Assembly (NCBI RefSeq): GCF_000026045.1
Contig: NC_007427.1
Coordinates: 62,001 to 126,000 of the forward strand
Source: Natronomonas pharaonis DSM 2160
GTDB taxonomy: Archaea > Halobacteriota > Halobacteria > Halobacteriales > Haloarculaceae
Direction: 5' to 3'
Length of the DNA: 64,000 nt
Numbering within the stretch: the stretch's first letter is position 1; every line of letters begins with the position of its first letter. Positions 1 through 64,000 of the stretch are shown in pieces. The position numbers and the translations under genes are program-made. A model generated the notes under the pieces. That model ran no database searches. It was not told the DNA's origin and was given only the letters and a program-made list of their open reading frames with translations.

Positions 1-1308
1 AACAGCTACTACGACACACATGGCCGCTTCCCCGAGGCGTACACAGAGCTAGTCAAGACGCCCCAACCCAACGGCACACTGCCGTTTGCACCGGACAAGG
101 GCGACTACCACATCCACGAACTGACAGTCGAAGACGGTGAACTCCGCTTCGTGTTGAATGCGCCGGACTCGCTCTCGCCGGAAAGCTACCACGACTGGAC
201 AAAACACGTACTTCGCTTCTCAACGCATTCCCGGTTTCAGCAGATGCTCGACGCAGGAGTCGTGAAAGCACCGACACTCCACGCTTCCGGCCACGGCTAC
301 ACGCTTGACGTGCCTGTTGCTGTGCCCGAACAGGACACTGAGACGGTTGCCGACCGCGTGTTAGCGGCCGATCTCGGCGTTAAAAAGCAGGCCACGGCAG
401 TCGTTCTTGACAGTGGCGACGTGGCACACGAACAGGTGACGCCGCCACAGTTTCTCGACCATCCAGCGAAAGATAAACTGTTTCGGGTGAAAGCCGACGC
501 CGAAGGCATCAACGACCGGCTTGCAGAACTCCGCAGACAGGGCAAAGCACACACGGAACGGTTTGACCACTTGCTTAGTGAGTACCGCCAGACGCGGCGA
601 AAAGAACGCCGTCTTCGTGAGCAAATTCAACACGACGTAGCCAACCAGTTGGTGTGGCTCGCTGCCAAGGATGGTTGTGAAACCATCGTGTTCGAGTCAC
701 TCGGCCAACTTGACGCAGGCGACACAAGTGGAGAAGTCGCGTGGTCGATCTCGTCGTGGGCACGAGGAGAACTACTCGACCACGTCGAGTACAAGGCCGG
801 GTTGCTCGGAATCGACGTGACGACGGTGAATCCGTGGGGAACGAGTCGGTTCTGCCCCCGGTGTGGTGAGCGTGGAGAGACGGTGAACGCACCGAACGAC
901 CACACGGAGTGTCGTCACGGTGGACATTTCCACTGCCCGAATTGTGGCTACGAGGGCGACCGTGACGTGGTTGGGGCAGTGAACGTCGGGCGAAAGCACC
1001 TCTCCGACAGCAAGATGGAGACGGCGACCCCTGCTGAGTATATCTCGGCGGGGAAACACGCCAGTTTTTCATCACGCCGCGCGGGGTGTGCCCGTTCTGC
1101 TGGCGTTCAGTCCGCGACCGATGAACAGGATCAGGCGAGCGGTCGTCAGACCCACCTCTCTCAGTTCCGTGCCCGGTCACTCACTGCGAAATCGGGTGAG
1201 AAAGACATGAGTGGACTGCAACCAAATCACGGTGGTAAGACGGGCCTGCGGTGGCCCAGACGTAGTGTGACACAAACTGTCCTCGTCAGTACTACTGATT
1301 GTGGATGA
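1..1308 (+). CDS. tnpB: TnpB RNA-guided nuclease of an IS200/IS605 element, 5' end outside the window
   Basis: The frame is open from base 1, so the N-terminus lies outside the window. The visible part has a RuvC-I motif LAADLGVKK (Asp near base 370), a RuvC-II motif VFESL with the catalytic Glu, and a CPRCGE...CPNCGYEGD zinc ribbon followed by RDVVGAVNV, whose Asp is RuvC-III. All three catalytic acids are present, so the nuclease half looks active. The last ~95 residues are a low-complexity tail typical of haloarchaeal TnpB proteins; this DNA usually also encodes the guide-RNA scaffold. No tnpA is visible, so this is probably a tnpB-only element, but its left end is not in view. I could not place its right end. 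Confidence 0.9.
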   Translation, partial: NSYYDTHGRFPEAYTELVKTPQPNGTLPFAPDKGDYHIHELTVEDGELRFVLNAPDSLSPESYHDWTKHVLRFSTHSRFQQMLDAGVVKAPTLHASGHGYTLDVPVAVPEQDTETVADRVLAADLGVKKQATAVVLDSGDVAHEQVTPPQFLDHPAKDKLFRVKADAEGINDRLAELRRQGKAHTERFDHLLSEYRQTRRKERRLREQIQHDVANQLVWLAAKDGCETIVFESLGQLDAGDTSGEVAWSISSWARGELLDHVEYKAGLLGIDVTTVNPWGTSRFCPRCGERGETVNAPNDHTECRHGGHFHCPNCGYEGDRDVVGAVNVGRKHLSDSKMETATPAEYISAGKHASFSSRRAGCARSAGVQSATDEQDQASGRQTHLSQFRARSLTAKSGEKDMSGLQPNHGGKTGLRWPRRSVTQTVLVSTTDCG

Positions 1309-1434
1309 ACACTACTGAATACTACTGAAAATCAGAACGGTGACCTGTCTGGTAGTGCTACGTTCTTGATCGCTTGTAATGACAAGTAAATACGCGTCAT
1401 AACATATATGCCTCTCCACGTTGAACGTCAATGT
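1309..1434. promoter_or_regulatory. Spacer with promoter of the VapBC-like pair
   Basis: A short inverted repeat CTTGT-AATG-ACAAG lies near 1373-1386, followed by an AT-rich TATA-like stretch (aacatatatg) at about 1401-1410. That is 25-30 bp upstream of the ATG at 1435. The inverted repeat could be an operator for the antitoxin; this is inference. Confidence 0.4.
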
Positions 1435-1761
1435 ATGAGCGGATCAAGCTACGACAAGACGATTCAGTTCCGTGCGGGGGCAGAAAAAGAGGCTGCGGAG
1501 CTGCTTGATGAGATTCACATCGGTGGGGTCAACGTGAGCGAACTCGCCCGCGTTGGCTTGGTCGAAATGCTTCGGCAGTCATTGGATGAACATGACAAGA
1601 TTGCGGTGTACGAACGATACAGTCGTGGTGAGATCGGTGAGGACGTGGCACGTGTCCTTCTCGGTGAGAAACTCGATAGGATGGAAGAAGAGAAAGAGTC
1701 GTTCGAGGCGGCTATGGAACGAGACACGTCCGAATTCTTGACGGGAAGCGATGGCGAGTGA
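1435..1761 (+). CDS. Putative antitoxin (VapB-like) of a PIN-domain pair
   Basis: A small protein of about 108 residues. The N-terminal part (TIQFRAGAEKEAAELLDEI) could form a strand-helix DNA-binding unit. It is followed by VNVSELARVGLVEML and an acidic, helical C-terminal half rich in Glu and Met, as expected for the toxin-wrapping tail of an antitoxin. Its last 11 bases overlap the start of the PIN-domain gene, so the two are translationally coupled, the usual VapBC arrangement. I chose the ATG at 1435 (MSGSSYDK) rather than 1408 because the TATA-like box at ~1401-1410 would overlap the upstream start. The assignment rests on size and context; no family name is certain. Confidence 0.65.
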   Translation: MSGSSYDKTIQFRAGAEKEAAELLDEIHIGGVNVSELARVGLVEMLRQSLDEHDKIAVYERYSRGEIGEDVARVLLGEKLDRMEEEKESFEAAMERDTSEFLTGSDGE

Positions 1762-2365
1762 GGCTCGCTATCCGATACTGGCTGATACGAGTTCCTTGAT
1801 CGCGGTTGCGAACACCACTCAGTGGGAGCGACTAAAAGACGCGATCCATCTTACAACGACGAACGTCTGTAAGCACGAACTTCAAAACCACGTCAACTCG
1901 AATAAATACCCGCCTGAGGGCAGCCGTAAGCACTACTTGAAACGAGGGGGCCGACGTGTTCTTGAACATCTAGACGAGGATTCGTCGCCGTGGTCGTGCG
2001 TAACTGTTGTTCCCCGCCCACATGGGCCAGATGCAGGCGAGCAATCGCTCAAGCAGGAACTTTCTGAGCACGGTTCGTCGTATCAGATCGTAACGATTCT
2101 TGATTCTGCTGCGAGACGGTCAATTCGGCGTCTCATCGACGACAATGGGTACGACATTGACGTTGTGGGACCACCGTATCTCCTCTACATCCTGCTTGAC
2201 AACGACCTCATTTCAAAGCCTGAATTCTGTGAGGCAACCGTGGAGATGATTCGGACGGAAGGGTGGACCGGGTACGAGGTTGTGAAGAACGCGTGGAGCA
2301 GTATTCCCGTTGATTGTTCCGAAATCCTTGACGACGAATATGATGAAGCCCTTCCACCGGAATAA
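1751..2365 (+). CDS. PIN-domain protein, putative VapC-type ribonuclease toxin
   Basis: About 204 residues. It opens with ILADTSSLIAVAN, the first strand and metal-binding Asp of a PIN domain. A Glu sits in KHELQNHV (about residue 43), and later acidic positions occur in TILDSAARRSIRRLIDDNGYDIDVVGPPYLLYILL, resembling the buried C-terminal part of long PIN proteins. PIN toxins cleave RNA. The protein is longer than classical VapC (about 130 residues), as in haloarchaeal PIN variants whose partner sits just upstream. The 11-bp overlap with the upstream small gene supports a toxin-antitoxin pair. RNA target unknown. Confidence 0.7.
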   Translation: MASEARYPILADTSSLIAVANTTQWERLKDAIHLTTTNVCKHELQNHVNSNKYPPEGSRKHYLKRGGRRVLEHLDEDSSPWSCVTVVPRPHGPDAGEQSLKQELSEHGSSYQIVTILDSAARRSIRRLIDDNGYDIDVVGPPYLLYILLDNDLISKPEFCEATVEMIRTEGWTGYEVVKNAWSSIPVDCSEILDDEYDEALPPE

Positions 2366-2494
2366 CCTGGTTCGAGCCACTCGCAGTTCCCATCGAACGG
2401 CTGTTTCAATCGAGAATATATCTAAAGAATAGTATTCAACAGAGCCATAATTGGATGTTTGTGTACTGACGTATTACGCTGAATTGAGGCGCTA

Positions 2495-2715
2495 AGCCCC
2501 CCTTGCTCAACGAGCAGCGCAGTCCGCGTAGCGGACAAGCAGCGTTAACGAGAGCGGAGCTCTCGTTCGCACATCAGAACGCTTTGCGTTCTGAGGACGC
2601 AGTAGGGAGGGGATACAGCGTCCCCAGAAATCTCTGTTTCTGGTGTGCGAACGAATCGCTCTGCGATTCGTCCACGCCGTCACAGAATTGCTTGCACTCT
2701 GTTCCATGAATTTAT
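2495..2715. repeat. Cluster of short perfect hairpins
   Basis: At least four short inverted repeats follow one another: CGAGAGCGGAGCTCTCG, CAGAACGCTTTGCGTTCTG, CAGAAATCTCTGTTTCTG and CGAATCGCTCTGCGATTCG. A 68-codon frame runs through them, but its composition (Ser, Arg, Cys) looks like translated repeats rather than protein. The cluster lies just upstream of a tnpB tail remnant and may be decayed structured DNA or RNA of an IS200/IS605 element. I do not call it a gene. Confidence 0.55.
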
Positions 2716-2723
2716 AACGGTGC

Positions 2724-2972
2724 CAGCCGAAGGCTGGAACCGTGATGGCAACTACTCATCGTCTCGGCTTAGAGTCCGACAAGAAGGACGGTCGAGACAG
2801 ATTCCGCCGTCACCACCGAGTAGGAGTGGGACGCTCCAAATCCACGCCTGCGGAGACTGCGCTCCCTGCGCGGACTGTCGGCGCACGCCGACCGTCCGTG
2901 AAAAAGCGCGTCGCGGAACCAGGAAACCCCACCCTCAGCGAGCGCGTCAGCGCGAGCAGGGTGGGGTAGTTC
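2724..2972 (+). pseudogene. Remnant of a tnpB C-terminal tail and element right end
   Basis: An open frame (2742-2969) ends in GRSKSTPAETALPA...VKKRVAEPGNPTLSERVSASRVG, the kind of tail found at the C-terminus of haloarchaeal IS1341-type TnpB proteins, but the catalytic domain is gone. The same bases form a long hairpin, CCCCACCCT...AGGGTGGGG with an inner GCGCGTCAGCGCG, then TAGTTCAC. That looks like the structured right end of an IS200/IS605 element. An inverted repeat GGTGCCAGCCGAAGGCTGGAACC-like precedes it (about 2720-2742). What remains is probably the 3' end of a deleted copy. Confidence 0.55.
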
Positions 2973-3212
2973 ACATCCCCCTGGCTGACGTTTTCGGTTC
3001 CGGGGTTGCCCCCTCGTGAGTGGCGACACTGCCGTGTAGTCGCTGTTTTCTGGGTTTCCTTCTCTGAACTACCGACTGGTAGTGGCGAGATTCTATCAGA
3101 TATATTTTTGTTTAATATTTAGTGTTAAAAAATGCTGTATTGGACGTTTTTCTCTCTGTCTCGTGAAATTGCTGATCGTCAGGGTGTCAATATTGGTATA
3201 CCATCATATAGT
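2973..3212. other. AT-rich spacer, no gene
   Basis: The bases around 3090-3140 are strongly AT-rich (tatatttttgtttaatatttag), and a short inverted repeat ACTACC-GACT-GGTAGT lies near 3068. No credible coding sequence was found. It separates the tnpB remnant from the 3' end of the recombinase gene. Confidence 0.4.
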
Positions 3213-4451
3213 TTATTGGCGGCTGCCATCGATTTCGTCGAGGGCTTCGGCAGCAACGTCGCCCAGTTCACCAGCTTCGATGTGCGAGTATCGCTTGCGG
3301 ACCATCTCTTCGGAGTTATCGAGATATCGGGCAGCGACCGTGTATCCGAACGCCCGAACGAGAACCTCGCCCATCCCCCGCCGTCCACCGTGGGGGGCGA
3401 GGTAGTCATGCTTCGGATGGTCGATATCGATCTCAGCGTCGTCTGAGAGCCGCTGAAGAACCGACCGCCCGCCATCTGTGGTCATCGACGGCGGTCGCAT
3501 ATCCGCATCGAGCGCCAGCAGGAGATCACGGGCATAACCATCCCGCTGGGCCTCGATATCGTCCGGCCGATTCCCTCTCTCAGCCAGTGTTTCTTTGACG
3601 AGTTCCGCCAGTGTCCGCTGGTCAAACGTCGGAAACACCGGCCACCGTTCTGTCGGTGGGGCCAATAGTTTCCGATAGCTCTGTAGCGGCGAGATTGTTG
3701 GGTCGGGGAGGCTGGCGGCGTCCCACTGCTGTTTCTTCCGATAGACGTCCATACGGCCGTCTTTGAGGTCGATATCTTCCCAGCGAACCCCGCGCCGGCG
3801 TGGGTCGTCCGGGTCTCGAAGAAGTTCCCCAACACGGACAGCTGTGTAGGCGAGGACGAACACCAAAGCCCGGTCCCGAGCCGCCTTCAGTGCCGCGTAG
3901 CGGGCTCGCTGCTTGTCGATAGGGGCAGTCTCCTCTGGGAGTGTTGTGTACGTTTCGATAGCCTCGCGGGCCTGCTCGTCGACGTGGCGGGTAAGGGTAT
4001 GGCGCTGGTCGGAAGTCCACGCCTGCTGGTCGCCGGGCTTGCGCCCATCGTCATCGGGGAGTGGGGCCATCGCGCTCGCTCGCTGGGCGTAGTGCGCCTC
4101 AAGGTATCCCTCGTTAACGCACCAGCCACACCACGCAGAAATATACCGGTAGTAGGTCTTGACGGTGTTCTGTTTGAGGCCACGGTCGCCGGCAAGATGC
4201 CGAGCGTACTCCCGAAACGTTCGTTCATCGATATCGTCGAAGGTCGGCTCTCGGCCGACGCCGTCAGGGGTGATGCCAGTCCAGTCGTCGCGACCGTGTT
4301 CGCCGGCAGCCCACTCAACGAACCGTTCGAGCTCGCGTTCGACGTTCCGCCGGTAGTTTCCGCCATCTCCCCCACGGCCTTTCCCCTTGTCCTGCAGGTA
4401 GCGCTCGAGGGAACTCTCGAGTGACTGATCGGCGCGTTCTCGGGGTGTCAT
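3213..4451 (-). CDS. Tyrosine recombinase / integrase (XerC/D-like)
   Basis: About 412 residues. An N-terminal SAM-like core-binding domain (FREYARHLAGDRGLKQNTVKTYYRYISAWCGWCV, about residues 85-120) is followed by a catalytic domain. That domain has the first Arg in YTAVRVGELLRDP, a HGGRRGMGEVLV block for the H-x-x-R motif, and the nucleophile Tyr in RKRYSHIEAGEL near the C-terminus. Such enzymes integrate, excise or resolve DNA by strand exchange. The ATG at 4451 is chosen because it overlaps the stop of the upstream gene (ATGA), giving a coupled operon. The frame is open further upstream but would run through that gene. It is the last gene of an HTH / TumE-like / recombinase operon. Target site unknown. 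Confidence 0.88.
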   Translation of the reverse strand: MTPRERADQSLESSLERYLQDKGKGRGGDGGNYRRNVERELERFVEWAAGEHGRDDWTGITPDGVGREPTFDDIDERTFREYARHLAGDRGLKQNTVKTYYRYISAWCGWCVNEGYLEAHYAQRASAMAPLPDDDGRKPGDQQAWTSDQRHTLTRHVDEQAREAIETYTTLPEETAPIDKQRARYAALKAARDRALVFVLAYTAVRVGELLRDPDDPRRRGVRWEDIDLKDGRMDVYRKKQQWDAASLPDPTISPLQSYRKLLAPPTERWPVFPTFDQRTLAELVKETLAERGNRPDDIEAQRDGYARDLLLALDADMRPPSMTTDGGRSVLQRLSDDAEIDIDHPKHDYLAPHGGRRGMGEVLVRAFGYTVAARYLDNSEEMVRKRYSHIEAGELGDVAAEALDEIDGSRQ

Positions 4452-4906
4452 GGTTCCTCGTTCGCGTACTGGTACGTCGGACGGACGTCCTCGAGGAGCT
4501 CTTCGACAATTTCCCAGAGAATCAGGGAGGGAGTCTCGTGTTCGAACGTGATCCCCCAGCGGTCTTCTGTCTCGGCGACTGAGTACTGGAAATGCGTCCG
4601 TCCCAGATCGGGATGGTCTTCGTCCTGATGCCAGCCGGCGTGAAAGCCCGTGTTCGGGTCGGTGTAATTGATACGGAACCAATCGTGTGGCTCCTGTCGA
4701 TACCACTTGACGGTCAGTTCCGGTGAATCAGGGCCCGTCGGGGGATCCAGACGGGCTGGATCGAAAGTCGCCCGCAGCTGTTTTGCCTCGATATCGTCTG
4801 GAACGTACTCGACGGCCGTGATCTGTGGCACGCGGTCAAGGACGTCTCGCTTTAGCTGGGCGTAAAGGTTCGCGTTCGGATCACCACCTAGATGCGGGAC
4901 CGACAT
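4448..4906 (-). CDS. TumE-like (DUF6516-type) small protein
   Basis: About 152 residues. The pattern VKWYRQEPHDWFRINYTDPNTGFHAGWHQDEDHPDLGRTHFQYS resembles the core of TumE/DUF6516 proteins, which are toxin candidates paired with an HTH protein. Its start lies 3 bases after the stop of the HTH gene, and its stop overlaps the recombinase start, so all three are probably co-transcribed. The function is inferred from the pattern and the pairing; the biochemical activity is not evident. Confidence 0.6.
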   Translation of the reverse strand: MSVPHLGGDPNANLYAQLKRDVLDRVPQITAVEYVPDDIEAKQLRATFDPARLDPPTGPDSPELTVKWYRQEPHDWFRINYTDPNTGFHAGWHQDEDHPDLGRTHFQYSVAETEDRWGITFEHETPSLILWEIVEELLEDVRPTYQYANEEP

Positions 4907-4909
4907 CCG

Positions 4910-5449
4910 TTAGCTGCTGGCCTCAGCAGGCTCTGTCGTCGGCGCGAGAAAGTCCCACTCGCGGATGGCGAAGCCAACGATCTGGATACGCCGTTGAAGG
5001 TGCTCCCACTCGCGGGCAATATCACGGCGACGGTCTTCCTCGCCACCGTCAAGGGACTCGTCAGCGAGCGTCCCACGGAGCTGATTCGGTGATTCAACGC
5101 CGAATTCATCCTCCCAGTCGCGAATCTGCGTCTTCATATCGGCGAGCCGGTCCGTAAGCTCCTCGACAGTGTGTCCGCTATCTCGGAGGCGCATCGCCTC
5201 CTGCATCGCTTGGCGGCGATAATCAGGGTAATACGTCGTGTGCGTACCGCTTTCGTCACAGTGGAGGATGCCGTCGTCGACGAGTCGCTCGAGGACACGC
5301 TTAGTTGGTTCGTGTGACCAGCCCGCTTCGGAGGCGATCCAGTTTGCCGTCTGCGGCTCCGACAGCTGCCTGGCGACCATCCGGACTCGGTCTTCACCCG
5401 TGGTCTGGCGTTCCATCAGGCCCTCGGAGTCCGATTCATCTTCGGTCAT
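4910..5449 (-). CDS. Winged-helix DNA-binding protein (DUF7342-like), likely antitoxin/regulator
   Basis: About 179 residues. The N-terminal part, RVRMVARQLSEPQTANWIASEAGWSHEPTKRVLERLVDDGIL, is a clear winged helix-turn-helix. The middle (AMRLRDSGHTVEELTDRLADMKTQIRDWEDEFG) should form a coiled coil, and a second helical segment follows near the end. The ATG at 5449 is chosen over 5491 because a TATA box (CTATATTAA on the minus strand, about 5470-5480) sits 25-28 bp upstream, giving a leaderless transcript. It heads the operon with the TumE-like gene and the recombinase, and probably represses its own promoter. Confidence 0.75.
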   Translation of the reverse strand: MTEDESDSEGLMERQTTGEDRVRMVARQLSEPQTANWIASEAGWSHEPTKRVLERLVDDGILHCDESGTHTTYYPDYRRQAMQEAMRLRDSGHTVEELTDRLADMKTQIRDWEDEFGVESPNQLRGTLADESLDGGEEDRRRDIAREWEHLQRRIQIVGFAIREWDFLAPTTEPAEASS

Positions 5450-5973
5450 ACAACATCGTTCGGGCTTTGTCTTAATATAGGTTGAGGTCATTAGTCCTAT
5501 ATCGAATTGACTTCTTTACCATCGCCCTGATCTCAGCTGAGGGTACCAGAGCAAACTCGGAGCCCGCTCTTGGCGGCTCTACCCGGGGGAAGCGTCGTCG
5601 TGAGGCGGTTGCAGCTTTCGTGCTTCGTAGACGGCGGCGGGGTACTTCAAAGTGGTCGTGATTATTGGAGTAATCACGTTCAACGTGTCTCAGATCACAA
5701 TCCGCCGATTTCACTGTTTGAAGGCCCGTGAGTGCCTTTCCTGCCTCCCGTATAATCAATAAACCACATGAAACTATATAGAATAGATCGGCCAGCAGTT
5801 GAAGCTGAGTTACTCAATGCGTATGATCTCAATCATCAACGCACCAAATCAAGTTCATTTGTACTACACCAATTTTATTTGGAAAGCTTTATGTTGTACT
5901 CTCTACCACCACATATTGCGGTCAAAATCGAGATACCCACACATGTGGTGTTAAGGTCCTGGAGGATTGAGTA
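5450..5973. promoter_or_regulatory. Divergent intergenic region with promoters of the recombinase operon and nrdR
   Basis: About 520 bp without a credible gene. It holds the TATA box of the leftward operon near 5475, a hairpin GTGATTA-TTGGAG-TAATCAC near 5652-5672, and a palindromic CACATGTG within acccacacatgtggtgtt (about 5936-5953) just upstream of nrdR. That palindrome could be a regulator site. The GGAGG at 5961 is the likely ribosome binding site of nrdR. Confidence 0.4.
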
Positions 5974-6471
5974 GTGACAACAATGAACTGCCCGGACTGC
6001 GGGAACGGGCGAACGCGCGTCATTGATACAGGGGCCAGTTCCGACGGAGCTTCCGTCCGGCGACGCCGCGAGTGTCAACGCTGTTCGTTCCGCTTTACGA
6101 CCTACGAACGTCCGGAGTGGAAGTCCCTCCAAGTGAAAAAACGTGACGGAACCATCGAATCGTTCGACCAACAGAAGCTCCGCACAGGAATCGAGCGAGC
6201 CGTTGAGAAGCGGGGTGTGGCTGAGACGACAGTGACTGCTCTCGTCGACGATATCGAGAGCGAACTGCAAGATCGGGAGGCACGCATCGTCTCGTCGAGT
6301 CTCATCGGCGAGCTCGTCTCTGAGAACCTCCGCACGCTCGATAAGGTAGCCTACATTCGATTTGTCTCCGTTTACAAAGCATTCTCTGAGCCGCAAGAAT
6401 TTCTGAAAGAACTTGATGCAGTCTTGGGTGCGGAGCTTGATGACTTCGAAGCCTCGAACAGCTCACAATGA
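5974..6471 (+). CDS. nrdR: NrdR-type transcriptional repressor of ribonucleotide reductase
   Basis: About 165 residues. It begins with a zinc ribbon, MNCPDCGNGRTRVID...RRRRECQRCSFRFTTYER, followed by an ATP-cone domain (LQVKKRDGTIESFDQQKLRTGIERAVEKR through VAYIRFVSVYKAF). This is the full NrdR architecture, and NrdR senses ATP/dATP to repress nrd genes. The GTG at 5974 has GGAGG eight bases upstream; the ATG at 5983 would also give the canonical MNCPDC start. It lies directly upstream of nrdB and nrdA, so it probably controls this reductase locally. Because the NrdA here lacks its own ATP cone, NrdR may be the main nucleotide sensor. Confidence 0.95.
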   Translation: MTTMNCPDCGNGRTRVIDTGASSDGASVRRRRECQRCSFRFTTYERPEWKSLQVKKRDGTIESFDQQKLRTGIERAVEKRGVAETTVTALVDDIESELQDREARIVSSSLIGELVSENLRTLDKVAYIRFVSVYKAFSEPQEFLKELDAVLGAELDDFEASNSSQ

Positions 6472-6581
6472 TACGAACAGGCGCAGATCAAACTGATGCC
6501 CGGTCAATCCTTGAGGAGTATGGCCCGCGTACAGACATACAGGAAGCGACACGGATGCATTCGAACGCACTGAACCGATGA
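6468..6581 (+). CDS. Small ORF (37 residues) coupled to nrdR
   Basis: An ATG overlaps the nrdR stop as ATGA, and the frame continues for 37 codons (MIRTGADQTDARSILEEYGP...ALNR) before a TGA 54 bases upstream of nrdB. The overlap is typical of translationally coupled genes in this window, such as the liv genes. No family is recognised. It could be a micro-protein of the reductase operon or a chance frame. Confidence 0.35.
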   Translation: MIRTGADQTDARSILEEYGPRTDIQEATRMHSNALNR

Positions 6582-6635
6582 ACGACGGACACAGAAACCA
6601 ACGAACAGAAGACGATTCTTCCGGAGAACGTGCCA

Positions 6636-7646
6636 ATGACTGAAAGCAAAACCACAGGTAGAGATACAGAGACCGACATCTTCTCGGAACGAACGCAGCT
6701 AAAACCGTATGAGTACGCCGATTTCCTTGACTACAAGGATGCGATACGGAACAGCTACTGGGTTCACACGGAATTCAACTTTTCAGGCGACGTTCAAGAT
6801 TTCAGGACCAACACTACTCCTGCCGAGAAGACCGTCATCAAACGGACGATGTTGGCTATCGCACAGATCGAGGTCCAGGTGAAAACGTTTTGGGCAGATA
6901 TCTACGACGAAATGCCCAAAACGGAAGTCGGGAACGTTGGCATGACCTTCGCGGAGAGTGAGGTCAGACATATGGATGCGTACAGCCACCTCCTCGACAT
7001 CTTGGGGATAACAGAGGACTTCGAGGAGGTGACCGATGTGCCGGCAATCGAGGATCGAATCGAGTACCTCGACAAGTACCTAGAAAAGAGTGAAAGTGAC
7101 GACAAACAGGAGTACGTAATGAGTATTCTGCTGTTCTCCACGTTTGTCGAGCACGTCTCGCTGTTCTCGCAGTTCCTCATTATGATGAGCTTCGATAAGT
7201 ACAAAAAGAAGTTCAAGGGCATCGCAAATGCCGTCGAAGCGACCAGCAAAGAAGAGCAGATCCACGGACTGTTCGGTGTCGAACTCGTGGAGACGATTCG
7301 CGAGGAGAATCCGGACCTCTTCGACGAGGACTTCGAAGAAGAGGTCCAAGCAGCCTGTCAACGGGCGTTCGAGGCAGAGATGAAGATACTGGACTGGATC
7401 TTCGGTGAGGGCGAACTGGAGTTCCTTCCCCGGACGCACGTCGACGCGTTCCTGCGGGACCGGTTTAACCAGAGCCTCGAGAACGTCGGTGTCGAGCCGA
7501 TATTCGAGCCGGACGATGGCCTGCTCGAGGAGACACGGTGGTTCGATGAAGACATCATGATGACAAAAGATAACGACTTCTTCAGCAAGCGGTCGACCAC
7601 GTACAACAAGCACGCCCAGAGCGTAACCGCGGAGGACATGTTCTAA
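6636..7646 (+). CDS. nrdB: Ribonucleoside-diphosphate reductase, small (radical) subunit
   Basis: About 336 residues, a class I R2 ferritin-like protein. Metal ligands are visible in FAESEVRHMDAY (Glu, and His three residues later), FVEHVSLF (Glu) and SKEEQIHGLF (Glu and His), and a Glu in AIAQIEVQ is the likely first ligand. The Tyr four residues after the first His (RHMDAY) is at the position of the radical tyrosine, so a tyrosyl-radical enzyme is expected. The acidic C-terminus (SVTAEDMF) is the usual docking tail for NrdA. The ATG at 6636 is preferred to the GTG at 6630 because GGAG lies nine bases upstream. It is followed after 2 bases by nrdA. Confidence 0.95.
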   Translation: MTESKTTGRDTETDIFSERTQLKPYEYADFLDYKDAIRNSYWVHTEFNFSGDVQDFRTNTTPAEKTVIKRTMLAIAQIEVQVKTFWADIYDEMPKTEVGNVGMTFAESEVRHMDAYSHLLDILGITEDFEEVTDVPAIEDRIEYLDKYLEKSESDDKQEYVMSILLFSTFVEHVSLFSQFLIMMSFDKYKKKFKGIANAVEATSKEEQIHGLFGVELVETIREENPDLFDEDFEEEVQAACQRAFEAEMKILDWIFGEGELEFLPRTHVDAFLRDRFNQSLENVGVEPIFEPDDGLLEETRWFDEDIMMTKDNDFFSKRSTTYNKHAQSVTAEDMF

Positions 7647-7648
7647 CG

Positions 7649-9343
7649 ATGGCACAAGCAGAACCAGTGCTCGACGATGTGAAACGGCAGCACGAAGAAC
7701 CGTTCTACTGGCTGAACGAGGATAGCAGGGCGTTTCTCGACGAGGGGTACCTGCTCGAGGGCGTCACGGCCGAGGAGCGCGTCAGGGAGATCGCAGAGCG
7801 GGCCGAAGAGATCCTAGACGACGACGGCTTCGCGGACAGGTTCTACGACTATATGAGTCGGGGGTTCTACAGCCTCGCGAGTCCCGTGTGGTCGAACTTC
7901 GGTCTGGACCGAGGTCTCCCGATCAGCTGCTTCGGGAGCTACATGGAGGACAGCATGGAGAGTATCCTCTACACGCAGGCCGAAGTGGGCGAAATGACCA
8001 AGCTGGGCGGCGGCACCAGCGGGTACTTCGGCGAGATCCGGCCCCGAGGCAGCCCAATCACGAACAACGGCAAGAGCAACGGGAGTTACAGCTTCACCGA
8101 ACTGTTCGATACGATCATCAATGTCGTCAGCCAAGGCGAGACGCGGCGAGGCCAATTCGCGGGCTACATCGACGTCGAGCACGATGATCTGGAGGAGTGG
8201 CTCAACATCAAGACCGAGGGAGACCCCGTACAGGACATCTACTACGGCGTTATCATCGGTGACGACTGGTTCCAGGCGATGGTCGACGGCGACGAGGAGA
8301 AGCGAGAGACGTGGGCAGAAATCATTGAGGCCCGGATCAACATCGGTGTCCCGTACATCATCTTCCGGGACAACATGAACGAAGGGAAGCCACAGGTCTA
8401 CAAGGACAAAGGCTACGAAATCAATGCCTCCAACCTGTGTACCGAGATTGCACTGCCAGCCACGCCAGATGAGAGTTTCGTCTGCTGTCTCTCGTCGATG
8501 AACGCGCTCCACTATGGCGAGTGGAAGGACACCGACGCAGTGGAAACACTGACGCGGTTCCTTGATGCCGTCATGGAGGAGTTTATTGAAGAGGCGGAGG
8601 GGACGCAGTTCATGGAGCGCCCGGTTCGGTTCGCGAAGCGGCACAGAGCGATCGGGATTGGCGTCCTCGGCTGGCACAGCTACCTGCAGAGTGAGATGAT
8701 TCCGTTCGACAGCATGGAGGCGATGAAGAAAAACGAGGAGATATTCCGCACCATCAGAGAACGGAGCTACGAGGAGAGTCGCCGGCTTGCTGACGAGTTC
8801 GGCGAACCGGAGGTGCTCGAGGGCTACGGTCGCCGGAACACGACAACGATGAGCGTGGCCCCGACGAAGTCCAGCAGTGTCATCCTAGGCCAAGTCAGTC
8901 CGAGCATCGAACCGCTGAAGTCGAACTACTTCGTCCGCGACGGCGCGAAACTGAAGTCGACGCAGAAAAATCGGTTCCTCGAGGCGATCCTGAAGCAGCG
9001 AGGCAGAGACGAGCGCGAGGTCTGGGACAGCATCGCACAGCAAGACGGGAGCGTGCAGCATCTCGACTGTCTGACGGACGAGGAGAAGGAGATCTTCAAA
9101 ACCTTCGCCGAGATCCCACAGATGGCGATCATCAACCAAGCAGCGCAGCGACAGAAGTACATCGACCAAGCACAGAGCCTGAATATCTCGATCGATCCGA
9201 GTGAAGTGAGCGTCAAAGAGATCAACCAGCTCTACATAGAGGCTTGGAGGAAAGGAGTAAAGAGTCTCTACTACCAGAACAGCGTGAATGCTGCACAGAA
9301 ATTCAGCCGAGATATTCTCGAATGTAAGGCTTGTGAGAGTTGA
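7649..9343 (+). CDS. nrdA: Ribonucleoside-diphosphate reductase, large (catalytic) subunit, short form
   Basis: 564 residues, much shorter than classical NrdA (about 750). The N-terminal ATP-cone is missing, so dATP inhibition through that domain is not expected. The active-site loop NASNLCTEI carries Asn262, the thiyl Cys264 and Glu266. The redox pair is Cys94 (PISCFGS) and one of Cys279/280 (SFVCCLSS). MSVAPTKSSS is the conserved substrate loop, and the C-terminal CKACES is the shuttle CxxC. It forms a unit with nrdB, starting 2 bases after its stop, and with nrdR. Together they make deoxyribonucleotides for replication. The organism may carry another reductase on its main chromosome. Confidence 0.95.
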   Translation: MAQAEPVLDDVKRQHEEPFYWLNEDSRAFLDEGYLLEGVTAEERVREIAERAEEILDDDGFADRFYDYMSRGFYSLASPVWSNFGLDRGLPISCFGSYMEDSMESILYTQAEVGEMTKLGGGTSGYFGEIRPRGSPITNNGKSNGSYSFTELFDTIINVVSQGETRRGQFAGYIDVEHDDLEEWLNIKTEGDPVQDIYYGVIIGDDWFQAMVDGDEEKRETWAEIIEARINIGVPYIIFRDNMNEGKPQVYKDKGYEINASNLCTEIALPATPDESFVCCLSSMNALHYGEWKDTDAVETLTRFLDAVMEEFIEEAEGTQFMERPVRFAKRHRAIGIGVLGWHSYLQSEMIPFDSMEAMKKNEEIFRTIRERSYEESRRLADEFGEPEVLEGYGRRNTTTMSVAPTKSSSVILGQVSPSIEPLKSNYFVRDGAKLKSTQKNRFLEAILKQRGRDEREVWDSIAQQDGSVQHLDCLTDEEKEIFKTFAEIPQMAIINQAAQRQKYIDQAQSLNISIDPSEVSVKEINQLYIEAWRKGVKSLYYQNSVNAAQKFSRDILECKACES

Positions 9344-9368
9344 CGAACATAAGGCCTGTGAGATTTGA
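9325..9368 (+). repeat. Tandem duplication of the nrdA 3' end
   Basis: The last codons of nrdA (aaggcttgtgagagttga) are repeated a few bases downstream as aaggcctgtgagatttga, again ending in a TGA. This is a small imperfect tandem copy of the CxxC tail region. Confidence 0.5.
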
Positions 9369-9576
9369 CCCCCACCGATCAGTATTATAGAGTGGTCGGA
9401 GAAATTGCGCCACCCTACCCCGGCGCATGTGCACTTCGGTCCCTGACGGCTTCGGCGTGGATCTTATCAACTAGATTTGATTGGAGAATCCGGTGTGTGG
9501 ACAGACGAGACCGACAAGGTGTGTCCTAACGACAGGCGTTGCGTGTGCCACAGCCACTCCAGAAATTTCCAACAAA

Positions 9577-9678
9577 ATGCATATCAACCGCCTCTCAAAG
9601 GACAACGACACCTACGATCTGATTCGGGCCTTCGATTCGGATGAGCGGGATGAAGCACTCGATTTCATCGAAAGTTGA
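9577..9678 (+). CDS. Small ORF of 33 residues, hypothetical
   Basis: A short frame (MHINRLSKDNDTYDLIRAFD...DFIES) with acidic, haloarchaeal-like composition, ending just before the 3' end of the convergent partition operon. No family is recognised and no clear ribosome binding site is visible. It may be a fragment of a longer gene. Confidence 0.25.
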   Translation: MHINRLSKDNDTYDLIRAFDSDERDEALDFIES

Positions 9679-9690
9679 AACGCAGACGAC

Positions 9691-10140
9691 CTACCACCAA
9701 TTGTATCCGTACCGTTCTGTCTCCAGCATCTCAGCGATATCCTGCGGGTTCTCGATTGCGTGTTCGATTGCGGCCTCAAGCAGGTCTGACTTGTAGACAT
9801 CCTCGCCGAGTTCGGCTTCGACAGCTTGCTGGAGGTCGGCGATCCGGTCGCGATTGTGCGCTCGAAGCGGGACGGGATGGTCCTCGCGGCCTTCCTTGAC
9901 CTTGTCACGAACGTGGATATACGGTTGGCCGCGACTTTGTCCGCTTGTCGCAGCCCCACCAGTCGTGGCTGCCGACGGGTCAGTTTCCGTCGACGAAAGT
10001 GGGTCCGTATCGGTGCCCGCCCCGGCTTCAGGCGTAGGGTCGGCACCAGCGTCGGTGCTGGTGTCGGTCTCGGCGTCGGCATCGACATCGGCGTCGTCGG
10101 CAAACGGGTCGGAGCCAGCGCCCTCCTTCATCCCCCCCAT
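9691..10140 (-). CDS. Partition partner protein (ParB-like role), DNA-binding candidate
   Basis: 149 residues. The first half is a disordered acidic linker rich in Asp, Ala and Thr. The second half (IHVRDKVKEGREDHPVPLRAHNRDRIADLQQAVEAELGEDVYKSDLLEAAIEHAIENP) is a compact, conserved-looking helical domain ending in YGYNWW. Its start codon overlaps the parA stop (TAATG), so it is the second gene of the parA operon. By position and architecture it should be the centromere-binding adaptor; no ParB/Srx domain is present. The DNA-binding role is inference. Confidence 0.65.
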   Translation of the reverse strand: MGGMKEGAGSDPFADDADVDADAETDTSTDAGADPTPEAGAGTDTDPLSSTETDPSAATTGGAATSGQSRGQPYIHVRDKVKEGREDHPVPLRAHNRDRIADLQQAVEAELGEDVYKSDLLEAAIEHAIENPQDIAEMLETERYGYNWW

Positions 10141-11018
10141 TATGCGGTCACCTCAGGTTCAAGCGCGCCAGGTTCCGGCGGTGCCGGGGGCTCAACGCCG
10201 GCTTGCTGTTCGAGATGCCGGGCCAGCCGGTCGTATCTTTCGAGCGTATCGAGTTCATGATCGCGGGTCCGGTCGCGATGCTCGCTGACGTAGGTGAACG
10301 CCGAGCACTGCTGTCGCCAGCAGCCGTTCATCAACGATTCACGGGAGCGGAAGACCTCAGGGGTCGAATACTCCAGCTCGTCGAGGACACGCTGGGCTTC
10401 GTTCGTGTTGCTCCACTTTACTGGGACTGCTGCGAGCACACCGACGTCGATATCCAGTGTGTCTTCAATACCAGCGACAAGTGACTCTAAGCCTTTGACC
10501 GAGGCTTCGCCTTTGGCGCTCGGTTCGACAGGAATAACAAGCGAGTGCGTCGCCGTAATTGCATTGTAGAGATGGCGGCCCTCAGTCGCCGGGGGGTCAC
10601 AAATCAGAACGTCGTATGTTTCGTGCACGCCGGCGTCGCGGAGGACTGACAACAGCCGCGTATTGACGCCGAAGGACTCACCCATCGCTTCGGCTTGCTC
10701 TTTTTCCCGGCGGAGATTATCGGCCAGATCCGAGAGCATGTTGTGTTCCGGAATGATGTCAACACCGCTCTCGGCGGTCACGATTAACTCTTCAAAGGGA
10801 CCCTTCGGTCGGTTGACCATGTGCCGAACAATGTTGTCGACCGACGGGTCAGCGCGGTCATCATCAACGCCGAGCAGGTGGCTCAGGTTTCCGTCCTGCG
10901 GATCGAGCGGTACAACGAGGACATCAAGGCCAGCACGGGCATGAGCGACCGCGAGGTTGGCGGCAGTCGTCGTCTTTGCGACACCGCCTGCCTCTGAGTA
11001 CGTTGTGTAGGCGAGCAT
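10140..11018 (-). CDS. parA: ParA/SojA-type partition ATPase
   Basis: About 292 residues. The deviant Walker A motif EAGGVAKTTTAANLA is at the N-terminus, then VVPLDPQDGNLSHLLG (Walker A') and YDVLICDPPAT (Walker B). This is a MinD/ParA-type ATPase that moves plasmid DNA with an adaptor protein. Between Val and Lys it has Ala where ParA proteins usually have Gly. The C-terminal tail is Pro/Glu rich. It is transcribed leftwards with its partner gene, and inverted repeats fill the region upstream of its start. Confidence 0.93.
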   Translation of the reverse strand: MLAYTTYSEAGGVAKTTTAANLAVAHARAGLDVLVVPLDPQDGNLSHLLGVDDDRADPSVDNIVRHMVNRPKGPFEELIVTAESGVDIIPEHNMLSDLADNLRREKEQAEAMGESFGVNTRLLSVLRDAGVHETYDVLICDPPATEGRHLYNAITATHSLVIPVEPSAKGEASVKGLESLVAGIEDTLDIDVGVLAAVPVKWSNTNEAQRVLDELEYSTPEVFRSRESLMNGCWRQQCSAFTYVSEHRDRTRDHELDTLERYDRLARHLEQQAGVEPPAPPEPGALEPEVTA

Positions 11019-11040
11019 ACCGAGTATGTCTGCCCACTGA

Positions 11041-11175
11041 GTTAAATAGCTTTGTCAGACAAGTGGCTCTGCTGGACAGGCAAGCCAACTAAGTCAGTCG
11101 GCCAAGTCAGCTAGCTAAGTTGGCTAGGTTAGTCAATCAACATGTCTGGCTAAATAGGTCAGACAGGAAAGTCAA
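11041..11175. promoter_or_regulatory. Inverted-repeat array upstream of parA: candidate centromere/operator
   Basis: The 130 bp before parA are packed with related half-sites built on CCAAC, GTTGG and GTCAG/CTGAC. Two units stand out. AGCCAACTAAG at 11083-11093 pairs with CTAAGTTGGCT at 11115-11125 (one mismatch, 21-bp spacer), and GTCTGGC...GTCAGAC spans 11144-11164. A related perfect palindrome sits at 35739 upstream of the photolyase gene. Position and density fit parS and/or the autoregulatory operator of the parA operon. Confidence 0.55.
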
Positions 11176-11932
11176 CGCAGTAAATTGGATGCGTAGCACA
11201 ACGAAGCGGATGAACGAAGCGCAGCCCCCACATTTGCGAGCTTAGTTATTTATTTAGGACGATGCTTTCGTACTGAGTACGGTTCTATGACAGTTATATT
11301 TCGAGTTATGAGGTATTTCTACGGGGTATCGGAGTAAAAGACAAAAAGACGAGTATATTATTAGCTGATCGTCGGGAATTCGTCTCAAGGCCCACAAGCC
11401 ATAACAAACGAGCTCGGCAAACCCATGCGTATCTCGTGGATTTCCACCAGACACCGCAGGTACTACCAACGGAGTAGTTGGCAATTACAGTGAAATGACA
11501 AGGTATTAATTATTTTTTCTGGGTTATATCCGTGGCCATAGCGCCACACGAGCCGTGCCGCTCGGTCGAGGGCAGTTTCGGCATCAGCGAAATAGCTGGG
11601 CGATAGGCATCGATGCATATGCAACGGCATTTGTGGCCCGTGGGGTGTTCCCTCGGTGTCCGGAGCATATTAGTAACGAAATTAATTTTGTTAGGGTATT
11701 ATCCATTGGTTCAGTTTTGTGTTGTCGGAGGGGAGTCTCCAGCTCATTATTTGGCCAACCGTTAGTTTCGATGATGCCGAAACAGTTTCACGCAGTTGGG
11801 GTATGCTCCGGTCGAGATAGACGGAGGTGGAAACAGCAATGATACACCCAGCACTACTGGCGAATCGAGCCCTGAAAGAGCCGTATTCCGACAAAAAGAA
11901 TATGTGCTGCTTGGGCCTCAACTAGAATACAA
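11176..11932. other. Long intergenic region without a recognised gene
   Basis: About 750 bp of mixed, partly AT-rich sequence between parA and the IclR gene. The short frames on both strands have no recognisable protein character. No repeats or IS ends were identified. The IclR promoter should lie near its 3' edge. Confidence 0.4.
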
Positions 11933-12703
11933 ATGGTATCCGAGCCTGACAACGACGGGGGGATTAAATCGGCCGGGACATCTTTCGGTATCATCGAAAC
12001 CATCTACCAAAACCAGCCGATCTCATTGACCGAACTGGCAGCGGAGGTTGATATCGCAAACAGCACCGCCTACGAGCACATCTCGACGTTGCTCGACAGT
12101 GGGTACATTGTGAAGCGTGCTGATGGATACTACCTGTCGCTGAAATTCCTCGACAGAGGGACAAAGGCCAAAGAGTACTACCAAGAGCTACTGGATGTTT
12201 CCGAGCCAGCATTGGAACAGCTCGTAGACGAAACCGACGAGGCGGTCAACCTCGTCGTCGAAGAACACGGTCAGGCAGTGTATATCGACCGGCGAACCGG
12301 CGAGCGTGGAGTCCCGACAAACTCGTGGGTTGGGAAGCGAAAACCGCTTCATACGCTCTCAGCCGGGAAAGCGATTCTGTCGCAACTTCCCGAAGAAAGA
12401 GTCGACGAGATACTCGATGCGCGTGGACTTTCCGTATCGACCGAACGGGCGATTACCACCCGAGAAGAGCTATACGACGAGCTCGAAGAAATCCGTCAAA
12501 ACGGAGTGTCGTTCAATGACCGTGAGTCGCATTCGCAGATTCGGGCTGTTGGTGCCCCTATCGTCGTCGATGACCGAGTTTACGGGGCAGTCTCAGTCGC
12601 TGGACCGGCGATGCGCCTGACCGGCGAATACTTTCGGCAGGAAATCGCCGACTTGCTGCAGGGTGCGGTAAACGAGATAGAGCTCAAACTCACGTATCAT
12701 TGA
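11933..12703 (+). CDS. IclR-family transcriptional regulator
   Basis: 256 residues. An N-terminal winged helix (SFGIIETIYQNQPISLTELAAEVDIANSTAYEHISTLLDSGYIVKRADGYYLS) is followed by the IclR effector domain (EAVNLVVEEHGQAVYIDRR, HTLSAGKAILSQLPEE, IRAVGAPIVVDDRVYGAVSVAGPA). IclR proteins typically control neighbouring catabolic genes, here most likely gcdH and the CoA-transferase downstream. A tnpB element (12700-14286) is inserted at its stop codon. The present protein ends LTYH-TGA; removing the element restores LTYQ-TAA, so the protein is essentially intact. Confidence 0.92.
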   Translation: MVSEPDNDGGIKSAGTSFGIIETIYQNQPISLTELAAEVDIANSTAYEHISTLLDSGYIVKRADGYYLSLKFLDRGTKAKEYYQELLDVSEPALEQLVDETDEAVNLVVEEHGQAVYIDRRTGERGVPTNSWVGKRKPLHTLSAGKAILSQLPEERVDEILDARGLSVSTERAITTREELYDELEEIRQNGVSFNDRESHSQIRAVGAPIVVDDRVYGAVSVAGPAMRLTGEYFRQEIADLLQGAVNEIELKLTYH

Positions 12704-12850
12704 CCTCCTCCCCGCGCTGAAGCGCGAGGATTCCTCCGTGGGTAATCCAACCAGTTGATTACCCCGGCTGTGAACTTGCGGGTTTGCTGAAGCTGGGTTG
12801 GTCAACTGAACGCGACTGTTCCCCAAAATCAGCGGGTATCCAGTCGTGTT
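12700..12850 (-). ncRNA. Candidate omega/reRNA scaffold at the right end of the 12.7 kb tnpB element
   Basis: TnpB guide RNAs are made from the 3' end of tnpB through the right end, with the guide taken from flanking DNA. Here that region holds the terminal hairpin next to TCAA. The upstream boundary is a guess; no RNA-specific signal was seen beyond the hairpin. Confidence 0.3.
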
Positions 12851-14159
12851 CGTTCCACTGCCAGTACGCTCCCTCTTGGGGTGCGTCCCTGTCGCGTTCA
12901 GCAGACAGGGCAGCGGGCCGGGCCATCGGCCCTGCTTCAGACTGCAAGATGTTCCACGCCCCTGCCACGTCACTGTGAGCGTCTAGCTCGCAGTCGTGAC
13001 ACCGGAACGAATCGCCTCTCCGAGTGATATCACTACTCCCACACTCGGGACACTCGCTGCTTGAGTCGGCTTCAGTCACTTCCGCAACACAGATACCTAC
13101 ATCACCGAGTGTCAACTCTATCCTGTTGAGAAGTTGTCGATGTGACCAGAAATTGTGCGTCTTCTCGTTCACGTCTGTACTCCAATGAGTGTCTAGCACA
13201 TCAGTCAAATCCCCAACGTACACCGTGTCAACGTTGCGTTCGAGCAGCCACTCAGCAACGTGTTTCACCGCAGCATCCCGGCTGTGGTCACGGCTCCGTG
13301 ATCGAGTATCGTACAGTCGTTGAATTAGGCTACTCGTGTATTTGTCGGCTGGAAGCCCCGACTGGAGTGTAGCGATTCGCTCTGAATACCTCTGGAACCG
13401 GGCAAACTCTGGGCGGGCGTGATACACAGCGGTGTCGCCACGTTCGGTGACAACAGCCAACGTGTTGTTTGCACCGACGTCGATAGCGGCTGCCTGCGTC
13501 GTGTTCTCGGTGTTGAGTGTATGAGTGAAGGCATCCTCTCGCTGTTCACGAATCTTGTCTGGTTGAATGCGGACAGGATGCTGGACACGAAGCTGGTCAG
13601 CGTGGTCGTCGTAGATGAGTTCCAATCGGCTGTCGTCACCATTCCACTGTGGGTTGCCTTTGATTTCGAGCGTGACACGCTCGTTGTGCTCGAAATCGTA
13701 GCGGTCTTTGAGTACATCACCGACGCCAAATTCGAGTGTACTTCGGTCTTCGTCCCAATCGAGCGTGTAGAGGTCGTTGCGAACGAGGCCGTGCAACTCG
13801 TAGCCCTCTTTCCGGTTGCCCCAGTAGCCTGGCGGTGAGGGTTTCTCTGTCACTGTTGTGTTGGAGTTGTCGTGGTACTGCTCAAGCAACCGGAAGTGAC
13901 TGCGCCATGCTTCGCTATTCTTGCGAGCAATCTGCTGGCACGTCGCCTTCCCGATGATGGGAGCATACTCGTCGTAGAGGTCGGTGTAGTCGGCGTCCCA
14001 CACGTCACCGTCATCGCTGAAGTACGCTTGTCGGCGGCGGTAGGTGATTTGATTCCAGAGCGGGGGCTGGGCGGCCAGCCAGTCGAACAAACACTGCCGA
14101 TACCTGTCGCTGGTTGCGTTGGCAGTATAGGTATTCGTTCGCTGTGGCCGGTCGCTCAC
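12759..14159 (-). CDS. tnpB: TnpB RNA-guided nuclease homologue
   Basis: 466 residues. The N-terminal WED/REC-like part is followed by RuvC-I (AAAIDVGANNTLAVV, Asp), a RuvC-II region reading VYVGDLTDVL, a CPECGSS...RCHDCELDA zinc ribbon, and RuvC-III (HSDVAGAWNIL, Asp). In the usual RuvC-II pattern (V-I-E-D/N-L) the catalytic acid is Glu; here that place is Gly, followed by Asp. The tail (ESEAGPMARP...SQPG) overlaps the presumed guide-RNA scaffold. With this right end the guide would be the IclR 3' coding sequence. It may be active with a shifted acidic residue, or nuclease-dead. Confidence 0.88.
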   Translation of the reverse strand: MSDRPQRTNTYTANATSDRYRQCLFDWLAAQPPLWNQITYRRRQAYFSDDGDVWDADYTDLYDEYAPIIGKATCQQIARKNSEAWRSHFRLLEQYHDNSNTTVTEKPSPPGYWGNRKEGYELHGLVRNDLYTLDWDEDRSTLEFGVGDVLKDRYDFEHNERVTLEIKGNPQWNGDDSRLELIYDDHADQLRVQHPVRIQPDKIREQREDAFTHTLNTENTTQAAAIDVGANNTLAVVTERGDTAVYHARPEFARFQRYSERIATLQSGLPADKYTSSLIQRLYDTRSRSRDHSRDAAVKHVAEWLLERNVDTVYVGDLTDVLDTHWSTDVNEKTHNFWSHRQLLNRIELTLGDVGICVAEVTEADSSSECPECGSSDITRRGDSFRCHDCELDAHSDVAGAWNILQSEAGPMARPAALSAERDRDAPQEGAYWQWNEHDWIPADFGEQSRSVDQPSFSKPASSQPG

Positions 14160-14248
14160 ACGCAGTTATATGCAGTCAAATATCATAAACGTTGAGATTA
14201 CAAAAAGCTAAAGTAACGTGGAAAGTGGTATGTCATGTCGGCTTCATC

Positions 14249-14281
<33 letters not shown>

Positions 14282-14379
14282 ATTCCGTAAATCGGCGCGT
14301 TATTGGACGAGGTGCGGAAAATAACCATCAGATAAAACGACCCATCACATTTATCTATCAGACACTCGAAGCGAGAACG

Positions 14380-15543
14380 ATGCTTGACTACCTCGGTCTC
14401 GAGAGCGATCTCGATGAAGAAGAGCGGCTCATACAGGAAACAGCCCGGGATTTCGTCGAAGACAACGTTGCGCCGGACATCGGTCAACACTGGATCGACG
14501 GCACGTTCCCGACGGACCTCATCCCCAAGATGGGCGAGCTCGGATTCTACGCCCCCAACCTCGAAGGCTATGGGTCACCGAACGTGAGCGAGACGGCCTA
14601 CGGCCTACTGATGCAGGAACTCGAAGCCTGCGATTCCGGCCTTCGCTCGATGGCCTCCGTTCAGGGCGCACTCGTGATGTACCCCATTCACGCATACGGC
14701 TCTGAAGCACAAAAAGAAGAATGGCTCCCCGCGCTCGGACAGGGGGAAGCGGTCGGCTGCTTCGGTCTCACCGAACCGGAACACGGCTCGAACCCCACCG
14801 CAATGGAGACGCAAGCCGAGAAAGACGGCGACGAGTACGTGCTGAACGGCTCAAAAACCTGGATTACCAATTCGCCAATCGCCGACGTGGCCGTCGTCTG
14901 GGCGCGAGATACATCGGCAGATGACACACCAGTCCGAGGGTTCCTCGTCGAGACCGACCGCGATGGCGTCACGACAAACAAAATCGACGAGAAGCTGTCG
15001 TTGCGGGCCTCAATTACGGGAGAGATCGGCCTCCAGAACGTGCGAGTCCCCGAGACGAACGTGCTACCCGAGGTCGAGGGAATGAAAGGCCCGCTGTCGT
15101 GTCTCACGCAGGCTCGGTACGGCATCGCGTGGGGTGCGATCGGCGCCGCCCGCGACTGCTTCGAGACGGCCCGAGAGTATGCAACCGACCGCGAGCAGTT
15201 CGGCACCCCTATCGGCCAGTTCCAGCTGCAGCAGGACAAGCTCGCCGAGATGGCAACCCAGATATCGCTGGCACAACTGCTTGCACACCGGCTGGCGGAA
15301 CTCAAAGAGCGCGGCGACATGCGACCCCAGCACGTCTCGATGTCGAAGCGTAACAACGTCCGGATGGCTCGAAACCAATCCCGTATCGCGCGCGAGATGC
15401 TGGGCGGCAACGGTATCACCGCCGACTACTCGCCGATGCGCCACATGGCCAACCTCGAAACCGTCTACACCTACGAAGGAACCCACGACATCCACACGCT
15501 GATCCTCGGTGAGGACCTCACCGGGCTCCAGGCGTATCAGTAA
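14380..15543 (+). CDS. gcdH: Glutaryl-CoA dehydrogenase
   Basis: 387 residues of the acyl-CoA dehydrogenase fold. The motif SGLRSMASVQGALVMYPI matches the substrate-binding Arg region of glutaryl-CoA dehydrogenases, and YTYEGTHDIHTLILGEDLTG near the C-terminus holds the catalytic Glu in the GCDH-specific context. The enzyme oxidises and decarboxylates glutaryl-CoA to crotonyl-CoA, passing electrons to ETF. The ATG at 14380 is chosen because sequence before it belongs to the tnpB element end and the promoter, and a TATA-like cacatttatctatc lies about 25 bp upstream. The CoA-transferase gene follows after 3 bases. Glutarate breakdown is the clearest role. Confidence 0.92.
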   Translation: MLDYLGLESDLDEEERLIQETARDFVEDNVAPDIGQHWIDGTFPTDLIPKMGELGFYAPNLEGYGSPNVSETAYGLLMQELEACDSGLRSMASVQGALVMYPIHAYGSEAQKEEWLPALGQGEAVGCFGLTEPEHGSNPTAMETQAEKDGDEYVLNGSKTWITNSPIADVAVVWARDTSADDTPVRGFLVETDRDGVTTNKIDEKLSLRASITGEIGLQNVRVPETNVLPEVEGMKGPLSCLTQARYGIAWGAIGAARDCFETAREYATDREQFGTPIGQFQLQQDKLAEMATQISLAQLLAHRLAELKERGDMRPQHVSMSKRNNVRMARNQSRIAREMLGGNGITADYSPMRHMANLETVYTYEGTHDIHTLILGEDLTGLQAYQ

Positions 15544-15546
15544 ACG

Positions 15547-16761
15547 ATGGCTGGCGAAGCGCGCAACCCAAATGGCGATACTGGCCCGCTCGACGGCCTA
15601 ACGGTCCTTGACGCCTCCCGCGTACTCGTCGGGCCGTTCTGCACGATGCAACTCGGCGACCTCGGAGCCGACGTTATCAAAATTGAGCGACCGGATGGCG
15701 GCGATCAGACCCGTGCCTGGCACCCGCCGACATATGGCGACTCGGAAGAAAGCGCCTACTACACGAGCATCAACCGGAACAAGCGGTCCGTCGCGCTGAA
15801 CTTACAGAGTGACGAAGGACAGGCCGCCTTCCGGGAGCTAGCTGCGGAAGCTGACGTGCTCGTAGAGAACTTCCGCGTTGGCAAAATGGAAGAATGGGGG
15901 CTTGGATACGAGACCCTCGCTGAGGAAAACCCCGAACTCATCTTCTGTTCGCTTTCGGGCTACGGCGAATGGGGCCCTGACAAAGACCGCCCGGCATACG
16001 ATATCATGATGCAGGCAGAGGGCGGCCTCATGAGCATCACTGGCGAAGAAAACGGCCCGCCGGTACGGGTCGGTGTCGCGATCGCTGATATCGGCGCCGG
16101 GATGTATGCTACCCAAGCCATCCTCGCGGCGCTCCTTCACCGGGAGCTGGGCGACGGAACGGGGCAGAAAATCGACGTGAGTCTGCTCGACGGGCAGGTC
16201 GCCTGGATGACCTATATGGCGTCGTATTATTTCGCCACGGGCGACCCGCCAGAACGGATGGGAAGTAAGCATCCGACGATTGCACCGTATCAGGCGTTCG
16301 AGACTGCTGATGGGTATGTCGTTATCGCGTCCGGATCGGAGCACATCTGGCCGCGGTTCTGCATCGCGATCGACCGCGAGGAGCTAATCGACGATGAACG
16401 GTTTGCGACCAACGCTGCCCGAGTCGAGCATCGGGATGAGCTTGATCCGCTCTTGGAAGAGGAGCTACGACAGTACTCGACCGAAGAAGTCCTAGCCCGA
16501 ATGGACGAGGCAGGCGTGCCAGCGAGCAAGGTCCGGGATATGGAGGACGTGTTCGAACATCCACAGGTGCAGGCTCGTGGGATGCACAAAACCGTCTCGC
16601 ATCCGACGATCGGAGATGTCGAAATGCCCGGAAGTCCGATGCATTTCTCCGAGACGCCGACCAGCATCGAAAAGCACCCACCGCTACTCGGAGAACACAC
16701 CGAGGAGGTCTTCGAAGAGTACGGCTTGCCCGAAGCGGGGATTCCGGACGATATCGACTGA
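15547..16761 (+). CDS. CaiB/BaiF family (class III) CoA-transferase, probably glutarate-activating
   Basis: 404 residues. The N-terminal LDGLTVLDASRVLVGPFCTMQLGDLGADVIKIERP is the signature of class III CoA-transferases, and the catalytic Asp is in RPAYDIMMQAEGG (about residue 155). These enzymes move CoA between carboxylates. Coupled to gcdH three bases upstream, the likely reaction is succinyl-CoA plus glutarate to glutaryl-CoA (SUGCT-type). The substrate is inferred from the neighbour, not from residues. Together with gcdH it converts glutarate to crotonyl-CoA. Confidence 0.88.
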   Translation: MAGEARNPNGDTGPLDGLTVLDASRVLVGPFCTMQLGDLGADVIKIERPDGGDQTRAWHPPTYGDSEESAYYTSINRNKRSVALNLQSDEGQAAFRELAAEADVLVENFRVGKMEEWGLGYETLAEENPELIFCSLSGYGEWGPDKDRPAYDIMMQAEGGLMSITGEENGPPVRVGVAIADIGAGMYATQAILAALLHRELGDGTGQKIDVSLLDGQVAWMTYMASYYFATGDPPERMGSKHPTIAPYQAFETADGYVVIASGSEHIWPRFCIAIDREELIDDERFATNAARVEHRDELDPLLEEELRQYSTEEVLARMDEAGVPASKVRDMEDVFEHPQVQARGMHKTVSHPTIGDVEMPGSPMHFSETPTSIEKHPPLLGEHTEEVFEEYGLPEAGIPDDID

Positions 16762-17132
16762 CCGCTCAAGGGTGTTCGTGCGGGCAGCGTCACCTGATTG
16801 CGATTGCCGGACGTTTCTCCATTCGACATATCACCGCGTGGTAGCTCTCTGCTACTGTGTATGCCAAAGAAGGACCGAGGGATGCCAAGAGGGAGTGGGT
16901 TGCTTTGGGTCGCGTCAGCCCGAAGCTTGCTGCAACCGTTGGGTGGGATGTCAACCTCGAACGGTGGCAGGTGGTCGCAGCCGGCCTACCCACGAGACCG
17001 ATGTCTGAGCGCAGTGCCGGGGACACAGCAGCCGTCAGTCAGCGATGTATCGTGTCTACCGGGCTGCAATCTCATATTTTTGTCTCTATCTAATAAGGTT
17101 TACTAATATAAGTGGTATATAACAGCACACTT
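16762..17132. other. Spacer without a recognised gene
   Basis: About 370 bp between the CoA-transferase stop and the truncated dehydrogenase gene. Short open frames exist, but none has protein-like character. The right part (about 17085-17120) is AT-rich. Confidence 0.4.
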
Positions 17133-17438
17133 CTAAGTCATCCACATCGCCAACCCAACGCACTCTGACTCGGTGACGTCCGGGTGATATCGGATTCCCC
17201 CTTTGTACGGCCCTCGAACGTCGTCGTGCTGTGCTCGATAGCCCATGAAGGCATCAACGCTTCCGTCGTCTCGCTTGACTGGTATCGGTGTGGTAAGAAC
17301 CGTTGTCGGATACTTCAGCCGGGTGACGACCGCCTCCTCCACATCAGCGTAGTCCGATGCGTGTTCCAGTTGCTCGCGAGCCGTTTGAACTGCAGTCTCC
17401 GCTTTCTCCCCCGTGTCTGCTGATTCCTGAACCACCAT
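17133..17438 (-). pseudogene. Truncated glutamate dehydrogenase (N-terminal ~100 residues)
   Basis: The reading frame matches the first quarter of a Glu/Leu/Phe/Val dehydrogenase. EQLEHASDYADVEEAVVTRLKYP leads into GYRAQHDDVRGPYKGGIRYHPDVT, with the substrate-binding PYKGGIRYHP block, then ESECVGLAMWMT and a stop. A full protein is about 430 residues; the catalytic Lys region, Rossmann domain and C-terminus are missing. Deletion or recombination at about 17133 removed the rest. It may be a relic of a glutamate-recycling enzyme that served the neighbouring aminotransferase pathway. Confidence 0.85.
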
Positions 17439-17711
17439 CCACCACTCTAGCCCCTACCCCACTCCAAAAGAATATATTGTTTTTGGTTCTATTTTTAACT
17501 CTACTTTTGTATTTGGTGCATTTCACACCCCTAATGTCGCACTGTATTCCTTAGCGGAGCTTGTCGGTAACGAAACAGCACCGGTTCCCGGTCACTCCCC
17601 AGCCCTGTTCTCCAGAGTAGTCCCCGAACGCCTCGGGTGTTGAACTTGAAAAATTCGCGGGAGCTCTTTTGGAACGTCGTACCGATGGTTCGGGTGTGAC
17701 CCTGAGGTGGT
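17439..17711. other. Spacer between gdh remnant and AOR gene
   Basis: About 270 bp with an AT-rich stretch (17466-17520), probably the old gdh promoter, then a GC-rich part following the AOR stop. No gene is recognised. Confidence 0.35.
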
Positions 17712-19376
17712 TCACACTTCGGGAACGTTCTCTTCCGGAACAACCCCGTCGACCCATCCTCGCGTCTCGTAGTACTCGTCCAGCGCCTGCTCAAGGTCGG
17801 GGAGGTCGTACGGGAGGGCGTTATCCGCTTTGCGGTCAAAGCCGCGCTGGTTGTTGAAATGACGTTCCAGGGTGACAGTCCGGGCACCTACGTCAAGCAG
17901 CTCTTCGAAATCAGCATCAAAGAGCGCCTCGTACCGCTCCGGGTTCATGTAATCCCTAGAGAACTTGCAGATCACGCCCGAGTCGTTGAGCGCCATGAGG
18001 TTTTCTCTGTGGACCAGCCGGTCTGCCTTGCCAAGGGTTCCATTCGGATCCAGTGCGTCCTCATCCGGGACGAGCGGATACTCAACGGAATAAAAGGTCG
18101 CGTACATGTGGTCCGCTCCTCGATTAGCGACGGCATACGAGAGTCCCTGTCCGTGAAGCACTCGGCCCTCGTGGGCAGCGAAGTCAAGCCCCTTGACAGT
18201 CCAATTTTCGACACCCAACTCGTCGTGAATCCGGTCGATTCCTTCAGCCAGTAGGTCCCCTTCGTCTTGCCGGTGGGCTATCTTCTCCACCAGCTCGTGG
18301 ATTAGCTCAGTATTACCGAACTCATCTTCGGATGCGAGATATGCGGCAATCGTATTGCCCGCCGAAATAGCATCGAGTCCGTATTCGTCACAGAGCTGGT
18401 TCGATTTCATAACTTCGACGATATCGTCGACGCCGGAGTTTGACCCAAACGCCATCGCGACCTCGAACTCGGGGCCTTCTGTTTCGACGCCGGCGTCGTC
18501 ATCTTTCGTTGGGAGTTTACACGCGAACGCGCAAGCCGAGCAGGTTCCCTTCTCGTATTTTTTCTCCTCGACTGCCGCTCCATTGATACCCTCGACACCG
18601 TCGAACTGCTGCTCGGAGAAGTAGTACGCAGGGAGGCCCTCGACTTCGTTCGCAAGGTCCATCACCGCCACCGTCCCCTGTCGCTTCATGATGTGGTCGT
18701 CGGTGGCAGCCTCTTGATGGATCTCCATCTGCGTCGCAGGAATCTCTATATCCGGAGAAGAGTTCCCATCGAAGGTGACAGCTTTGATATTTTTGCTTCC
18801 GAAGACCGCGCCCAACCCACCGCGGCCAAACGCCCGTTCTTCGGTGGTCATGACGGAGGCAAACCGGACCTCGTTTTCCCCAGCCGGCCCGATGACAGCG
18901 GTCTGGTCGGGACTGATGCCGTGTTCCGTCTCCAGGTAAGCGGTCGTTTCCGGGACCGTCGCGCCTTCAAGCTCAGGAACGGACTCAAACCGCACGTCGT
19001 CGTCCCGGACGTGGACGACAATCAGTTCATCGCTGGCGCCGACGAAGTCGACCGCGCCGTATCCCGTCGCGGTGAAGTTTCGCGAAAGGAAACCGCCGGC
19101 ATTGCTCGACAGCAAACCATCGGTCAACGGAGAGACGCTGGTCGCGTTCATCCGACCGGTGAAGCTCATATTTGAGGCCTGCATGGGCCCGGTCGTGAAT
19201 ATGAGGTGGTTTTCCGGGCCAAGCGGGTCAACGTCGAAGGGGATTCGCTCGTGAGCTAGTCTCGTGCCGACGCCTCGGCCCCCAATATACTCCTTGTGGA
19301 CCGATTCGATTGGTTCTTCCAGCACCGCTTGTTCGCTTACATCGACCCTGAGCAGGGGTCCGCGACCGTGTAGCAT
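17712..19376 (-). CDS. Aldehyde:ferredoxin oxidoreductase (AOR family, tungsto/molybdo-bispterin)
   Basis: 554 residues. The N-terminal domain has HKEYIGGRGVGTRLAHERIPFDVDPLGPEN and FTGRMNATSVSPLTDGLLSSNAGGF, the AOR pterin-binding core. The [4Fe-4S] ligands are CSACAFAC plus a later Cys (SGVICKFSRDYMNPE). AOR enzymes oxidise aldehydes to acids and reduce ferredoxin. The gene faces the same way as the aminotransferase gene upstream (300 bp apart), and the next two steps of a glutarate route are encoded nearby. It could therefore oxidise the semialdehyde made by the transaminase, in place of an NAD-dependent dehydrogenase. Substrate is inference. Confidence 0.88.
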   Translation of the reverse strand: MLHGRGPLLRVDVSEQAVLEEPIESVHKEYIGGRGVGTRLAHERIPFDVDPLGPENHLIFTTGPMQASNMSFTGRMNATSVSPLTDGLLSSNAGGFLSRNFTATGYGAVDFVGASDELIVVHVRDDDVRFESVPELEGATVPETTAYLETEHGISPDQTAVIGPAGENEVRFASVMTTEERAFGRGGLGAVFGSKNIKAVTFDGNSSPDIEIPATQMEIHQEAATDDHIMKRQGTVAVMDLANEVEGLPAYYFSEQQFDGVEGINGAAVEEKKYEKGTCSACAFACKLPTKDDDAGVETEGPEFEVAMAFGSNSGVDDIVEVMKSNQLCDEYGLDAISAGNTIAAYLASEDEFGNTELIHELVEKIAHRQDEGDLLAEGIDRIHDELGVENWTVKGLDFAAHEGRVLHGQGLSYAVANRGADHMYATFYSVEYPLVPDEDALDPNGTLGKADRLVHRENLMALNDSGVICKFSRDYMNPERYEALFDADFEELLDVGARTVTLERHFNNQRGFDRKADNALPYDLPDLEQALDEYYETRGWVDGVVPEENVPEV

Positions 19377-19675
19377 ACTCTCCCATCCGTTCGTACGCTA
19401 TTAAGTTTTGCCTGTAATCCAGATATATCGATAATTTTGGAATGCATAACTGAGATAATTATCTGAGGACGTTCTTTTCCGACGGTGGAGGGCACCTTTT
19501 GCTGTGGACGAGCGACCGGCAGCGCTTTGCAGCCACCACTCAGGTTCGAAGCATCACTATTAGTATGTAAAAAGCAGTCCAGCAGGCAGCGTTCCGAACT
19601 ATCCGGTCGTTCAGTCGAGAGAGCCACGAGAGGCCGACAGCGAGACCGGCCGCAAAAATCGGGCTGAAACCGAAG
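19377..19675. other. Intergenic region between aminotransferase and AOR genes
   Basis: 300 bp. AT-rich DNA at 19395-19465 should hold the AOR promoter. The rest is GC-rich, with no gene recognised. Confidence 0.35.
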
Positions 19676-20998
19676 CTACTCCTTGGCGGACAGGGCGTCA
19701 TCGATAGCGTCGACAGTCCGTTCAAGTTGGTCGCGGGAGATGGACAGCGGCGGCTGGAAGCGCAGCACGTTGCCGTGGAACCCGCCGACGCCGATGACGA
19801 TACCCTCCTCGCGGAGGTGATGGGAAACCTTCTTGGCTAGCTTGGCGTCCGGCTCGGGCGCGACATCCATCGGCCCGGTTTCTCCACCGGCATCAATGAG
19901 CTCGATGCCTTGCATCAGTCCGAGCCCACGGGTGTCACCAATGACTTCGTGGTCGGCTTCGAGTTCTTCGAGCCGGCTTGTGAGCCACTCGCCCTGCGTG
20001 CGTGCGTTGTCGATGAGTCCGGCTTCGAGTTGCTCGATGGTTTCGAGAGCGGCCGCACAGGCAACGGGGTTGCCGCCGAACGTCGAGAGGTGGTCGCCGG
20101 ACTCGAAGGCATCGGCGATTTCGGGCCGGGCGGTGAATGCCCCGAGCGGGAGGCCGTTGGCGATGCCTTTTGCCTGCGGCATGATGTCGGGGACGACATC
20201 GAAGTGGTCGCTGGCCCACATTTCGCCGGTTCGGCCGTAGCCAGCTTGGACTTCGTCGACGATGAGCAGGCCGCCGTGGTCGTGGGTAATCTCTTGGACG
20301 CGTTCGAGCCAGCCCTCCGGCGGAACGATGATGCCGCCTTCGCCCATGACGGGTTCGACGACGACGGCCGCGAGGTCGCCAGCGGTATGGGTTTGGATGA
20401 CCTGTTCGAGGCGGTCGCCACAGTCGTTCGAGCAGGGGCCGCCGTCACAGAGTTGGCAGCGATAGGCGTACGGCGGGGCGACGTGGGCGACATCGTTGAT
20501 GGTGGGGGCCATCTCGTTTTTGTAGCCCTTGTTGCCAGTAAGCGCTAGGGAGCCGAGGGTTCGGCCGTGGAAGGACATCTCGAGGGCGATGACTTCCTTC
20601 GAGCCGGTGTATTTGCGAGCGAGTTTGATTGCGCCTTCGACGGCCTCTGTGCCGGAGTTGGCAAAAAAGGACTTTTCGAGGTCGCCGGGAGTGATTTCGG
20701 CAAGTCGTTTGGCCAGTTCCGCGGCGGGCTGGTGTGGATGGAGATACGAACAGCCATGGATGAACTCATCAAGTTGGTCTTTGGCGGCCTCGACGACGGC
20801 ATCGTTGCGGTGGCCGGCGTTCGTGACGGCGATGCCCGAAAAGACATCCAAATACTCGTTGCCGTCGAAATCCTCGACAGTACAGCCTTCAGCCCGTCGA
20901 ATCGGGACATCGAGGTCTTTCCAGATCGGCATCAAATACTGCTCGTACTGGTCTTCGATCTCGGAATTGGTTGTTTGTGGGGAGTGTTCCTGAGACAT
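19676..20998 (-). CDS. Class III aminotransferase (4-aminobutyrate / 5-aminovalerate type)
   Basis: About 440 residues of the PLP fold type I class III family. Visible motifs are FFANSGTEAVEGAIKLAR, SFHGRTLGSLALTG, VVVEPVMGEGGIIVPPEGW, LLIVDEVQAGYGRTG and the PLP-Lys in PQAKGIANGLPLGA. An unusual CQLCDGGPCSNDCGDRL insert, with four cysteines in the middle, is shared by several archaeal and actinobacterial GabT-like enzymes. It would transfer the amino group of an omega-amino acid to 2-oxoglutarate, giving a semialdehyde. The ATG at 20998 (MSQEHSPQ) is preferred to 21010. With AOR, CoA-transferase and GcdH nearby, 5-aminovalerate is the most coherent substrate. Confidence 0.85.
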   Translation of the reverse strand: MSQEHSPQTTNSEIEDQYEQYLMPIWKDLDVPIRRAEGCTVEDFDGNEYLDVFSGIAVTNAGHRNDAVVEAAKDQLDEFIHGCSYLHPHQPAAELAKRLAEITPGDLEKSFFANSGTEAVEGAIKLARKYTGSKEVIALEMSFHGRTLGSLALTGNKGYKNEMAPTINDVAHVAPPYAYRCQLCDGGPCSNDCGDRLEQVIQTHTAGDLAAVVVEPVMGEGGIIVPPEGWLERVQEITHDHGGLLIVDEVQAGYGRTGEMWASDHFDVVPDIMPQAKGIANGLPLGAFTARPEIADAFESGDHLSTFGGNPVACAAALETIEQLEAGLIDNARTQGEWLTSRLEELEADHEVIGDTRGLGLMQGIELIDAGGETGPMDVAPEPDAKLAKKVSHHLREEGIVIGVGGFHGNVLRFQPPLSISRDQLERTVDAIDDALSAKE

Positions 20999-21296
20999 GG
21001 TTTCCCTCATTGACTGTAGATGATGTACGGTTACTTAACCCCTTTCCAAAATTTCATCCTGTATTATTGTTCTAATATGGACTGAATCCGAGTCTTGTGA
21101 ATAGGTTGCTTACATATTCGAACTATAGTGTTCTCCGAAGACAGTTCGTTTAGACAGCTGGATTATCAAGGAACATTGTTAAGAGTTGGACGAATGGCCC
21201 AGATATTGGATTCTAGTTCACTCTATGCCCCGAATATTCGTATGGAGTTCAATAATCTGGAAAAGATATAAGTAGATGGGCGTTACCGGTAGAGGT
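20999..21296. promoter_or_regulatory. Divergent promoter region (aminotransferase / ABC transporter)
   Basis: About 300 bp, AT-rich. A TATA box (aagatataag, near 21264-21272) lies about 25 bp before the substrate-binding-protein start, suggesting a near-leaderless transcript. The opposite promoter should lie near 21040-21070. Shared control of uptake and first catabolic step is plausible. Confidence 0.5.
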
Positions 21297-22598
21297 ATGG
21301 TAAACCGGAACCAACCGTCAACGGCTGAATCGACAGATAGACGAACATTCCTGAAGGCGTCAGGGGCCATGGGAGCTGCTGGCCTCGCCGGCCTCGCCGG
21401 ATGCCTCGATGGCTTCGATGATACGCCTGAGGATAGAGACGTATTCAGATTCGGGGCTGTGACCTCGCTTTCCGGCGACCTTCGATTTGGCGGGACGATT
21501 ACTGAACGTGGATACGACCTCTGGGAGCAGGCCGTCAACGAAAACGGCGGTATCGAAATCGACGGAACGAGTTACGAAGTTGAAGTCGAATACGCAGACG
21601 CACAAAGTGAGCCATCGACGGGCGCTGACGCGGCAGAACAGATGATTGACAGCGGGGTCGATGCCCTCTTCGGACCCTACTCAAGCAACGTTACGCTCGC
21701 TGTGGCGCCGATCGCCGAACGAGAGGGACTCCCCCACATCACCGGCAGCGCCGAGTCACCCGATATCTGGAAAGAGCAGTACCGGTACACCTTCGGAACG
21801 ATCCCTGCAGGGAACGTCATCGCCGGTGATGCAGCCGAATCGATCTTCAATTTCGATCCGGCACCTGAGACAGTGTGTATCACTGGCGTTAACGACCCAT
21901 TCACCAGCGACGTCGCAGAAGCGCTTCGTGAAACGGCAGAGGCAAACGGAATCGAGGTGCTTTATTACGAGCTGTTCCCGCGGGACGCCGACTGGACAAG
22001 CCCAGTCAGCGTTGCGAAGAACGAGGACCCGGACCTCCACTTCCACGCAGCCCACATAGAAGCACACGTTGACTTCCTGACGGCAGCGAAAGACCTAGAT
22101 TACAATCCTGACGCGTTCTTCAGCCACTACGGCGTCGACACCGAGAGCTTCGCCGAGGGGCTTGGAGATGATGCGGCACACACGCTTGGGGCGACGGTCT
22201 GGCTGCCGCGGCTGGACCTGCCCGGCGATATTCTCTTCGACGGGCCGCAGGATTACGCCGATGCATCCGAGGCGGCCTTCGACGTGACCCCGGACTACAC
22301 CCAAGCCGGGTCGACGGCGGCGGGCATCGTCTATCAAGAAGCGCTCCAGGAGTTGGGGGCCGCCCCGCCGCTGCTGGATGACGAAAAAGACGAGCTGATT
22401 GATATCTTAGAGAACATCGAAGTCCAGACGTTCTACGGAGAAGTGGACTTCGAGACGGAGGGCGACCTCTACCACAGCAACACCGCAGCGGACATACTGA
22501 CGATACAGCGGTCGACTGACGGGTTCGATATCGTCGCTCCGGACACCCAAATGGAGTCTGAGCCTGAGTACCCGGTCCCTGAGTGGGGGGCGAGATAG
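21297..22598 (+). CDS. livK: ABC transporter substrate-binding lipoprotein (branched-chain/amide type)
   Basis: 433 residues. It begins with a Tat-type signal, STDRRTFLKASGAMG, and a lipobox LAGLAGC, so the mature protein is lipid-anchored outside the membrane. The body is a type I periplasmic-binding fold: GAVTSLSGDLRFGG, VDALFGPYSSNVTLAVAPIAEREGLPHI and DAFFSHYGVDTESFAEGLG. This family binds amino acids, amides or related organic compounds. It is the first of five genes in a liv-type operon. The start at 21297 follows an AGAGG motif; the alternative start at 21276 lies too close to the TATA box. The ligand is unknown, but the context favours an omega-amino acid or lysine product. Confidence 0.92.
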   Translation: MVNRNQPSTAESTDRRTFLKASGAMGAAGLAGLAGCLDGFDDTPEDRDVFRFGAVTSLSGDLRFGGTITERGYDLWEQAVNENGGIEIDGTSYEVEVEYADAQSEPSTGADAAEQMIDSGVDALFGPYSSNVTLAVAPIAEREGLPHITGSAESPDIWKEQYRYTFGTIPAGNVIAGDAAESIFNFDPAPETVCITGVNDPFTSDVAEALRETAEANGIEVLYYELFPRDADWTSPVSVAKNEDPDLHFHAAHIEAHVDFLTAAKDLDYNPDAFFSHYGVDTESFAEGLGDDAAHTLGATVWLPRLDLPGDILFDGPQDYADASEAAFDVTPDYTQAGSTAAGIVYQEALQELGAAPPLLDDEKDELIDILENIEVQTFYGEVDFETEGDLYHSNTAADILTIQRSTDGFDIVAPDTQMESEPEYPVPEWGAR

Positions 22599-22603
22599 AC
22601 TCT

Positions 22604-23488
22604 ATGGATCTGCTGATTCAGACGATTATAAACGGACTCCTACTCGGGGGAATCTACATCTCTGTCGGCATTGGGTTCGCCCTTGTATTTGGAGTCCTTG
22701 AGGTGATCGACTTCGCTGTCGGAGAATACGTAATGGTCGGGGCATTCGCCGGCTCGATACTAGCGGTAACTGTCGGCGTAGACGCGCTGTTCTTAGCCCC
22801 GGTTATCTTCGTCCTATTTTATATAGTCGGGTTCTTCGTCCAGCCGTTCCTGCATCACGTGACAACCAGTGATGTTCCGATGCCAGTACTGATGGCGCTC
22901 GTGTTTACGTTCGGGATCGCTTTCTTTGCCCGAGGCGGGGTCCTCACAACGTTTGGGCCCAATACCCGAGAGGTTCCGACCGAGATAGCGACTGGTGGAA
23001 TTACGCTGAGCAGCATCGGTACGATTCCCACCGCACGCCTCATTACGGGTATATTCGGCGTCGTCGCCGTTTCGGCGTTCCTCTACTATCTGTACAACAC
23101 AGATGGAGGGCTAGCGATACGCGCTATCGCGGAAGATCGAACGGACGCCCGATTGATGGGTATCAACATCGCTCGCTACCAGTCAGTCGCGTATGGAATG
23201 TACGCTGGGCTGACAGCCACAGCAGGTCTGTTCATCGGTATCGTGTTTTCTGCCGACCCAGGGATGGGCATGCAGTACACGGCGTTTGCCTTCTTTATGG
23301 TCGTTCTCGCCGGTATGGGATACCTCCCGGGAATAATCGTCAGCGGGCTGCTACTTGGCCTTGCACAAACCATGTTCTCAACCTACGTCAGCGGTGCGTG
23401 GGTGTTCTTCGTACTGTTCGGCATCGTCTACGTAGTCTTGCTCGTATCCCCGCAGGGGATCCTTGGCCGAGGTGAGCCAGTATCATGA
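22604..23488 (+). CDS. livH: Branched-chain-type ABC transporter permease LivH
   Basis: About 294 residues with some eight hydrophobic segments. MDLLIQTIINGLLLGGIYISVGIGFALVFGVLEVIDFAVGEYVMVGAF is the typical LivH start, and GGLAIRAIAEDRTDARLMGINIARYQ is the cytoplasmic EAA-like loop that contacts the ATPases. It forms the membrane channel with LivM. The ATG at 22604 lies 5 bases after the upstream stop; an in-frame earlier start (22583) would overlap the binding-protein gene. The last 4 bases overlap livM. Confidence 0.92.
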   Translation: MDLLIQTIINGLLLGGIYISVGIGFALVFGVLEVIDFAVGEYVMVGAFAGSILAVTVGVDALFLAPVIFVLFYIVGFFVQPFLHHVTTSDVPMPVLMALVFTFGIAFFARGGVLTTFGPNTREVPTEIATGGITLSSIGTIPTARLITGIFGVVAVSAFLYYLYNTDGGLAIRAIAEDRTDARLMGINIARYQSVAYGMYAGLTATAGLFIGIVFSADPGMGMQYTAFAFFMVVLAGMGYLPGIIVSGLLLGLAQTMFSTYVSGAWVFFVLFGIVYVVLLVSPQGILGRGEPVS

Positions 23489-24546
23489 GTTCAAGCGACT
23501 CGCTTCGTGCAAAGATTGAGTCAGTCATATACAAAGCGGATGGAGAGACATACGACCGACGGATCGTCTGGATTCCGATTGTCGCCTTCCTGTTCGTAGT
23601 GCCGTGGATCGGCGTTGGAAACTTCGAGCTGCGAATCCTAGTCGGCGTACTGATGTGGATTGGGCTCGCCCAGTCGTGGAACATGATCGGCGGCTACGCC
23701 GGATATCTGGACTTCGGCCACGGCGCATATTTCGGGATTGGAGCCTTCGCCACAGGCATTGCGATGTCTGTGTATGCGCTTCCTTTCCTTCCCGCTTTGG
23801 TCTTGGCCGGGGTAGTGGGTGCGGTGTTCGCTTACTTCATCGGCGTTCCCACCCTCAGGCTGAAGGGAGCGTACTTCGCAATCGCAACATGGGCGTTCGC
23901 AGAGGCCATGCGTCAGCTGGCGCTGCTGCTTGATATTACCGGTGGCACCAGCGGATTGACGCTGCCGTCCACTATGGATGCCTTCGGAATCCCGCTCCCG
24001 GACATCCCCCGGATAATCTACATCTACTACGTAATGTTCGGACTCTGCGTTGGGATTATGCTCTTGACCTATGTCCTGTTCGAGCGGCACGAATTCGGAT
24101 ATAAAGTCAAGGCTGTCCGGGACAACGAAGACGCTGCCGAGTCGCTTGGGATAGACTCCACCCGCATCAAGCGGCAGGTGTACGTTCTCTCGTGTGCTAC
24201 AGCAGCGCTGCTTGGGGGCGCATACGCGTTCTACATCACCTTCGTTCACCCGCAGGAAGTCCTTGACTCGATGATTACCGCACAGATGGTGATCATGGCA
24301 CTCGTTGGCGGAATCGGAACGGTGCTGGGACCGGTCGTTGGAGGAACGCTCATCTTCCTTCTCGACCGCCTCAGTGCCCTCTTCTTCGGGAGCGACACGC
24401 TCTACATTTCGCTCATGGGGCTCCTCATTATGATCGTCATCCTGTTTGCCCCCAACGGTATCGTTGGGCTTCTAACGGGAGACACCGACGTTAGCGACAT
24501 CCGATCGAACGCAAAATCCCTCATGGAGAAATTCAAGTTCCAATGA
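23485..24546 (+). CDS. livM: Branched-chain-type ABC transporter permease LivM
   Basis: 353 residues. After a hydrophilic N-terminal stretch come about ten transmembrane segments. WNMIGGYAGYLDFGHGAYFGIGAFATG is the diagnostic LivM block and GYKVKAVRDNEDAAESLGIDSTRIK is the coupling loop. It pairs with LivH. It overlaps its neighbours on both sides by ATGA, so translation of the whole operon is coupled. Confidence 0.93.
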   Translation: MSSSDSLRAKIESVIYKADGETYDRRIVWIPIVAFLFVVPWIGVGNFELRILVGVLMWIGLAQSWNMIGGYAGYLDFGHGAYFGIGAFATGIAMSVYALPFLPALVLAGVVGAVFAYFIGVPTLRLKGAYFAIATWAFAEAMRQLALLLDITGGTSGLTLPSTMDAFGIPLPDIPRIIYIYYVMFGLCVGIMLLTYVLFERHEFGYKVKAVRDNEDAAESLGIDSTRIKRQVYVLSCATAALLGGAYAFYITFVHPQEVLDSMITAQMVIMALVGGIGTVLGPVVGGTLIFLLDRLSALFFGSDTLYISLMGLLIMIVILFAPNGIVGLLTGDTDVSDIRSNAKSLMEKFKFQ

Positions 24547-25280
24547 GCGAACCCATAATCGAAACAGAAAACCTGACAAAGCGGTTCGGAGCACTAGTTG
24601 CAAACGACTCCATCTCGATCTCCGTCGACCGAGGAGAAATACGTGGCGTCATCGGCCCGAACGGAAGCGGTAAAACCACGTTCTTCAACAACCTGACGGG
24701 TTTTTATACGCCTGATGAGGGAGCGGTCCGATTTAACGGGGTTGACATCACCGGCTGGGAACCCCATCGAATCGCACGCGAAGGGATGGCCCGAACGTTC
24801 CAGATCGTGTCGCCTTTCCGTAACATGACCGTGACCGAAAACCTGCTCGCCGTTGACGCACCGGACTCCGTTGACAACAAACGGGAGCGGGCCCAAGAAA
24901 TCCTCGAGTTTCTGGAGATCGACCATATCGCGGATAATGACGCCGAAGGAATGAGTGGTGGTCAACAGAAGCTACTGGAGCTTGGCCGTGTGCTCATGCT
25001 TGACCCGGACTGTATCCTGCTCGACGAGCCGTCTGCGGGCGTCAACCCCGCTTTGGAGAAGCGAATCCTCGAGCACATCCAGGAGCTCAACGACCAAGGG
25101 ACGACGTTTGTAATGGTGGAACACGATATGGACGTTATGCGCACCATCGCCGACACCGTTACTGTCCTCGACCAAGGGAAAATAATCGCTGAGGGGTCGT
25201 TCGATGACGTGACCGGTAACGATAGAGTCCGCGAAGCGTATCTCGGTCGTGAAGTGGATCTCGAAGAGGTGCTAGCATGA
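24543..25280 (+). CDS. livG: Branched-chain-type ABC transporter ATPase LivG
   Basis: 245 residues with a complete ABC domain: Walker A GPNGSGKTT, Q-loop, signature MSGGQQK, Walker B CILLDEPSAGVNP and H-loop MVEHDMD. The LivG-type insert (GMARTFQIVSPFRNMTVTENLL) is present. It powers import by the LivHM channel with LivF as its partner. ATGA overlaps occur with livM and livF. Confidence 0.95.
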   Translation: MSEPIIETENLTKRFGALVANDSISISVDRGEIRGVIGPNGSGKTTFFNNLTGFYTPDEGAVRFNGVDITGWEPHRIAREGMARTFQIVSPFRNMTVTENLLAVDAPDSVDNKRERAQEILEFLEIDHIADNDAEGMSGGQQKLLELGRVLMLDPDCILLDEPSAGVNPALEKRILEHIQELNDQGTTFVMVEHDMDVMRTIADTVTVLDQGKIIAEGSFDDVTGNDRVREAYLGREVDLEEVLA

Positions 25281-26023
25281 GCTCGAAAGCAGAACTCGAC
25301 ACCGGCGACGAGACCGCGACGCTGGTTGCGGAAGACATCGTCACCGGATACGACGGCCACGAAGTGCTGCACGGCGTCTCGATTCAGAGCCACCCGGGCG
25401 TTACCTGCATATTCGGCCCGAACGGAAGTGGCAAATCGACACTCCTGAAATCGCTGAACGGCGTCGTCCCGCTGTGGTCGGGCTCCGTCCAATACGGTGA
25501 CACTGACCTGACCGAATTGGGCCCCGACAAAATCGTCGGACACGGTGTCGCCACGTTACCACAGGGCGGCGGCGTGTTCGGAACGATGACCGTAGAAGAA
25601 AACCTGAAGCTTGGAGCCTTCAGCGTCAGCGATAAGCAGAAAACGAAGGAAAGAAAGGAGGACGTGCTGGACGCGTTCCCGGCGCTCGAAGCGAAGCTGG
25701 ATACAAAAGCGAAGAACCTGTCAGGTGGACAGCAGATGATGGTAAGTCTCGGAAGAGCGATGATGACCGGTGCGGACACCTACCTGATGGACGAACCAAG
25801 TGCCGGACTAGCACCCGCGCTGGTCGATGACGCCTTCGACCTCATTGAAACGCTGGTCGACCGAGGCGCGAGAGTGATACTAATCGAACAGAACGTCGTC
25901 GCTGCGCTGCGGCTGGCCGATTACATTTATATCCTTGCTGAAGGCGAACTGCAGTTCGAGGGAACTCCGTCCGAGCTCGGAGCAGAAGAGGACCTGATGG
26001 AACTGTATCTCGGTATCGAGTGA
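25277..26023 (+). CDS. livF: Branched-chain-type ABC transporter ATPase LivF
   Basis: 248 residues. Walker A GPNGSGKST, LivF-type middle GVATLPQGGGVFGTMTVEENLKLGAF, signature LSGGQQM, Walker B TYLMDEPSAGLAP and H-loop-region IEQNV are all visible. It is the last gene of the five-gene importer operon and ends about 95 bp from the convergent Lrp regulator gene. Confidence 0.95.
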   Translation: MSSKAELDTGDETATLVAEDIVTGYDGHEVLHGVSIQSHPGVTCIFGPNGSGKSTLLKSLNGVVPLWSGSVQYGDTDLTELGPDKIVGHGVATLPQGGGVFGTMTVEENLKLGAFSVSDKQKTKERKEDVLDAFPALEAKLDTKAKNLSGGQQMMVSLGRAMMTGADTYLMDEPSAGLAPALVDDAFDLIETLVDRGARVILIEQNVVAALRLADYIYILAEGELQFEGTPSELGAEEDLMELYLGIE

Positions 26024-26118
26024 GGCCGGGGACAGCAGCCTCTTGTGTTTCTACGAGGCCTCCGGAGTGCGTAGCGTGGTTCGGCTGCCGATGCAGTACC
26101 CACGAGCGGCTGTTCGTT

Positions 26119-26616
26119 TCAGTCGCTGTCAAGGAGTGTTTCGACAGAATAGTCACCGAGCGCGCTGATACTGATGTCTTCTTTTATTGTTGAAATTGCA
26201 AACTTGGAGCTCGTTCGCTGTATTTCATCGATCGACTCGTAATCCTCTACGAGCTGCTCAACCATATCTCTGGATGTAAGTCGGGCAATCGCGACGAAGT
26301 CAGTATCACCCATGGTGAAGTAAACCTGGTTCACACCTTCAATTTCTGAGAGCTTCTCCCCAACGGTATCGTGGTATCCCTCGCCGAATTCGGCCCATAC
26401 CTCTGAAATAAGCGTGATTTCGATCCCGATCTTTTCTCGGTCGAACTCGAAGAGTTCGTTTTTTATAACCCCCTCATCCTTCATATTCTGGATTCGATAG
26501 TGGACTGTTGATTTCGGGATCCCGGTCTCTTCGTGGAGGTCCTCAGAGCTGAATGTTTCGTGTTCTGCGATTGCACAGAGGATTCTAAAATCCCGCTCGT
26601 CAAGTTCTCCGGTCAT
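26119..26616 (-). CDS. Lrp/AsnC-family transcriptional regulator
   Basis: About 165 residues. The N-terminal HTH (LDERDFRILCAIAEHETFSSEDLHEETGIPKSTVHYRIQNMKDEGVI) is followed by a RAM-type ligand-binding domain (ITLISEVWAEFGEGYHDTVGEKLSEIEGVNQVYFTMGDTDFVAIARLTSRDMVEQLVEDY). Such regulators often sense amino acids and control their transport and breakdown. Its location at the edge of the importer and catabolic genes makes them the likely targets. A direct repeat overlaps its own promoter, suggesting autoregulation. Confidence 0.9.
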   Translation of the reverse strand: MTGELDERDFRILCAIAEHETFSSEDLHEETGIPKSTVHYRIQNMKDEGVIKNELFEFDREKIGIEITLISEVWAEFGEGYHDTVGEKLSEIEGVNQVYFTMGDTDFVAIARLTSRDMVEQLVEDYESIDEIQRTSSKFAISTIKEDISISALGDYSVETLLDSD

Positions 26617-26629
26617 TGATGGTGTATAG

Positions 26630-26660
26630 TTATCTAGCTATTTGTATTCTAGCTATTGTA
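26630..26660. promoter_or_regulatory. Direct repeat over the Lrp-gene promoter
   Basis: TCTAGCTATT occurs at 26633-26642 and 26648-26657, 15 bp apart, where the TATA box of the leftward Lrp gene is expected. It is a plausible autoregulatory operator. Confidence 0.4.
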
Positions 26661-27301
26661 CGAACAACAACCGCTTTTTTGCGTTAGCTTGAATGGATGG
26701 AGACAGCGACGTTCTGTGACAGGGCATTTCTGTGACAAAAAGTTGTTAATTCTATTTCGTGGGAGAAACTCGCGGGACATTTTCAACGCTCTGTGAGCCC
26801 CACACTAGCGCTCGTCGCGGTTTCAATGTCGAAGCAGTCTATGTTCCTGTTCAAGGAATGCGGTAGCTGTCTCTGCGAAGTCCGGCTAATCATCAACATG
26901 GAGGATTCGGATCGGTCTCGCTGCCGTTGGCTTTCTTTCGGCCCGTTGCCACATATCCATCGGCCGAAGGACCAAATCGGTTCGGGTCATCGCAGTCGTC
27001 GCCGGCTATGAGCAAGTATTCCTGCAATTACGGGAAATGTGCCCACTTAGAACTAAATATTCAGTATATATAAATAAAAGGAATTGTAATTTTCAAGTAT
27101 ATTATTTCTGCCCGTAGTTATTAGCCACTGTGTCATGTACATGCATGTCATGATACCAGTTATGCGTGAGAGACCGCAAACGTTGCTCAGACGACAGAAT
27201 GGTGAGCGGCCAGAGCCGCCGCCAATCACGCCTCGTACCAAGCGATAGCAATGATGCCACCGAACTCACGGGTTCGCGCCGACAATCTAACCCGCCGGTC
27301 G
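26661..27301. other. Long intergenic region without a recognised gene
   Basis: About 640 bp between the Lrp gene and the histidine kinase. There is an AT-rich block at 27050-27115 (tatatataaataaaagg), which looks like a promoter but lies some 200 bp from the kinase start. Short frames show no protein character. Confidence 0.4.
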
Positions 27302-29530
27302 ATGGCAGACACAGCCGCCGCCTCAGCTGCAGCACCGATTCACGTCCTCCTCGTCGACGATGCTGTTGCTTCCAGTGAGACGATGGCAGCGTTTCTAGAA
27401 CAGGAAGGTGATTTCAGTGTTGAACTCGCTGCGACGGGGACGGAGGGACTCCGCCGACTGCATGACGAAGACACTGATTACGATTGTGTCGTCAGCGACT
27501 ATCAAATACCAGGGATGGACGGGTTAGAGTTGCTTGCAGCCGTTCGCGAGGAGTGGCCGAAGCTGCCGTTTTTATTGTTGACGGACTACGGCAACGAGTC
27601 AATCGCGAGTGAAGCGATATCGGCGGGCGTCACCGATTACGTCAAAAAGCGCAGCTCAACCAAGCGGCGAGATGTGCTGATGAATCGCATTACGAACGCC
27701 GTCACGAAACACCGAGCCGAGAAAACGCTTGAGCGAGAGCGAGTCCTCACTCGGCAGGCACTCGACAGCATTAACGACATCTTTTATATCGCCAACGCCG
27801 ACGGAACGCTTCGGTACTGGAACGACCAGCTCTCGTCGTTAACCGGCTACGATAACGACGAAATCGCCGATATGCGAATACACGACTTTTTGGCCGGCAA
27901 CGCCAACGATGGGCAGTCAGTACCGGAGCCCCGCCTAGAACTGCCGCCAGAGGAAAGCTGCACCATCGAAGCAACTATCCAAACCGCCGGCGGCGAACAG
28001 GTCCCTCACGAGTGCACTGTCACACCGCTAGCCGACGCGGTCGAAAAAGACGGCGGCGTCGTTGGGGTCGCCCGCAACCTCGTCGAGCGCAAGGAACGTG
28101 AAGAAGAGCTCCGAACGCTCAAAGAGCGGTTTGAACTGGCGACTGAGGGTGCGAACCTCGGCGTGTGGGACTGGGACATGAATACCGACGACGTCGAGTA
28201 CAACGATAACTGGGCGACAATGCTCGGCCATGAGCCGGCAGAGATTAGCTCGGCGCTTGACGAGTGGCGGCGCCGCGTCCATCCGGATGACGTCGAAACA
28301 GTTCAGGCCGCCCTCAGAGACCATATCGAGGGCGGGACGGAGTATTACGATACGGAACTGCGGATGCAAACCGCTGGTGGCGACTGGAAGTGGATACGCG
28401 ACATCGGCCAGGTCGTCGAACGCGATGCCGACGGTACGCCGGTCCGGGCGGTGGGTATCCATCTCGATATCGACGACAAAAAACGAACGGAGCAAGCGCT
28501 ACGTGAGAAGCGTGATATTTTCACGCAAGGTCCAACTGTCGTGTTCAGGTGGGAAAATGACGGCAGTTCAACAATATCGTACGTCTCGAAGAACGTCGAA
28601 GACGTGTTCGGGTATAGTGTCGCGGACCTAGAATCGCAACCGTTCCGCCCGCTCGTCCACTACGAAGACGTCGAACGCGTCGTTTCGAAAACCAAGACAG
28701 CCATGGCCAACGGCGACGACCAAGTCAAGCATGACCCATATCGTATTATTACCGCTGAGGGCGAGGTAAGATGGGTACTCGACCACACGACACTTGTCTG
28801 GGCGGGCGATGATGTCTCCCACCGTCTCGGGTATCTCATCGACATCACCGAGCGGAAGGAACGACAGCAGCGTCTCGAACGGAAAAACGAACAGCTGGAC
28901 GAGTTTGCTAGTGTCGTCAGCCACGACCTTCGAAACCCGATGAACGTCGCCGAAGGACGGGTCGAGCTCGCCCAGATGGCCTGTGATTGTGGCAACGACC
29001 ACCTCAGCGACGCCGGCGACGCGTTCGATCGGATGCATGCTCTCGTCGACGACTTGTTAACGCTCGCACGGCAGGGCGACACAATAACTGAACCTGGGCC
29101 AGTTGATCTCTCGGCGCTGGTCTCCGCCTGCTGGTGTTCGGTCGATACGGCCGACGCAGAGCTGGAAGCTGACACCCCGACGGTGGTGCTGGCCGACCGC
29201 TCGCGGCTCAAACAGCTCATCGAGAATCTCTTCCGGAACGCCGTCGAGCACGGCGGTCGAGACGTGACGGTAACCGTCGGCGAGCTGGATGACCGCAATG
29301 GATTCTACATCGCCGACGATGGGCCTGGTATTCCTGACGACAAGCGCGAGGATGTATTCGAACACGGATATTCAACCGCCGACAGTGGTACCGGTTTTGG
29401 GCTTGCCATTGTCCGCGAAATCGCCGAAGCCCACGAATGGTCCCTCAACGTAACCGAAAGCGACGGCGGCGGTGCTCGGATTGAACTCGCCAACATGAGC
29501 ATTGATAACACAACAGAAGGCAACGGCTGA
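27302..29530 (+). CDS. Hybrid sensor: response-regulator receiver, PAS domains and histidine kinase
   Basis: About 742 residues. Domains in order: a receiver (IHVLLVDDAVASSETMAAFL ... VVSDYQIPGMDGLELL with the phospho-Asp, then TDYGNESIASEAISAG), three PAS domains (DSINDIFYIANADGTLRYWND; GANLGVWDWDMNTDDVEYND; GPTVVFRWENDGSSTISYVS), a HisKA segment (FASVVSHDLRNPMNVAEGRVE with the phospho-His), and an HATPase ([38 protein letters not shown]). No transmembrane segment, so a cytoplasmic sensor. The ATG at 27302 (MADTAAAS) is preferred over 27251, but the start is uncertain. No cognate output regulator is adjacent. Confidence 0.88.
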   Translation: MADTAAASAAAPIHVLLVDDAVASSETMAAFLEQEGDFSVELAATGTEGLRRLHDEDTDYDCVVSDYQIPGMDGLELLAAVREEWPKLPFLLLTDYGNESIASEAISAGVTDYVKKRSSTKRRDVLMNRITNAVTKHRAEKTLERERVLTRQALDSINDIFYIANADGTLRYWNDQLSSLTGYDNDEIADMRIHDFLAGNANDGQSVPEPRLELPPEESCTIEATIQTAGGEQVPHECTVTPLADAVEKDGGVVGVARNLVERKEREEELRTLKERFELATEGANLGVWDWDMNTDDVEYNDNWATMLGHEPAEISSALDEWRRRVHPDDVETVQAALRDHIEGGTEYYDTELRMQTAGGDWKWIRDIGQVVERDADGTPVRAVGIHLDIDDKKRTEQALREKRDIFTQGPTVVFRWENDGSSTISYVSKNVEDVFGYSVADLESQPFRPLVHYEDVERVVSKTKTAMANGDDQVKHDPYRIITAEGEVRWVLDHTTLVWAGDDVSHRLGYLIDITERKERQQRLERKNEQLDEFASVVSHDLRNPMNVAEGRVELAQMACDCGNDHLSDAGDAFDRMHALVDDLLTLARQGDTITEPGPVDLSALVSACWCSVDTADAELEADTPTVVLADRSRLKQLIENLFRNAVEHGGRDVTVTVGELDDRNGFYIADDGPGIPDDKREDVFEHGYSTADSGTGFGLAIVREIAEAHEWSLNVTESDGGGARIELANMSIDNTTEGNG

Positions 29531-29787
29531 ATCTGTGGTTTTCGTGCTGTTACAGCTGTGGGTGGCGTTGTCTACTTTTGATGAACACCACAGCCGCGAC
29601 CCGATTCTCAGCCAGATCGAATGCTCCCGATGCGTCCCTATCCAATCATTCATTTGCTTACCCATACATTTCCACAACATCTGACAATATATATTGACTC
29701 ATGCTGAATACACTAGAACAGTATTTAGAAATAACATCCACTCAGGAAAATGCCTATATGAATGTTACCTCTTCGCACGAATGGATC
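29531..29787. promoter_or_regulatory. Spacer with formamidase promoter
   Basis: A TATA-like gcctatatgaat at about 29751-29762 lies 25-30 bp before the chosen formamidase start. There are no other features. Confidence 0.4.
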
Positions 29788-31062
29788 ATGCCTGAAGTGA
29801 AATTTGAGGTGGACGTCGATAAGGCACCTGACGAACAGCCAGGAGCGAACCCATTTAATCGGTGGCATCCAGATATTCCAGCGGTCATCGAAGCCGAGCC
29901 AGGCGAATCAATGCGGCTGGAGACGCTTGACTGGACAGGCGGACAAATCACAGACAACGACGATCCGAATGAAGTGCGGGACGTAGACTTGAGCCAAGTT
30001 CACTACCTTGCTGGCCCAGTATACGTGAATGGCGCAGAGCCCGGGGACATGCTGAAAGTGGAGTTTCTTGATATGGGGCCGTTGAACGGTCGATCGGAGT
30101 TCGGATTCACCGGTACCTTCTCACAAAAGAACGGGGGTGGATTCCTCACCGATCACTTCCCCCATGCAGCTAAGTCAATCTGGGATATTGAGGGACATAC
30201 GGTCTCTTCGCGGCACATCCCCGGCGTCGAATATGAGGGGAAGATCCATCCCGGGTTGGCGGGGTGTGCACCGAGCAAAGAGCTGCTTGAGACGTGGAAT
30301 GAACGAGAGCAAAAACTGATCGAGAAACACAAAGAAGATCCAGAGTCAATTCCAAACCATCCGACAGGGGAACCGGAGCCGGGCGTCGCGAATCCGCCGA
30401 CATCTGAGGGGGCACTAATGGGGGAGATGGATCCGGAGCAAGCCGAGGAGGCCGCCCAAGAAGCGGCACGGACTGTCCCGCCGCGAGAACACGGCGGAAA
30501 TCACGATATCAAGGACCTCTCCATCGGGTCAACAGTGTACTTCCCGGTGTACGTCGAGGGTGGCAAGTTCGGTATCGGGGATTTCCATGCTTCACAGGGC
30601 GACGGCGAAATCTCATTCTGTGGCGCGATTGAGATGGCAGCGTACGTTGACGTGAAGTTTGACCTCGTCAAAGGTGGGATGGAGAAGTTCGGCGTCGAGC
30701 ATCCGATCTTCGAGCCAGGGCATCGAGGGCCGCACTTTGAGGATTACATCACGTTCTGTGGTTACTCGGTGACAGAAGACGGCGAACAGCGATATATTGA
30801 CTCCCATACGGCGTACCGCCGAGCGTGTCTGCAAGCGATCGATTACCTCAAACAGTTCGGCTACACCGGCCAGCAAGCATTACACATCCTCGGGACAGTT
30901 CCGGTCGAAGGACGACAGAGCGGCGTTGTCGACATACCGAACGCGTGTTCGACGCTCGCGCTTCCCAAAGGGGCCTTCGACTTCGACATCTCACCCGACG
31001 GCATCGAGCAAAACAGCGCCGACCGAGGCGATCTCGTCGTGACTGACGACCCGCTTGGCTAG
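29788..31062 (+). CDS. fmdA: Formamidase/acetamidase family amidohydrolase
   Basis: About 424 residues of the FmdA/AmdA family, which hydrolyses formamide or short amides to ammonia and the acid. The start MPEVKFEVDVDKAPDEQPGANPFNRWHPDIP and the blocks HIPGVEYEGKIHPGLAGCAPS, GGNHDIKDLSIGSTVYFPVYV, FGIGDFHASQGDGEISFCGAIEM and PNACSTLALPKGAFDFDI are typical. The frame extends upstream to 29701, but the ATG at 29788 gives the usual family start and fits the TATA box position. It stands alone, followed by the thermosome-like gene. It may supply nitrogen; the exact amide is unknown. Confidence 0.92.
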   Translation: MPEVKFEVDVDKAPDEQPGANPFNRWHPDIPAVIEAEPGESMRLETLDWTGGQITDNDDPNEVRDVDLSQVHYLAGPVYVNGAEPGDMLKVEFLDMGPLNGRSEFGFTGTFSQKNGGGFLTDHFPHAAKSIWDIEGHTVSSRHIPGVEYEGKIHPGLAGCAPSKELLETWNEREQKLIEKHKEDPESIPNHPTGEPEPGVANPPTSEGALMGEMDPEQAEEAAQEAARTVPPREHGGNHDIKDLSIGSTVYFPVYVEGGKFGIGDFHASQGDGEISFCGAIEMAAYVDVKFDLVKGGMEKFGVEHPIFEPGHRGPHFEDYITFCGYSVTEDGEQRYIDSHTAYRRACLQAIDYLKQFGYTGQQALHILGTVPVEGRQSGVVDIPNACSTLALPKGAFDFDISPDGIEQNSADRGDLVVTDDPLG

Positions 31063-31091
31063 CGAATCAGCAATCCTCGCACCTATTCAAT

Positions 31092-32738
31092 ATGGCAGCC
31101 ACGAGACACACAGAACGGACTAGCGGCGAACAGCAACAGCTCATCAATACCGGAACAGTTCTCGCAGACGCAGTTCGGACGACATTCGGTCCGAACGGCA
31201 TGGACAAAATGCTGGTCGGCCGGAATGGGACCGTACTGGTGACCAACGATGGGGCGCGTATCCTAGATCGGATGGAAATTGAGGACCCCGTCGCAACGAC
31301 AGTAGCGCGGGCGGCGAGCAGTCAGCAGGTAGCTACTACCGACGGCACCACGAGAACGGTGCTTCTCACCGGCGCATTGCTCTCGGCCGCGGAGTCGCTG
31401 CTTGCAGCCGGTGTACATCCGACGACGATAATTGATGGATTCAATACGGCGACATACAGCGCTCGTGAGCAACTCCAGTCGTACGGCGTGTATGTCGACG
31501 AAGATGACCGAGAAATGCTCAAAAACGTCGCACGGACGGCGGTCACTGGCCGATGGGACGATGCGAACACGAGGCGGTTCGCCGAGTTGACGGTCGGAGC
31601 GCTGGAGGCTATAGAGTTCGACCGGTCACGGCTGGGTATCGGGGGCTACGCTGGCGGGGAGCTCAGAGACTCAACACTCATTGATGGGATGTGTATCGAT
31701 ATGGAGCAATCGCCAGCAACGGCAGGGGGGTGGGGTAGAGACCAAACAGTGAGAAACGCCCGTGTAGCGATGGTCAACACAGCGATATCGATCGACAAGC
31801 CCGCAGCTGTCGAGGTGGTAACGCTGGCCGACAGTGAGCAGGCCAGTAGGTTTCGCGAGCACGAAGCCGCAATCCGCTCAGAAATCGTTGGGACAATGTG
31901 TGATTCTGGGGTTGATGTCCTCTTTTGTCAAAAGTCGATCGACGAGCAGATTCGAAACGCACTCATTCAGCGAGGGGTACTACCGGTCGAGCGAACGCGT
32001 CAGGACCAGTTTGATGCCATTACTGCGATGACGGGGGCTAAGGCTGTGCAGTCAGTCGGCCAATTCGCGCCGACGATGGCCGGTCACGCTGGAACGGTCC
32101 GACACCGAACAGTCGGAACGACAGAAACAGTATGGGTGACTGACAGTCCAGCAGCAGTCCACCGGTTTCTACTGCTTCGTGGCGGGACCCCACACGTGGC
32201 AGCGGAGAGCGAACGCATCATCGAGACCTGCAGTGATGCAGTTACCCTCGCAGTGAACGAAGGACGCGTGGTACCGGGAGGTGGTGCTAGCATGGTATCG
32301 CTTTCGCGAGCGCTGCGGAGCAAAGCCAAAAGTATTAGCGACCGAGAACAGCTAGTGATCGAGGCCTACGCCGATGCACTCGAAACACTTCCGCAAGCGC
32401 TCGCAAAGAACGCAGGGCGAGACCCGATGGCAACGCTGGCAGAGCTAAAGAGGCGACACGCTGGCGGCGACAAAGCAGTCGGTGTTGGTCCGTCGGGGAC
32501 ACCACGTGAGATGGTTGCGGCTGGCGTCGTGGAACCACGCTCGGTCATCGACCGAAGCCTCACAATCGCCCTTGAGGCTGCATCAATGCTGCTCCGAGTT
32601 GATGAGGTTCTCAGTGCAGACACTGCTGGTGCTGACGGGCAAAGTGGTTCTTGTAATCACGGGGGACGCGCCGAACACAGTTGTACCAGTCAGCCAGGAG
32701 TCGATGCTGGAGGGTATCCGTGGGCGATTAGTCACTGA
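31092..32738 (+). CDS. Divergent group II chaperonin (thermosome/CCT) subunit
   Basis: 548 residues spanning a whole thermosome subunit. Equatorial domain motifs are [31 protein letters not shown] and, in place of the canonical [37 protein letters not shown] is the second equatorial block. The Asp of the nucleotide-hydrolysis motifs is kept, but many canonical residues differ. The C-terminus lacks the Gly-Gly-Met repeats that project into the chamber and ends instead in a Cys/His/Gly-rich tail (SCNHGG...SCTSQPG). It is probably a secondary CCT paralogue that mixes with, or is distinct from, the main thermosome. It starts 30 bp after the formamidase gene. Confidence 0.88.
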
Positions 32739-32837
32739 GACTACGCGTCCTCGCCGGGCTGAGACTACGTGTCCCCGCCGGGGGCTACCGCTCCACCGTG
32801 GAAGCGAGCCTTCGACGCAGTACTGGCAGCGCGTGTT

Positions 32838-32868
32838 TTAACCAACACTATGCCGTTTTGTTGGTTAA
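32838..32868. repeat. Bipartite palindrome site 1 (TTAACCAACA - 11 bp - TGTTGGTTAA)
   Basis: Perfect 10-bp arms separated by 11 bp, about 100 bp after the thermosome-like gene and before the first origin box. It is the only site with the short spacer; arm starts are 21 bp apart, two helical turns. Confidence 0.85.
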
Positions 32869-33270
32869 TGGCGGAATGGTCGGTGAGCGGATTTACACAT
32901 CGATAGAGGGGTCTGGCTGCTCCGCGGGACCGGAATTAATGGATTCAAGGGTCCCGGGGATTGACTTCGGGGCAGTCCACAGAACAAAAACCAACTCGAC
33001 GTCGAGTCTCAAGGCGACTAGTTTCACTTAGCTCGCTGCTGTTGGCATGGTTCCTCTCTGTGGACGTCGGGGACAGACACCCCTCTATCGATGTGTTCTA
33101 TCTGTCGAGAGGAAGTAGAGCTGTGCCAGCGGAGAGATTACGATAGCCACGAAACGCACGATACAGGACGACACAAGAGCGTATTCACGGAGAAACTGGT
33201 ATTCCATGGGGGGAGACGAATATCTCAGAGCCATACACATCGAACACATCGATAGAGGGGTGTGTGAGTG

Positions 33271-33350
33271 TTCTTCTAGAAACTAGAAGAAGAAAGAAGA
33301 AGAAACAACACTACAACCTAGTTAAAATATGGCCCGTCTAGAACAAGCAT
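33271..33350. other. Candidate DNA unwinding element with hairpin
   Basis: The arms TTCTTCTAG and CTAGAAGAA (33271-33291, AAA loop) open a run of about 45 bp made almost only of A and G, followed by ctagttaaaatatgg. It lies between origin boxes at 33244 and 33445 and is the lowest-stability stretch near them. Confidence 0.5.
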
Positions 33351-33556
33351 CTAGAAAACAGCGGTTTTAGACGCTAACAAAGGTCTTCTTGATATCGAGT
33401 GCAGCAAGACGGTCGATTCAACCCCCACCCTACCAACTCTTCGAACACATCGATAGAGGGGTGTCTGTCTTGTAGTGGTCTCTCGACAGCATACGATAGC
33501 ACCGACGATGGCGTTCCTTCGTGTTTCGATGGGCCGGCTGGCTCGGTCGCCCAAGC

Positions 33557-33591
33557 AGCCAACGTAGGACACGAGTGCGTCCTTGTTGGCT
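33557..33591. repeat. Inverted repeat AGCCAAC - 21 bp - GTTGGCT in the origin
   Basis: Seven-base arms with a 21-bp spacer, which itself contains GGAC...GTCC. The CCAAC/GTTGG arms and the spacing resemble the parA-upstream repeat (21 bp spacer) and the dispersed TTAACCAACA sites. Confidence 0.45.
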
Positions 33592-33828
33592 AAGCAAGCT
33601 CCGCCCGCTCCAGGCGACGGTGTACTTCGCGTCGGCGGTATTCGAGGAGCCGCATCAATCCACGCTTCGTGTTGCTTCTCCCAAAACACTTCGTCGGACG
33701 CGTTGTTCTTTTGGCGGCTATTTCCAGTTGAACCAGCGCATCTATGGCCTTATACGCTTTACAAACGGCGATTACACTTCGATAGAGGGGTGCGAAGCTT
33801 TTTGTAAGCCGCCTGTGTGAGTCGTCGT

Positions 33829-35298
33829 ATGGGCACTGACGACTCCGACGCTTCTCGGCCCGAGTCGAGAACTCCGGAGGACGAGACCACCCAAGCGGAC
33901 CTTTCTTCGAGTGCGACTTCCTCGAACGTGCCCGCGGATGTCGACCACTCGACGGAGGCTGCCGACGGCTCGCCCGACGCTGGTTCCCGTTCTGACGAGT
34001 CCTCCTCACAATCGATTGAAGATATGTTGCTCGAATTCGACGAACAGGATGGATTAATTCGCGACCGGTCGCTCCTTGACCCGAACTACGTCGTCGACGA
34101 GGACCGGATCGTCGGCCGCGATGACCAACTGCAAGAAGTGACGAAGATGTTGCGGGTGACACTCGGCGATAATCGTCCGCCAAACCTCTTCCTGTATGGC
34201 CCGTCCGGAACTGGGAAATCACTCATCACGAAGGCCGTCTGCAACAACATCAACCGTATCTGTGAGACGCGTGACATCGACTTCGGGACTATTGAAGTCA
34301 ACTGCCAAGACCTCGACACCCTCGGCGTTGCCGTCTACGAGTTGGCAACGCAGGCCGCCGAACAGGCCGGCGTTGCTGTCCAAGTCCCGAAACACGGCGT
34401 CGCAACCAAAGAAAAATGGGACGAGCTGTTCCGCATTGTCAACGAGAACTTCGATTCCGTCGTGTTCGTTCTGGACGAACTCGACATGCTCGTCGGTCGA
34501 CGCGATAAACAGGAGCCGGCGTTTTCGCGACTGCTGTATCAGCTGTCGCGGGCCGAGGCCACCAACGACCTGCGGGCGTACCTCTCGGTCGTGGCGATCT
34601 CTAATGACACCAAGATGATGGAGTCGGTTGGCAGCCGCGCGTTGAGTTCGTTCACGCCCGAAGACGTCCACTTCGACGACTACGATGCAAACCAGCTTCA
34701 GACGATCCTCCGCCATCGACAGGATGCCTTTCACGATGGCGTCGTCGACGATGACGTTATTCCACTCGCCGCTGCATTCGCCGCCCAGACCCACGGCGAT
34801 GCTCGAAAAGCCATTGACCTGATGCGCGTCGCTGGCGAACTCGCCGAGCGTGAGGGCAGCACCCGGGTCCGCGAAGAGCACGTCCGACAGGCACAGGAAA
34901 AAGTCGAAAAGAACCGCGTCCTCGAAGTTGTCCGCGGTATCAGCACACAAAAGAAGCTCTGTCTGTACGCAACGGCAGCGGTAGCCGCCCAAACCGATGG
35001 TGGGACGGCCCGCAGTACCACCGGCTACCGCGTCTATCAGTTCCTCACAGACTCGATCAATGCCGACCAGTACCACCAAGAAACGTACGTCAACAAAATG
35101 AAGGAGCTAACGACGTACTCGCTTGTCGACTTCGAACGGCGGAGCCACGGCCCCAGCTCCGGAATGTTCCTTGAGTTCCAATTTGGCGAGCGTCCGGAGA
35201 CGATTCTCGAGACGCTCCGTGAGGATTCCCGAATCGAGATGGTTACCTCCGAGGAAGTGCAGTCGGTTGTGCAGGCTCAAATCCGAAAGCAGACGTAG
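33829..35298 (+). CDS. orc1: Orc1/Cdc6 replication initiator
   Basis: About 489 residues. A disordered acidic Ser/Thr-rich N-terminus (first ~75 residues) precedes the AAA+ domain: Walker A LYGPSGTGKSLITK, Walker B SVVFVLDELDMLVGRRD, sensor 1 LSVVAISNDTKMMESVGSRALSSF, and sensor 2 HGDARKAIDLMRVAGELAEREG. A C-terminal winged helix (YRVYQFLTDSINADQYHQETYVNKMKELTTYSLVDFERRS) should bind the flanking boxes. It recruits MCM at the replicon origin. The ATG at 33829 is preferred to the GTG at 33817. Boxes lie immediately upstream and downstream. Confidence 0.95.
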   Translation: MGTDDSDASRPESRTPEDETTQADLSSSATSSNVPADVDHSTEAADGSPDAGSRSDESSSQSIEDMLLEFDEQDGLIRDRSLLDPNYVVDEDRIVGRDDQLQEVTKMLRVTLGDNRPPNLFLYGPSGTGKSLITKAVCNNINRICETRDIDFGTIEVNCQDLDTLGVAVYELATQAAEQAGVAVQVPKHGVATKEKWDELFRIVNENFDSVVFVLDELDMLVGRRDKQEPAFSRLLYQLSRAEATNDLRAYLSVVAISNDTKMMESVGSRALSSFTPEDVHFDDYDANQLQTILRHRQDAFHDGVVDDDVIPLAAAFAAQTHGDARKAIDLMRVAGELAEREGSTRVREEHVRQAQEKVEKNRVLEVVRGISTQKKLCLYATAAVAAQTDGGTARSTTGYRVYQFLTDSINADQYHQETYVNKMKELTTYSLVDFERRSHGPSSGMFLEFQFGERPETILETLREDSRIEMVTSEEVQSVVQAQIRKQT

Positions 35299-35738
35299 CC
35301 CGTTACAGTTCTGTCTTTTTGGGTTCTGATTTTTCTGGTCTTGGTGGGTTCATACCAGAACCGAGGCGGATGCTACGTGGCTTGCTCCCAAGGCAGTTGC
35401 CCGCGACAGCTGACTCCGTCCACGCGGTGGTCCGGCCTTCTGTCCATCTGTTGGGGCGCCGGCGGAGACACCCCTCTATCGATGTGTATCAATCATGTGG
35501 TATCGTATCGCAGCCTGTCGAGCTCTTCGTCCGTTCACGCACCCCTCTATCGATGTGTACTGGATATGTAATATCGTGCCACAGCCGTGGCGATAATCGA
35601 CTGACACTGTTTCGATTGCACCCCTCTATCGATGTGTATTAGCGGCTGGAGACCGTGCCACATCGCCATCCGCACTCAAGCAGCGTTTCTCGATACACCC
35701 CTCTATCGATGTGTTTCAACCGTGACTCACTTAACTTA
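35299..35738. other. Downstream half of the origin (four boxes)
   Basis: 440 bp without a gene. It contains four ACCCCTCTATCGATGTGT boxes at 35470, 35541, 35620 and 35697, all in one orientation and about 70-80 bp apart. Open frames here simply read through the boxes. Confidence 0.8.
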
Positions 35739-35761
35739 GTCAGCCAACTTAGTTGGCTGAC
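35739..35761. promoter_or_regulatory. Perfect palindrome related to the parA-upstream repeats
   Basis: GTCAGCCAAC and GTTGGCTGAC flank a central TTA. The sequence continues with ctcagctaactaggtcagct, which repeats half-sites. The same half-site words occur upstream of parA at 11083-11164. It may be a second partition-protein binding site next to the origin, or the operator of the photolyase gene. Confidence 0.55.
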
Positions 35762-35839
35762 TCAGCTAACTAGGTCAGCTAATGGCAACGCCCGGAGCCA
35801 GCACTCAAGCAGCGCCGGCCCCAACCGTTCGACAGGCAG

Positions 35840-37690
35840 ATGCGCGACAGACGGGCCGCCGACGCTGACAACCCAGCGGATACCGACAGTCTTGATTCCG
35901 CTGTCAGCGCTACGTCCCCGCAAGCGGCGGTGGTACCAACACCAAGCGAGGTCCACGGAACAGACAACGCAACCGGCTACGTCGTCTGGCATCGAAAGCA
36001 CCTCCGGACTGCCGACCAGCTGGCGCTCACGCGGGCGGTTTCCGGAGGTGATGTCGTCTGCCCGCTGTTGGTTTTCGATCCAGCATTCTACGGTGACGGT
36101 GGGCTTGCGTGCGACGCTCGGATTCGGTTCTTTCATGAGGCGGTCGCGAGCCTTGACCGGCTCTATGCCGCAGCGCCGGCACCGACGGTCACACGAACAG
36201 CCGAGGCCCCCCGAGAGCGGCTGGCTGCGACAACGCCGCTGTCACTGAACGAGACTCGAGAGGACGACCGCACGGCCGAAGACTCACTTTCCGGCGCATC
36301 CTCCCCCGGCCTAACTATCGGATACGGTTCTCCGCCAACAGTGCTTCAGCGGTTTGCGAACAAAGGATGGACGATCCTGACGATGGCGACTCCAACCAGT
36401 CGGTATGGCAAGCGCCGGGACGACCGTGTTCGGGATGTCTGTGGGAATAGCATCGAGTTCATCTCAGGTGACGGCCTTGTCCGTGGACAGGAATGGTCTC
36501 GGACCAACTGGCAGACACACGTCGAAACGTGGCTCAACGAGGCCCCGCATACTCCGGCGTGGAGTACCGCCGACACAACGCAATTCGTACTCGAAACGGG
36601 TATCACGCCGGCCGCAATCGATGCTGCATTCGACATTTCGCCCTCGAAAACCTTGGTTCCGACCGGTACGCACCGCCGGGCAGCCGAACGGCTGCGTTCG
36701 TTCGTCGAACGGATACACTCCTATCCGGGGAACATCTCTGCGCCACAGGATGCCAGAGAAGCGTCCAGCGGCCTGTCGCCGTATCTCAATTTCGGCCTGC
36801 TTTCCGTCCGGCAGGTGTATCAGTCGGTAAGCGAGCAGGCTCCGGAGTGTCGGGGCCGGCAGATGTTCACCGACCGATTGGTCTGGAATCTCCACTACAA
36901 CCAGAAGCTGGTCGATTGGCCGGGATGGACCGACACAGCAGTCAACCCAGTTTTCGAGGACTTCAACCGCGACCACCACGACCCGGAGTTGGTTCAGGCA
37001 TGGAAAGGCGGTGAGACGGGCTTCCCCATGGTTGATGCGGCGATGCGGTGTCTGCGACAGACCGGCTGGCTCAACTTTCGGATGCGAGCGATGTGTGCGT
37101 CCTTTTTCGTGCATATCCTCCAGCAGCCGTGGTGGATCGGCGCTGACTGGTACCACCATCACCTTATCGACAGCGACGTCGGAATCAACTACACGCAGTG
37201 GCAAAGCCAAGCGGGAACGATCGGCAAACCCGTCCAGCGAGTATACAACCCACGCAAGCAGGTCCGCGATCACGACCCCGACGGCGACTGGATCTGCAGG
37301 TGGCTCCCCGAACTGGCCCCGCTCCCAAACACGTTTCTTGACCGGCCCGAGCGAACACCGCTGGCAGTACAGACCGACTGTGGTGTCACCATCGGCGACG
37401 ACTATCCGCGTCCAGTCGTCGATTTTGACGCTCGCCGTGAGGCGTTCTGGTCACGGTACGAACGGCACCACCCAGCCGCTGCTCGCCAGCTTGCGCGCCC
37501 GGAAATCGCAAAACGAGCATCGTTTTCTGGTGGATACGACGCTGCGAAATCCATCGCGGCCGAGTACGGAGACAGCGCCGAAGACAGCGCTGCCGACATG
37601 CAGCTTTCACTTTCCGACGCTGCCAGTCTGGATGAGGCAGCAGATGCAGCCGAAGACGAGATGGGTGGGGACGGGACGGACGAGTCTTAG
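35840..37690 (+). CDS. DNA photolyase/cryptochrome family flavoprotein
   Basis: About 616 residues. An N-terminal photolyase alpha/beta domain (YVVWHRKHLRTADQLALTRAV ... VVCPLLVFDPAF) and a FAD-binding domain are visible: SSGLSPYLNFGLLSVRQVYQ, RLVWNLHYNQKLVDWPGW, WKGGETGFPMVDAAMRCLRQTGWLNFRMRAMCASFF and WYHHHLIDSDVGINYTQWQSQAG. It should bind FAD and use blue light to repair cyclobutane dimers or act as a sensor. The FAD loop reads DSDVGINYTQWQ rather than the common DGD-x-A-x-N-x-x-W form, so it belongs to a divergent group. Acidic tails occur at both ends. The start codon is uncertain. Confidence 0.88.
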   Translation: MRDRRAADADNPADTDSLDSAVSATSPQAAVVPTPSEVHGTDNATGYVVWHRKHLRTADQLALTRAVSGGDVVCPLLVFDPAFYGDGGLACDARIRFFHEAVASLDRLYAAAPAPTVTRTAEAPRERLAATTPLSLNETREDDRTAEDSLSGASSPGLTIGYGSPPTVLQRFANKGWTILTMATPTSRYGKRRDDRVRDVCGNSIEFISGDGLVRGQEWSRTNWQTHVETWLNEAPHTPAWSTADTTQFVLETGITPAAIDAAFDISPSKTLVPTGTHRRAAERLRSFVERIHSYPGNISAPQDAREASSGLSPYLNFGLLSVRQVYQSVSEQAPECRGRQMFTDRLVWNLHYNQKLVDWPGWTDTAVNPVFEDFNRDHHDPELVQAWKGGETGFPMVDAAMRCLRQTGWLNFRMRAMCASFFVHILQQPWWIGADWYHHHLIDSDVGINYTQWQSQAGTIGKPVQRVYNPRKQVRDHDPDGDWICRWLPELAPLPNTFLDRPERTPLAVQTDCGVTIGDDYPRPVVDFDARREAFWSRYERHHPAAARQLARPEIAKRASFSGGYDAAKSIAAEYGDSAEDSAADMQLSLSDAASLDEAADAAEDEMGGDGTDES

Positions 37691-37751
37691 CCGCGAGAGC
37701 TGATAGATTACTGGACCTTCCCAGCGCCTCTGGAGCCGGGCTAGCTGTGTA

Positions 37752-37791
37752 TTAACCAACAAACGGCGAAACCCGGCCGAGTGTTGGTTAA
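37752..37791. repeat. Bipartite palindrome site 2 (20-bp spacer)
   Basis: TTAACCAACA and TGTTGGTTAA are both perfect. It lies between the convergent photolyase and isocitrate-lyase-family genes. Arm starts are 30 bp apart. Confidence 0.85.
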
Positions 37792-37819
37792 GACGGAACA
37801 GTAATCGGAAGCCCGCTGC

Positions 37820-38761
37820 TCACTGTATGGAGTCCCCGAGCGACCCCTCGTACTTTTCGCGGTCCTCGTCGGGGAGATAGCGTTGCTCCCACTCAATGAC
37901 TTCCGGGAACCCAGAGAACTCGTGGAGGCTCCCGATATCCTGCTCGTTGAACTGGGTGTCGATTTGTCGCATCGCATCGACCGGGTCCTCAGCAAACGCC
38001 TGCAGGTTCTGATGGACACTCGCTATCGTCGCAAGCGTCGCTGCAATCGGGAAGATGACCATCTCGAACCCGAGCTCCTCGAGCGTCCCGAGGTCGACGT
38101 ACGGTGAGGTACCGAGGTCCCCAACGAAGTTGTAGAGGAGCGGCCCCTCAACTTCAGCACCGATACGCTGCAGCTCTGACTCGTCGGTCGGTCCTTCGAC
38201 AAAAGCAACGTCTGCCCCAGCATCGAGGAACGCATTCGCTCTGATGATGGCTTCTTCGAGCGAGCCGTCACCGGTCCCCCGGGCGTCAGTGCGAGCGATA
38301 AGTACGAACTCTTCGGCGCGCTCCGTGCGGACTTCGGCAGCGGCTTGTATCTTCCCAACGGCTTCCTCACGTGGGATAACCTGTCTCCCTTCCGTGTGCC
38401 CGCACCGCTTTGGGAAGGTCTGGTCTTCGATGTGTATCGCCCCGACACCGGCTTTGATATACTCGCGAACGGTCCGTACGACGTTCGTCGCGTTCCCGTA
38501 CCCGTTGTCCGCATCTGCGACCAGCGGGACGGAAATCCGCTCTTGGATGTTTGCGGCGTTGGATATCATCTCCGGCATCGTAATGAATCCAGCATCCGGG
38601 TAGCCGGTCGCCGACAGCGATGTCCCGTATCCAGTCATGTAGATCGCATCGAAACCGACCGTATCCGCGACGGCCGCTGTGAGCGGGTCGTGAACACCCG
38701 GACAGACCAACTGGTCGTCCCCGTCGAGCTGCTTGCGGAGCTGTCGTCCGTACTCAGTCAT
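37820..38761 (-). CDS. Isocitrate lyase / PEP mutase superfamily enzyme
   Basis: About 313 residues, a TIM-barrel lyase. VPLVADADNGYGNATNVVRTVREY binds metal and phosphate- or carboxylate-bearing substrates, IEDQTFPKRCGHTEGRQVI carries the catalytic KRCGH loop with its Cys, and VLIARTDARGTG and LLYNFVGDLGTSPYVDLGTLEELGF are typical of the methylisocitrate / dimethylmalate lyase and oxaloacetase group. The KxCGH Cys indicates C-C lyase chemistry rather than phosphonate mutase. It is the last gene of the hyuA-hyuB-hydrolase operon. The substrate is unknown, but it may cleave a dicarboxylic product of that pathway. Confidence 0.82.
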   Translation of the reverse strand: MTEYGRQLRKQLDGDDQLVCPGVHDPLTAAVADTVGFDAIYMTGYGTSLSATGYPDAGFITMPEMISNAANIQERISVPLVADADNGYGNATNVVRTVREYIKAGVGAIHIEDQTFPKRCGHTEGRQVIPREEAVGKIQAAAEVRTERAEEFVLIARTDARGTGDGSLEEAIIRANAFLDAGADVAFVEGPTDESELQRIGAEVEGPLLYNFVGDLGTSPYVDLGTLEELGFEMVIFPIAATLATIASVHQNLQAFAEDPVDAMRQIDTQFNEQDIGSLHEFSGFPEVIEWEQRYLPDEDREKYEGSLGDSIQ

Positions 38762-38827
38762 TGCTCGCCCCTCGGCGGTCCTGTGCGAAGGCAGTATCGG
38801 TACAACGCGACTGGCGTATTGAGAGTA

Positions 38828-39454
38828 TCATTCTAATTCAGCAAGCACATCGTCGGTTTCGACGACATCACCGTACTTCTGGTCGATGTCAAAGAGGTTC
38901 GCTCTGTGCGGTCCTTCGGCACGGTCGCCGACAGCGTCGGCCGGCACGATGGTTCGGTAGCCGTGCTGGAGACTGTCGACGGCTGTCGCGCGGACACAGC
39001 CGCTGGTGGTGACGCCGGCGAGCACGAGCGTATCGACGCGGTTGGTCGTCAGCTCAGTTTCGAGGTCAGTGCCGAAGAACGCGCTGGCGTACTTTTTGAG
39101 GATGACTCGTTCGTCGCCGGCTGGCGCAACGCTGTCGTCGACCTCGACTGCCTCCGTGCCGAGCTGAAGTTCCCGGAGGGCAGGTACCTTCTCGATGAAC
39201 CGTCCAGCATCGCCATAGGACTCCTCGAAGGCGACTGTCGTGAAGTACCGTGGCAGGTCGTTTTCTCGGAACGCAGCCAGCAACCGCTCGGTCTGTTCGA
39301 GCACGCCCCCCACGTCTGACCCGAGTTCCGTTTCTGGGTCAGTAAACGCGTTAATCAGGTCGATAACGACCAGTGCCGGCCGCTCGCCGAGGCCGACGCT
39401 GGAGCCGAACCCCGACTGGTCGTCGGACATCTCGAACTCGTCTGGCCAATCCAT
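38828..39454 (-). CDS. Isochorismatase-family cysteine hydrolase, N-carbamoylsarcosine-amidase-like
   Basis: About 208 residues. The catalytic triad is visible: Asp in ALVVIDLINAFTDP, Lys in VILKKYASAFFGTDL and Cys in LAGVTTSGCVRATAVDSLQHGY. This family includes nicotinamidases, maleamate amidases and N-carbamoylsarcosine amidohydrolases. Its place beside ATP-dependent hydantoinase subunits favours hydrolysis of an N-carbamoyl amino acid. An in-frame ATG at about 39430 is an alternative start. It lies 27 bp after the hyuB stop in the same operon. Confidence 0.82.
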   Translation of the reverse strand: MDWPDEFEMSDDQSGFGSSVGLGERPALVVIDLINAFTDPETELGSDVGGVLEQTERLLAAFRENDLPRYFTTVAFEESYGDAGRFIEKVPALRELQLGTEAVEVDDSVAPAGDERVILKKYASAFFGTDLETELTTNRVDTLVLAGVTTSGCVRATAVDSLQHGYRTIVPADAVGDRAEGPHRANLFDIDQKYGDVVETDDVLAELE

Positions 39455-39481
39455 GATGTAGTTGGTCCCGTAGGCTCTCTT

Positions 39482-41338
39482 TTATTGGTGCCGGTCGTTG
39501 AACTCGCGTCGCTCGGTGGCGATCTGCTCTTCGAGCACCTCGTCGTCCGGAAGCGGTCCGTAATCGAAGGCGCCGGGGTCGTCGCGCGATTCGCGACGTT
39601 CAGCACGACGCGCTTCGGTCGCTGCTTCATCGACGGTTCCGTCATCGGTAACGACGACGCCGTACTCCGACTCGGCGGCATCCGGGGAGACGAGGCCGCG
39701 TTGGACTTCTACGGCTACCGTCTCTGGATCGCGCTCGAGCGGGTCCCCGAGGCCGCCGCCGCCAGCGGTGCTGAACACGAGTTTATCGCCAGCCTCGACG
39801 GGGACGTTCTCGACTTTCGACGGGAGCGCTTCTTCAGTTCCGTCGGTCCGAATGAGCCGCTTTTTGCTCGTTTGGGCGTGCTTGCCGCCGTCGACGCCCC
39901 ACGGGTACGTGTGCGCTCGGTCGTCTTGGAAGGTGATAGCGCCCGGCTCTTCGAACGTGTAGACCTTCGTGATGCCGTGGCCACCACGGAACTCGCCCGC
40001 GCCGCCGGTATCGGATCGAGTGCTATACTCATCGATGGTCAGGGGATAGTAGGCTTCCTGGTACTCCGCGGGCACGGTACGGAACAGGGGCCACCACGAG
40101 TGCCCATCAAGCCCGTCGCCGCCGGGACGGGCCGGAATCCCGCCGTACAGGATTTCGAGCATCTGGAACTCGTTGCCCTCGGAATCGGTACCGGCGTAGA
40201 CGAGATTCGGTGAGGTCCCGTAGCTCCCCGCCACCGAGAAACCGTCGATGAGCTTCGAGAACGTCGCCTGCAGGACGTCAAACTGCCGAGCCATCAACGG
40301 CAGTCTATTCCCGAGTGCGGCTGGGAACTCCGGCTGGACGACCGACCCCTCCGGAAGCGTCACATCAAAGAGGTCGTAGTAGCCGTCGTTGAACGTCAAC
40401 AGCGGGTCAAAGGCCATAATCAGGAACACCCCGGTGAACATCTTGAACATCTTCTCGTTCAACAGGAAGTTCACCGTCCCCGGAACCTGCTCGTCGGTGC
40501 CGGTCCAGTCGAGATAGACCGTATCCCCCTCGCGGTAGATTTCGAGCCGGAGCTTTATCGGCCCGTTGCCCATCCCGTCGTCGTCGACGTAGTCTTCGAA
40601 GGTGTACCGCTCGCCTTCAGGGATGAACTCGTGGATGAGGTTAATCATCCCCTCACGGGTTCGGTCGAGAATCGCATCACAGCCCTCCATGTACGTCTCC
40701 TTGCCGAACCGGTCACAGAGTTCGTGAACACGCGTTTCGGCGGCTTTCGTTCCGGCCGCCAGTGCTTTGATGTCTGCTTCGGCGTGCTCCGGAAGCCGGG
40801 TGTTGTGGGCAAACGTCTGGAGGAGCTCGCTGTCGATCTCGCCAGCCTTGTAGAGCTTGACCGGCGGTAGTCGCATCCCCTCTTCGAAAATCGTTTGGGC
40901 TTGAACAGGCATGCTACCGGGCGTCTTTCCCCCGACGTCCATGAGGTTGCCCCACTGGCTGGAAAACCCGACGAGGTCCCCTTCGTAGAAGATCGGCCGC
41001 AGCAGCAGCATGTCCGGCGTGTGAGAAACCGCCCCGGCACACATGTAGGGGTCGTTCGTCGCGATGACATCGCCGTCTTCGAGTTCGTCACGGTCGAACG
41101 GGGCGTTGTCGAGTATCGTATCGATTGCGGAGCCGAACTGTCCCATAATCATGCGACCTTGCGCATCGGCGATGAGTGGGAACTGGTCGGACTGCTCGCG
41201 GATGACGGGGCTGATGGCCGTCGTTTCGACGACACGGTCCATCTCGTCGCGGGTGTTCGAGAGCGTGCTCTCGATGATGTCAAGCGTTGTCTGGTCGATA
41301 TCGTGCTCACCGACGAAGTCGGGGGTTTCGGCGCTCAT
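39482..41338 (-). CDS. hyuB: Hydantoinase/oxoprolinase family subunit B
   Basis: 618 residues. The HyuB signature appears as VIREQSDQFPLIADAQGRMIMGQFGSAID, DGDVIATNDPYMCAGAVSHTPDMLLLRPIFYEGDLVGFSSQWGNLMDVGG and TDSEGNEFQMLEILYGGIPARPGGDGLDGHSWWPLF. It works with HyuA as an ATP-dependent ring-opening amidohydrolase or carboxylase. Its start overlaps the hyuA stop by 4 bases. Candidate reactions are N-methylhydantoin, 5-oxoproline or lactam hydrolysis; the neighbouring hydrolase favours hydantoins. Confidence 0.92.
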   Translation of the reverse strand: MSAETPDFVGEHDIDQTTLDIIESTLSNTRDEMDRVVETTAISPVIREQSDQFPLIADAQGRMIMGQFGSAIDTILDNAPFDRDELEDGDVIATNDPYMCAGAVSHTPDMLLLRPIFYEGDLVGFSSQWGNLMDVGGKTPGSMPVQAQTIFEEGMRLPPVKLYKAGEIDSELLQTFAHNTRLPEHAEADIKALAAGTKAAETRVHELCDRFGKETYMEGCDAILDRTREGMINLIHEFIPEGERYTFEDYVDDDGMGNGPIKLRLEIYREGDTVYLDWTGTDEQVPGTVNFLLNEKMFKMFTGVFLIMAFDPLLTFNDGYYDLFDVTLPEGSVVQPEFPAALGNRLPLMARQFDVLQATFSKLIDGFSVAGSYGTSPNLVYAGTDSEGNEFQMLEILYGGIPARPGGDGLDGHSWWPLFRTVPAEYQEAYYPLTIDEYSTRSDTGGAGEFRGGHGITKVYTFEEPGAITFQDDRAHTYPWGVDGGKHAQTSKKRLIRTDGTEEALPSKVENVPVEAGDKLVFSTAGGGGLGDPLERDPETVAVEVQRGLVSPDAAESEYGVVVTDDGTVDEAATEARRAERRESRDDPGAFDYGPLPDDEVLEEQIATERREFNDRHQ

Positions 41339-43398
41339 TTGGCATCACCTCTGGTAATCTCGATGTTGCTGTAGCGGTCAATGCTCGCAACGTGGTTCGG
41401 CTGGACGACGACTGTCGAGTCGTCGTCGATGATAACTGCCGGGCCGTCGATTTCGTGGCCGGGGGCGAGTTTCCCCCGGTCGTAGACGACCGTCTCGTAG
41501 CTCGCGCCGTCGAAATAGACATCGTTGGTCGCGATGGCCGCCGTACTGGGGTCTGTGGCGGTCGGCTCCTGTTCGTCGATAGTAACGCCCTGTACTGTTC
41601 CCTTGCCGATGACACGGAGGTTCGCGATTTCGAGCGGTGCGTCCAGCGTGAAGCCGAACTGCCGGTCGTGTCGTGTCTCGAAGTCGTCTTTGATTGCTGC
41701 CAGCCCGGCTTCATCCTGGAGCCGTTCGACATCGACGGGAATCGACATCTGGATGTCCTGTCGATAGTAGCGACACTCTGCGAAGTAGTCGAACCGGTGG
41801 TCGTCTTCAGCGACCCCTTCGTCGGCGAGCCAGGACACGGCGTCGTCACGGAGCGTCTGGAACTCCTCGTAGACGTCTGCCCCCGATGTCTCGGTGTCGG
41901 TTTTGAGGTACGTTTCGGAGAACTCGTTTTGGACATCCGAGGTGAGAAAGCCAAACGCCGACATCACGCCGGGGCCGGGGGGAATGACCAACGGATAGGC
42001 ATCCATCACGTCGGCAAGCGCGTTGGCGTGCATCGGACCGGCTCCGCCGAAGGCGACAAGCCCGAACTCGCGGGGATCGTACCCGCGCTCGACGGAGACG
42101 ACACGGAGCGCGCCGTACATGTTCTCGTTGACGATGTCGAGAATCGCCTGTGCGGCTTCTTCGACCGACGTTCCGCGCTCCTCGGCAATCGTCGCGACGG
42201 CATCGCGGGCAGCATCCCTGTCGAGGTCCATCCGTCCGCCCAGCTGTACCGACGGGGGGATACGACCCAATACGACGTTCGCATCCGTAACCGTCGGCTC
42301 ATCGCCGCCCTGCCCGTAACATGCCGGCCCGGGATCTGCCCCGGCGCTTTCGGGGCCGACCTGCAGCGACCCGTTCAGCTGCACTCTGGCAATCGAACCA
42401 CCGCCGGCGCCGACGGTGTTCACGTCGACAGACCGGGATTTGAACTCGCGGTATCCGACCTTCGTCTGCCGGGTCGTCTCCGGCGTACCGCTCTCGACCA
42501 GCGAGACGTCCGTCGACGTCCCGCCCATGTCCAGTGTGAGAACGTCCGGAACGCCTTTTTTCGAGGCGATCGTCGCCGCACCGACGACACCGCCGCTCGG
42601 CCCGGAGAGGGCAAGTTCAACTGGCCGTTCCTTTGCGGCCTGTGAGCTCATCAGCCCTCCATCGGAGCGAACGACGTTCATCGTTGCTTCCGACCCTGCC
42701 TCCGCCAGCGACGCGTCGAGGTCATCGAGATACTCAATGACCTTCGGGCGGGCATAGTCGTTGATGACAGTCGTCAGCGTACGCTCGTATTCGCCGTATT
42801 CAGGAACGATTTCGGACGAAATTGACACCGGAAGCTCCGGCGCTTCCTCGTTGACAATCTCTCGAACGCGTTCCTCGTGAGCCGGATTCAAATATGAGTT
42901 CAGCAGCGCGACTGTCAGCGACTCGACGCCGGCGGCCTCAAGCTCGCGAACTGCCGACCGGACTTCTGTCTCGTCGAGCGGCTTCGCCTCCTCGCCATCC
43001 GGCGAACTGATACTGCCGCCGATTCCTCGCGTGTCGACGAGGTCTGCGAGCGGGTCCGGCTTTTCCATATCCATCCAGCCGTACAGCGGCCCCGGCGTCC
43101 ATGCTCTGGCGAGATGAAGGATATCCTCGTGGCCCGCCGACGTGATAAGTCCGACACGCGACCCCGTCTCTTCGAGGAGCATATTCGTCACCACCGTCGT
43201 GCCGTGGAACAGCAAGTCGAGCTCGGCGACCGTTGTTCCTGCCTTCTCGGTCGCCTCTTCGACACCGTGAATAACGCCTTCAGACGGGTTTGACGGGGTT
43301 GACAGCACCTTATCAATTGTCAACTCGTGAGTCGATTCGTCGAATACGATAACGTCGGTGAAGGTTCCGCCGACGTCTACGCCGAGGTTGTGTGTCAT
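41335..43398 (-). CDS. hyuA: Hydantoinase/oxoprolinase family subunit A
   Basis: 687 residues. The N-terminal LGVDVGGTFTDVIVFDES is the phosphate-binding motif of the ASKHA-like fold, and LDLLFHGTTVVTNMLLEETGSRVGLITSAGHEDIL, VLTLDMGGTSTDVSLVESG and SVERGYDPREFGLVAFGGAGPMHANALA are diagnostic of HyuA. It binds ATP and activates the amide for opening by HyuB. It is the first gene of the leftward operon hyuA-hyuB-hydrolase-lyase. A divergent HTH-10 regulator lies about 110 bp upstream and probably controls it. Confidence 0.93.
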   Translation of the reverse strand: MTHNLGVDVGGTFTDVIVFDESTHELTIDKVLSTPSNPSEGVIHGVEEATEKAGTTVAELDLLFHGTTVVTNMLLEETGSRVGLITSAGHEDILHLARAWTPGPLYGWMDMEKPDPLADLVDTRGIGGSISSPDGEEAKPLDETEVRSAVRELEAAGVESLTVALLNSYLNPAHEERVREIVNEEAPELPVSISSEIVPEYGEYERTLTTVINDYARPKVIEYLDDLDASLAEAGSEATMNVVRSDGGLMSSQAAKERPVELALSGPSGGVVGAATIASKKGVPDVLTLDMGGTSTDVSLVESGTPETTRQTKVGYREFKSRSVDVNTVGAGGGSIARVQLNGSLQVGPESAGADPGPACYGQGGDEPTVTDANVVLGRIPPSVQLGGRMDLDRDAARDAVATIAEERGTSVEEAAQAILDIVNENMYGALRVVSVERGYDPREFGLVAFGGAGPMHANALADVMDAYPLVIPPGPGVMSAFGFLTSDVQNEFSETYLKTDTETSGADVYEEFQTLRDDAVSWLADEGVAEDDHRFDYFAECRYYRQDIQMSIPVDVERLQDEAGLAAIKDDFETRHDRQFGFTLDAPLEIANLRVIGKGTVQGVTIDEQEPTATDPSTAAIATNDVYFDGASYETVVYDRGKLAPGHEIDGPAVIIDDDSTVVVQPNHVASIDRYSNIEITRGDAK

Positions 43399-43516
43399 GA
43401 TATACCGTGTACCACCGGTGACGATGCGCTGGGGAGTAAGAATTCCCCCAACAGCCGTTGGCCATTTTTATAGAAACGTTCTTGTCGCTCGGTGTCAATT
43501 ACCATGAATGGACGGG
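43399..43516. promoter_or_regulatory. Divergent promoter region hyuA / HTH-10 regulator
   Basis: A TATA-like catttttatag at about 43464-43474 lies 35-45 bp before the regulator starts. The hyuA promoter must lie in the same 110 bp. Confidence 0.45.
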
Positions 43517-44119
43517 ATGTTCACCGCTACAGTCCACTTTACGCAACACCGGGAGTGTATCCTCCGTGAGCTAACCGCGGATGTCGAGCGCCCGGTCCCT
43601 ATCGAAATCGAGGAGTTACAGAACGGGGTTGTTACGTTCGTTCTCCAGGCAGGTTCGCATGCCGACGCTTTTCAGACTGAACTCGAAGCGGCCGACCACG
43701 TCAAGCACGTCAAACGGCTCAACGAGGAGAACCTTCTCGTGACTAAGCCGTCCTGTGGAGCCTACTCAGCGATCTACCAGAACCACGGAACGCTCCAGCG
43801 GTCGAATATCGTCAACGGCCGCCAACGCGAGTACAACATTCTCGTTTTCCAGCGGTCGGATCTGAAAGACATCATCGCTGACCTCCGTGAGTTCGGGACG
43901 GTAACGCTCGGCCGGCTCGAGGAGTTCAAGACGACCGACTCACCGCTGACAGCACGGCAGCAGGAGGTAGTTAGCGAAGCCCTCACCCGCGGCTACTACG
44001 AGTGGCCCAGAGAGATAACAAGCGAAGAGCTGGCTGCCGAACTCGACATTAGCCGCGCGACACTTCACGAGCACCTTCGGAAAGCAGAGCAAACGCTGCT
44101 TTCTTCCGAAGTGGGTTAG
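43517..44119 (+). CDS. HTH-10 (bacterio-opsin activator type) transcriptional regulator
   Basis: About 200 residues. The C-terminal region LTARQQEVVSEALTRGYYEWPREITSEELAAELDISRATLHEHLRKAEQTLLSS is the HTH-10 domain of Bat-like haloarchaeal regulators. The N-terminal MFTATVHFTQHRECILRELTADVERPVPIEIEELQNG is the associated sensor domain. It is divergent from hyuA and is the likely operon activator. The start may be 43508 (MDGMFTAT) or 43517. Confidence 0.88.
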   Translation: MFTATVHFTQHRECILRELTADVERPVPIEIEELQNGVVTFVLQAGSHADAFQTELEAADHVKHVKRLNEENLLVTKPSCGAYSAIYQNHGTLQRSNIVNGRQREYNILVFQRSDLKDIIADLREFGTVTLGRLEEFKTTDSPLTARQQEVVSEALTRGYYEWPREITSEELAAELDISRATLHEHLRKAEQTLLSSEVG

Positions 44120-44134
44120 CGCCGGCTGGGGTGC

Positions 44135-44175
44135 TTAACCAACAAATCTATGGATTTTCGGTTTCTGTTGGTTAA
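44135..44175. repeat. Bipartite palindrome site 3 (21-bp spacer)
   Basis: Both arms are perfect. The site sits in the 71-bp gap between the HTH-10 gene stop and the ATG of the small split gene. Arm starts are 31 bp apart. Confidence 0.85.
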
Positions 44176-44555
44176 TACGAGGCAACGCCGATGTCCTACG
44201 AGCCACCGACACCCCCGGCGGCCCTCCCGACCGAACTGGTCGATACACTCAACGAGTCATCACCGGGACAGCTTCGGGACGTAGCCCACTATGCCGAAGA
44301 GCTAGCCGAACACAAAGACCGCAAAGCGCGTCTTAAGGAGGGCTCCGACGAAGCCAGTGCTGAAAGCCGCCCCGAAGACTTCCCCGACGATGTCCCAGCG
44401 AAGGCGACGATTACAGCGGTAGCGAGGCGAAAGCCCATCGGCTTTAGCCGTGGGATGAAGCCGACAACTGGGAACCGTTCCACACTCGTAGCCACGGCTG
44501 GATATTCCACGTCAAAGTGCTGACCTTTATATAAGATAAAAAACTACGCTTACAT

Positions 44556-45818
44556 ATGTCGAATCAGGGTGTCACTCGGACACTCAAAGCGAGCATCAGT
44601 AACCACTCGCAAGTCTGTGACGACCTCGATTCGCATGGCTTTGCCGCGTCGAAACTGTGGAACGTCGGGCGATGGACGATTTCGCGTGTCTGGGACGCTA
44701 TCGGACACATTCCAGACGCCGACGAACTCTGTTCGTACCTCAAATCCCACGAACGCTACGCAGACCTACACAGCCAATCTAGTCAACGAGTTCTTCAGGA
44801 ACTCGGGGAGGCGTTCGTCTCGTGGTACGAACAGGACGACCCAGACGCGAATCCACCCGGCTACCGCAAACACGGCGACGACCACCCGCGCTCAACGGTG
44901 ACGTGGAAAAACCAGGGCTTCAAACTCGACACCCAGTATAATCGTGTCCGTCTCTCCAAAGGCACGAACATGAAAGAGTCGCGCTACGCCGCTGACTACA
45001 TCCTCTGTGAATACACGCTCCAGACGGACGAGCAGACACTCAACGCTGTTGAAAGCGTCCAGACGGTGCGTGCTGTCTGGACCGACGAGCAGTGGGAACT
45101 ACACTTCGTCTGTAAAATGCGGGTTGAGACGCCTGAGACGCCCGGTGAAAAAACAGCAGGTGTTGACCTTGGTATCTGTAACACGGCGGCAATCTCTGTT
45201 GGTGATGAGACACTGCTGTATCCGGGGAACGCGCTGAAAGAAGACGCCCACTACTTCCGACAGCAAGAATACGAGACGGCAGGCGAGAACGGTCCGAGCG
45301 ACCACGCAGAGTGGGCGCGACAGAAGAAATCCCGGCGGCAAGCGCATTTCCTGCACGCGGTATCGAAAGACATCGTTGAGCAGTGTGCTGGACGAAATGT
45401 TGGGACGATAGCAGTTGGCCATCCGAAGAACATCCGTGAGGATGAAGACTGGGGACGACACGGCAACAAGCGACTACACGACTGGGCGTTCGAGACGCTT
45501 CTCAGCCACCTCGAGTACAAAGCCCAAGAGCGGGGCATCGACGTAGAGCGTGTCGACGAAGCAGGGCTGAAAACGTCGAAAACCTGCTGTGAGTGTGGGA
45601 CGGAAGCTGACTCGAATCGAGTCGAGCGTGGGTTGTATGTGTGTGCAAACTGCGAGTTGGTCGCCAACAGCGACCTGAACGCGGCAGAGAATATGCGAGC
45701 GACGGTGACTCCGAATCCGACACAGGATAGGAGTAACGGCTGTTTGGCTCAGCCTTCGGTACGCCTGTTCGACAAATCCACGGGGCGAGTCGCCCCACAA
45801 GAACAGGTTGTCCCGTGA
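44556..45818 (+). CDS. tnpB: TnpB RNA-guided nuclease homologue
   Basis: 420 residues. RuvC-I is KTAGVDLGICNTAAISVGD (Asp). The RuvC-II region reads VGTIAVGHPKNIRED, with Gly where Glu is usual and His rather than Asp after it. The zinc ribbon is CCECGTEADSNRVERGLYVCANC, and RuvC-III is ELVANSDLNAAENM (Asp). The tail after residue 385 (TVTPNPTQDRSNGCLAQPSVRLFDKSTGRVAPQEQVVP) coincides with the presumed guide-RNA scaffold. The acidic residue may be supplied elsewhere (for example Glu in NIRED), or the protein may bind without cutting. Confidence 0.9.
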   Translation: MSNQGVTRTLKASISNHSQVCDDLDSHGFAASKLWNVGRWTISRVWDAIGHIPDADELCSYLKSHERYADLHSQSSQRVLQELGEAFVSWYEQDDPDANPPGYRKHGDDHPRSTVTWKNQGFKLDTQYNRVRLSKGTNMKESRYAADYILCEYTLQTDEQTLNAVESVQTVRAVWTDEQWELHFVCKMRVETPETPGEKTAGVDLGICNTAAISVGDETLLYPGNALKEDAHYFRQQEYETAGENGPSDHAEWARQKKSRRQAHFLHAVSKDIVEQCAGRNVGTIAVGHPKNIREDEDWGRHGNKRLHDWAFETLLSHLEYKAQERGIDVERVDEAGLKTSKTCCECGTEADSNRVERGLYVCANCELVANSDLNAAENMRATVTPNPTQDRSNGCLAQPSVRLFDKSTGRVAPQEQVVP

Positions 45819-45873
45819 ACCCTAATATCCCAACGCGGGAATCCCACGGCTTCAGCCGTGTGGAAGAAGTCAA
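45700..45873 (+). ncRNA. Candidate omega/reRNA scaffold of the 44.4 kb tnpB element
   Basis: This covers the 3' end of tnpB and the right-end hairpin up to TCAA. By family knowledge the guide would be the following 15-20 bases, that is the second half of the split host gene. The 5' limit is a guess. Confidence 0.3.
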
Positions 45874-46031
45874 AATCAAGGAAATCAACGACAACCGCTA
45901 CTACTACTGGCAGTGGCGGGATGGCGATCGGATTAAATCCAAATACAAAGGTCCGGTTTCCTCAGACGAACAGTAGTGTCTTGCCCGCTCCGGACTGCCC
46001 GTTCATCTCCTACGCGGTGTCGGGACGGGTG

Positions 46032-46070
46032 TTAACCAACAAACCGGTGTCAACCAGAATTGTTGGTTAA
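46032..46070. repeat. Bipartite palindrome site 4 (19-bp spacer)
   Basis: Both arms are perfect. The site lies 56 bp after the stop of the split gene and 115 bp before the TRAM gene. With site 3 it brackets exactly that one gene. Arm starts are 29 bp apart. Confidence 0.85.
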
Positions 46071-46184
46071 TTCAGCACGCTAGCTAACGCCCGTAGTCGG
46101 CGCTTCCCCAGAAGCCCCAGTCCGAGGATCCACTTCCTGTTTGCGCAAACTTACATACGTCCGGGGAGTGGCAGTTACAAGCCC

Positions 46185-46604
46185 ATGACAGAAATACCCG
46201 ACCCCCTCCGCACGCTGTACAGTGCGTCAATCGAAAAGCAAGACGGAACGTACACTATCGAAGTTCCGCTGCAGGAAATCGAACATGGCGCAGTGGAACC
46301 TGGCGAGACGTATCGCATTGCGATTCTTGAGTCAACAGAGACGGACACGTCGTCCCAACAGCCGTCGCGGCCGGCACCCGCACCGACTGCTGACGCCGAC
46401 GAGCCGACGGGGCCGCCTGTGGATGAAGGCGAGATCAGAGAGGTTACCGTCGAAACGGTCGGCGACCAGGGCGACGGCATCGCGAAGGTCGAGCGCGGCT
46501 ACGTTATCATCGTCCCCGACGCGGCCCCCGGCGATGAGCCGACTGTCGAAATCCAGCAGGTTCGGGAGAACGTCGCCTTCGCGGATGTCGTCGGCCACGA
46601 GTAG
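46185..46604 (+). CDS. TRAM-domain protein
   Basis: 139 residues. The C-terminal part, VTVETVGDQGDGIAKVERGYVIIVPDAAPGDEPTVEIQQVRENVAFADVV, is a TRAM domain, a small beta-barrel that binds RNA and in haloarchaea is often a free-standing RNA chaperone. The N-terminal part (TYTIEVPLQEIEHGAVEPGETYRIAILES) resembles a second short beta domain, with a Pro/Ala linker between. Single gene; its operon context is not informative. Confidence 0.88.
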   Translation: MTEIPDPLRTLYSASIEKQDGTYTIEVPLQEIEHGAVEPGETYRIAILESTETDTSSQQPSRPAPAPTADADEPTGPPVDEGEIREVTVETVGDQGDGIAKVERGYVIIVPDAAPGDEPTVEIQQVRENVAFADVVGHE

Positions 46605-46760
46605 CAGGCCGCGGGTCTCCGGTGGCTTTTGCGGATGACACCGAAAATAAACCCACCGTCGTTCATCGACCGGGGAATCCGGCGACGATGGCCACGGGGG
46701 TCAGCAGGGTAAACAATCCAAGCCCGGCAGCGAAGAATATCCGTTGTCGCCGTTTTTGGT

Positions 46761-46869
46761 GTGAAGTACCTCGGGGGCAAGTGGTTCGAGACGCCGAAGG
46801 CGTCTCGTCATCACGGAAGACGAAGTCTTCCGTACGACCCCGAGGCACTCTGCTTGCTATCTCTGTAGA
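46761..46869. repeat. Hairpin repeat with CCCCGAGGCACTCTGC end
   Basis: The outer arms TACCTCGGGG and CCCCGAGGCA enclose two perfect hairpins, GAGACGCC-GAA-GGCGTCTC (46788-46806) and CGGAAGAC-GAA-GTCTTCCG (46814-46832). The right edge matches the repeat at 55603-55636. It looks like an IS200/IS605-type structured end or a small non-autonomous element. Confidence 0.6.
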
Positions 46870-47204
46870 TTGCGGTTATCGCTGTTGCTTATGACTTCAC
46901 GCTCAGAGCGTCGGGGTTCTTGTCGGTGGTTTCGCAGCGTCCAACTCCCCCAAACGACGTATCCCCACAGCCCGGCCGTTACACACATCCAAGGCCCAAT
47001 TCCGGCGATGGTAATGGGAAGCGGTAGCGGGGCTCCGTCTGGGGGATTAGCCAACATTGCATATCCGAATACCGAAAAGAACGAGAGCAGAAACACCCCT
47101 CCACCGACAGCAGCCATCGTCCCAAACACGTGCCCGATGGTGTCGGGCCGGAAGCGAGTCCCCAGCCGCTTGCCGTCGTTGTCTGTCGTAGTGTCTTCAC
47201 TCAT
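46857..47204 (-). CDS. Small membrane protein, function unknown
   Basis: 115 residues with two clear hydrophobic segments (MAAVGGGVFLLSFFSVFGYAML and TIAGIGPWMCVTAGLWGYVVW). The tail is charged and should be cytoplasmic. Its 3' end overlaps the edge of the hairpin repeat. It lies 27 bp downstream of another membrane protein gene on the same strand, so the two may form an operon. No family recognised. Confidence 0.6.
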   Translation of the reverse strand: MSEDTTTDNDGKRLGTRFRPDTIGHVFGTMAAVGGGVFLLSFFSVFGYAMLANPPDGAPLPLPITIAGIGPWMCVTAGLWGYVVWGSWTLRNHRQEPRRSEREVISNSDNRNLQR

Positions 47205-47231
47205 CTTGCTTTGCAGTTGCCTCCGAAGTGA

Positions 47232-47783
47232 TTAGCTGCTTGTCGCAGACTGCCGAGTAGTGTATACACAGCCAACAGCACAGCCGATTGGGATTGTGAG
47301 CCACCAGGTGAGCGCGAAGCCAACACCGACAATCAGGCCTGCCAACTCAACTGCGGTAAACAATGCCGTCCCAGTTCCGGTTGAACCAGCTCCGGTCACG
47401 AAAAGAAGGGCGCTGAGGAGAACAAACGCCACGGCATACGTGGCTACCGTCCCGACAGCGCCTTTCAGCATACCGCTGGACTTGGTTTTGCTCGGGGACA
47501 GCCTCTCCCCGGCTACTCCCACAAGAAACGCAGCCGGAATAGTGACGACTAGCCCGGCTAGTGACGAGTAGACAACCCAGTAGAATTCGAGTGCAGTAAA
47601 ATACGGATTCCACTCAAGCGTAAACAGGCTTGAGTCGATAACCCACACCGACGCGATATACAGCACCGAAGCTGAGATAGCGCCTACTGCGGCCGCGTAT
47701 CCAGCTGCAATATCTCGATGATCTGTTCGCGGACCGTATTCTTCAACGGCACCTTGGAGGGAATCGCTGTTCGGGGACTCCAT
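47232..47783 (-). CDS. Four-helix membrane protein, function unknown
   Basis: About 183 residues with four hydrophobic segments (AAGYAAAVGAISASVLYIASVWVI, FYWVVYSSLAGLVVTIPAAFLVGV, GAVGTVATYAVAFVLLSALLFVTG, LAGLIVGVGFALTWWLTIPIGCAVGCVY). The ATG at 47783 (MESPNSD) is chosen because TATAT at 47810-47814 is about 27 bp upstream. Longer starts would put that box inside the gene. Probably co-transcribed with the small membrane protein that follows. Confidence 0.65.
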   Translation of the reverse strand: MESPNSDSLQGAVEEYGPRTDHRDIAAGYAAAVGAISASVLYIASVWVIDSSLFTLEWNPYFTALEFYWVVYSSLAGLVVTIPAAFLVGVAGERLSPSKTKSSGMLKGAVGTVATYAVAFVLLSALLFVTGAGSTGTGTALFTAVELAGLIVGVGFALTWWLTIPIGCAVGCVYTTRQSATSS

Positions 47784-47922
47784 ACTATCTTCCCCGTCCG
47801 GATACATTGTATATGTTATGGTGCGGTTCAATCGAGGCTGCCACTGGGCACGGGAGTGAGTGCGATAAAGAGATGCTTGTTCAACTGAAAGGTTTTTATC
47901 AAATCATTCAGAAGGATGTGGC

Positions 47923-48336
47923 GTGCAGCGTCGAAAGTTCTCCACTACGACTGGTTCTGCCCTCTCAATCCTCTTCGCTGGCTGTCTTGGTGGTACCGAC
48001 GTTCCTGACAATGAAAATGGTGGCGAGAATGCTGTAGAGGAACGTATAAAAACGTGTGAAGAACAGTATATTCAGGATGAAGTGGTTACCAGAGCTGACG
48101 AGACGATAGACGACACCCTCCAGCCTGCCGTTGTCGATAGCGAATCCCGAGGAGATGGGGAGTTTGTAGAACTGAGGACAGAATTCGGCGTCACCCGACA
48201 GGCCGACGATGCACCCGATGAGCATATCGATTATCTCGTGACTGCCTATTATCTTGTTTCCGATGACATAGTGTATCGAACCGAAGGGGACGAACCAGAA
48301 GGCGACCCTCGTGACGGGATAACAATTGATTGCTGA
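47923..48336 (+). CDS. Small lipoprotein, function unknown
   Basis: About 137 residues from a GTG start. MQRRKFSTTTGSALSILFAGCLGGT is a Tat-type signal ending in a lipobox (FAGC). The mature part is acidic (TDVPDNENGGENAVEERIKTCEEQY...), with a predicted beta-rich C-terminus ending in a Cys. It is likely a surface-anchored lipoprotein. No homologous family recognised. Confidence 0.65.
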   Translation: MQRRKFSTTTGSALSILFAGCLGGTDVPDNENGGENAVEERIKTCEEQYIQDEVVTRADETIDDTLQPAVVDSESRGDGEFVELRTEFGVTRQADDAPDEHIDYLVTAYYLVSDDIVYRTEGDEPEGDPRDGITIDC

Positions 48337-48815
48337 TACCAAAACTGACCGACCCGCCATGCAAGACTCACACCCCATGCACTAAAATCAGCACAGACCC
48401 AAGTCTATTTCTGAGTTAGTTATTCTAATCTTGCTTGATACCTAGATAAGAGAATGCACTTACAATAACTGATAAAAAACGATTTGAAGCCTCCGCTGTA
48501 TTTTTTGCCACCCTGACCGAAGCACCGGTGGCGGCACAGGGCACTAGCGGTGCCGGCCATCCCCACCCCCTGCACGGCCCCGCTGTTACCTTTCCTTCCC
48601 CACTGCCGCCCTTTCCCTGCCAAGTCACTTCACCTATCCAAAAATTCTGGACGACTGTAAATAGAATACGGCACAGAAATATCGATAATGGTACTTAACA
48701 GTCCAAATAGTTATTACATGTGGGTTCTATTCCGATATATGGAATCGGGTGTCAAACATAATTCCGCCATTTTTGCGAGTTCGACGACGGTAGTCAACAC
48801 GACGGGGGCACAGCC
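48337..48815. other. Intergenic region without a recognised gene
   Basis: About 480 bp: an AT-rich block (48410-48500), a GC-rich block rich in GCC/CCC (48510-48630), then an AT-rich promoter-like part near 48700-48750. No gene recognised. Confidence 0.4.
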
Positions 48816-49715
48816 ATGACCAAACGACATGTTGAGGTTCCGGTGGAGACGCAGGCGGCCATAGACGAAACCATCGACTATGTCGACATGCGACTCTCCG
48901 AAGACGACACCGCGGATGCAGTCGCAGAAATTCTCGCCGACCTATTCGGGGATAGTGACGTATACGAGCAGTACCGCGCCGGCGAGTCGCTACCGCCGAT
49001 GACTCGCCTTCGGGTCCGGAGCTACGACCCCCGAAACGTGCTCATCGAGACCGAACACTGGGCCGAACAGGAGTTGTCGGCACTTCAAGAGTCGAAATGC
49101 CTCCGATATCTGTGGGAGGGGTTCGACCTGTCGCCGCTGTCGAACAACCTTGCCTTTGCGCTTCCCTTCCGACAGACGCTTGCAGACCACCTCTTCGCGG
49201 AGGCCGGTGATGGCCTTCGTCTGTTTTCCGGCATCAAAATCCAATGCGGGCACAACATCGAGATGGGCGACAACGTCGTCGTGCACAATGATGTCCTGCT
49301 TGACGACCGGGGGCGTCTGCAGATCGGCGACCGCGTGTCGGTTGCAGACCGGAGCCACATTCACACGCACGCTCACGATACTGTCGACCAGTCCGACGTG
49401 ACGAACTACGAGACGATTCTTGACGATGACGTGCGGCTGGGATACGGGTCGATGATCAGTGCGGGCTGCCGTATCGGCGAGAATGCGATGGTCGGGTCGG
49501 GCGCAACGACGCTTGGGGATGTGCCGCCCCACCACATCGCCGCCGGCTCACCAGCCAAGAGCGTCAAAATAAAGCCTGGCTGGGAGGCCATCGCTGACGA
49601 CCCCGGCCCGCTGGTCGACAACCGCGAGCGCCGACAGCTCCCGAGCGACGTGCCTGACTCGGTAGATGAGTTTGACGAATTCAACCGGAATCTCTCACCG
49701 CCCAGTGAGAGCTAG
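48816..49715 (+). CDS. Left-handed beta-helix acyltransferase (hexapeptide repeat)
   Basis: 299 residues. An N-terminal helical domain (about 110 residues) precedes a hexapeptide-repeat beta-helix: IKIQCGHNIEMGDNVVVHNDVLLDDRGRLQIGDRVSVADRSHIHTHAHDT, then LGYGSMISAGCRIGENAMVGSGATTLGDVPPHHIAAGSPAKSVKIK. This matches the CoA-dependent O-acetyltransferase class (maltose/galactoside/NodL type), with the catalytic His in the THAHDT loop. The acceptor is unknown; in haloarchaea such enzymes often modify sugars. It is isolated from any glycosylation cluster. Confidence 0.82.
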   Translation: MTKRHVEVPVETQAAIDETIDYVDMRLSEDDTADAVAEILADLFGDSDVYEQYRAGESLPPMTRLRVRSYDPRNVLIETEHWAEQELSALQESKCLRYLWEGFDLSPLSNNLAFALPFRQTLADHLFAEAGDGLRLFSGIKIQCGHNIEMGDNVVVHNDVLLDDRGRLQIGDRVSVADRSHIHTHAHDTVDQSDVTNYETILDDDVRLGYGSMISAGCRIGENAMVGSGATTLGDVPPHHIAAGSPAKSVKIKPGWEAIADDPGPLVDNRERRQLPSDVPDSVDEFDEFNRNLSPPSES

Positions 49716-49771
49716 CCTCGCCGATCGGCTCCGTGTATCGACTGTGCGGACTTTGAACACAAAATAGCACT

Positions 49772-49925
49772 CTATGGGTCAGTCGACGTTGTTCTGTCGA
49801 CGGAGGGGAGCCGAAACTCGAAGCGAGCGCCACCGGTTTCTCCCGCAACAACATCGATTTCCCAGCCGTGGGCATCAGCGATCTGCTTGACGATTGCCAG
49901 CCCAAAGCCCGTGGGGTGGCCGTCC
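49772..49925 (-). pseudogene. Fragment of a histidine kinase ATPase domain
   Basis: The frame encodes [37 protein letters not shown], the G2 box and C-terminal end of an HATPase domain. Everything upstream (HisKA, N box, G1 box) is missing, and the sequence runs directly into a different, oppositely oriented gene fragment at about 49920. Confidence 0.8.
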
Positions 49926-50238
49926 TGATATTGTCCTAGAGCGATACCGAGAGACAGAGGCTGGTGGGACGGAACTTGAGCAAGTGTTCCTTGGTGAAGT
50001 GAAGTACACGCAGAACCCCGACTATGTCGCAACCGGGCTCCGAGAACTACTGGAGTACATGGCGTTTGTCAAACAGTCGGCGACTGACGAGTACGTTGAA
50101 TCCGCAGAAGACCTCCTGGAGTCAGTCGATGTCAAGGGGCTGCTGTTCGTCGACGAGTTAGCCCGCGAAACACCAGCTAGCCGCGACGAAGACGTGAAAA
50201 TCATTCAGTATCCGGAGTCACCAGGACCGGTGTTGTAA
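49918..50238 (+). pseudogene. C-terminal fragment of a nuclease-like protein
   Basis: From about 49918 the frame reads [52 protein letters not shown] and ends at 50238. The D...E-x-K spacing (PDIVLE, then GEVKYT) resembles a PD-(D/E)xK nuclease core. No start or N-terminal part remains; the sequence begins where the kinase fragment ends. It is probably the tail of a larger plasmid protein truncated by recombination. Confidence 0.6.
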
Positions 50239-50268
50239 GCCTGCACGCCACAAGCTTCGAACTCAGTT

Positions 50269-51087
50269 TTATTGAGTGCTCATTGTGATCTGGGTGTCGT
50301 AGATCTCTGCGACGGCGTCAGTGTAGATGTCGTCGAGGATAGCGATTAGTTTGGGGTTCTCAACGACGAGGTCAGTGAATCCTTTTTCGAGGGCCGCGAT
50401 ATAGGCCGCGAAAAAGTCATTATACTCGTCGGGAGCGATATCGTACTCTGCTGAGATCATATTGCGTTTGTTGCCGGTGAGACTGGCAGTATCCGGCAGT
50501 GTGGCTTCGATAGCATCGGCTTGCGCATCGAAGTGGTCAGAAACAGCATCGATGAAGGATTGATCGTTGGCCCCCATATTTCGGAAATACAGTGTAAGCG
50601 TGTTGTCTCGGAGTGCTTGCTCACGGTCGTTTTCGAGGCGGTGGTGGAAACCGATTCTGGCATCGTTCCGATTGTCGGGTCGCTCGTGGAGCACGTCTGA
50701 GAGGTCATCGGTGTGTCGCCACCAGCCGTGTTTGAAGATCATTCCCTAATCGGAACTCGTTGAGCGGAACCACCAGTCCCCGACAGCGTCGTTAGAACAC
50801 TCGAATAATACGTGGTAGTCGCTTTCTGAGCGGATCGATCCTTTGTCGGCGGTTACGAGGCGGTCAGAAAGACGAGAGGGCCAGTTATGAGAGAACGTCT
50901 CCCATTGGTTTTCGAACGTGGCCGTTACGTCAGCGATGGCCTCGTAGTGGTCGAGATACAGTTCGATTTTCTCGTCAACGTTGTCGGTGGGGCCTGACAT
51001 ACCTGTGATGGATCGAATATCGTCAGCGAATTCGTGAAGCTGTACGACTGTTCGTTGTGGGTACCGGGGTGCGGTACCGTCAGGCAC
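50269..51087 (-). pseudogene. Gene of unknown function interrupted by one in-frame TAG
   Basis: Two consecutive frames, 51087-50746 and 50742-50269, are in the same phase and separated only by a TAG (50748-50746) and one Gly codon. The joined product is about 272 residues: SDYHVLFECSNDAVGDWWFRSTSSD-stop-GMIFKHGWWRHTDDLSDVLHERPDNRNDARIGFHHRLENDREQALRDN and so on. Both halves have clean haloarchaeal composition, so a single point mutation probably created the stop recently. No domain recognised. The GTG at 51087 is the first usable start; the 5' end overlaps the convergent nuclease gene by about 54 bp. Confidence 0.7.
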
Positions 51088-51978
51088 GATGGGGAAGAGC
51101 TCGCCGTTAAAATTGCTCGCGACCGCGTGCTAAACCTTGCAACGGCCACCCTCGACGGAGATCTCTCACCGAGAGCCGAGCGGGAGGTCCTCCAAGTTAC
51201 GTCGCTGACTGGCCCGTCGATACCGTCGCCCTCGCTCTCTCACAGCTACACGTCGCTGGCAGCCTACGAAGAATGCCCGCGGAATCACTACTTGGAGTAC
51301 GTTGTCAACGCCTTCCCGGATTACCAGGAGACCACAAGCAACACCGGGGATGGCGTGTCGCAACGTACAATCGGATTGTTGTTCCACGACACCGCCGAGC
51401 AAGCCGTGAATCAAGGCGTGGAACGCCGTGAGGAGTGGTACGGAATCTGCGAGCGACTTGCCAGCCAACGCCGCGCTGAGGACGCGCTCCCGGCGGCAAG
51501 ACAGTGCATTGACCGGTACTTCGAGTTAGACCTCCCCAGTTACGAGATTATCGACGCGGAACGGGAGTTCGAACTCGACATTGACGGGCACGAACTCGTC
51601 GGCTACATCGACGCCGTCTACCGGACGCCGGACGATGAGCTCCTTGTCATCGACTACAAGGCAACCGAACGTCACCGCGATTTGGAGGACAATAAGCAAC
51701 TCCCGATCTACTTGTTAGCGTGTCGTGACCTGTACGACGAGCCAGTGACGCGTGCTGGGTATGCGTACGTCGGCGAAATCGGGCCGAAGGTCGAAGCGCG
51801 GACGTTCAGCGACGGTGATCTAGCGGCGGTCAGGGATGACGTGACGGCGTCAATGACCCGTATTGCCGAGTTCTCGTTCGGTCGGTACACTGCTGGTGAG
51901 CACTGTCAGTGGTGTCAACACAACCAACTGGCCTGCGCGCCGGATTCGTTCACTGTCGGTTCAGGATTCGAGGAGTGA
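51034..51978 (+). CDS. PD-(D/E)xK nuclease with Fe-S cysteines (UvrD/AddB C-terminal type), probably 5'-truncated
   Basis: 314 residues. SLSHSYTSLAAYEECPRNHYLEYVV contains the first cluster Cys. HELVGYIDAVYRTPDDELLVIDYKATER has the D...D-x-K nuclease core, and QLPIYLLACRDL the Q motif. HCQWCQHNQLAC supplies three C-terminal cysteines for a 4Fe-4S cluster, as in AddB and Cas4-like nucleases. The segment before residue 60 (VKIARDRVLNLATATLDG) resembles the last helicase motif of UvrD proteins. It is therefore likely the nuclease end of a helicase-nuclease whose helicase part is gone. The start codon is uncertain. Confidence 0.75.
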   Translation: MKLYDCSLWVPGCGTVRHDGEELAVKIARDRVLNLATATLDGDLSPRAEREVLQVTSLTGPSIPSPSLSHSYTSLAAYEECPRNHYLEYVVNAFPDYQETTSNTGDGVSQRTIGLLFHDTAEQAVNQGVERREEWYGICERLASQRRAEDALPAARQCIDRYFELDLPSYEIIDAEREFELDIDGHELVGYIDAVYRTPDDELLVIDYKATERHRDLEDNKQLPIYLLACRDLYDEPVTRAGYAYVGEIGPKVEARTFSDGDLAAVRDDVTASMTRIAEFSFGRYTAGEHCQWCQHNQLACAPDSFTVGSGFEE

Positions 51979-52153
51979 CCAGTCGGAACCGCGCGGTTGA
52001 ATTGACGGCCGGTATTCCCGTCTCCTCTGCCCTGTTTCGCTTAGTTCTTTCACCGGGCTTGGTTTGGTACTTTGTTCGCAGTCCGAGCAACTCTCGGTTG
52101 GGGCTGGTTGACCGAATGTTTAAGTCATTATCGCAGTAATCATTATCCAGAGT

Positions 52154-53545
52154 ATGACCTTCTACGACCGGGAGGCGGAACTCGATACCCTCTCCGACGC
52201 GGTGGAGTCCCCTGGGGCGGACTTCGTCGTTGTTTACGGGCGACGTCGAGTTGGGAAGACGGAGCTCCTCAAAGAGTTCTGCGCCAATCGTCCCCACATT
52301 TACTTCCTTGCTGCACAGGAAGCTGAGCATCGACAGCGTGAGAAGTTCCTCGACCAAGTTGCGGACTACTTCGACGAGCGTGTCCCGCGAATCGACGGGT
52401 GGGACGAGGCGTTCGAGTACCTCGGGGAGCAACTCCAGCGAGAGGATCTTGTCGTTGTCATCGACGAGTTCCCGTACCTGGTCGCAGAAAACGACTCGCT
52501 CCCGTCGTACGTGCAAGGGTTCGTCGACCAGGAACTCGATGGGACGGATTCGATGATCGTACTCTGTGGATCGAGCGTGAGTACGATGGAGTCAGAGATC
52601 CTGGGACACGAGAGCCCACTATACGGCCGACGAACGGCACAACTCGACGTGACCCCGTTTTCGTTTCAACAGGCCCGAGAGGTCATCTCGTACGACATCC
52701 AGGATGCGATTCGCTCGTATGCCGTCACGGGTGGCACCCCGATGTACCTCACGTTGTTCGACTACACACAGTCACTCGCGGCGAATATTCAGTCGCACGT
52801 ACTGTCACCGTCTGCGGTGCTGTATAACGAACCAGAGTTCCTCCTGCGAACCGAGCTCCGGAACCCGGCCCGGTACATGAGTATCCTCGAAGCGGTCGCG
52901 CTGGGCCATACGACACCGAACGAGATCTCCGGCGCAACAGGGATCGATTCGGGACCGCTCTCCAAGTACCTACAGACACTTCGCCGACTACGGCTCATCG
53001 AACGAGATGTCCCAGTCATGGCCTCGGGGAAGAAATCAAAGCGGTCGCGGTACCGGGTGGCTGATGAGTTCCTTCGGTTCTGGTTTCGGTACGTCGAGCC
53101 GAATCGATCCAGTATCGAGGAAGCACCGGAGATCGTGTACGATGGGACGATTGAGCCGGACCTCCCAACGCACGTCGCAACCACGTTCGAAGACGTGTGC
53201 CAAGAAGCCGTCTGGGAGGGGATTCGACGCGGCACGTTCGACCCGTACTCGGAGGTCGGTCGCTGGTGGTACGGAGAGGAAGAGATCGATATCGTCGGGC
53301 TAGCACCGAACGACGACCGAGTCCTCCTCGCCGAATGTAAGTGGACGACTGATCCAGTTGGGGAAGACCTCGTCGAGAGTCTGCGAGCGAAGGCGGAGCA
53401 CGTCCGATGGGGACCGCCGGATCGAGACGAGCAATTCGCCCTGTTCTCGAAAAGCGGGTTCGTCGACGGACTCGAAGCGCAACTCGACGACTCGTGGTCC
53501 TTGTTTACCGTAGCGGACATCGACGACCTGCTCACGCCGTCCTGA
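52154..53545 (+). CDS. Archaeal-type ATPase with DUF234 nuclease-like domain
   Basis: 463 residues. An AAA+/STAND-like ATPase (MTFYDREAELDTL; Walker A VYGRRRVGKTELLKEF; Walker B LVVVIDEFPYLVAEND; LCGSSVSTMESEIL; SPLYGRRTAQLDVTPFSF) is followed by a winged helix (TTPNEISGATGIDSGPLSKYLQTLRRLRLIERD). The C-terminal DUF234 domain contains EEIDIVGLAPNDDRVLLAECKW, a D...E-x-K nuclease-like core. These proteins are common on archaeal mobile DNA; their role is unknown, and DNA or RNA cleavage on sensing a signal is suspected. A promoter-like gtttaagtcattatcg lies about 30 bp upstream. Confidence 0.88.
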   Translation: MTFYDREAELDTLSDAVESPGADFVVVYGRRRVGKTELLKEFCANRPHIYFLAAQEAEHRQREKFLDQVADYFDERVPRIDGWDEAFEYLGEQLQREDLVVVIDEFPYLVAENDSLPSYVQGFVDQELDGTDSMIVLCGSSVSTMESEILGHESPLYGRRTAQLDVTPFSFQQAREVISYDIQDAIRSYAVTGGTPMYLTLFDYTQSLAANIQSHVLSPSAVLYNEPEFLLRTELRNPARYMSILEAVALGHTTPNEISGATGIDSGPLSKYLQTLRRLRLIERDVPVMASGKKSKRSRYRVADEFLRFWFRYVEPNRSSIEEAPEIVYDGTIEPDLPTHVATTFEDVCQEAVWEGIRRGTFDPYSEVGRWWYGEEEIDIVGLAPNDDRVLLAECKWTTDPVGEDLVESLRAKAEHVRWGPPDRDEQFALFSKSGFVDGLEAQLDDSWSLFTVADIDDLLTPS

Positions 53546-53609
53546 GCACTCCGACACCAATCCTAGGGAATGTATATACGACGAACATTCAATAAATAAA
53601 AACATCAAA

Positions 53610-53984
53610 ATGGCTGTTCTGGACGATCTCTCCGGATTCGAGTTCGAGGACGTGATGGAAGACGTTTTCCGGAATCTTGGTTACGAGAACGTTCGACAAG
53701 CAGAACGGACGGCTGACGAGGGGCGCGACATCCTCATGGAGGAGGTCGTGGACGGGACTCGCCGCGGGATTGTCGTCGAGTGCAAGCACACAGGAGCTGT
53801 TGGGCGGCCGGTGGTGCAGAAACTTCATTCGGCGATTGCGACCTTCGAGTTCGACGGGCCGAAGCGCGGGATGGTGGTAACGACGGGTCGGTTCACTAAC
53901 CCGGCGACCGAGTATGCTCAGCGACTCCAGCGCAATGACGATCCGTATCCGATTGAACTCATTGACGGTGACGCTCTTGTGTAG
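53610..53984 (+). CDS. Mrr-type restriction endonuclease domain protein, probably C-terminally truncated
   Basis: 124 residues. MAVLDDLSGFEFEDVMEDVFRNLGYENVRQAERTADEGRDILMEE and RGIVVECKHTGAVGRPVVQKLHSAIATF form the Mrr nuclease core (Asp in GRDI, Glu-Cys-Lys, then Gln). Haloarchaeal relatives usually continue with a C-terminal extension after IELIDG; here a stop appears at GDALV, and an IS5-type element begins 120 bp later. Truncation by IS-linked rearrangement is likely. The catalytic core itself is complete. Confidence 0.8.
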   Translation: MAVLDDLSGFEFEDVMEDVFRNLGYENVRQAERTADEGRDILMEEVVDGTRRGIVVECKHTGAVGRPVVQKLHSAIATFEFDGPKRGMVVTTGRFTNPATEYAQRLQRNDDPYPIELIDGDALV

Positions 53985-54105
53985 CACATTGTTGATGGAG
54001 CGCCCTCTTGTGATTGTGCGCTGATTATGATGAACTGAGTCATCAATCAGGAACCGCTCTACACGCAGATCTCAGTCAAACAGATGAGCAACGCAACTGA
54101 ATCAA

Positions 54106-55036
54106 CTGCTGTGTTGAATAGATGCTGAGTCACGGTTACAGAGGCTCACAGAGCGGTTCTATGTTCGAGGTGGCGAACATGAGGACGATTTCACGGAACT
54201 GTCGATACCAGCCGAGCGCTCGCACGGCATCGCCGAGCGAGCGCTTCGTTGTCGAATACGAAGTCTCGGCCATCCAACGCTGAGCGTAGCCTTTTGTCCG
54301 GATGAGAGCGTTATATCCTACCGTCAACGGTCTCGATCCACGCTGTAAGATGAGTGGCTCGACACCGAGCGCGTAGAACTCGTATTTCGTGATCCAGTTG
54401 TGGAACGCTTTGTCAGCAGCCACCGAGAGCAGGTCGTCCGCGTTCCGGCGGACGACCTGCGGCCCGGTCTTCGTATCGTGTTTCCACCGGGCCGAGATAT
54501 GTACATCAAGGACGGCAAGAGACTCTCTGTCGGTTAATGTCGTCACTTTCAGTGTTTGAACGTTACTTCCCGACCGCTGGCGATAGTACGACGAGGCCGA
54601 GCGGCGGTCGAAGAACGTGCTGTCGAGTGCTGCATGTCCGGACTGCGGGTGCTGCTGCGCTGAAACGCGCAGCAGCGCCCGCCACACCCACATTTTCAGC
54701 CGGTCGAACGATTTGTAGATCGTGCTGTAATCCGGCAGATCGTCCCGATCTAAGTCGAGTACGTCACGAATTTCGGCCATATACTCCAGCCGATTCGGCG
54801 TTTCGCGGTAGCTGTGGTCTTCTTCGAGCCGAAAACAGTGCAAAACGACGTGTTTCCAGCGGGCGAACCCGCCGCTGGCGGGCTCGCCCGCGTGCTTCCC
54901 CAACGCTTGTTTGACTAGGTGCCGACACTGTTCAACGAAGTCGAGGAGATCGACTTCCATGGACAGAATCGATTTCCTCGGCTTCGCCCTTCTACTCCGC
55001 GATATGAGCGGATTAGATCGCTATTCAACACGGCAG
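54106..55036. mobile_element. IS5-type insertion sequence
   Basis: Imperfect terminal inverted repeats CTGCTGTGTTGAATAG (54106-54121) and CTATTCAACACGGCAG (55021-55036) flank one transposase gene on the minus strand. Size about 930 bp. No target duplication was evident in the flanks, which suggests that one flank was rearranged after insertion. Confidence 0.8.
54136..54960 (-). CDS. IS5-family DDE transposase
   Basis: 274 residues. The DDE catalytic residues are visible as Asp in HAALDSTFFDRR, Asp in LLSVAADKAFHNW and Glu in QRWMAETSYSTTKRSLG, the last matching the IS5-type E-x-x-x-x-x-K/R pattern. The N-terminal WKHVVLHCFRLEEDHSYRETPNRLEYMAEI is the typical helical domain of haloarchaeal members. 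The reading frame is complete, so the element may be active. Confidence 0.9.
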   Translation of the reverse strand: MEVDLLDFVEQCRHLVKQALGKHAGEPASGGFARWKHVVLHCFRLEEDHSYRETPNRLEYMAEIRDVLDLDRDDLPDYSTIYKSFDRLKMWVWRALLRVSAQQHPQSGHAALDSTFFDRRSASSYYRQRSGSNVQTLKVTTLTDRESLAVLDVHISARWKHDTKTGPQVVRRNADDLLSVAADKAFHNWITKYEFYALGVEPLILQRGSRPLTVGYNALIRTKGYAQRWMAETSYSTTKRSLGDAVRALGWYRQFREIVLMFATSNIEPLCEPL

Positions 55037-55083
55037 AAGATCGTACAATGTAATTTAGACTCATCCGCGGCTCTGGCAGTTGC

Positions 55084-55503
55084 TCACCGAGTTTGGAGCG
55101 ACGCTGTGAGGGACTGCTGTGCCTGTAGCCCGGCCTGAAACCGGCCGATAATCTCGCTCTGATGGGACTCGCAGGCGAGCACCGCGACAGCCCCGCGGCC
55201 AACCGGGAGTGTTGGCAGCTGGAGCCGATTGCCGGCCTGCCGACACCCCGGACAATTGATACCTCCGGCTGGCCGGTGGTCCAAGAGCTCTGCGCGTTCT
55301 TCCGTCGTCAGCTCACAGACCGACCGAAACTGTTCAACGTGGTCCGAACAGCCGAGCAGCGGGATCGTCAGCTGATCAAGCAGCAAAAAAGAAATGGTGG
55401 TTCTGCTTGGCGACTGCAGTGCCGCATCGCACGCTGCACAAGGAACCGTTTGGTGGTCGTCCTCTTGAGGTGCCGTCCACTCGTCGAGCTCAGCAGCATC
55501 CAT
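55084..55503 (-). CDS. Haloarchaeal cysteine-pair (zinc-binding) protein, function unknown
   Basis: About 139 residues. The N-terminal TVPCAACDAALQSP and the later GINCPGCRQAGNRLQLP are CxxC pairs, and further single Cys/His residues (LLGCSDHVEQF, LACESHQSEI) follow each pair. This gives two C-x-x-C...C-x-x-H zinc sites. A start at 55503 (MDAAELDEW) is preferred to 55536. No enzymatic motif is visible; a protein- or nucleic-acid-binding role is possible. Confidence 0.65.
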   Translation of the reverse strand: MDAAELDEWTAPQEDDHQTVPCAACDAALQSPSRTTISFLLLDQLTIPLLGCSDHVEQFRSVCELTTEERAELLDHRPAGGINCPGCRQAGNRLQLPTLPVGRGAVAVLACESHQSEIIGRFQAGLQAQQSLTASLQTR

Positions 55504-55583
55504 ATGGGGAAGTAACGTAATGTTTGTACGCGACACTGATGGCTTCTGGGCTTTCAGCCCAGTACCATGAAATTGTTCGGCCC

Positions 55584-55636
55584 GTGAACTGCTCCGGGGT
55601 CAAGCCCCGAGGCACTCTGCCTGCTTTCTCTGTAGA
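55584..55636. repeat. Second copy of the CCCCGAGGCACTCTGC end repeat
   Basis: gtgaactgctccggggtcaa is followed by gccccgaggcactctgcctg and ctttctctgtaga. The stem is CTCCGGGG / CCCCGAGG. It shares its right edge with the repeat at 46839-46869. A further partial copy of the left edge (gtgaactgcctcggggt) lies at 56452-56468. The two copies around 55.6 and 56.5 kb flank the lipoprotein gene. Confidence 0.6.
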
Positions 55637-55708
55637 CAATCTGGACACTCTCCCTCCGCCTGTAGGTAGGGATAATTCATGGTTCTTCGACCAACGAGCG
55701 AGCGCGTT

Positions 55709-56401
55709 TCACGGAAAGCCGTCGAAGGCGTACACGTCGTAGGAGTCAATCGGTTCGGCGCCACCGGGGGCCCGAAAGCCGGATGAATCGGCGCTGAACT
55801 CGAACGATTCGGTCGGGCTGTTCTCGATGTACGTTCCGGTTCCGCGAAGCCGCCCGGCTTCGTCCCAGATCGGAGCTATGACGACGACCCTGTCGTGGTC
55901 GGAGTCGGCCAGATCGAGGTCGCCAACCACGTTGATGAGGTCGCCGCCGGCGGAGAGGCTGGTGTTTGTTACGGTGATGTCTTCGAGTTTCGTGCTTCGA
56001 ACTTGGGCGTGGGCGTCGGTGACGTCGTGTTCGAGCGAGTCAAACTCGTCCATCTCGAAGGCCCCCTCGTGAAAGTAGCGCAACGTCGTCTCCGGAGGCA
56101 GATAGCTCGTGATGTGCTCGTTGGATGCCAGCACGGTGCCGTCGTCGTCGAGAACTTCCGACTCGATTCTGATTCCGCCGTGGGGAACATCGGTCCCATT
56201 TTCGACGTCGACCTGGAGCCAGGGATCCGCTACATTGTCGTCGGAGGCGCCGATCACCGTCGAATCGGCGATCTCGATTGAGGCCTCTCGATCGTCTGCA
56301 TACTCTACGTCGCCGTTCTCCTCCTCCGTGTTCCCCCCTGTCGTACAGCCGGCGATGGTGGCCGCTCCGCCAGTCGCCATCAGAAATGCTCGCCGTTCCA
56401 T
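55709..56401 (-). CDS. Tat lipoprotein with FxLYD-like domain
   Basis: 230 residues. MERRAFLMATGGAATIAGCTTGG is a Tat signal (ERRAFL) with lipobox IAGC. The mature part holds a beta-sandwich (WLQVDVENGTDVPHGGIRIESEVLDDDGTVLASNEHITSYLPPETTLRYFHEGAF) of the FxLYD type, and a second beta-rich segment follows. It should be exported folded and lipid-anchored. Function unknown. Confidence 0.78.
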   Translation of the reverse strand: MERRAFLMATGGAATIAGCTTGGNTEEENGDVEYADDREASIEIADSTVIGASDDNVADPWLQVDVENGTDVPHGGIRIESEVLDDDGTVLASNEHITSYLPPETTLRYFHEGAFEMDEFDSLEHDVTDAHAQVRSTKLEDITVTNTSLSAGGDLINVVGDLDLADSDHDRVVVIAPIWDEAGRLRGTGTYIENSPTESFEFSADSSGFRAPGGAEPIDSYDVYAFDGFP

Positions 56402-56503
56402 ACGCCCCCATCGTCCTTTTGGATATCAATCCCTGTGGTATGTCCTGTCTGGTGAACTGCCTCGGGGTGTAGGGCTGCGCGTGCGGGCGGTGTATCTTGG
56501 TAG

Positions 56504-57235
56504 CTACGGCTCTGTTTCAGGGACATCTCCGCTTTTTCCGACGCGACCAACCTCTTGGATGTCCCGCACATAGGACAGGAAGTTATCGAACAGCTGTTTT
56601 GCCTCACAGGCCGCTTCGTAGTTCGTTGAGTGGATGCCGTCGAGGACCGCGTCGATCTGCTGTGGCGAAAGATCCCCCGATTTCCCCTTTGTGATCATTC
56701 TAGCGGTCTCCATGTCGTACTCCGGGTGGAACTGGACGGCAAAGATGTTGTGTTTCCGGAACCCCTGAATTCCGTACTCGTTTCGTGCAAACACCGTCGC
56801 TCCCGGTGGCTTCTCGCGGACGTGGTCCGAGTGGCTCGTAAAGACAGTCAGCGTTTCGTCGATATCCTCAAGCAGACGGTTTTTCCCGTCTTGCTCGATG
56901 GTCCGGTACCCGAGTTCGTACTCACCCATCCCCTCGACGCGACCCCCCAGTACATCCGCAAGGAGTTGGTGCCCGAAACAGACGCCGAGTCCGGGAAGTC
57001 CAGCTTCGGCCGCGTCGCCGACCCAGGTTTTTAGCTGCCCGATCCACTCACGGTCCCAATACACCGACGCCCTCGAGCCGGTAACGACGAACCCGTCGTA
57101 TTGGAAGTCGTCGGGAAATTCACCTGTCGGACAATGAAATGTCTCGAGATCAGCGTCGAGTTCTCGATGGAAATTCTCCTTGGTCTCCTCAGCTTTGTGG
57201 GCCGCGTTCAACAATGCGAGACTCGGCTGATCCAT
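56504..57235 (-). CDS. Class I glutamine amidotransferase-like protein
   Basis: 243 residues. The nucleophile elbow GLGVCFGHQLLADVLGG provides Cys, and VQFHPEYDMETA provides His and Glu, so the triad is complete. FVVTGSRASVYWDREWIGQLKTWV is the oxyanion-side block. No synthetase domain is fused, as in stand-alone GATase1 proteins that hydrolyse gamma-glutamyl compounds. It lies next to a glutamate-cysteine-ligase gene on the same strand. It could hydrolyse gamma-glutamyl amides, but the substrate is inference. Confidence 0.85.
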   Translation of the reverse strand: MDQPSLALLNAAHKAEETKENFHRELDADLETFHCPTGEFPDDFQYDGFVVTGSRASVYWDREWIGQLKTWVGDAAEAGLPGLGVCFGHQLLADVLGGRVEGMGEYELGYRTIEQDGKNRLLEDIDETLTVFTSHSDHVREKPPGATVFARNEYGIQGFRKHNIFAVQFHPEYDMETARMITKGKSGDLSPQQIDAVLDGIHSTNYEAACEAKQLFDNFLSYVRDIQEVGRVGKSGDVPETEP

Positions 57236-57307
57236 CGACTAGCACTACTCACCTATTACGGAAATACAGTTTCATTTCGGCATCACTTACCACGGATTTG
57301 AAATCAG

Positions 57308-58471
57308 TCAGTCGACGGTCGTTGAGCGAGCCCTGGACAGATCCTGTTCGAGACGCTCGGCGTATTCGAGTCGAAGTTCGCGCGTCTTAGCTACCGTGAG
57401 TTCCTCGCCAGCGTCGATTTGATGGGTGAGGGGGGCGTACGAAGAGGCGTTGAACCCCATTCGATCGAGGTACTGCCGGACCGCATCCGACGAGAGCCCA
57501 TGCCGGACCGCACGTTCGACGTACTCTTCGACGGCACTAAACTCTGGAAGGACGATCGCGTCCTCCGTCCGGCGGCCGGTATCTCCCTCGATGCGCACCT
57601 CGGCATCACGGAGGTGATCGATGAGGTCAACGATGTCGTCGGCGAGTCGAACGATCTGGCTTGGGAGGGCGGTATCCGGCGAGCGCCATTCGACGGTCGA
57701 GAACTCCTCGCGGAGCTGGACTGGTGTCCAGACCGAACTTTCTGGATCGAAACACGCCTCAGTCGTCTCTCGGTCGACCTCCGCGGTTACCCCTTCCGCC
57801 ACGAATTCTTCATATCGACGCTCAAGTCGTGCTTCCCACTCCGCCGTATCTTCGATGTACGACCACAACCGCCCCTGGTGTGGCAACGAATTATACGCCA
57901 TCCATCGATAAAGCTGTGACCGGGCACCGGTTGTCAGGTATGTTCCCTCAAAATACGGTGAGGAGTTGACGAGTGCCAGTGCGGGATCAATGGCGATGAG
58001 CGCGTTCAGCTGGTCGATTTTTCGGCCAGGCTGTTGTTCGACGTGAATATGGGTTCCGGCACAGTGGCGTACGTATTCGAAGTCCTCTCCGAGGATGCGG
58101 TCCTGAATTCGTGTCCGTTCGCTCGGGAGGTCTTCGATGAGCCCCTGGTAAATCGGTGTTCCGAGCGGAACAAGCCCCTTATCCTGCTTTTTGGCTCGCT
58201 GTAGGACCCGTTCGAGTCGAGTAAACAACTCTTCGCGGAGCTGTGCTGTTGTCTCACATGGCGTCGTCTTGATCTCGAGTAACGGTGCGACGAACTCCCG
58301 TTCGACTCCTGGCGACGCATCAACGAGATCTTCCGGTTCGGTCAGTCTCCCCTCTCCGTCGACTACCCAGTACTCCACTTCGATGCTCCGCCGTATCGGC
58401 TCACCTTCGCTGGCCGATCCGGTAGTTGTTGTTCGATTTGGCGACCGGTGGGTATCTGGTGATTCAGACAT
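57308..58471 (-). CDS. gshA: Glutamate-cysteine ligase family protein (GCS2 type)
   Basis: 387 residues. RRSIEVEYWVVDGEGRLTEPEDL is the N-terminal substrate-binding block. FVAPLLEIKTTPCETTAQLREEL, HCAGTHIHVEQQPG and RSQLYRWMAYNSLPHQGRLWSYI are the ATP- and substrate-binding signature of the GCS2 family. Haloarchaea use gamma-glutamylcysteine as their main thiol, made by such an enzyme. This copy is divergent and on a plasmid, so it may instead ligate Glu to another amine. It is transcribed in the same direction as the glutamine amidotransferase gene, 70 bp apart. Confidence 0.82.
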   Translation of the reverse strand: MSESPDTHRSPNRTTTTGSASEGEPIRRSIEVEYWVVDGEGRLTEPEDLVDASPGVEREFVAPLLEIKTTPCETTAQLREELFTRLERVLQRAKKQDKGLVPLGTPIYQGLIEDLPSERTRIQDRILGEDFEYVRHCAGTHIHVEQQPGRKIDQLNALIAIDPALALVNSSPYFEGTYLTTGARSQLYRWMAYNSLPHQGRLWSYIEDTAEWEARLERRYEEFVAEGVTAEVDRETTEACFDPESSVWTPVQLREEFSTVEWRSPDTALPSQIVRLADDIVDLIDHLRDAEVRIEGDTGRRTEDAIVLPEFSAVEEYVERAVRHGLSSDAVRQYLDRMGFNASSYAPLTHQIDAGEELTVAKTRELRLEYAERLEQDLSRARSTTVD

Positions 58472-58620
58472 GCTTGAGTGCAGTAAGTAAACATAACCTA
58501 TCGGATTGCCACAACGTAATCAACGCTGTAACAATTCCGGATGAGCGTTCACTATTCACACACTCTTGCGTATGACCGGTGCTTTCTAAATAAGTGTTAT
58601 GGAGGGATGCCAAAATCACG
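58472..58620. other. Spacer upstream of the ligase gene
   Basis: About 150 bp, moderately AT-rich; it should hold the promoter of the leftward glutamate-cysteine-ligase gene. It ends at the IS remnant. Confidence 0.35.
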
Positions 58621-58803
58621 GCGAGAGCTGTCAGTTTCATCCACACTCCTGAAGGGGTGGGCTTTCGCCTCGCTACCGCTGTAAGTCCCAACGAGGAGCG
58701 CACAAACCGGAGTACCGGAGACGGAAAAGCTGCCGCCGTGGAGACGGCATAGCCGCCACCCCACCGGAGGAATCCCACGGCTTCAGCCGTGGGAGGAGGT
58801 CAA
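58620..58803. mobile_element. Nested remnants of two tnpB elements
   Basis: On the minus strand, the left end of one element (AGCGGTAGCGAGGCGAAAG...GGATGAAACTGACA) starts at 58680, directly after a TTAC target (GTAA at 58681-58684). That target lies in the plus-strand tail of another tnpB, which reads VSPNEERTNRSTGDGKAAAVETA-stop. The second element ends with a hairpin (cccacggcttcagccgtggg) and AGGAGGTCAA at 58803. One element therefore jumped into the 3' end of another, and both were later deleted down to about 180 bp. The right end supplies the last codons of the permease gene. Confidence 0.75.
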
Positions 58804-61029
58804 TGACGATTCCGCAGTGGCGTTGTCAACGCTTTCCGTAGACGAATCGATGGGGCCGCGAACAATACTGACGTTCCCCGTATTCTGTCTGGCGATCCGT
58901 TCGGCGATCGAGCCAAAGAAGATGCGAGATATGTCGCTCTTCTCGGAGAGGCCGACACAGACGGTGTCGTAACTCTCGACCGCGTCGATGATTGTCGCCT
59001 CGGTATCCTCGGCGACGACAACCTTCGTCTCGTACTCGTCGGGGTCGAGCCCTGCCCGCTGAGCGATCCAGCGGACCGCCGAATGCCCCCGCTCGACCGG
59101 ATTCACGTCGTCCTCGTCGGCTGGCGGCTGGACGTTGAGGAGGACTGGTGTCGTGTCGGATACTGCTGCAAAGTCTGCCGCCCGCCGGGCAGCGACCGGG
59201 CTATGCGGGCCGGGGCCTGCTAGTGCGACGGGCGTTCCGATCGAGTCCGATTTAATCTTGACCAGCGAGACGTCACAGGATGCGCCCCTAATAACGGGAT
59301 CGAGTGTTCGTCCGAAGACGTACTCGTTGCGGTCGAGGGAGCCCTCCCATCCCAAAACGAGCTGGTCGGCTTCGAGATCTTCGACAACATCGACGATCCC
59401 GTCTCCGACATCGTCTTTCACGACCGCCTGTGTCTGGAGGGTGCCCCCGAGATCGTCGGCGATCTCCTGTGCGGTCTCCAGGAGTTTGCGCTGGTGGTCG
59501 AGACGGCCCGAGTCGACGTTCTGAAGTCCGGACTGGTCGGCCTCAATGACGTTGATGGCGACGAGTTCGGTAGCTCTCTCGCCAGCGTGTGCCCGTGCAG
59601 TCGCCGCCGCCAGCTTCAACAGTCCACGCTCTGTTTCGGGATTCGCCACTGGAACGACGACGCGATAGGGCTGTTCGGACGGTTTACGGAGCGCCGTCGG
59701 GAAAACCCCCGCTTCGATATCCCGCTGCCGTGCGTACGCGAGGTACCAGACCCCACCAAGAACGACAACTCCCGAGCCGACGAGCAAGACGACCGGCTCC
59801 ATCTGGGAGATGACAAGCGCCGTCATGACCACGCCGGCGATCGGCACGGCCGGATAGAGGACGCCCGGGATGGCGAAGTCCGGGTCGTACTCCGGGGGGT
59901 CGGCGTACCGAAAGCCGACGAGCGCTACGTGAACGAGCGCATACGAAACCAGAAAGCTGAAACTCGCGACTTCGGCCAACAGCGCCACGATCGCTTCGAC
60001 CTCGAGGCCCAGACTAATCAGGAACCCGGTGACAGCACCGGTAACGAGGATCGCCCGATGGGGCGTGTTGAAGTTGCTGTGGGTGTAGTTGAACCAGTTG
60101 CTCATCAAATTGTCTCGCCCCATCGCAAAAATCACTCGCGACGCAGCCAGTATCGAGGAGTTCGAACTCGAGATAGCCGCAATGACGGCAGCGAAGACGA
60201 TCGCCACGACGCCGATCGACCCCATGAACACGACTGCTACATCCGAGACTGGAACCAGTGAGTCACCGATGTCCTGATACGGGACAACTCCGGTCGTGAC
60301 GAGCATAAGTACCATATAGAGAATCGTTACGGAGACGACTGACAGAACCATCGTAAGCGGGATGAGCTTTCCCGGCTTTTTGATCTCACCGGCGACGGTT
60401 GCGATGATTTCGAAGCCGAGGAACGTAACGAACACTGTCCCGGTCGTGGCGACGATACCAGTCGTGCCGGTGGGTGCGAAATCGGACAGGTTCGCCATGT
60501 CGATAAAGAAGAGTCCGAGTATCATGTAGACGAGTACGATGGCGAACTCGGTTCCGATCATGATATTCTGTGCGCCGCCGGATTCCTCGGTCCCGTAGAC
60601 GTTGATCGCGACGATGAGCGCCAACCCGAGCAGTCCGAAGAGGACGACGAGGGCCCGGCCGTCAAAAAACGGGAGCGGTTCGACGATGTACTGGCCGAAC
60701 CCGACCATGTAGAACGCACTCGCGAACATCAGCCCGGTCCACATTCCCCAGCCGACGATGCTCCCGAAGAAACTCCCGAGTCCACGGTTGACGTAGTGGT
60801 AGCTTCCGCCGGCGATCGGCATCCCCGTCGCGAGCTCGGCGAGTGTAATCGCAGCGAGTAACGCGGTGAACCCCGCAATCCCGAACGAGATCGAACTTGC
60901 CGGACCGGCACCCTCGGCTGCAATTCCGGGCAAAATAAAAATCCCTGCACCGATCATCGTTCCGCCACCAAGCGTCATCGCCTCGAGGAACCCGAGGTTG
61001 CGCTCGAGTTCCCCACTGTCGCCGCTCAT
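58783..61029 (-). CDS. APC-family amino-acid permease fused to two universal-stress (UspA) domains
   Basis: About 748 residues. The N-terminal ~440 residues form a 12-helix APC transporter (LGFLEAMTLGGGTMIGAGIFILPGIAAEGAG; LATGMPIAGGSYHYVNRGLGSFFGSIVGWGMW; GFEIIATVAGEIKKPGKLIPLTM). The C-terminal half holds two UspA domains (YRVVVPVANPETERGLLKLAAATARAH ... and TPVALAGPGPHSPVAARRAADFA ... VVVAEDTEATIIDAVESYDTVCVGLSEKSDISRIFFGSIAERIARQNTGNVSIVR). Such fusions couple amino-acid transport to energy or stress state. The ATG at 61029 is chosen because the APC core begins right after it. The last six residues (LTSSHG and stop) are encoded by an IS right end. Confidence 0.9.
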   Translation of the reverse strand: MSGDSGELERNLGFLEAMTLGGGTMIGAGIFILPGIAAEGAGPASSISFGIAGFTALLAAITLAELATGMPIAGGSYHYVNRGLGSFFGSIVGWGMWTGLMFASAFYMVGFGQYIVEPLPFFDGRALVVLFGLLGLALIVAINVYGTEESGGAQNIMIGTEFAIVLVYMILGLFFIDMANLSDFAPTGTTGIVATTGTVFVTFLGFEIIATVAGEIKKPGKLIPLTMVLSVVSVTILYMVLMLVTTGVVPYQDIGDSLVPVSDVAVVFMGSIGVVAIVFAAVIAAISSSNSSILAASRVIFAMGRDNLMSNWFNYTHSNFNTPHRAILVTGAVTGFLISLGLEVEAIVALLAEVASFSFLVSYALVHVALVGFRYADPPEYDPDFAIPGVLYPAVPIAGVVMTALVISQMEPVVLLVGSGVVVLGGVWYLAYARQRDIEAGVFPTALRKPSEQPYRVVVPVANPETERGLLKLAAATARAHAGERATELVAINVIEADQSGLQNVDSGRLDHQRKLLETAQEIADDLGGTLQTQAVVKDDVGDGIVDVVEDLEADQLVLGWEGSLDRNEYVFGRTLDPVIRGASCDVSLVKIKSDSIGTPVALAGPGPHSPVAARRAADFAAVSDTTPVLLNVQPPADEDDVNPVERGHSAVRWIAQRAGLDPDEYETKVVVAEDTEATIIDAVESYDTVCVGLSEKSDISRIFFGSIAERIARQNTGNVSIVRGPIDSSTESVDNATAESSLTSSHG

Positions 61030-61356
61030 TATTGGGCAGACTGCGGGAATCGGCGATTCGTCGCTTGACGCGAGTATGATCGATGATTCGTCGACAAGTA
61101 GACCGGCAACTCGAGACAAGGAGCTCTCAAACCGGCAGTAGGTACAAATCGTCTAGTCACGATATCGTGATACTGGTGAACAGCAATTATAAATTATACG
61201 ACACTGCCCAGCGACTGGGTACTTGCTCAGTTCGTATTTGGAGCGAGGCGATTGGCCGAAAGCGGCCGCCTCGCTGCCGTTTCCGCCGGCGTGAACCGTC
61301 AGTGATGGGTCTGGCGTCGCGTGGGATGGGACTACTGCTCGAGCGTCGAGCGCAGT
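61030..61356. other. Spacer between the permease and Usp genes
   Basis: About 330 bp. The promoter of the permease gene should lie near 61055-61190, where AT-rich DNA (aattataaattatacg, 61183-61200) occurs. No gene recognised. Confidence 0.4.
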
Positions 61357-62091
61357 TCATTCTTCAGATGTTCCGTTAGGATTTCGAACGACGAGCGTTG
61401 GACTGGCTACTTCCTGGGAAATCGTCCGCAACCTGGCGCCGAAGATGCGTTCACGTAGCGACGGTTCCGTTTCACCGAGAACTAGCAGATCGAACTGGTC
61501 GCTGGCACCGACGATATCGGCGGGAACGTCGTCACATTCGACGATTCGTCTCTCTATTCGGTCCGGTTCGATACCCTCGTCGAGAAGTTGAGTCGCCGCC
61601 TTCTCGAGCACGGATTCACCACGGCCCCGGTCGCCTTCCTCCCCAACTGTGTGTGATAATGTAACGGACGAGTCGCTGTTCTGGAGGAGCGTGACGACGA
61701 CGCCCAGAATTCGATCGAGGTTTCGGTCTCCGCGCAGGGGGACGAGGATGCGATTGATACCGTTTCCGTCGCCAGGAATCATCACCGCGTCACACTGTTT
61801 TTCAGCCGCGATTCGGTCGATTGGATCCTGCCGGTCGTGTGTGAAAACGAGTTTCGTGGTGAGCGTTCCGTTCCCCCCTGAAAACCGTGATGCGGCCTCG
61901 ACTAACCGACTTTCCGCTTGCTCGGTCCTCGTTTCCTTGAGTTGGGCCGGCACAGTCTGGTCCGGGACCGGAAAGTATCCAAGCAGGACAACGTTTACTG
62001 ATTCCAATAGATCGACTACTCCCTGGCTCGGTGTCGCGGGTTCGGAGACGTCAACCGGGACGAGAATCGTCGAATCAGTGGATAGTGGCAT
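61357..62091 (-). CDS. Universal stress protein (UspA family)
   Basis: 244 residues. STILVPVDVSEPATPSQGVVDLLESVNVVLLGYFPVPDQ is the start of a Usp fold. ILVPLRGDRNLDRILGVVVTLLQNSDSSVTL begins a second, and LLVLGETEPSLRERIFGARLRTISQEVASPTLVVR is the C-terminal strand and nucleotide-binding loop. Two tandem Usp-like halves are likely. It lies next to the permease-Usp fusion and may be functionally linked to it. The exact stress signal is unknown. Confidence 0.82.
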   Translation of the reverse strand: MPLSTDSTILVPVDVSEPATPSQGVVDLLESVNVVLLGYFPVPDQTVPAQLKETRTEQAESRLVEAASRFSGGNGTLTTKLVFTHDRQDPIDRIAAEKQCDAVMIPGDGNGINRILVPLRGDRNLDRILGVVVTLLQNSDSSVTLSHTVGEEGDRGRGESVLEKAATQLLDEGIEPDRIERRIVECDDVPADIVGASDQFDLLVLGETEPSLRERIFGARLRTISQEVASPTLVVRNPNGTSEE

Positions 62092-62140
62092 ATGTGGATA
62101 TGTCTGGAAACAACATATAACTGTACCCCTACGAACGCGA
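62092..62140. promoter_or_regulatory. Promoter of the Usp gene
   Basis: acatataactg (62115-62125) is a TATA-like box for the leftward Usp gene, about 28 bp from its start. Confidence 0.4.
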
Positions 62141-62141
62141 G

Positions 62142-62344
62142 TGGATCACACTCGGTGATGTCACGAGACTCGCTGATGTCGACCGCTAGACGATGCGTGA
62201 CATTCTCCGTGAGCACGGTGTTGAACTTTGCCTCGGGCTCGTTGACGCCTCTCCGTTTTGAACTGCGACGGCAAGCCTCGGTGTCGATAACATTGACGGC
62301 GTTCGAATCGGGACGACGGCTGTCCAGGTTCTTACGGAACTGAA
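62142..62344 (+). pseudogene. Remnant resembling a UPF0175/VapB-like antitoxin
   Basis: One frame reads EWITLGDVTRLADVDR-stop-TMRDILREHGVELCLGLVDASPF, similar in pattern to the DNA-binding helix of UPF0175 antitoxins, with a TAG in the middle. A following frame has no clear partner. It appears to be a decayed antitoxin gene. Similarity is by eye only. Confidence 0.35.
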
Positions 62345-62652
62345 CGCACAGCGGGACAATTCCTGATTTCACCTCTGATGTGCAAGCTGTGTGCAGGCGT
62401 CGAAACGGTTATTTTTCCATGCTTATCGGGCCGACAACCCCGCCCAGTTTACGGCTCGTATCAGACTACTGTGAAATACGTCTGGCACCACCCTGCAAGT
62501 GTTTCTGAAGTGGCCGAAAAAGCGCTCCGGCTATCCAGAGAAGGCGAGAGACTCCTACCGTTCACAGCGTAAAAACGAGCGTGCGAACTGAGCGGTGAAG
62601 GGGTTACCAGATACGATCGATATTTGAGCTGGTACTCGATACGCGATGTTCT
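62345..62652. other. Spacer without a recognised gene
   Basis: About 310 bp with a 64-codon frame (62378-62572) of uncertain character. No domain is visible in it. Confidence 0.3.
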
Positions 62653-62693
62653 TTAACCAACAGATAGCGAGGTTCCCGCCGGTTGTTGGGTAA
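62653..62693. repeat. Bipartite palindrome site 5 (21-bp spacer, one mismatch)
   Basis: The left arm TTAACCAACA is perfect and the right arm TGTTGGGTAA has one change. It is followed by gacgagcgtggcgggg, which recurs after site 6. It lies about 150 bp before the FNT gene. Arm starts are 31 bp apart. Confidence 0.8.
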
Positions 62694-62839
62694 GACGAGC
62701 GTGGCGGGGGGCACCGGCAGTCGGGTGATCCGTCTGTGGGTGGCTCGCTCCAAGTCCACAAGAGCTCGTCTGAAGCTTGAGGTGCCACGAACGTCCGCCG
62801 ACCGTTAGATACACCGTCGTCCCCCCGAATTGCCGCCCA

Positions 62840-63727
62840 ATGGGCAACGGAAACGAGACTATTTTCAGGAACCGATTCTCGACGGACGAAATCTACGAGC
62901 GGGTCGTCGTCGAGGCCGATGAGGAAATGAACAGATCGATGCCCGAACTGTTCTTCAGCGCCCTAGCCGGTGGATTTGCCATTTCGATCACGTTCCTGTT
63001 GTACGTGTCAGGCACGCACGCAGCCGACGGTGCCGCCATACTCGGCGCGATTCTCTACCCGCTCGGGTTTATTTACATCATTATCGGCAACTACCAGTTG
63101 TATACGGAGAACACGCTGCCGCCGGTCGCGCTCGTCCTCGAACGGATCGCGAGTCTCCCGGCGATGTTGCGGATGTACGGGATCGTGCTCTGGGGGAACT
63201 TGGCCGGCGGGACGATCGGCGCACTCGTACTCGCACACGGCGGCGTGTTCGATGCGGCGACGACACAGACGGCGATCGAAATCGCCACGAGCGGCGTCGA
63301 GACCAACTGGTGGCCGCTGTTCTTCAAGGCGATGTTTGCCGGACTCATCGTCGCCGGCGTCGTCTGGATGGACTTCAGCGTCAGCAACGCCATGGCCCGG
63401 GTCACCCTGATCTACATGGCCTTCCTCGCGATCCCGGTTGGGGGGCTGTTTCACATCGTCGTCGCGTCGACGGAGGTTATGTTCCTCGTGTTCCTCGGGG
63501 AGATCGGGCTGTGGGTCGGAGCCGTCCAGTTCGCGCTGCCGGTGTTGCTCGGGAACACCCTCGGCGGAATCCTGCTCGTTACGATCGTCAACTACTTCCA
63601 GACGTCCGATAAGGTCCACGGGTTTGAGGGACAGCTACCGCTCAAGGAGTGGGTCCTGACCGTCAACACCGGCTCGATCGAGGCGGACGCTCTGCTCGCA
63701 GAATTGGAACGGCGGATCGATCACTGA
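62840..63727 (+). CDS. Formate/nitrite transporter (FNT) family channel
   Basis: About 295 residues with six or seven hydrophobic segments: SALAGGFAISITFLLYVSG, GAAILGAILYPLGFIYIIIGNYQLYTE, MYGIVLWGNLAGGTIGALVLAH, PLFFKAMFAGLIVAGVVWMDFS, LIYMAFLAIPVGGLFHIVVASTEV and ALPVLLGNTLGGILLVTIVNYFQ. The pattern G-N-x-x-G-G near the third and last segments is typical of the FNT fold, which conducts formate, nitrite or hydrosulfide as weak acids. The ATG at 62840 (MGNGNET) is preferred to 62777. The gene is the only one between palindrome sites 5 and 6. A link to the formamidase of this replicon (formate product) is possible. Confidence 0.88.
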   Translation: MGNGNETIFRNRFSTDEIYERVVVEADEEMNRSMPELFFSALAGGFAISITFLLYVSGTHAADGAAILGAILYPLGFIYIIIGNYQLYTENTLPPVALVLERIASLPAMLRMYGIVLWGNLAGGTIGALVLAHGGVFDAATTQTAIEIATSGVETNWWPLFFKAMFAGLIVAGVVWMDFSVSNAMARVTLIYMAFLAIPVGGLFHIVVASTEVMFLVFLGEIGLWVGAVQFALPVLLGNTLGGILLVTIVNYFQTSDKVHGFEGQLPLKEWVLTVNTGSIEADALLAELERRIDH

Positions 63728-63895
63728 ACGGAGCCGGGACCAGTACCCACTCCCGGGCACTTGCCTTGCCCCGCCTGTAGACAAGCAGGGCATCGTGGGG
63801 ACATCGCATAGCAGTCGGGGCTGCCCCCGGCTTCGGTGATGACCGCTCGTGAGGGACATGGCAGCTTCGCATCGTAGCGGCAGCGGCGCTGGGTC
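63728..63895. other. Spacer after the FNT gene
   Basis: About 170 bp, GC-rich, with no gene recognised on either strand. Confidence 0.35.
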
Positions 63896-63936
63896 TTAAC
63901 CAACAGGTACTGTGACTCTAGTCGGCTGTTGGTTAA
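63896..63936. repeat. Bipartite palindrome site 6 (21-bp spacer)
   Basis: Both arms are perfect. It is followed by gacgagcgaggcgggcg, nearly the same as after site 5. The right flank (63937-64000) reads as an acidic peptide (KTSEAGDAGEGESIEAVEES), so a gene may continue beyond the window. Arm starts are 31 bp apart. Confidence 0.85.
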
Positions 63937-64000
63937 GACGAGCGAGGCGGGCGACGCCGGCGAGGGCGAGTCGATCGAAGCCGTCGAAGAATCGAGCAAG

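Follow-up and report, generated by a model that had tools for sequence, protein, structure and literature searches.

The bipartite palindromes that recur on haloarchaeal plasmids were found to be linked to genes for small proteins related to DUF6788 (PF20586). The spelling of their arms co-varies with the subfamily of the protein, sites and genes have matching distributions over genomes, and the sites lie between genes, where they bound modules that are gained and lost. As judged from sequence comparison, sites and DUF6788-like proteins very likely form a previously undescribed system by which blocks of genes on archaeal plasmids are delimited. More specifically, we propose, with a probability of about 0.62, that the palindromes are the cognate sites of a DUF6788-superfamily protein, which would bind them as two units, control its own gene and take part in the maintenance or organisation of the replicon.

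Palindromic sites in the window and in other genomes

The window analysed here is a stretch of 64,000 nucleotides that corresponds to bases 62001-126000 of contig C2 (130,989 bp) in a haloarchaeal genome of 2.75 Mb. Six palindromes had been located in it by the initial annotation, and direct reading of the DNA recovered all six in their places, five of them with perfect arms and one (site 5) with a single arm mismatch (position 62684, TTACCCAACA). Their spacers indeed measure 11, 20, 21, 19, 21 and 21 bp (Table 1), and positions 1-32837 of the window are free of sites, as had been reported. According to our gene calls, all six sites are intergenic. The number of pattern matches expected in the window by chance was 0, as none of 100 shuffles gave a match. 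Outside the window, C2 carries further sites at 6637 and 128933. In total, seven of its sites are perfect, and two have one mismatch (at 124653, which is site 5 of the window, and at 2772); on the chromosome of the same genome, two perfect sites lie at a distance of 3.9 kb from each other. Five copies of a ACACATCGATAGAGGGGTGT-like repeat occur on both strands around orc1 and upstream of it (window 32895-33795), and these are probably the origin recognition boxes of the plasmid origin.

Table 1. Palindromic sites and associated genes, in coordinates of the window
Feature	Position	Strand	Remarks
Site 1	32838..32868	.	perfect arms, 11-bp spacer; Cpn60 gene on one side, origin/orc1 on the other
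orc1/cdc6 plasmid replication initiator	33829..35298	+	gene call
Site 2	37752..37791	.	perfect arms, 20-bp spacer; between the converging ends of photolyase and hyu operon
Site 3	44135..44175	.	perfect arms, 21-bp spacer AATCTATGG...; immediately upstream of DUF6788-like gene
DUF6788-like gene, 5' piece	44191..44418	+	about 76 codons
IS200/IS605-type TnpB transposon ORF	44556..45818	+	interrupts DUF6788-like gene
DUF6788-like gene, 3' piece	about 45866..45967	+	C-terminal beta-sheet end
Site 4	46032..46070	.	perfect arms, 19-bp spacer
Site 5	62653..62693	.	21-bp spacer; one arm mismatch (TGTTGGGTAA); upstream of FNT gene
Formate/nitrite transporter gene	62840..63727	+	cargo, enclosed by sites 5 and 6
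Site 6	63896..63936	.	perfect arms, 21-bp spacer

Throughout the family, the exact pattern TTAACCAACA-N-TGTTGGTTAA was found 277 times, in 54 of 98 genomes, and the reversed control pattern had no match in these 98 genomes. A scan of GTDB genomes yielded at least 119 stretches with the motif, nearly all of them haloarchaeal among the matches listed; a few bacterial loci among the matches listed are probably chance matches. Spacer lengths among the matches listed showed a sharp peak at 20-22 bp (21 bp in 93 cases, 22 bp in 50, 20 bp in 18, 23 bp in seven and 19 bp in four) and a minor class of 10-13 bp (seven cases), to which site 1 of the window belongs. The suggested check for lengths near multiples of 10.5 bp thus returned a clustered rather than a uniform distribution. 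The arms are strict as well: in longer loci, 57 sites had no mismatch, 11 had one, four had two, three had three and two had four, and the reversed control gave nothing under five mismatches in these loci. The pattern consists of two half-sites that are read strictly and lie two or three turns of the helix apart, and the sequence between them is free. This agrees with the initial view of two half-sites in helical register, predicted to be bound by protein. Because the length of the spacer is fixed, its sequence free and the site neutral in orientation, an RNA hairpin or terminator was rejected.

Sites with short spacers of 10-13 bp make up a separate class (loci L003, L004, L066, L073 and L137; genomes G005, G042, G067, G079 and G099), and a near-identical short spacer (CTCATCGCTTT or its complement), common to three genomes, hints at a conserved locus. 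Within about 7-10 bp after the sites of L010, L039, L056, L100 and L106, CGCTCTTATGTAGA or a similar sequence is conserved, which is perhaps the promoter of a common neighbour gene.

Random occurrence of the motif inside genes, which the initial annotation had named as evidence against its reading, was not observed. Instead, a codon-usage gene caller, which closely matched the deposited annotation of one test plasmid, placed 155 of 157 classifiable sites between genes (p 5e-84), although coding sequence makes up 73% of the DNA. The genes flanking the sites are arranged in tandem in 90 cases, divergently in 42 and convergently in 23, which is the same as at other gaps (p 0.10). Moreover, numerous sites directly adjoin a gene at its 3' end, where TTAA supplies or follows the stop codon. 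This orientation-neutral placement, often at 3' ends, argues against promoter operators and terminators. The type-2 sites described below are likewise intergenic (24 tandem, nine divergent, five convergent and three at contig edges), with one site counted inside the start of its own gene.

A probable DUF6788-like partner gene and its arm types

A search for one DNA-binding-like gene that co-occurs with the sites, as had been suggested, led to a relative of DUF6788 (PF20586) of about 107 aa, for which DNA binding is predicted. This gene of about 107 codons is the commonest neighbour of the sites (35 of 176), mostly starts 7-20 bp from the arm, and is faced by 17 different families across the site. 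In 13 of the 13 plus-strand homologs checked, the ATG of the intact subfamily-1 gene was preceded by a perfect site at a distance of 14-20 bp, and minus-strand copies had the same upstream site where coordinates were comparable. Exceptions within the subfamily are L269, with a one-mismatch site, and L270, L271 and L274, with a half-site or none, and some copies are truncated.

In the window, site 3 takes the position at the DUF6788-like gene that is found in nearly all homologs. The initial annotation had placed one gene of 108 codons between sites 3 and 4, and this gene is indeed present, but it is not the intact unit described, since it is split by an IS200/IS605 (TnpB) insertion. No intact copy of the DUF6788-like gene of about 107 codons was found in the window's own genome, and because the copy in the window is broken, the site system of this plasmid is probably either in decay or supplied in trans. 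The same plasmid carries two closely similar IS200/IS605-type TnpB genes, one within the DUF6788-like gene (Table 1) and the other (L162:7444-8706) between site 6 and the following site.

The 107-aa subfamily matched no Pfam family over threshold and gave a sub-threshold SlyX match only. Its tie to DUF6788 rests on a Cys-bearing paralog (L159:363-698), which matches PF20586 above the cut-off (E 1.4e-8) and aligns with the subfamily at 36% identity along the 107-aa length. A bipartite palindrome of the same type also precedes Cys-bearing haloarchaeal paralogs, whereas the CxxC...HGPY loop and a match to the Pfam model are absent from the 107-aa subfamily. PF20586 itself carries no known function. 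The AlphaFold model of the protein (mean pLDDT 79.5, pTM 0.43) has helices at 14-22 and 25-53 and, after a floppy linker, a sheet of three strands at 73-103, with a net charge of +3 in the sheet domain and -16 in the N-terminus, and a Foldseek search of the PDB returned no related solved structure (best E 0.48). A DNA-binding fold of the DUF6788-like protein is therefore putative.

Of 66 subfamily-1 genes, 49 have an orc1/cdc6 gene at most 3 kb away. At the loci examined, ParA was within 5 kb of only two of the 66 copies, so that a ParA-linked partition operon of the classical kind is the exception. ParA does occur near a DUF6788-type gene in halovirus ChaoS9 and in a Tunicatimonas plasmid. 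The ChaoS9 homolog (ChaoS9_240) stands beside vapC and int2, near parA, in the plasmid-maintenance arm of the virus, and has a perfect site at its start (33055); a second site overlaps the 3' end of orc1 (45387), and a third lies where the repH gene cluster ends (52588). ChaoS9 is related to viruses that, as proviruses, persist in the form of circular extrachromosomal DNA (PMC6471424). DUF6788 genes of bacterial plasmids adjoin repL/parA or a replication initiator.

The arms of the different subfamilies follow the common frame TTA-NNNN-ACA, in which NNNN is ACCA, CCCC, TGTA, CCAA or CCTA, and which begins with CTA instead of TTA in one subfamily. All 11 genes of the type-2 subfamily (L255-L265, about 130 aa) have GTTACCCCAC(A)-N-(T)GTGGGGTAAC at their start. 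Among 20 more distant homologs, approximately 17 have a palindrome of the CTTATGTAACA, CTTACCAAAC, CTTACCTAAC or CTAACCAACA type at the same spacing, with arms that contain TTATGTAACA, TTACCAAACA, TTACCTAACA or CTAACCAACA according to subfamily. In a control set of 995 other genes, only five had a comparable inverted repeat near the start (Fisher p about 1e-29).

The dispersed sites follow the proteins from genome to genome. Type-1 sites were present in 37 of the 40 genomes with an intact protein versus 17 of the 58 without (p 1e-10), with on average 4.2 versus 0.7 extra sites; the 17 genomes that have type-1 sites and no intact subfamily-1 gene hold up to five sites, apart from G000. Type-2 (CCCC) sites amounted to 59 copies in 12 of 98 genomes (control 0), and the type-2 protein was encoded in 11 of these 12 genomes versus none of the other 86 (p 1e-13; p 3e-10 when counting only sites beyond the gene's own). 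Cross-association was not significant, either between type-1 protein and type-2 sites (p 0.06) or between type-2 protein and type-1 sites (p 0.34). The TTATGTAACA and TTACCAAACA types are dispersed too (25 and 16 copies in 11 and nine genomes, respectively).

Some members from other archaeal families also carry such a palindrome (L342 with TCTTACCTAACC; L343 and L355 with CTTATATGTAAT), and it was absent from the non-haloarchaeal clade L335-L340 (PF20586, same phylum) and from several other bacterial and archaeal DUF6788 members. The DUF6788-type gene of the cyanobacterial Leptolyngbya plasmid AP017310.1 (L359, start 2974) has a TTCTTGTGTAACTTT palindrome with a 13-bp spacer. This repeat has 15-bp arms and extra half-sites just upstream, and resembles the haloarchaeal CTTATGTAAC arm.

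Modules between sites and the question of recombination

Complete plasmids carry two (PHS3), five (pJ7-1), six (pNRC200, pNATPE01 and a Haloglomus plasmid), eight (PHS2) or nine sites (GN101 megaplasmid). The six on pNRC200 of Halobacterium salinarum NRC-1 are at 73102, 160567, 267323, 308492, 323164 and 330572, and the H. salinarum protein has the accession WP_010904196.1. That the sites border exchangeable modules, as the initial annotation had supposed, could be seen at one junction found both empty and filled, and in five cassettes. Specifically, the junction between B and A (A being the module of an ArdC-like gene) is empty in L018, L048, L243 and L249, holds a 1.56-kb two-gene cassette in L075, L088, L107 and L160, and in L241 is occupied by a cassette for the AbiEi/AbiEii toxin-antitoxin pair; sites were present at either border in each case. 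Further both-border indel events were found in L037 and L251. Overall, of 17 distinct indels located at site junctions, about five had sites at both borders, versus about 2.8% expected by chance (p 8e-5). The comparison of synteny across site gaps and other gaps, also suggested beforehand, gave a divided answer: gene adjacency was lower across sites at 35-80% protein identity but higher at 80-97%, so that lowered adjacency is moderate evidence at most. On an evolutionary scale, module borders at the sites hold.

Two loci deserve separate mention. Over 8 kb, a contig of Halohasta litorea (L031) is 99.96% identical to PHS2 of Halobacterium salinarum R1 (L245; PHS2 126599-134598), owing either to transfer between the genera in the very recent past or to contamination. 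On chromosome C1 (L163:16430-17990, about 2,288,430-2,289,990), a PIN-domain-like and an HTH-like gene lie between two direct repeats of about 90-100 bp, which are nearly identical and have at their centre a site whose arms vary symmetrically (TTACCCAACA...TGTTGGGTAA; CGTTGGGTAA in one copy).

The exchange of modules might suggest that the sites are themselves recombination sites, at which a recombinase, be it the Xer of the host or an integrase of the plasmid, moves modules in the way of Acinetobacter pdif, perhaps with help from the DUF6788-like protein. The junction with its alternative cassettes and the excess of indels bounded at both ends would fit such a recombinase, as would a few site pairs that have only the flank-proximal half of the spacer in common. 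However, tyrosine and serine recombinases require a matching overlap, and the spacers that flank a module on its two sides bear no relation to each other (mean identity 0.34 in direct comparison versus 0.32 at random; 91 modules). Breakpoints moreover lack a single position (27 at the near arm, eight at the far arm, five in mid-spacer and 12 in the DUF6788-promoter class), and one-border indel events outnumber the both-border ones. In the region compared between NRC-1 and R1, the breaks fall at a 521-bp IS-like repeat and not at sites, and no recombinase family turned up linked to the sites in an unsystematic look. Since the flanking spacers are unrelated and a single crossover point is missing, the sites are not dif sites, the likeness to dif/Xer drawn in the initial annotation is not supported, and we regard a role as recombination sites as doubtful.

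The likeness to the pdif/dif sites of Acinetobacter plasmids (XerCD) lies in short sites with inverted arms that border gene modules, and those plasmids, too, have shuffled module content, around a conserved Rep backbone (e.g. PMC13141974). In contrast to dif, with its 11-nt arms and a 6-nt spacer where cleavage occurs (PMC8371274), the haloarchaeal sites have 10-nt arms and an unconserved spacer of 20-22 bp (10-13 bp in the minor class) that differs between module ends. An att-like duplication was rejected because of the unrelated module-flanking spacers, the direct repeat of the chromosomal locus L163 being the exception. The R''/R' boxes of integron attC have the consensus RYYYAAC / GTTRRRY, and the arms, which read AACCAAC / GTTGGTT, differ from it by one mismatch per side and so do not match the attC boxes.

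Proposed binding and role of the system

In the reading that we prefer, the palindromes are the binding sites of the DUF6788-like protein. Two units would each occupy one of the inverted arms of 10 bp, both on one face of the DNA and three helical turns from each other (two in the short class), and any spacer sequence would be tolerated by the bound pair. The sheet domain may read the arm, and the helices may hold the two copies together across the flexible linker, an arrangement that would leave room for a free spacer of two or three turns. One of the bound sites would be that at the start codon or promoter of the gene itself, which is thus probably self-controlled, and the remaining ones would be dispersed between gene modules and travel along as modules come and go. 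The linkage to replication genes and to the plasmid arm of the halovirus favours, as the most likely role, a KorB- or ParB-like part in maintaining or organising the replicon, by pairing, segregation or coordinated control. Of the possibilities raised initially, that of a centromere or plasmid-organisation element would accordingly suit the sites better than dif/Xer.

KorB and ParB are plasmid-encoded DNA-binding proteins with dispersed palindromic operators, control of their own gene and a linkage to replication and maintenance. KorB is both a ParB and a repressor in one (PMC5577506, PMC11790492). As in KorB-O_B of the IncP plasmid RK2 and in ParB-parS, several near-identical sites are dispersed over the replicon, mostly 5-9 per plasmid, with one at the promoter of the DUF6788-like gene itself. 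The DUF6788-like proteins differ in that they are about 107-135 aa long with no sequence or fold match found, that the palindrome is not continuous, its arms being parted by a free spacer of 10-13 or 20-22 bp, and that parA is not usually adjacent to the gene. With neither a Pfam ParB hit nor a Foldseek hit, the proteins were not assigned to the ParB family. The system would work like known dispersed-operator systems, yet belongs with neither ParB nor dif.

A bound protein could also make the sites boundary or silencing elements that insulate neighbouring modules or silence between them. This would suit their exclusively intergenic position, often at most 18 bp from a stop codon and without orientation bias, and a cargo that often consists of toxin-antitoxin, nuclease or HTH genes. 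However, a 131-kb plasmid has only about eight sites, which leaves most transcription units without one, and we consider this role unlikely. That the sites are ordinary transcription-factor operators of a regulon appears very improbable to us, even though a site at the gene's own start suits an autorepressor and spacer centres are slightly AT-rich: 23 of 155 sites (15%) lie between converging gene ends, with orientation as in the background (p 0.10), and degenerate copies are rare, unlike in a typical regulon. A regulon was rejected on account of these convergent sites and the strict arms. More speculatively, and with little confidence on our part, DUF6788-like proteins might form a cross-domain, sequence-addressable DNA-tagging family, in which each has its own TTA-N4-ACA spelling and bridges its dispersed sites, so that modules would belong to one community of replicons and be exchangeable within it, as a plasmid self-recognition system of a new kind.

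The collection of papers searched held no prior description of the motif, of a haloarchaeal plasmid palindrome of this kind or of a DUF6788 function. The uncharacterised DUF6788 family hereby gains a predicted DNA target, and since the spelling of this target shifts with the protein sequence, the prediction is directly testable. The co-varying TTA-N4-ACA arms would represent a natural protein-DNA recognition code, read by a small domain for which no solved relative was found. Maintenance of archaeal plasmids is poorly understood, and the sites provide a marker for the build and upkeep of large, shuffled haloarchaeal plasmids, including those of the laboratory strain Halobacterium salinarum NRC-1.

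Follow-up and report, generated by a model that had tools for sequence, protein, structure and literature searches.

The window analysed here, a stretch of 64,000 nucleotides, comprises bases 62001–126000 of the 130,989-bp contig C2 in a genome of 2,749,696 bp. The two other contigs measure 2,595,221 bp and the remaining 23,486 bp, and we take the three to be the chromosome, pL131 (the 130,989-bp replicon bearing the window) and pL23 of Natronomonas pharaonis. The window holds an orc1/cdc6 initiator gene surrounded by nine 18-bp boxes, eight of them exact and one with a single mismatch (Table 1). The Orc1 protein matches TIGR02928 at 440 bits and carries Cdc6_lid and Cdc6_C domains, so that the boxes adjoin an orc/cdc6 gene encoding more than 300 residues with AAA+ and winged-helix domains, one of the marks by which Wu et al. 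(2012) recognize such origins. The initiator is thus of the Orc1/Cdc6 kind and not of the RepA/RepE type used by the iteron plasmids P1 and F. A search of pL131 with this Orc1 gave one full match only on the replicon. Translation most likely starts at the ATG at 33829 (489 amino acids), as in annotated relatives, and not at the GTG at 33817. On either side of the origin lie genes whose translations resemble a thermosome chaperonin and a photolyase (window 31092–32738 and 35840–37690), and no partition gene was recognized among the translations adjoining it.

Table 1 Features of the pL131 origin region, in window coordinates.
Feature	Position	Strand	Basis
L2, outermost left box	32895–32912	+	Box pattern; minus in relatives
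L1, left core box	33079–33096	-	Box pattern; class L1 exact in 42/46
Tandem half-site ACACATCGA directly 5' of R1	33235–33243	+	Sequence; relatives
R1, right core box	33244–33261	+	Box pattern
Purine tract 3' of R1, candidate unwinding element	33278–33310	+	Same-place tract in 27/38 members
R2, right box	33445–33462	+	Box pattern; class R2 exact in 34/40
P, promoter box, one mismatch, probable autorepression operator	33774–33791	+	P in 45/48 members
TATA-like element, orc1 promoter (ctttttgtaa)	33798–33807	+	Read from sequence
orc1/cdc6 initiator gene, 489 aa	33829–35298	+	AAA+, winged-helix domains; start by relatives
D1, downstream array box	35470–35487	-	Box pattern
D2, downstream array box	35541–35558	-	Box pattern
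D3, downstream array box	35620–35637	-	Box pattern
D4, downstream array box	35697–35714	-	Box pattern

All nine boxes of the original prediction were recovered, at the places and in the orientations it gave. Searching shuffled windows with the box pattern, allowing up to 3 mismatches, yielded a mean of 0.05 chance matches per window, and nine were reached in 0 of 100 shuffles. The predicted spacings needed slight correction: the downstream boxes follow one another at 71, 79 and 77 bp, start to start (62–79 bp had been claimed), and the upstream boxes span 897 bp (880 bp had been claimed). Two further marks listed by Wu et al. (2012) are present, namely at least two inverted origin recognition boxes (ORBs) in the flanking intergenic region and the halophile G-string, represented by the GGGGT that ends each box, with only four consecutive G. 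In relatives conservation extends beyond the 18 bp, L1, R1 and R2 reading GA-ACACATCGATAGAGGGGT-GT with a flank agreement of 87–100%, which brings the length of the element near that of an ordinary ORB. The G-rich box ends point away from the L1–R1 interval, as they do at oriC1 of Haloarcula hispanica when read from the published sites (PMC3936714). A literature search for the exact letters of the box returned no match, logos in figures not being searchable.

The exact 18-mer was found in 78 stretches of a bacterial and archaeal genome collection, 77 of them titled as haloarchaea and one only as Euryarchaeota; the origin type is common to many salt-loving archaea. Conservation of the boxes near orthologous orc1 genes, the test attached to the original prediction, was borne out by 53 of the 78 stretches (up to 8 kb), which also hold an Orc1 68–89% identical to that of the window; the remaining stretches are incomplete blocks, fragments, loci of a different Orc1 or boxes standing alone. 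The description of the boxes as a replicon-specific set does not survive this comparison, since dozens of replicons in many haloarchaeal genera use the same 18-mer. Among 60 genomes (its own and relatives), 18 have the box at up to one mismatch, many as a single copy that is one base off, a patchiness expected of a plasmid replicon. In the family, whose members are related, so that counts across them are not independent, the order is left minus boxes, L1 (minus), R1 (plus), R2 (plus), P, orc1 and a downstream minus array, with mostly 165–230 bp from L1 to R1 and mostly 170–250 bp from R1 to R2. The layout on pL131 is odd in two respects: its outermost left box is on the plus strand, versus minus in relatives, and R2 lies approximately 200 bp farther from the gene. 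When 11 complete relatives were searched for the pattern, nearly all boxes found were at the origin, and a general Orc1 regulon was rejected on the near absence of boxes elsewhere.

The right core box is embedded in an asymmetric module. The tandem half-site directly before R1, counted at up to 2 mismatches, is present in 40 of 45 members, with 31 exact copies, and precedes R2 in 20/40, L1 in 13/46, downstream boxes in 9/159 and P in 0/45. After R1 comes GTGTGT, and 27 of 38 members, among them the window's own, also have a purine tract (at least 24 nt, at least 90% purine) that begins approximately 30–40 bases past the start of R1 and is always on the same strand. At this threshold 11 of the 38 have no tract at the R1 place, and tracts occur elsewhere in the region in 7/38; the R1 analyses exclude four loci whose R1 is inverted (L042, L043, L063 and L071). 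On pL131 the tract is the purine-rich hairpin stretch previously noted among the upstream boxes. Wu et al. (2012) also look for an AT-rich unwinding element between ORBs; here the DNA between the core boxes is only mildly AT-rich (52% AT versus 43% in orc1), and the purine tract is therefore taken as the candidate unwinding element.

Box letters change with the initiator. Beside the main family, plasmids whose Orc1 is 65–69% identical to that of pL131 carry the box ACAAATCGATAGRGGTG (5 records fetched of 8 such plasmid records listed), and those at 47–52% identity carry ACACATCGATGACGGGG (5 plasmid records and 2 genome loci, of which L193 is the most divergent). The first two of these three Orc1 subfamilies differ at 37 fixed positions, 6 of them in the winged-helix part. 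Three box sequences for three Orc1 subfamilies support the proposed co-evolution of boxes and Orc1. Main-family and sister-type origins reside on separate plasmids in four strains or species (Haloarcula sp. CBA1115, Natrinema zhouii, Haloplanus rubicundus and Natrinema caseinilyticum), and among 42 listed records with at least 75% identity only Halocatena marina occurs twice, from two sampling sites, a pattern of plasmid co-occurrence that would fit incompatibility by box type. One 47–52%-type origin (L191) also has three 65–69%-type boxes approximately 600–690 bp before orc1 and is a composite of two origin types.

The box at 33774 lies on the orc1 promoter, as had been proposed, against the TATA-like element. 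Of the 48 members with a mapped start and enough upstream sequence, 45 have a plus-strand P box between −60 and −20 relative to the aligned start, and all 12 ATG-aligned sequences (11 annotated plasmids and the window) have it at −55 to −53 relative to the ATG. The three exceptions comprise a 6-mismatch P at the usual place (L029), a displaced P (L062) and a locus with no P (L075). As a control, 100-bp segments drawn at random from these loci, with real boxes only partly excluded, typically gave a best match with 7–9 mismatches. No copy of P is exact (0/45), in contrast to the L1 and R2 classes, and its departures are systematic, with T at position 16 in 44/45 and G at position 18 in 39/45; the P of pL131 is the least degenerate of the 45, with one mismatch and G at position 16. 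A T-rich TATA-like element follows P directly, approximately 27 bp before the ATG, a distance at which the orc1 transcript would likely be leaderless. The sister families have remade the promoter box in their own letters: a degenerate AGAAATCGACAGGGGAA or looser variants precede the TATA element in 5/5 promoters of the 65–69% type, and ATACATCGACGGAGGTC or close variants do so in three of the 47–52% type. This tracking of the specificity change is the best evidence here that Orc1 binds the promoter box, which is probably an autorepression operator of orc1. No described promoter ORB in haloarchaea was found in a literature search.

The four downstream boxes lie 172–399 bp past the orc1 stop codon, an ORB cluster of the oriC2D type directly behind the initiator gene. 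At least one downstream box is present within 700 bp of the stop in 55 of 59 members, with 177 boxes on the minus strand and 3 on the plus strand; two of the four members without an array at that distance (L052 and L060) have it 1.3–1.9 kb away. Conservation is lower in the array, where 64 of 159 boxes are exact. In the five records of the 65–69% sister family, 19/19 downstream boxes are on the plus strand. Directions that are uniform within each family yet opposite between them suggest that the arrays arose by tandem duplication and that their orientation with respect to the gene is of little consequence, which weakens array orientation as a functional feature. The arrangement resembles that of oriC2–cdc6E–oriC2D in H. 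hispanica, with ORBs 5' of the initiator gene and an ORB-rich restraining region 3' of it (PMC3936714). There the array of 11 ORBs behind cdc6E, compared with four on pL131, could be deleted only together with oriC2; oriC2D had no origin activity and lowered plasmid replication, which was interpreted as titration of Cdc6E (PMC3936714). The likeness is one of layout; 30 further Haloarcula Orc1 matches, in five genomes, are at most 50% identical, and none could be named as Cdc6E. The available part of that report describes no promoter box for oriC2 (PMC3936714), and a review states that many predicted origins share the structure of an initiator gene with a downstream array (PMC4010727).

Conservation next to an Orc1 of 68–89% identity and co-variation with Orc1 type both support the original reading of the boxes as origin boxes of the adjacent gene: they are probably binding sites of the adjoining Orc1 that mark the start of megaplasmid replication, and the downstream array and P probably have control roles distinct from the origin proper. 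We put at roughly 0.78 the probability that the pL131 origin and its initiator gene work as a self-limiting circuit. In such a circuit, Orc1 would bind L1 and R1, which face apart across approximately 150 bp, and also the outer sites R2 and L2; it would load the helicase and open the DNA beside R1, the half-site, GT and purine stretch being the probable place. Surplus Orc1 would then occupy the weaker P, which abuts the orc1 TATA element, and shut its own promoter. D1–D4, all in the same direction, would bind further Orc1 and restrain firing by titration or origin pairing; by analogy with oriC2D, the pL131 array most likely restrains the origin in the same manner. Against this reading weigh the mildness of the AT-richness between the boxes, the 11 of 38 members with no purine tract at R1 and, on pL131 itself, a P that is the least degenerate of its class and an outermost left box whose direction is the reverse of that in relatives.

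The last of these steps faces the strongest competition. Instead of titrating Orc1, the array might serve as a second, half origin or in partition, or be no more than a relic of tandem duplication, and its lower box conservation, its uniform direction that is reversed in the sister family, as duplication would give, and its absence within 700 bp in 4/59 members (two of which have it farther away) all lean that way. Retention in 55/59 members and the behaviour of oriC2D, which lowers origin activity and has none itself (PMC3936714), make this rather unlikely in our judgement. Two alternatives concern the origin as a whole. The boxes and Orc1 could be intact at a dormant origin while pL131 fires elsewhere or by another initiator; two of seven predicted H. 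hispanica origins showed no autonomous replication (PMC3528665). Against dormancy stand the single full match that a search of pL131 for Orc1 initiators gave, the layout kept across many genera and a switch in GC skew: the strongest contrast on the replicon falls at 95,341, inside the box region at 94,895–95,791, and the other extreme lies near 29,850. The cumulative skew has a range that 2.4% of block shuffles (0.024) also reach, which makes it only modestly unusual. We regard a dormant origin as improbable. In 10 other complete plasmids the skew had the same sign in 6, no better than chance; the signal is therefore not a general mark of the pL131 origin type, and GC skew was set aside as proof of origin use.

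The boxes could also be mainly operators, Orc1 being a regulator and not an initiator, like Orc1-2 of Sulfolobus, an archaeal Orc1-type protein that binds other promoters besides its own (PMC9738581). The position of P on the orc1 promoter would suit such a role. Regulation, however, needs neither inverted pairs spread over approximately 900 bp, mostly far from the promoter, nor an array, boxes away from the origin are almost absent on the 11 complete relatives, and the Sulfolobus motif, ANTTTC, is unrelated (PMC9738581), so that we hold a mainly regulatory role to be very improbable. We retain the self-limiting origin as the preferred reading.

An origin on pL131 has been predicted in print, since Table 1 of Wu et al. 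(2012) lists one Cdc6 for the replicon and terms it origin-associated (PMC3528665). The replicon and its single orc/cdc6 gene are taken to be the same as those described here, and the available part of that study gives no box letters, layout or control roles for pL131 (PMC3528665). The pL131 origin is therefore of a known kind and already predicted, now with new, testable control features; as far as the literature search tells, what is new is the conserved weakened P, the way it varies together with the Orc1 type, and the asymmetric module at R1.

In the plasmids P1 (oriR–repA–incA) and F (ori2–repE–incC), repeats at the origin are combined with an autoregulated initiator gene, and copies of these repeats form a control array behind that gene. 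These iteron plasmids use bacterial Rep proteins and close direct repeats, in contrast to the Orc1 and the widely spaced inverted boxes of pL131. In Escherichia coli, datA lies far from the dnaA gene. Titration of the initiator by datA and the boxes in the autoregulated dnaA promoter (cited in PMC3936714) follow the same logic as that proposed for pL131, with unrelated sites and an unrelated initiator. It is an even bet, in our view, that a widespread type of archaeal megaplasmid independently reached the logic of iteron plasmids with a eukaryote-like initiator: high-affinity Orc1 boxes would fire the origin, the weakened P would close a negative feedback loop, the array would set copy number and incompatibility, the box letters would define incompatibility groups diverging with Orc1, and the asymmetric module of half-site, box and purine tract at R1 would unwind the DNA. 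The limits on initiation at archaeal Orc1 origins are poorly known, and P, fixed in place, never perfect in 45 cases and remade in sister letters, offers a cheap handle on autoregulation of an archaeal initiator. Since box letters track the Orc1 subfamily, they can also serve in practice to group haloarchaeal megaplasmids by candidate compatibility and to build compatible vectors.

Boxes were also observed in other settings. A tenth exact box on pL131 lies outside the window at C2:33518–33535 (L129:13518), roughly opposite the origin at a distance of approximately 61 kb. It is solitary, sits between convergent gene ends, has 25 bp in common with R2 and has no Orc1 fragment near it; we interpret it as a relic or a stray site of titration, a reading that makes no use of its place opposite the origin. 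pHLAC01 likewise has an isolated box (at 94865), approximately 1 kb from an integrase gene. A second, origin-like cluster occurs in pHTIA. In record NC_021913.1 (L183, 47.4–49.6 kb), a second minus-minus-plus-plus cluster with another minus box 1.7 kb on likely gives one plasmid two origins of this family. Two other genomes of the same genus have orphan downstream boxes (L135:6716–6971 and L136:4504–4548), with a different orc1 adjoining in both and, in the first (L135, also L065), only a C-terminal fragment of the main-family Orc1; these boxes are an eroded origin of the pL131 type. In two genera, a single main-family box is found, in a like manner, amid boxes of another G-rich type ending CGGGGGGTC (L044:3969 and L068:7562).
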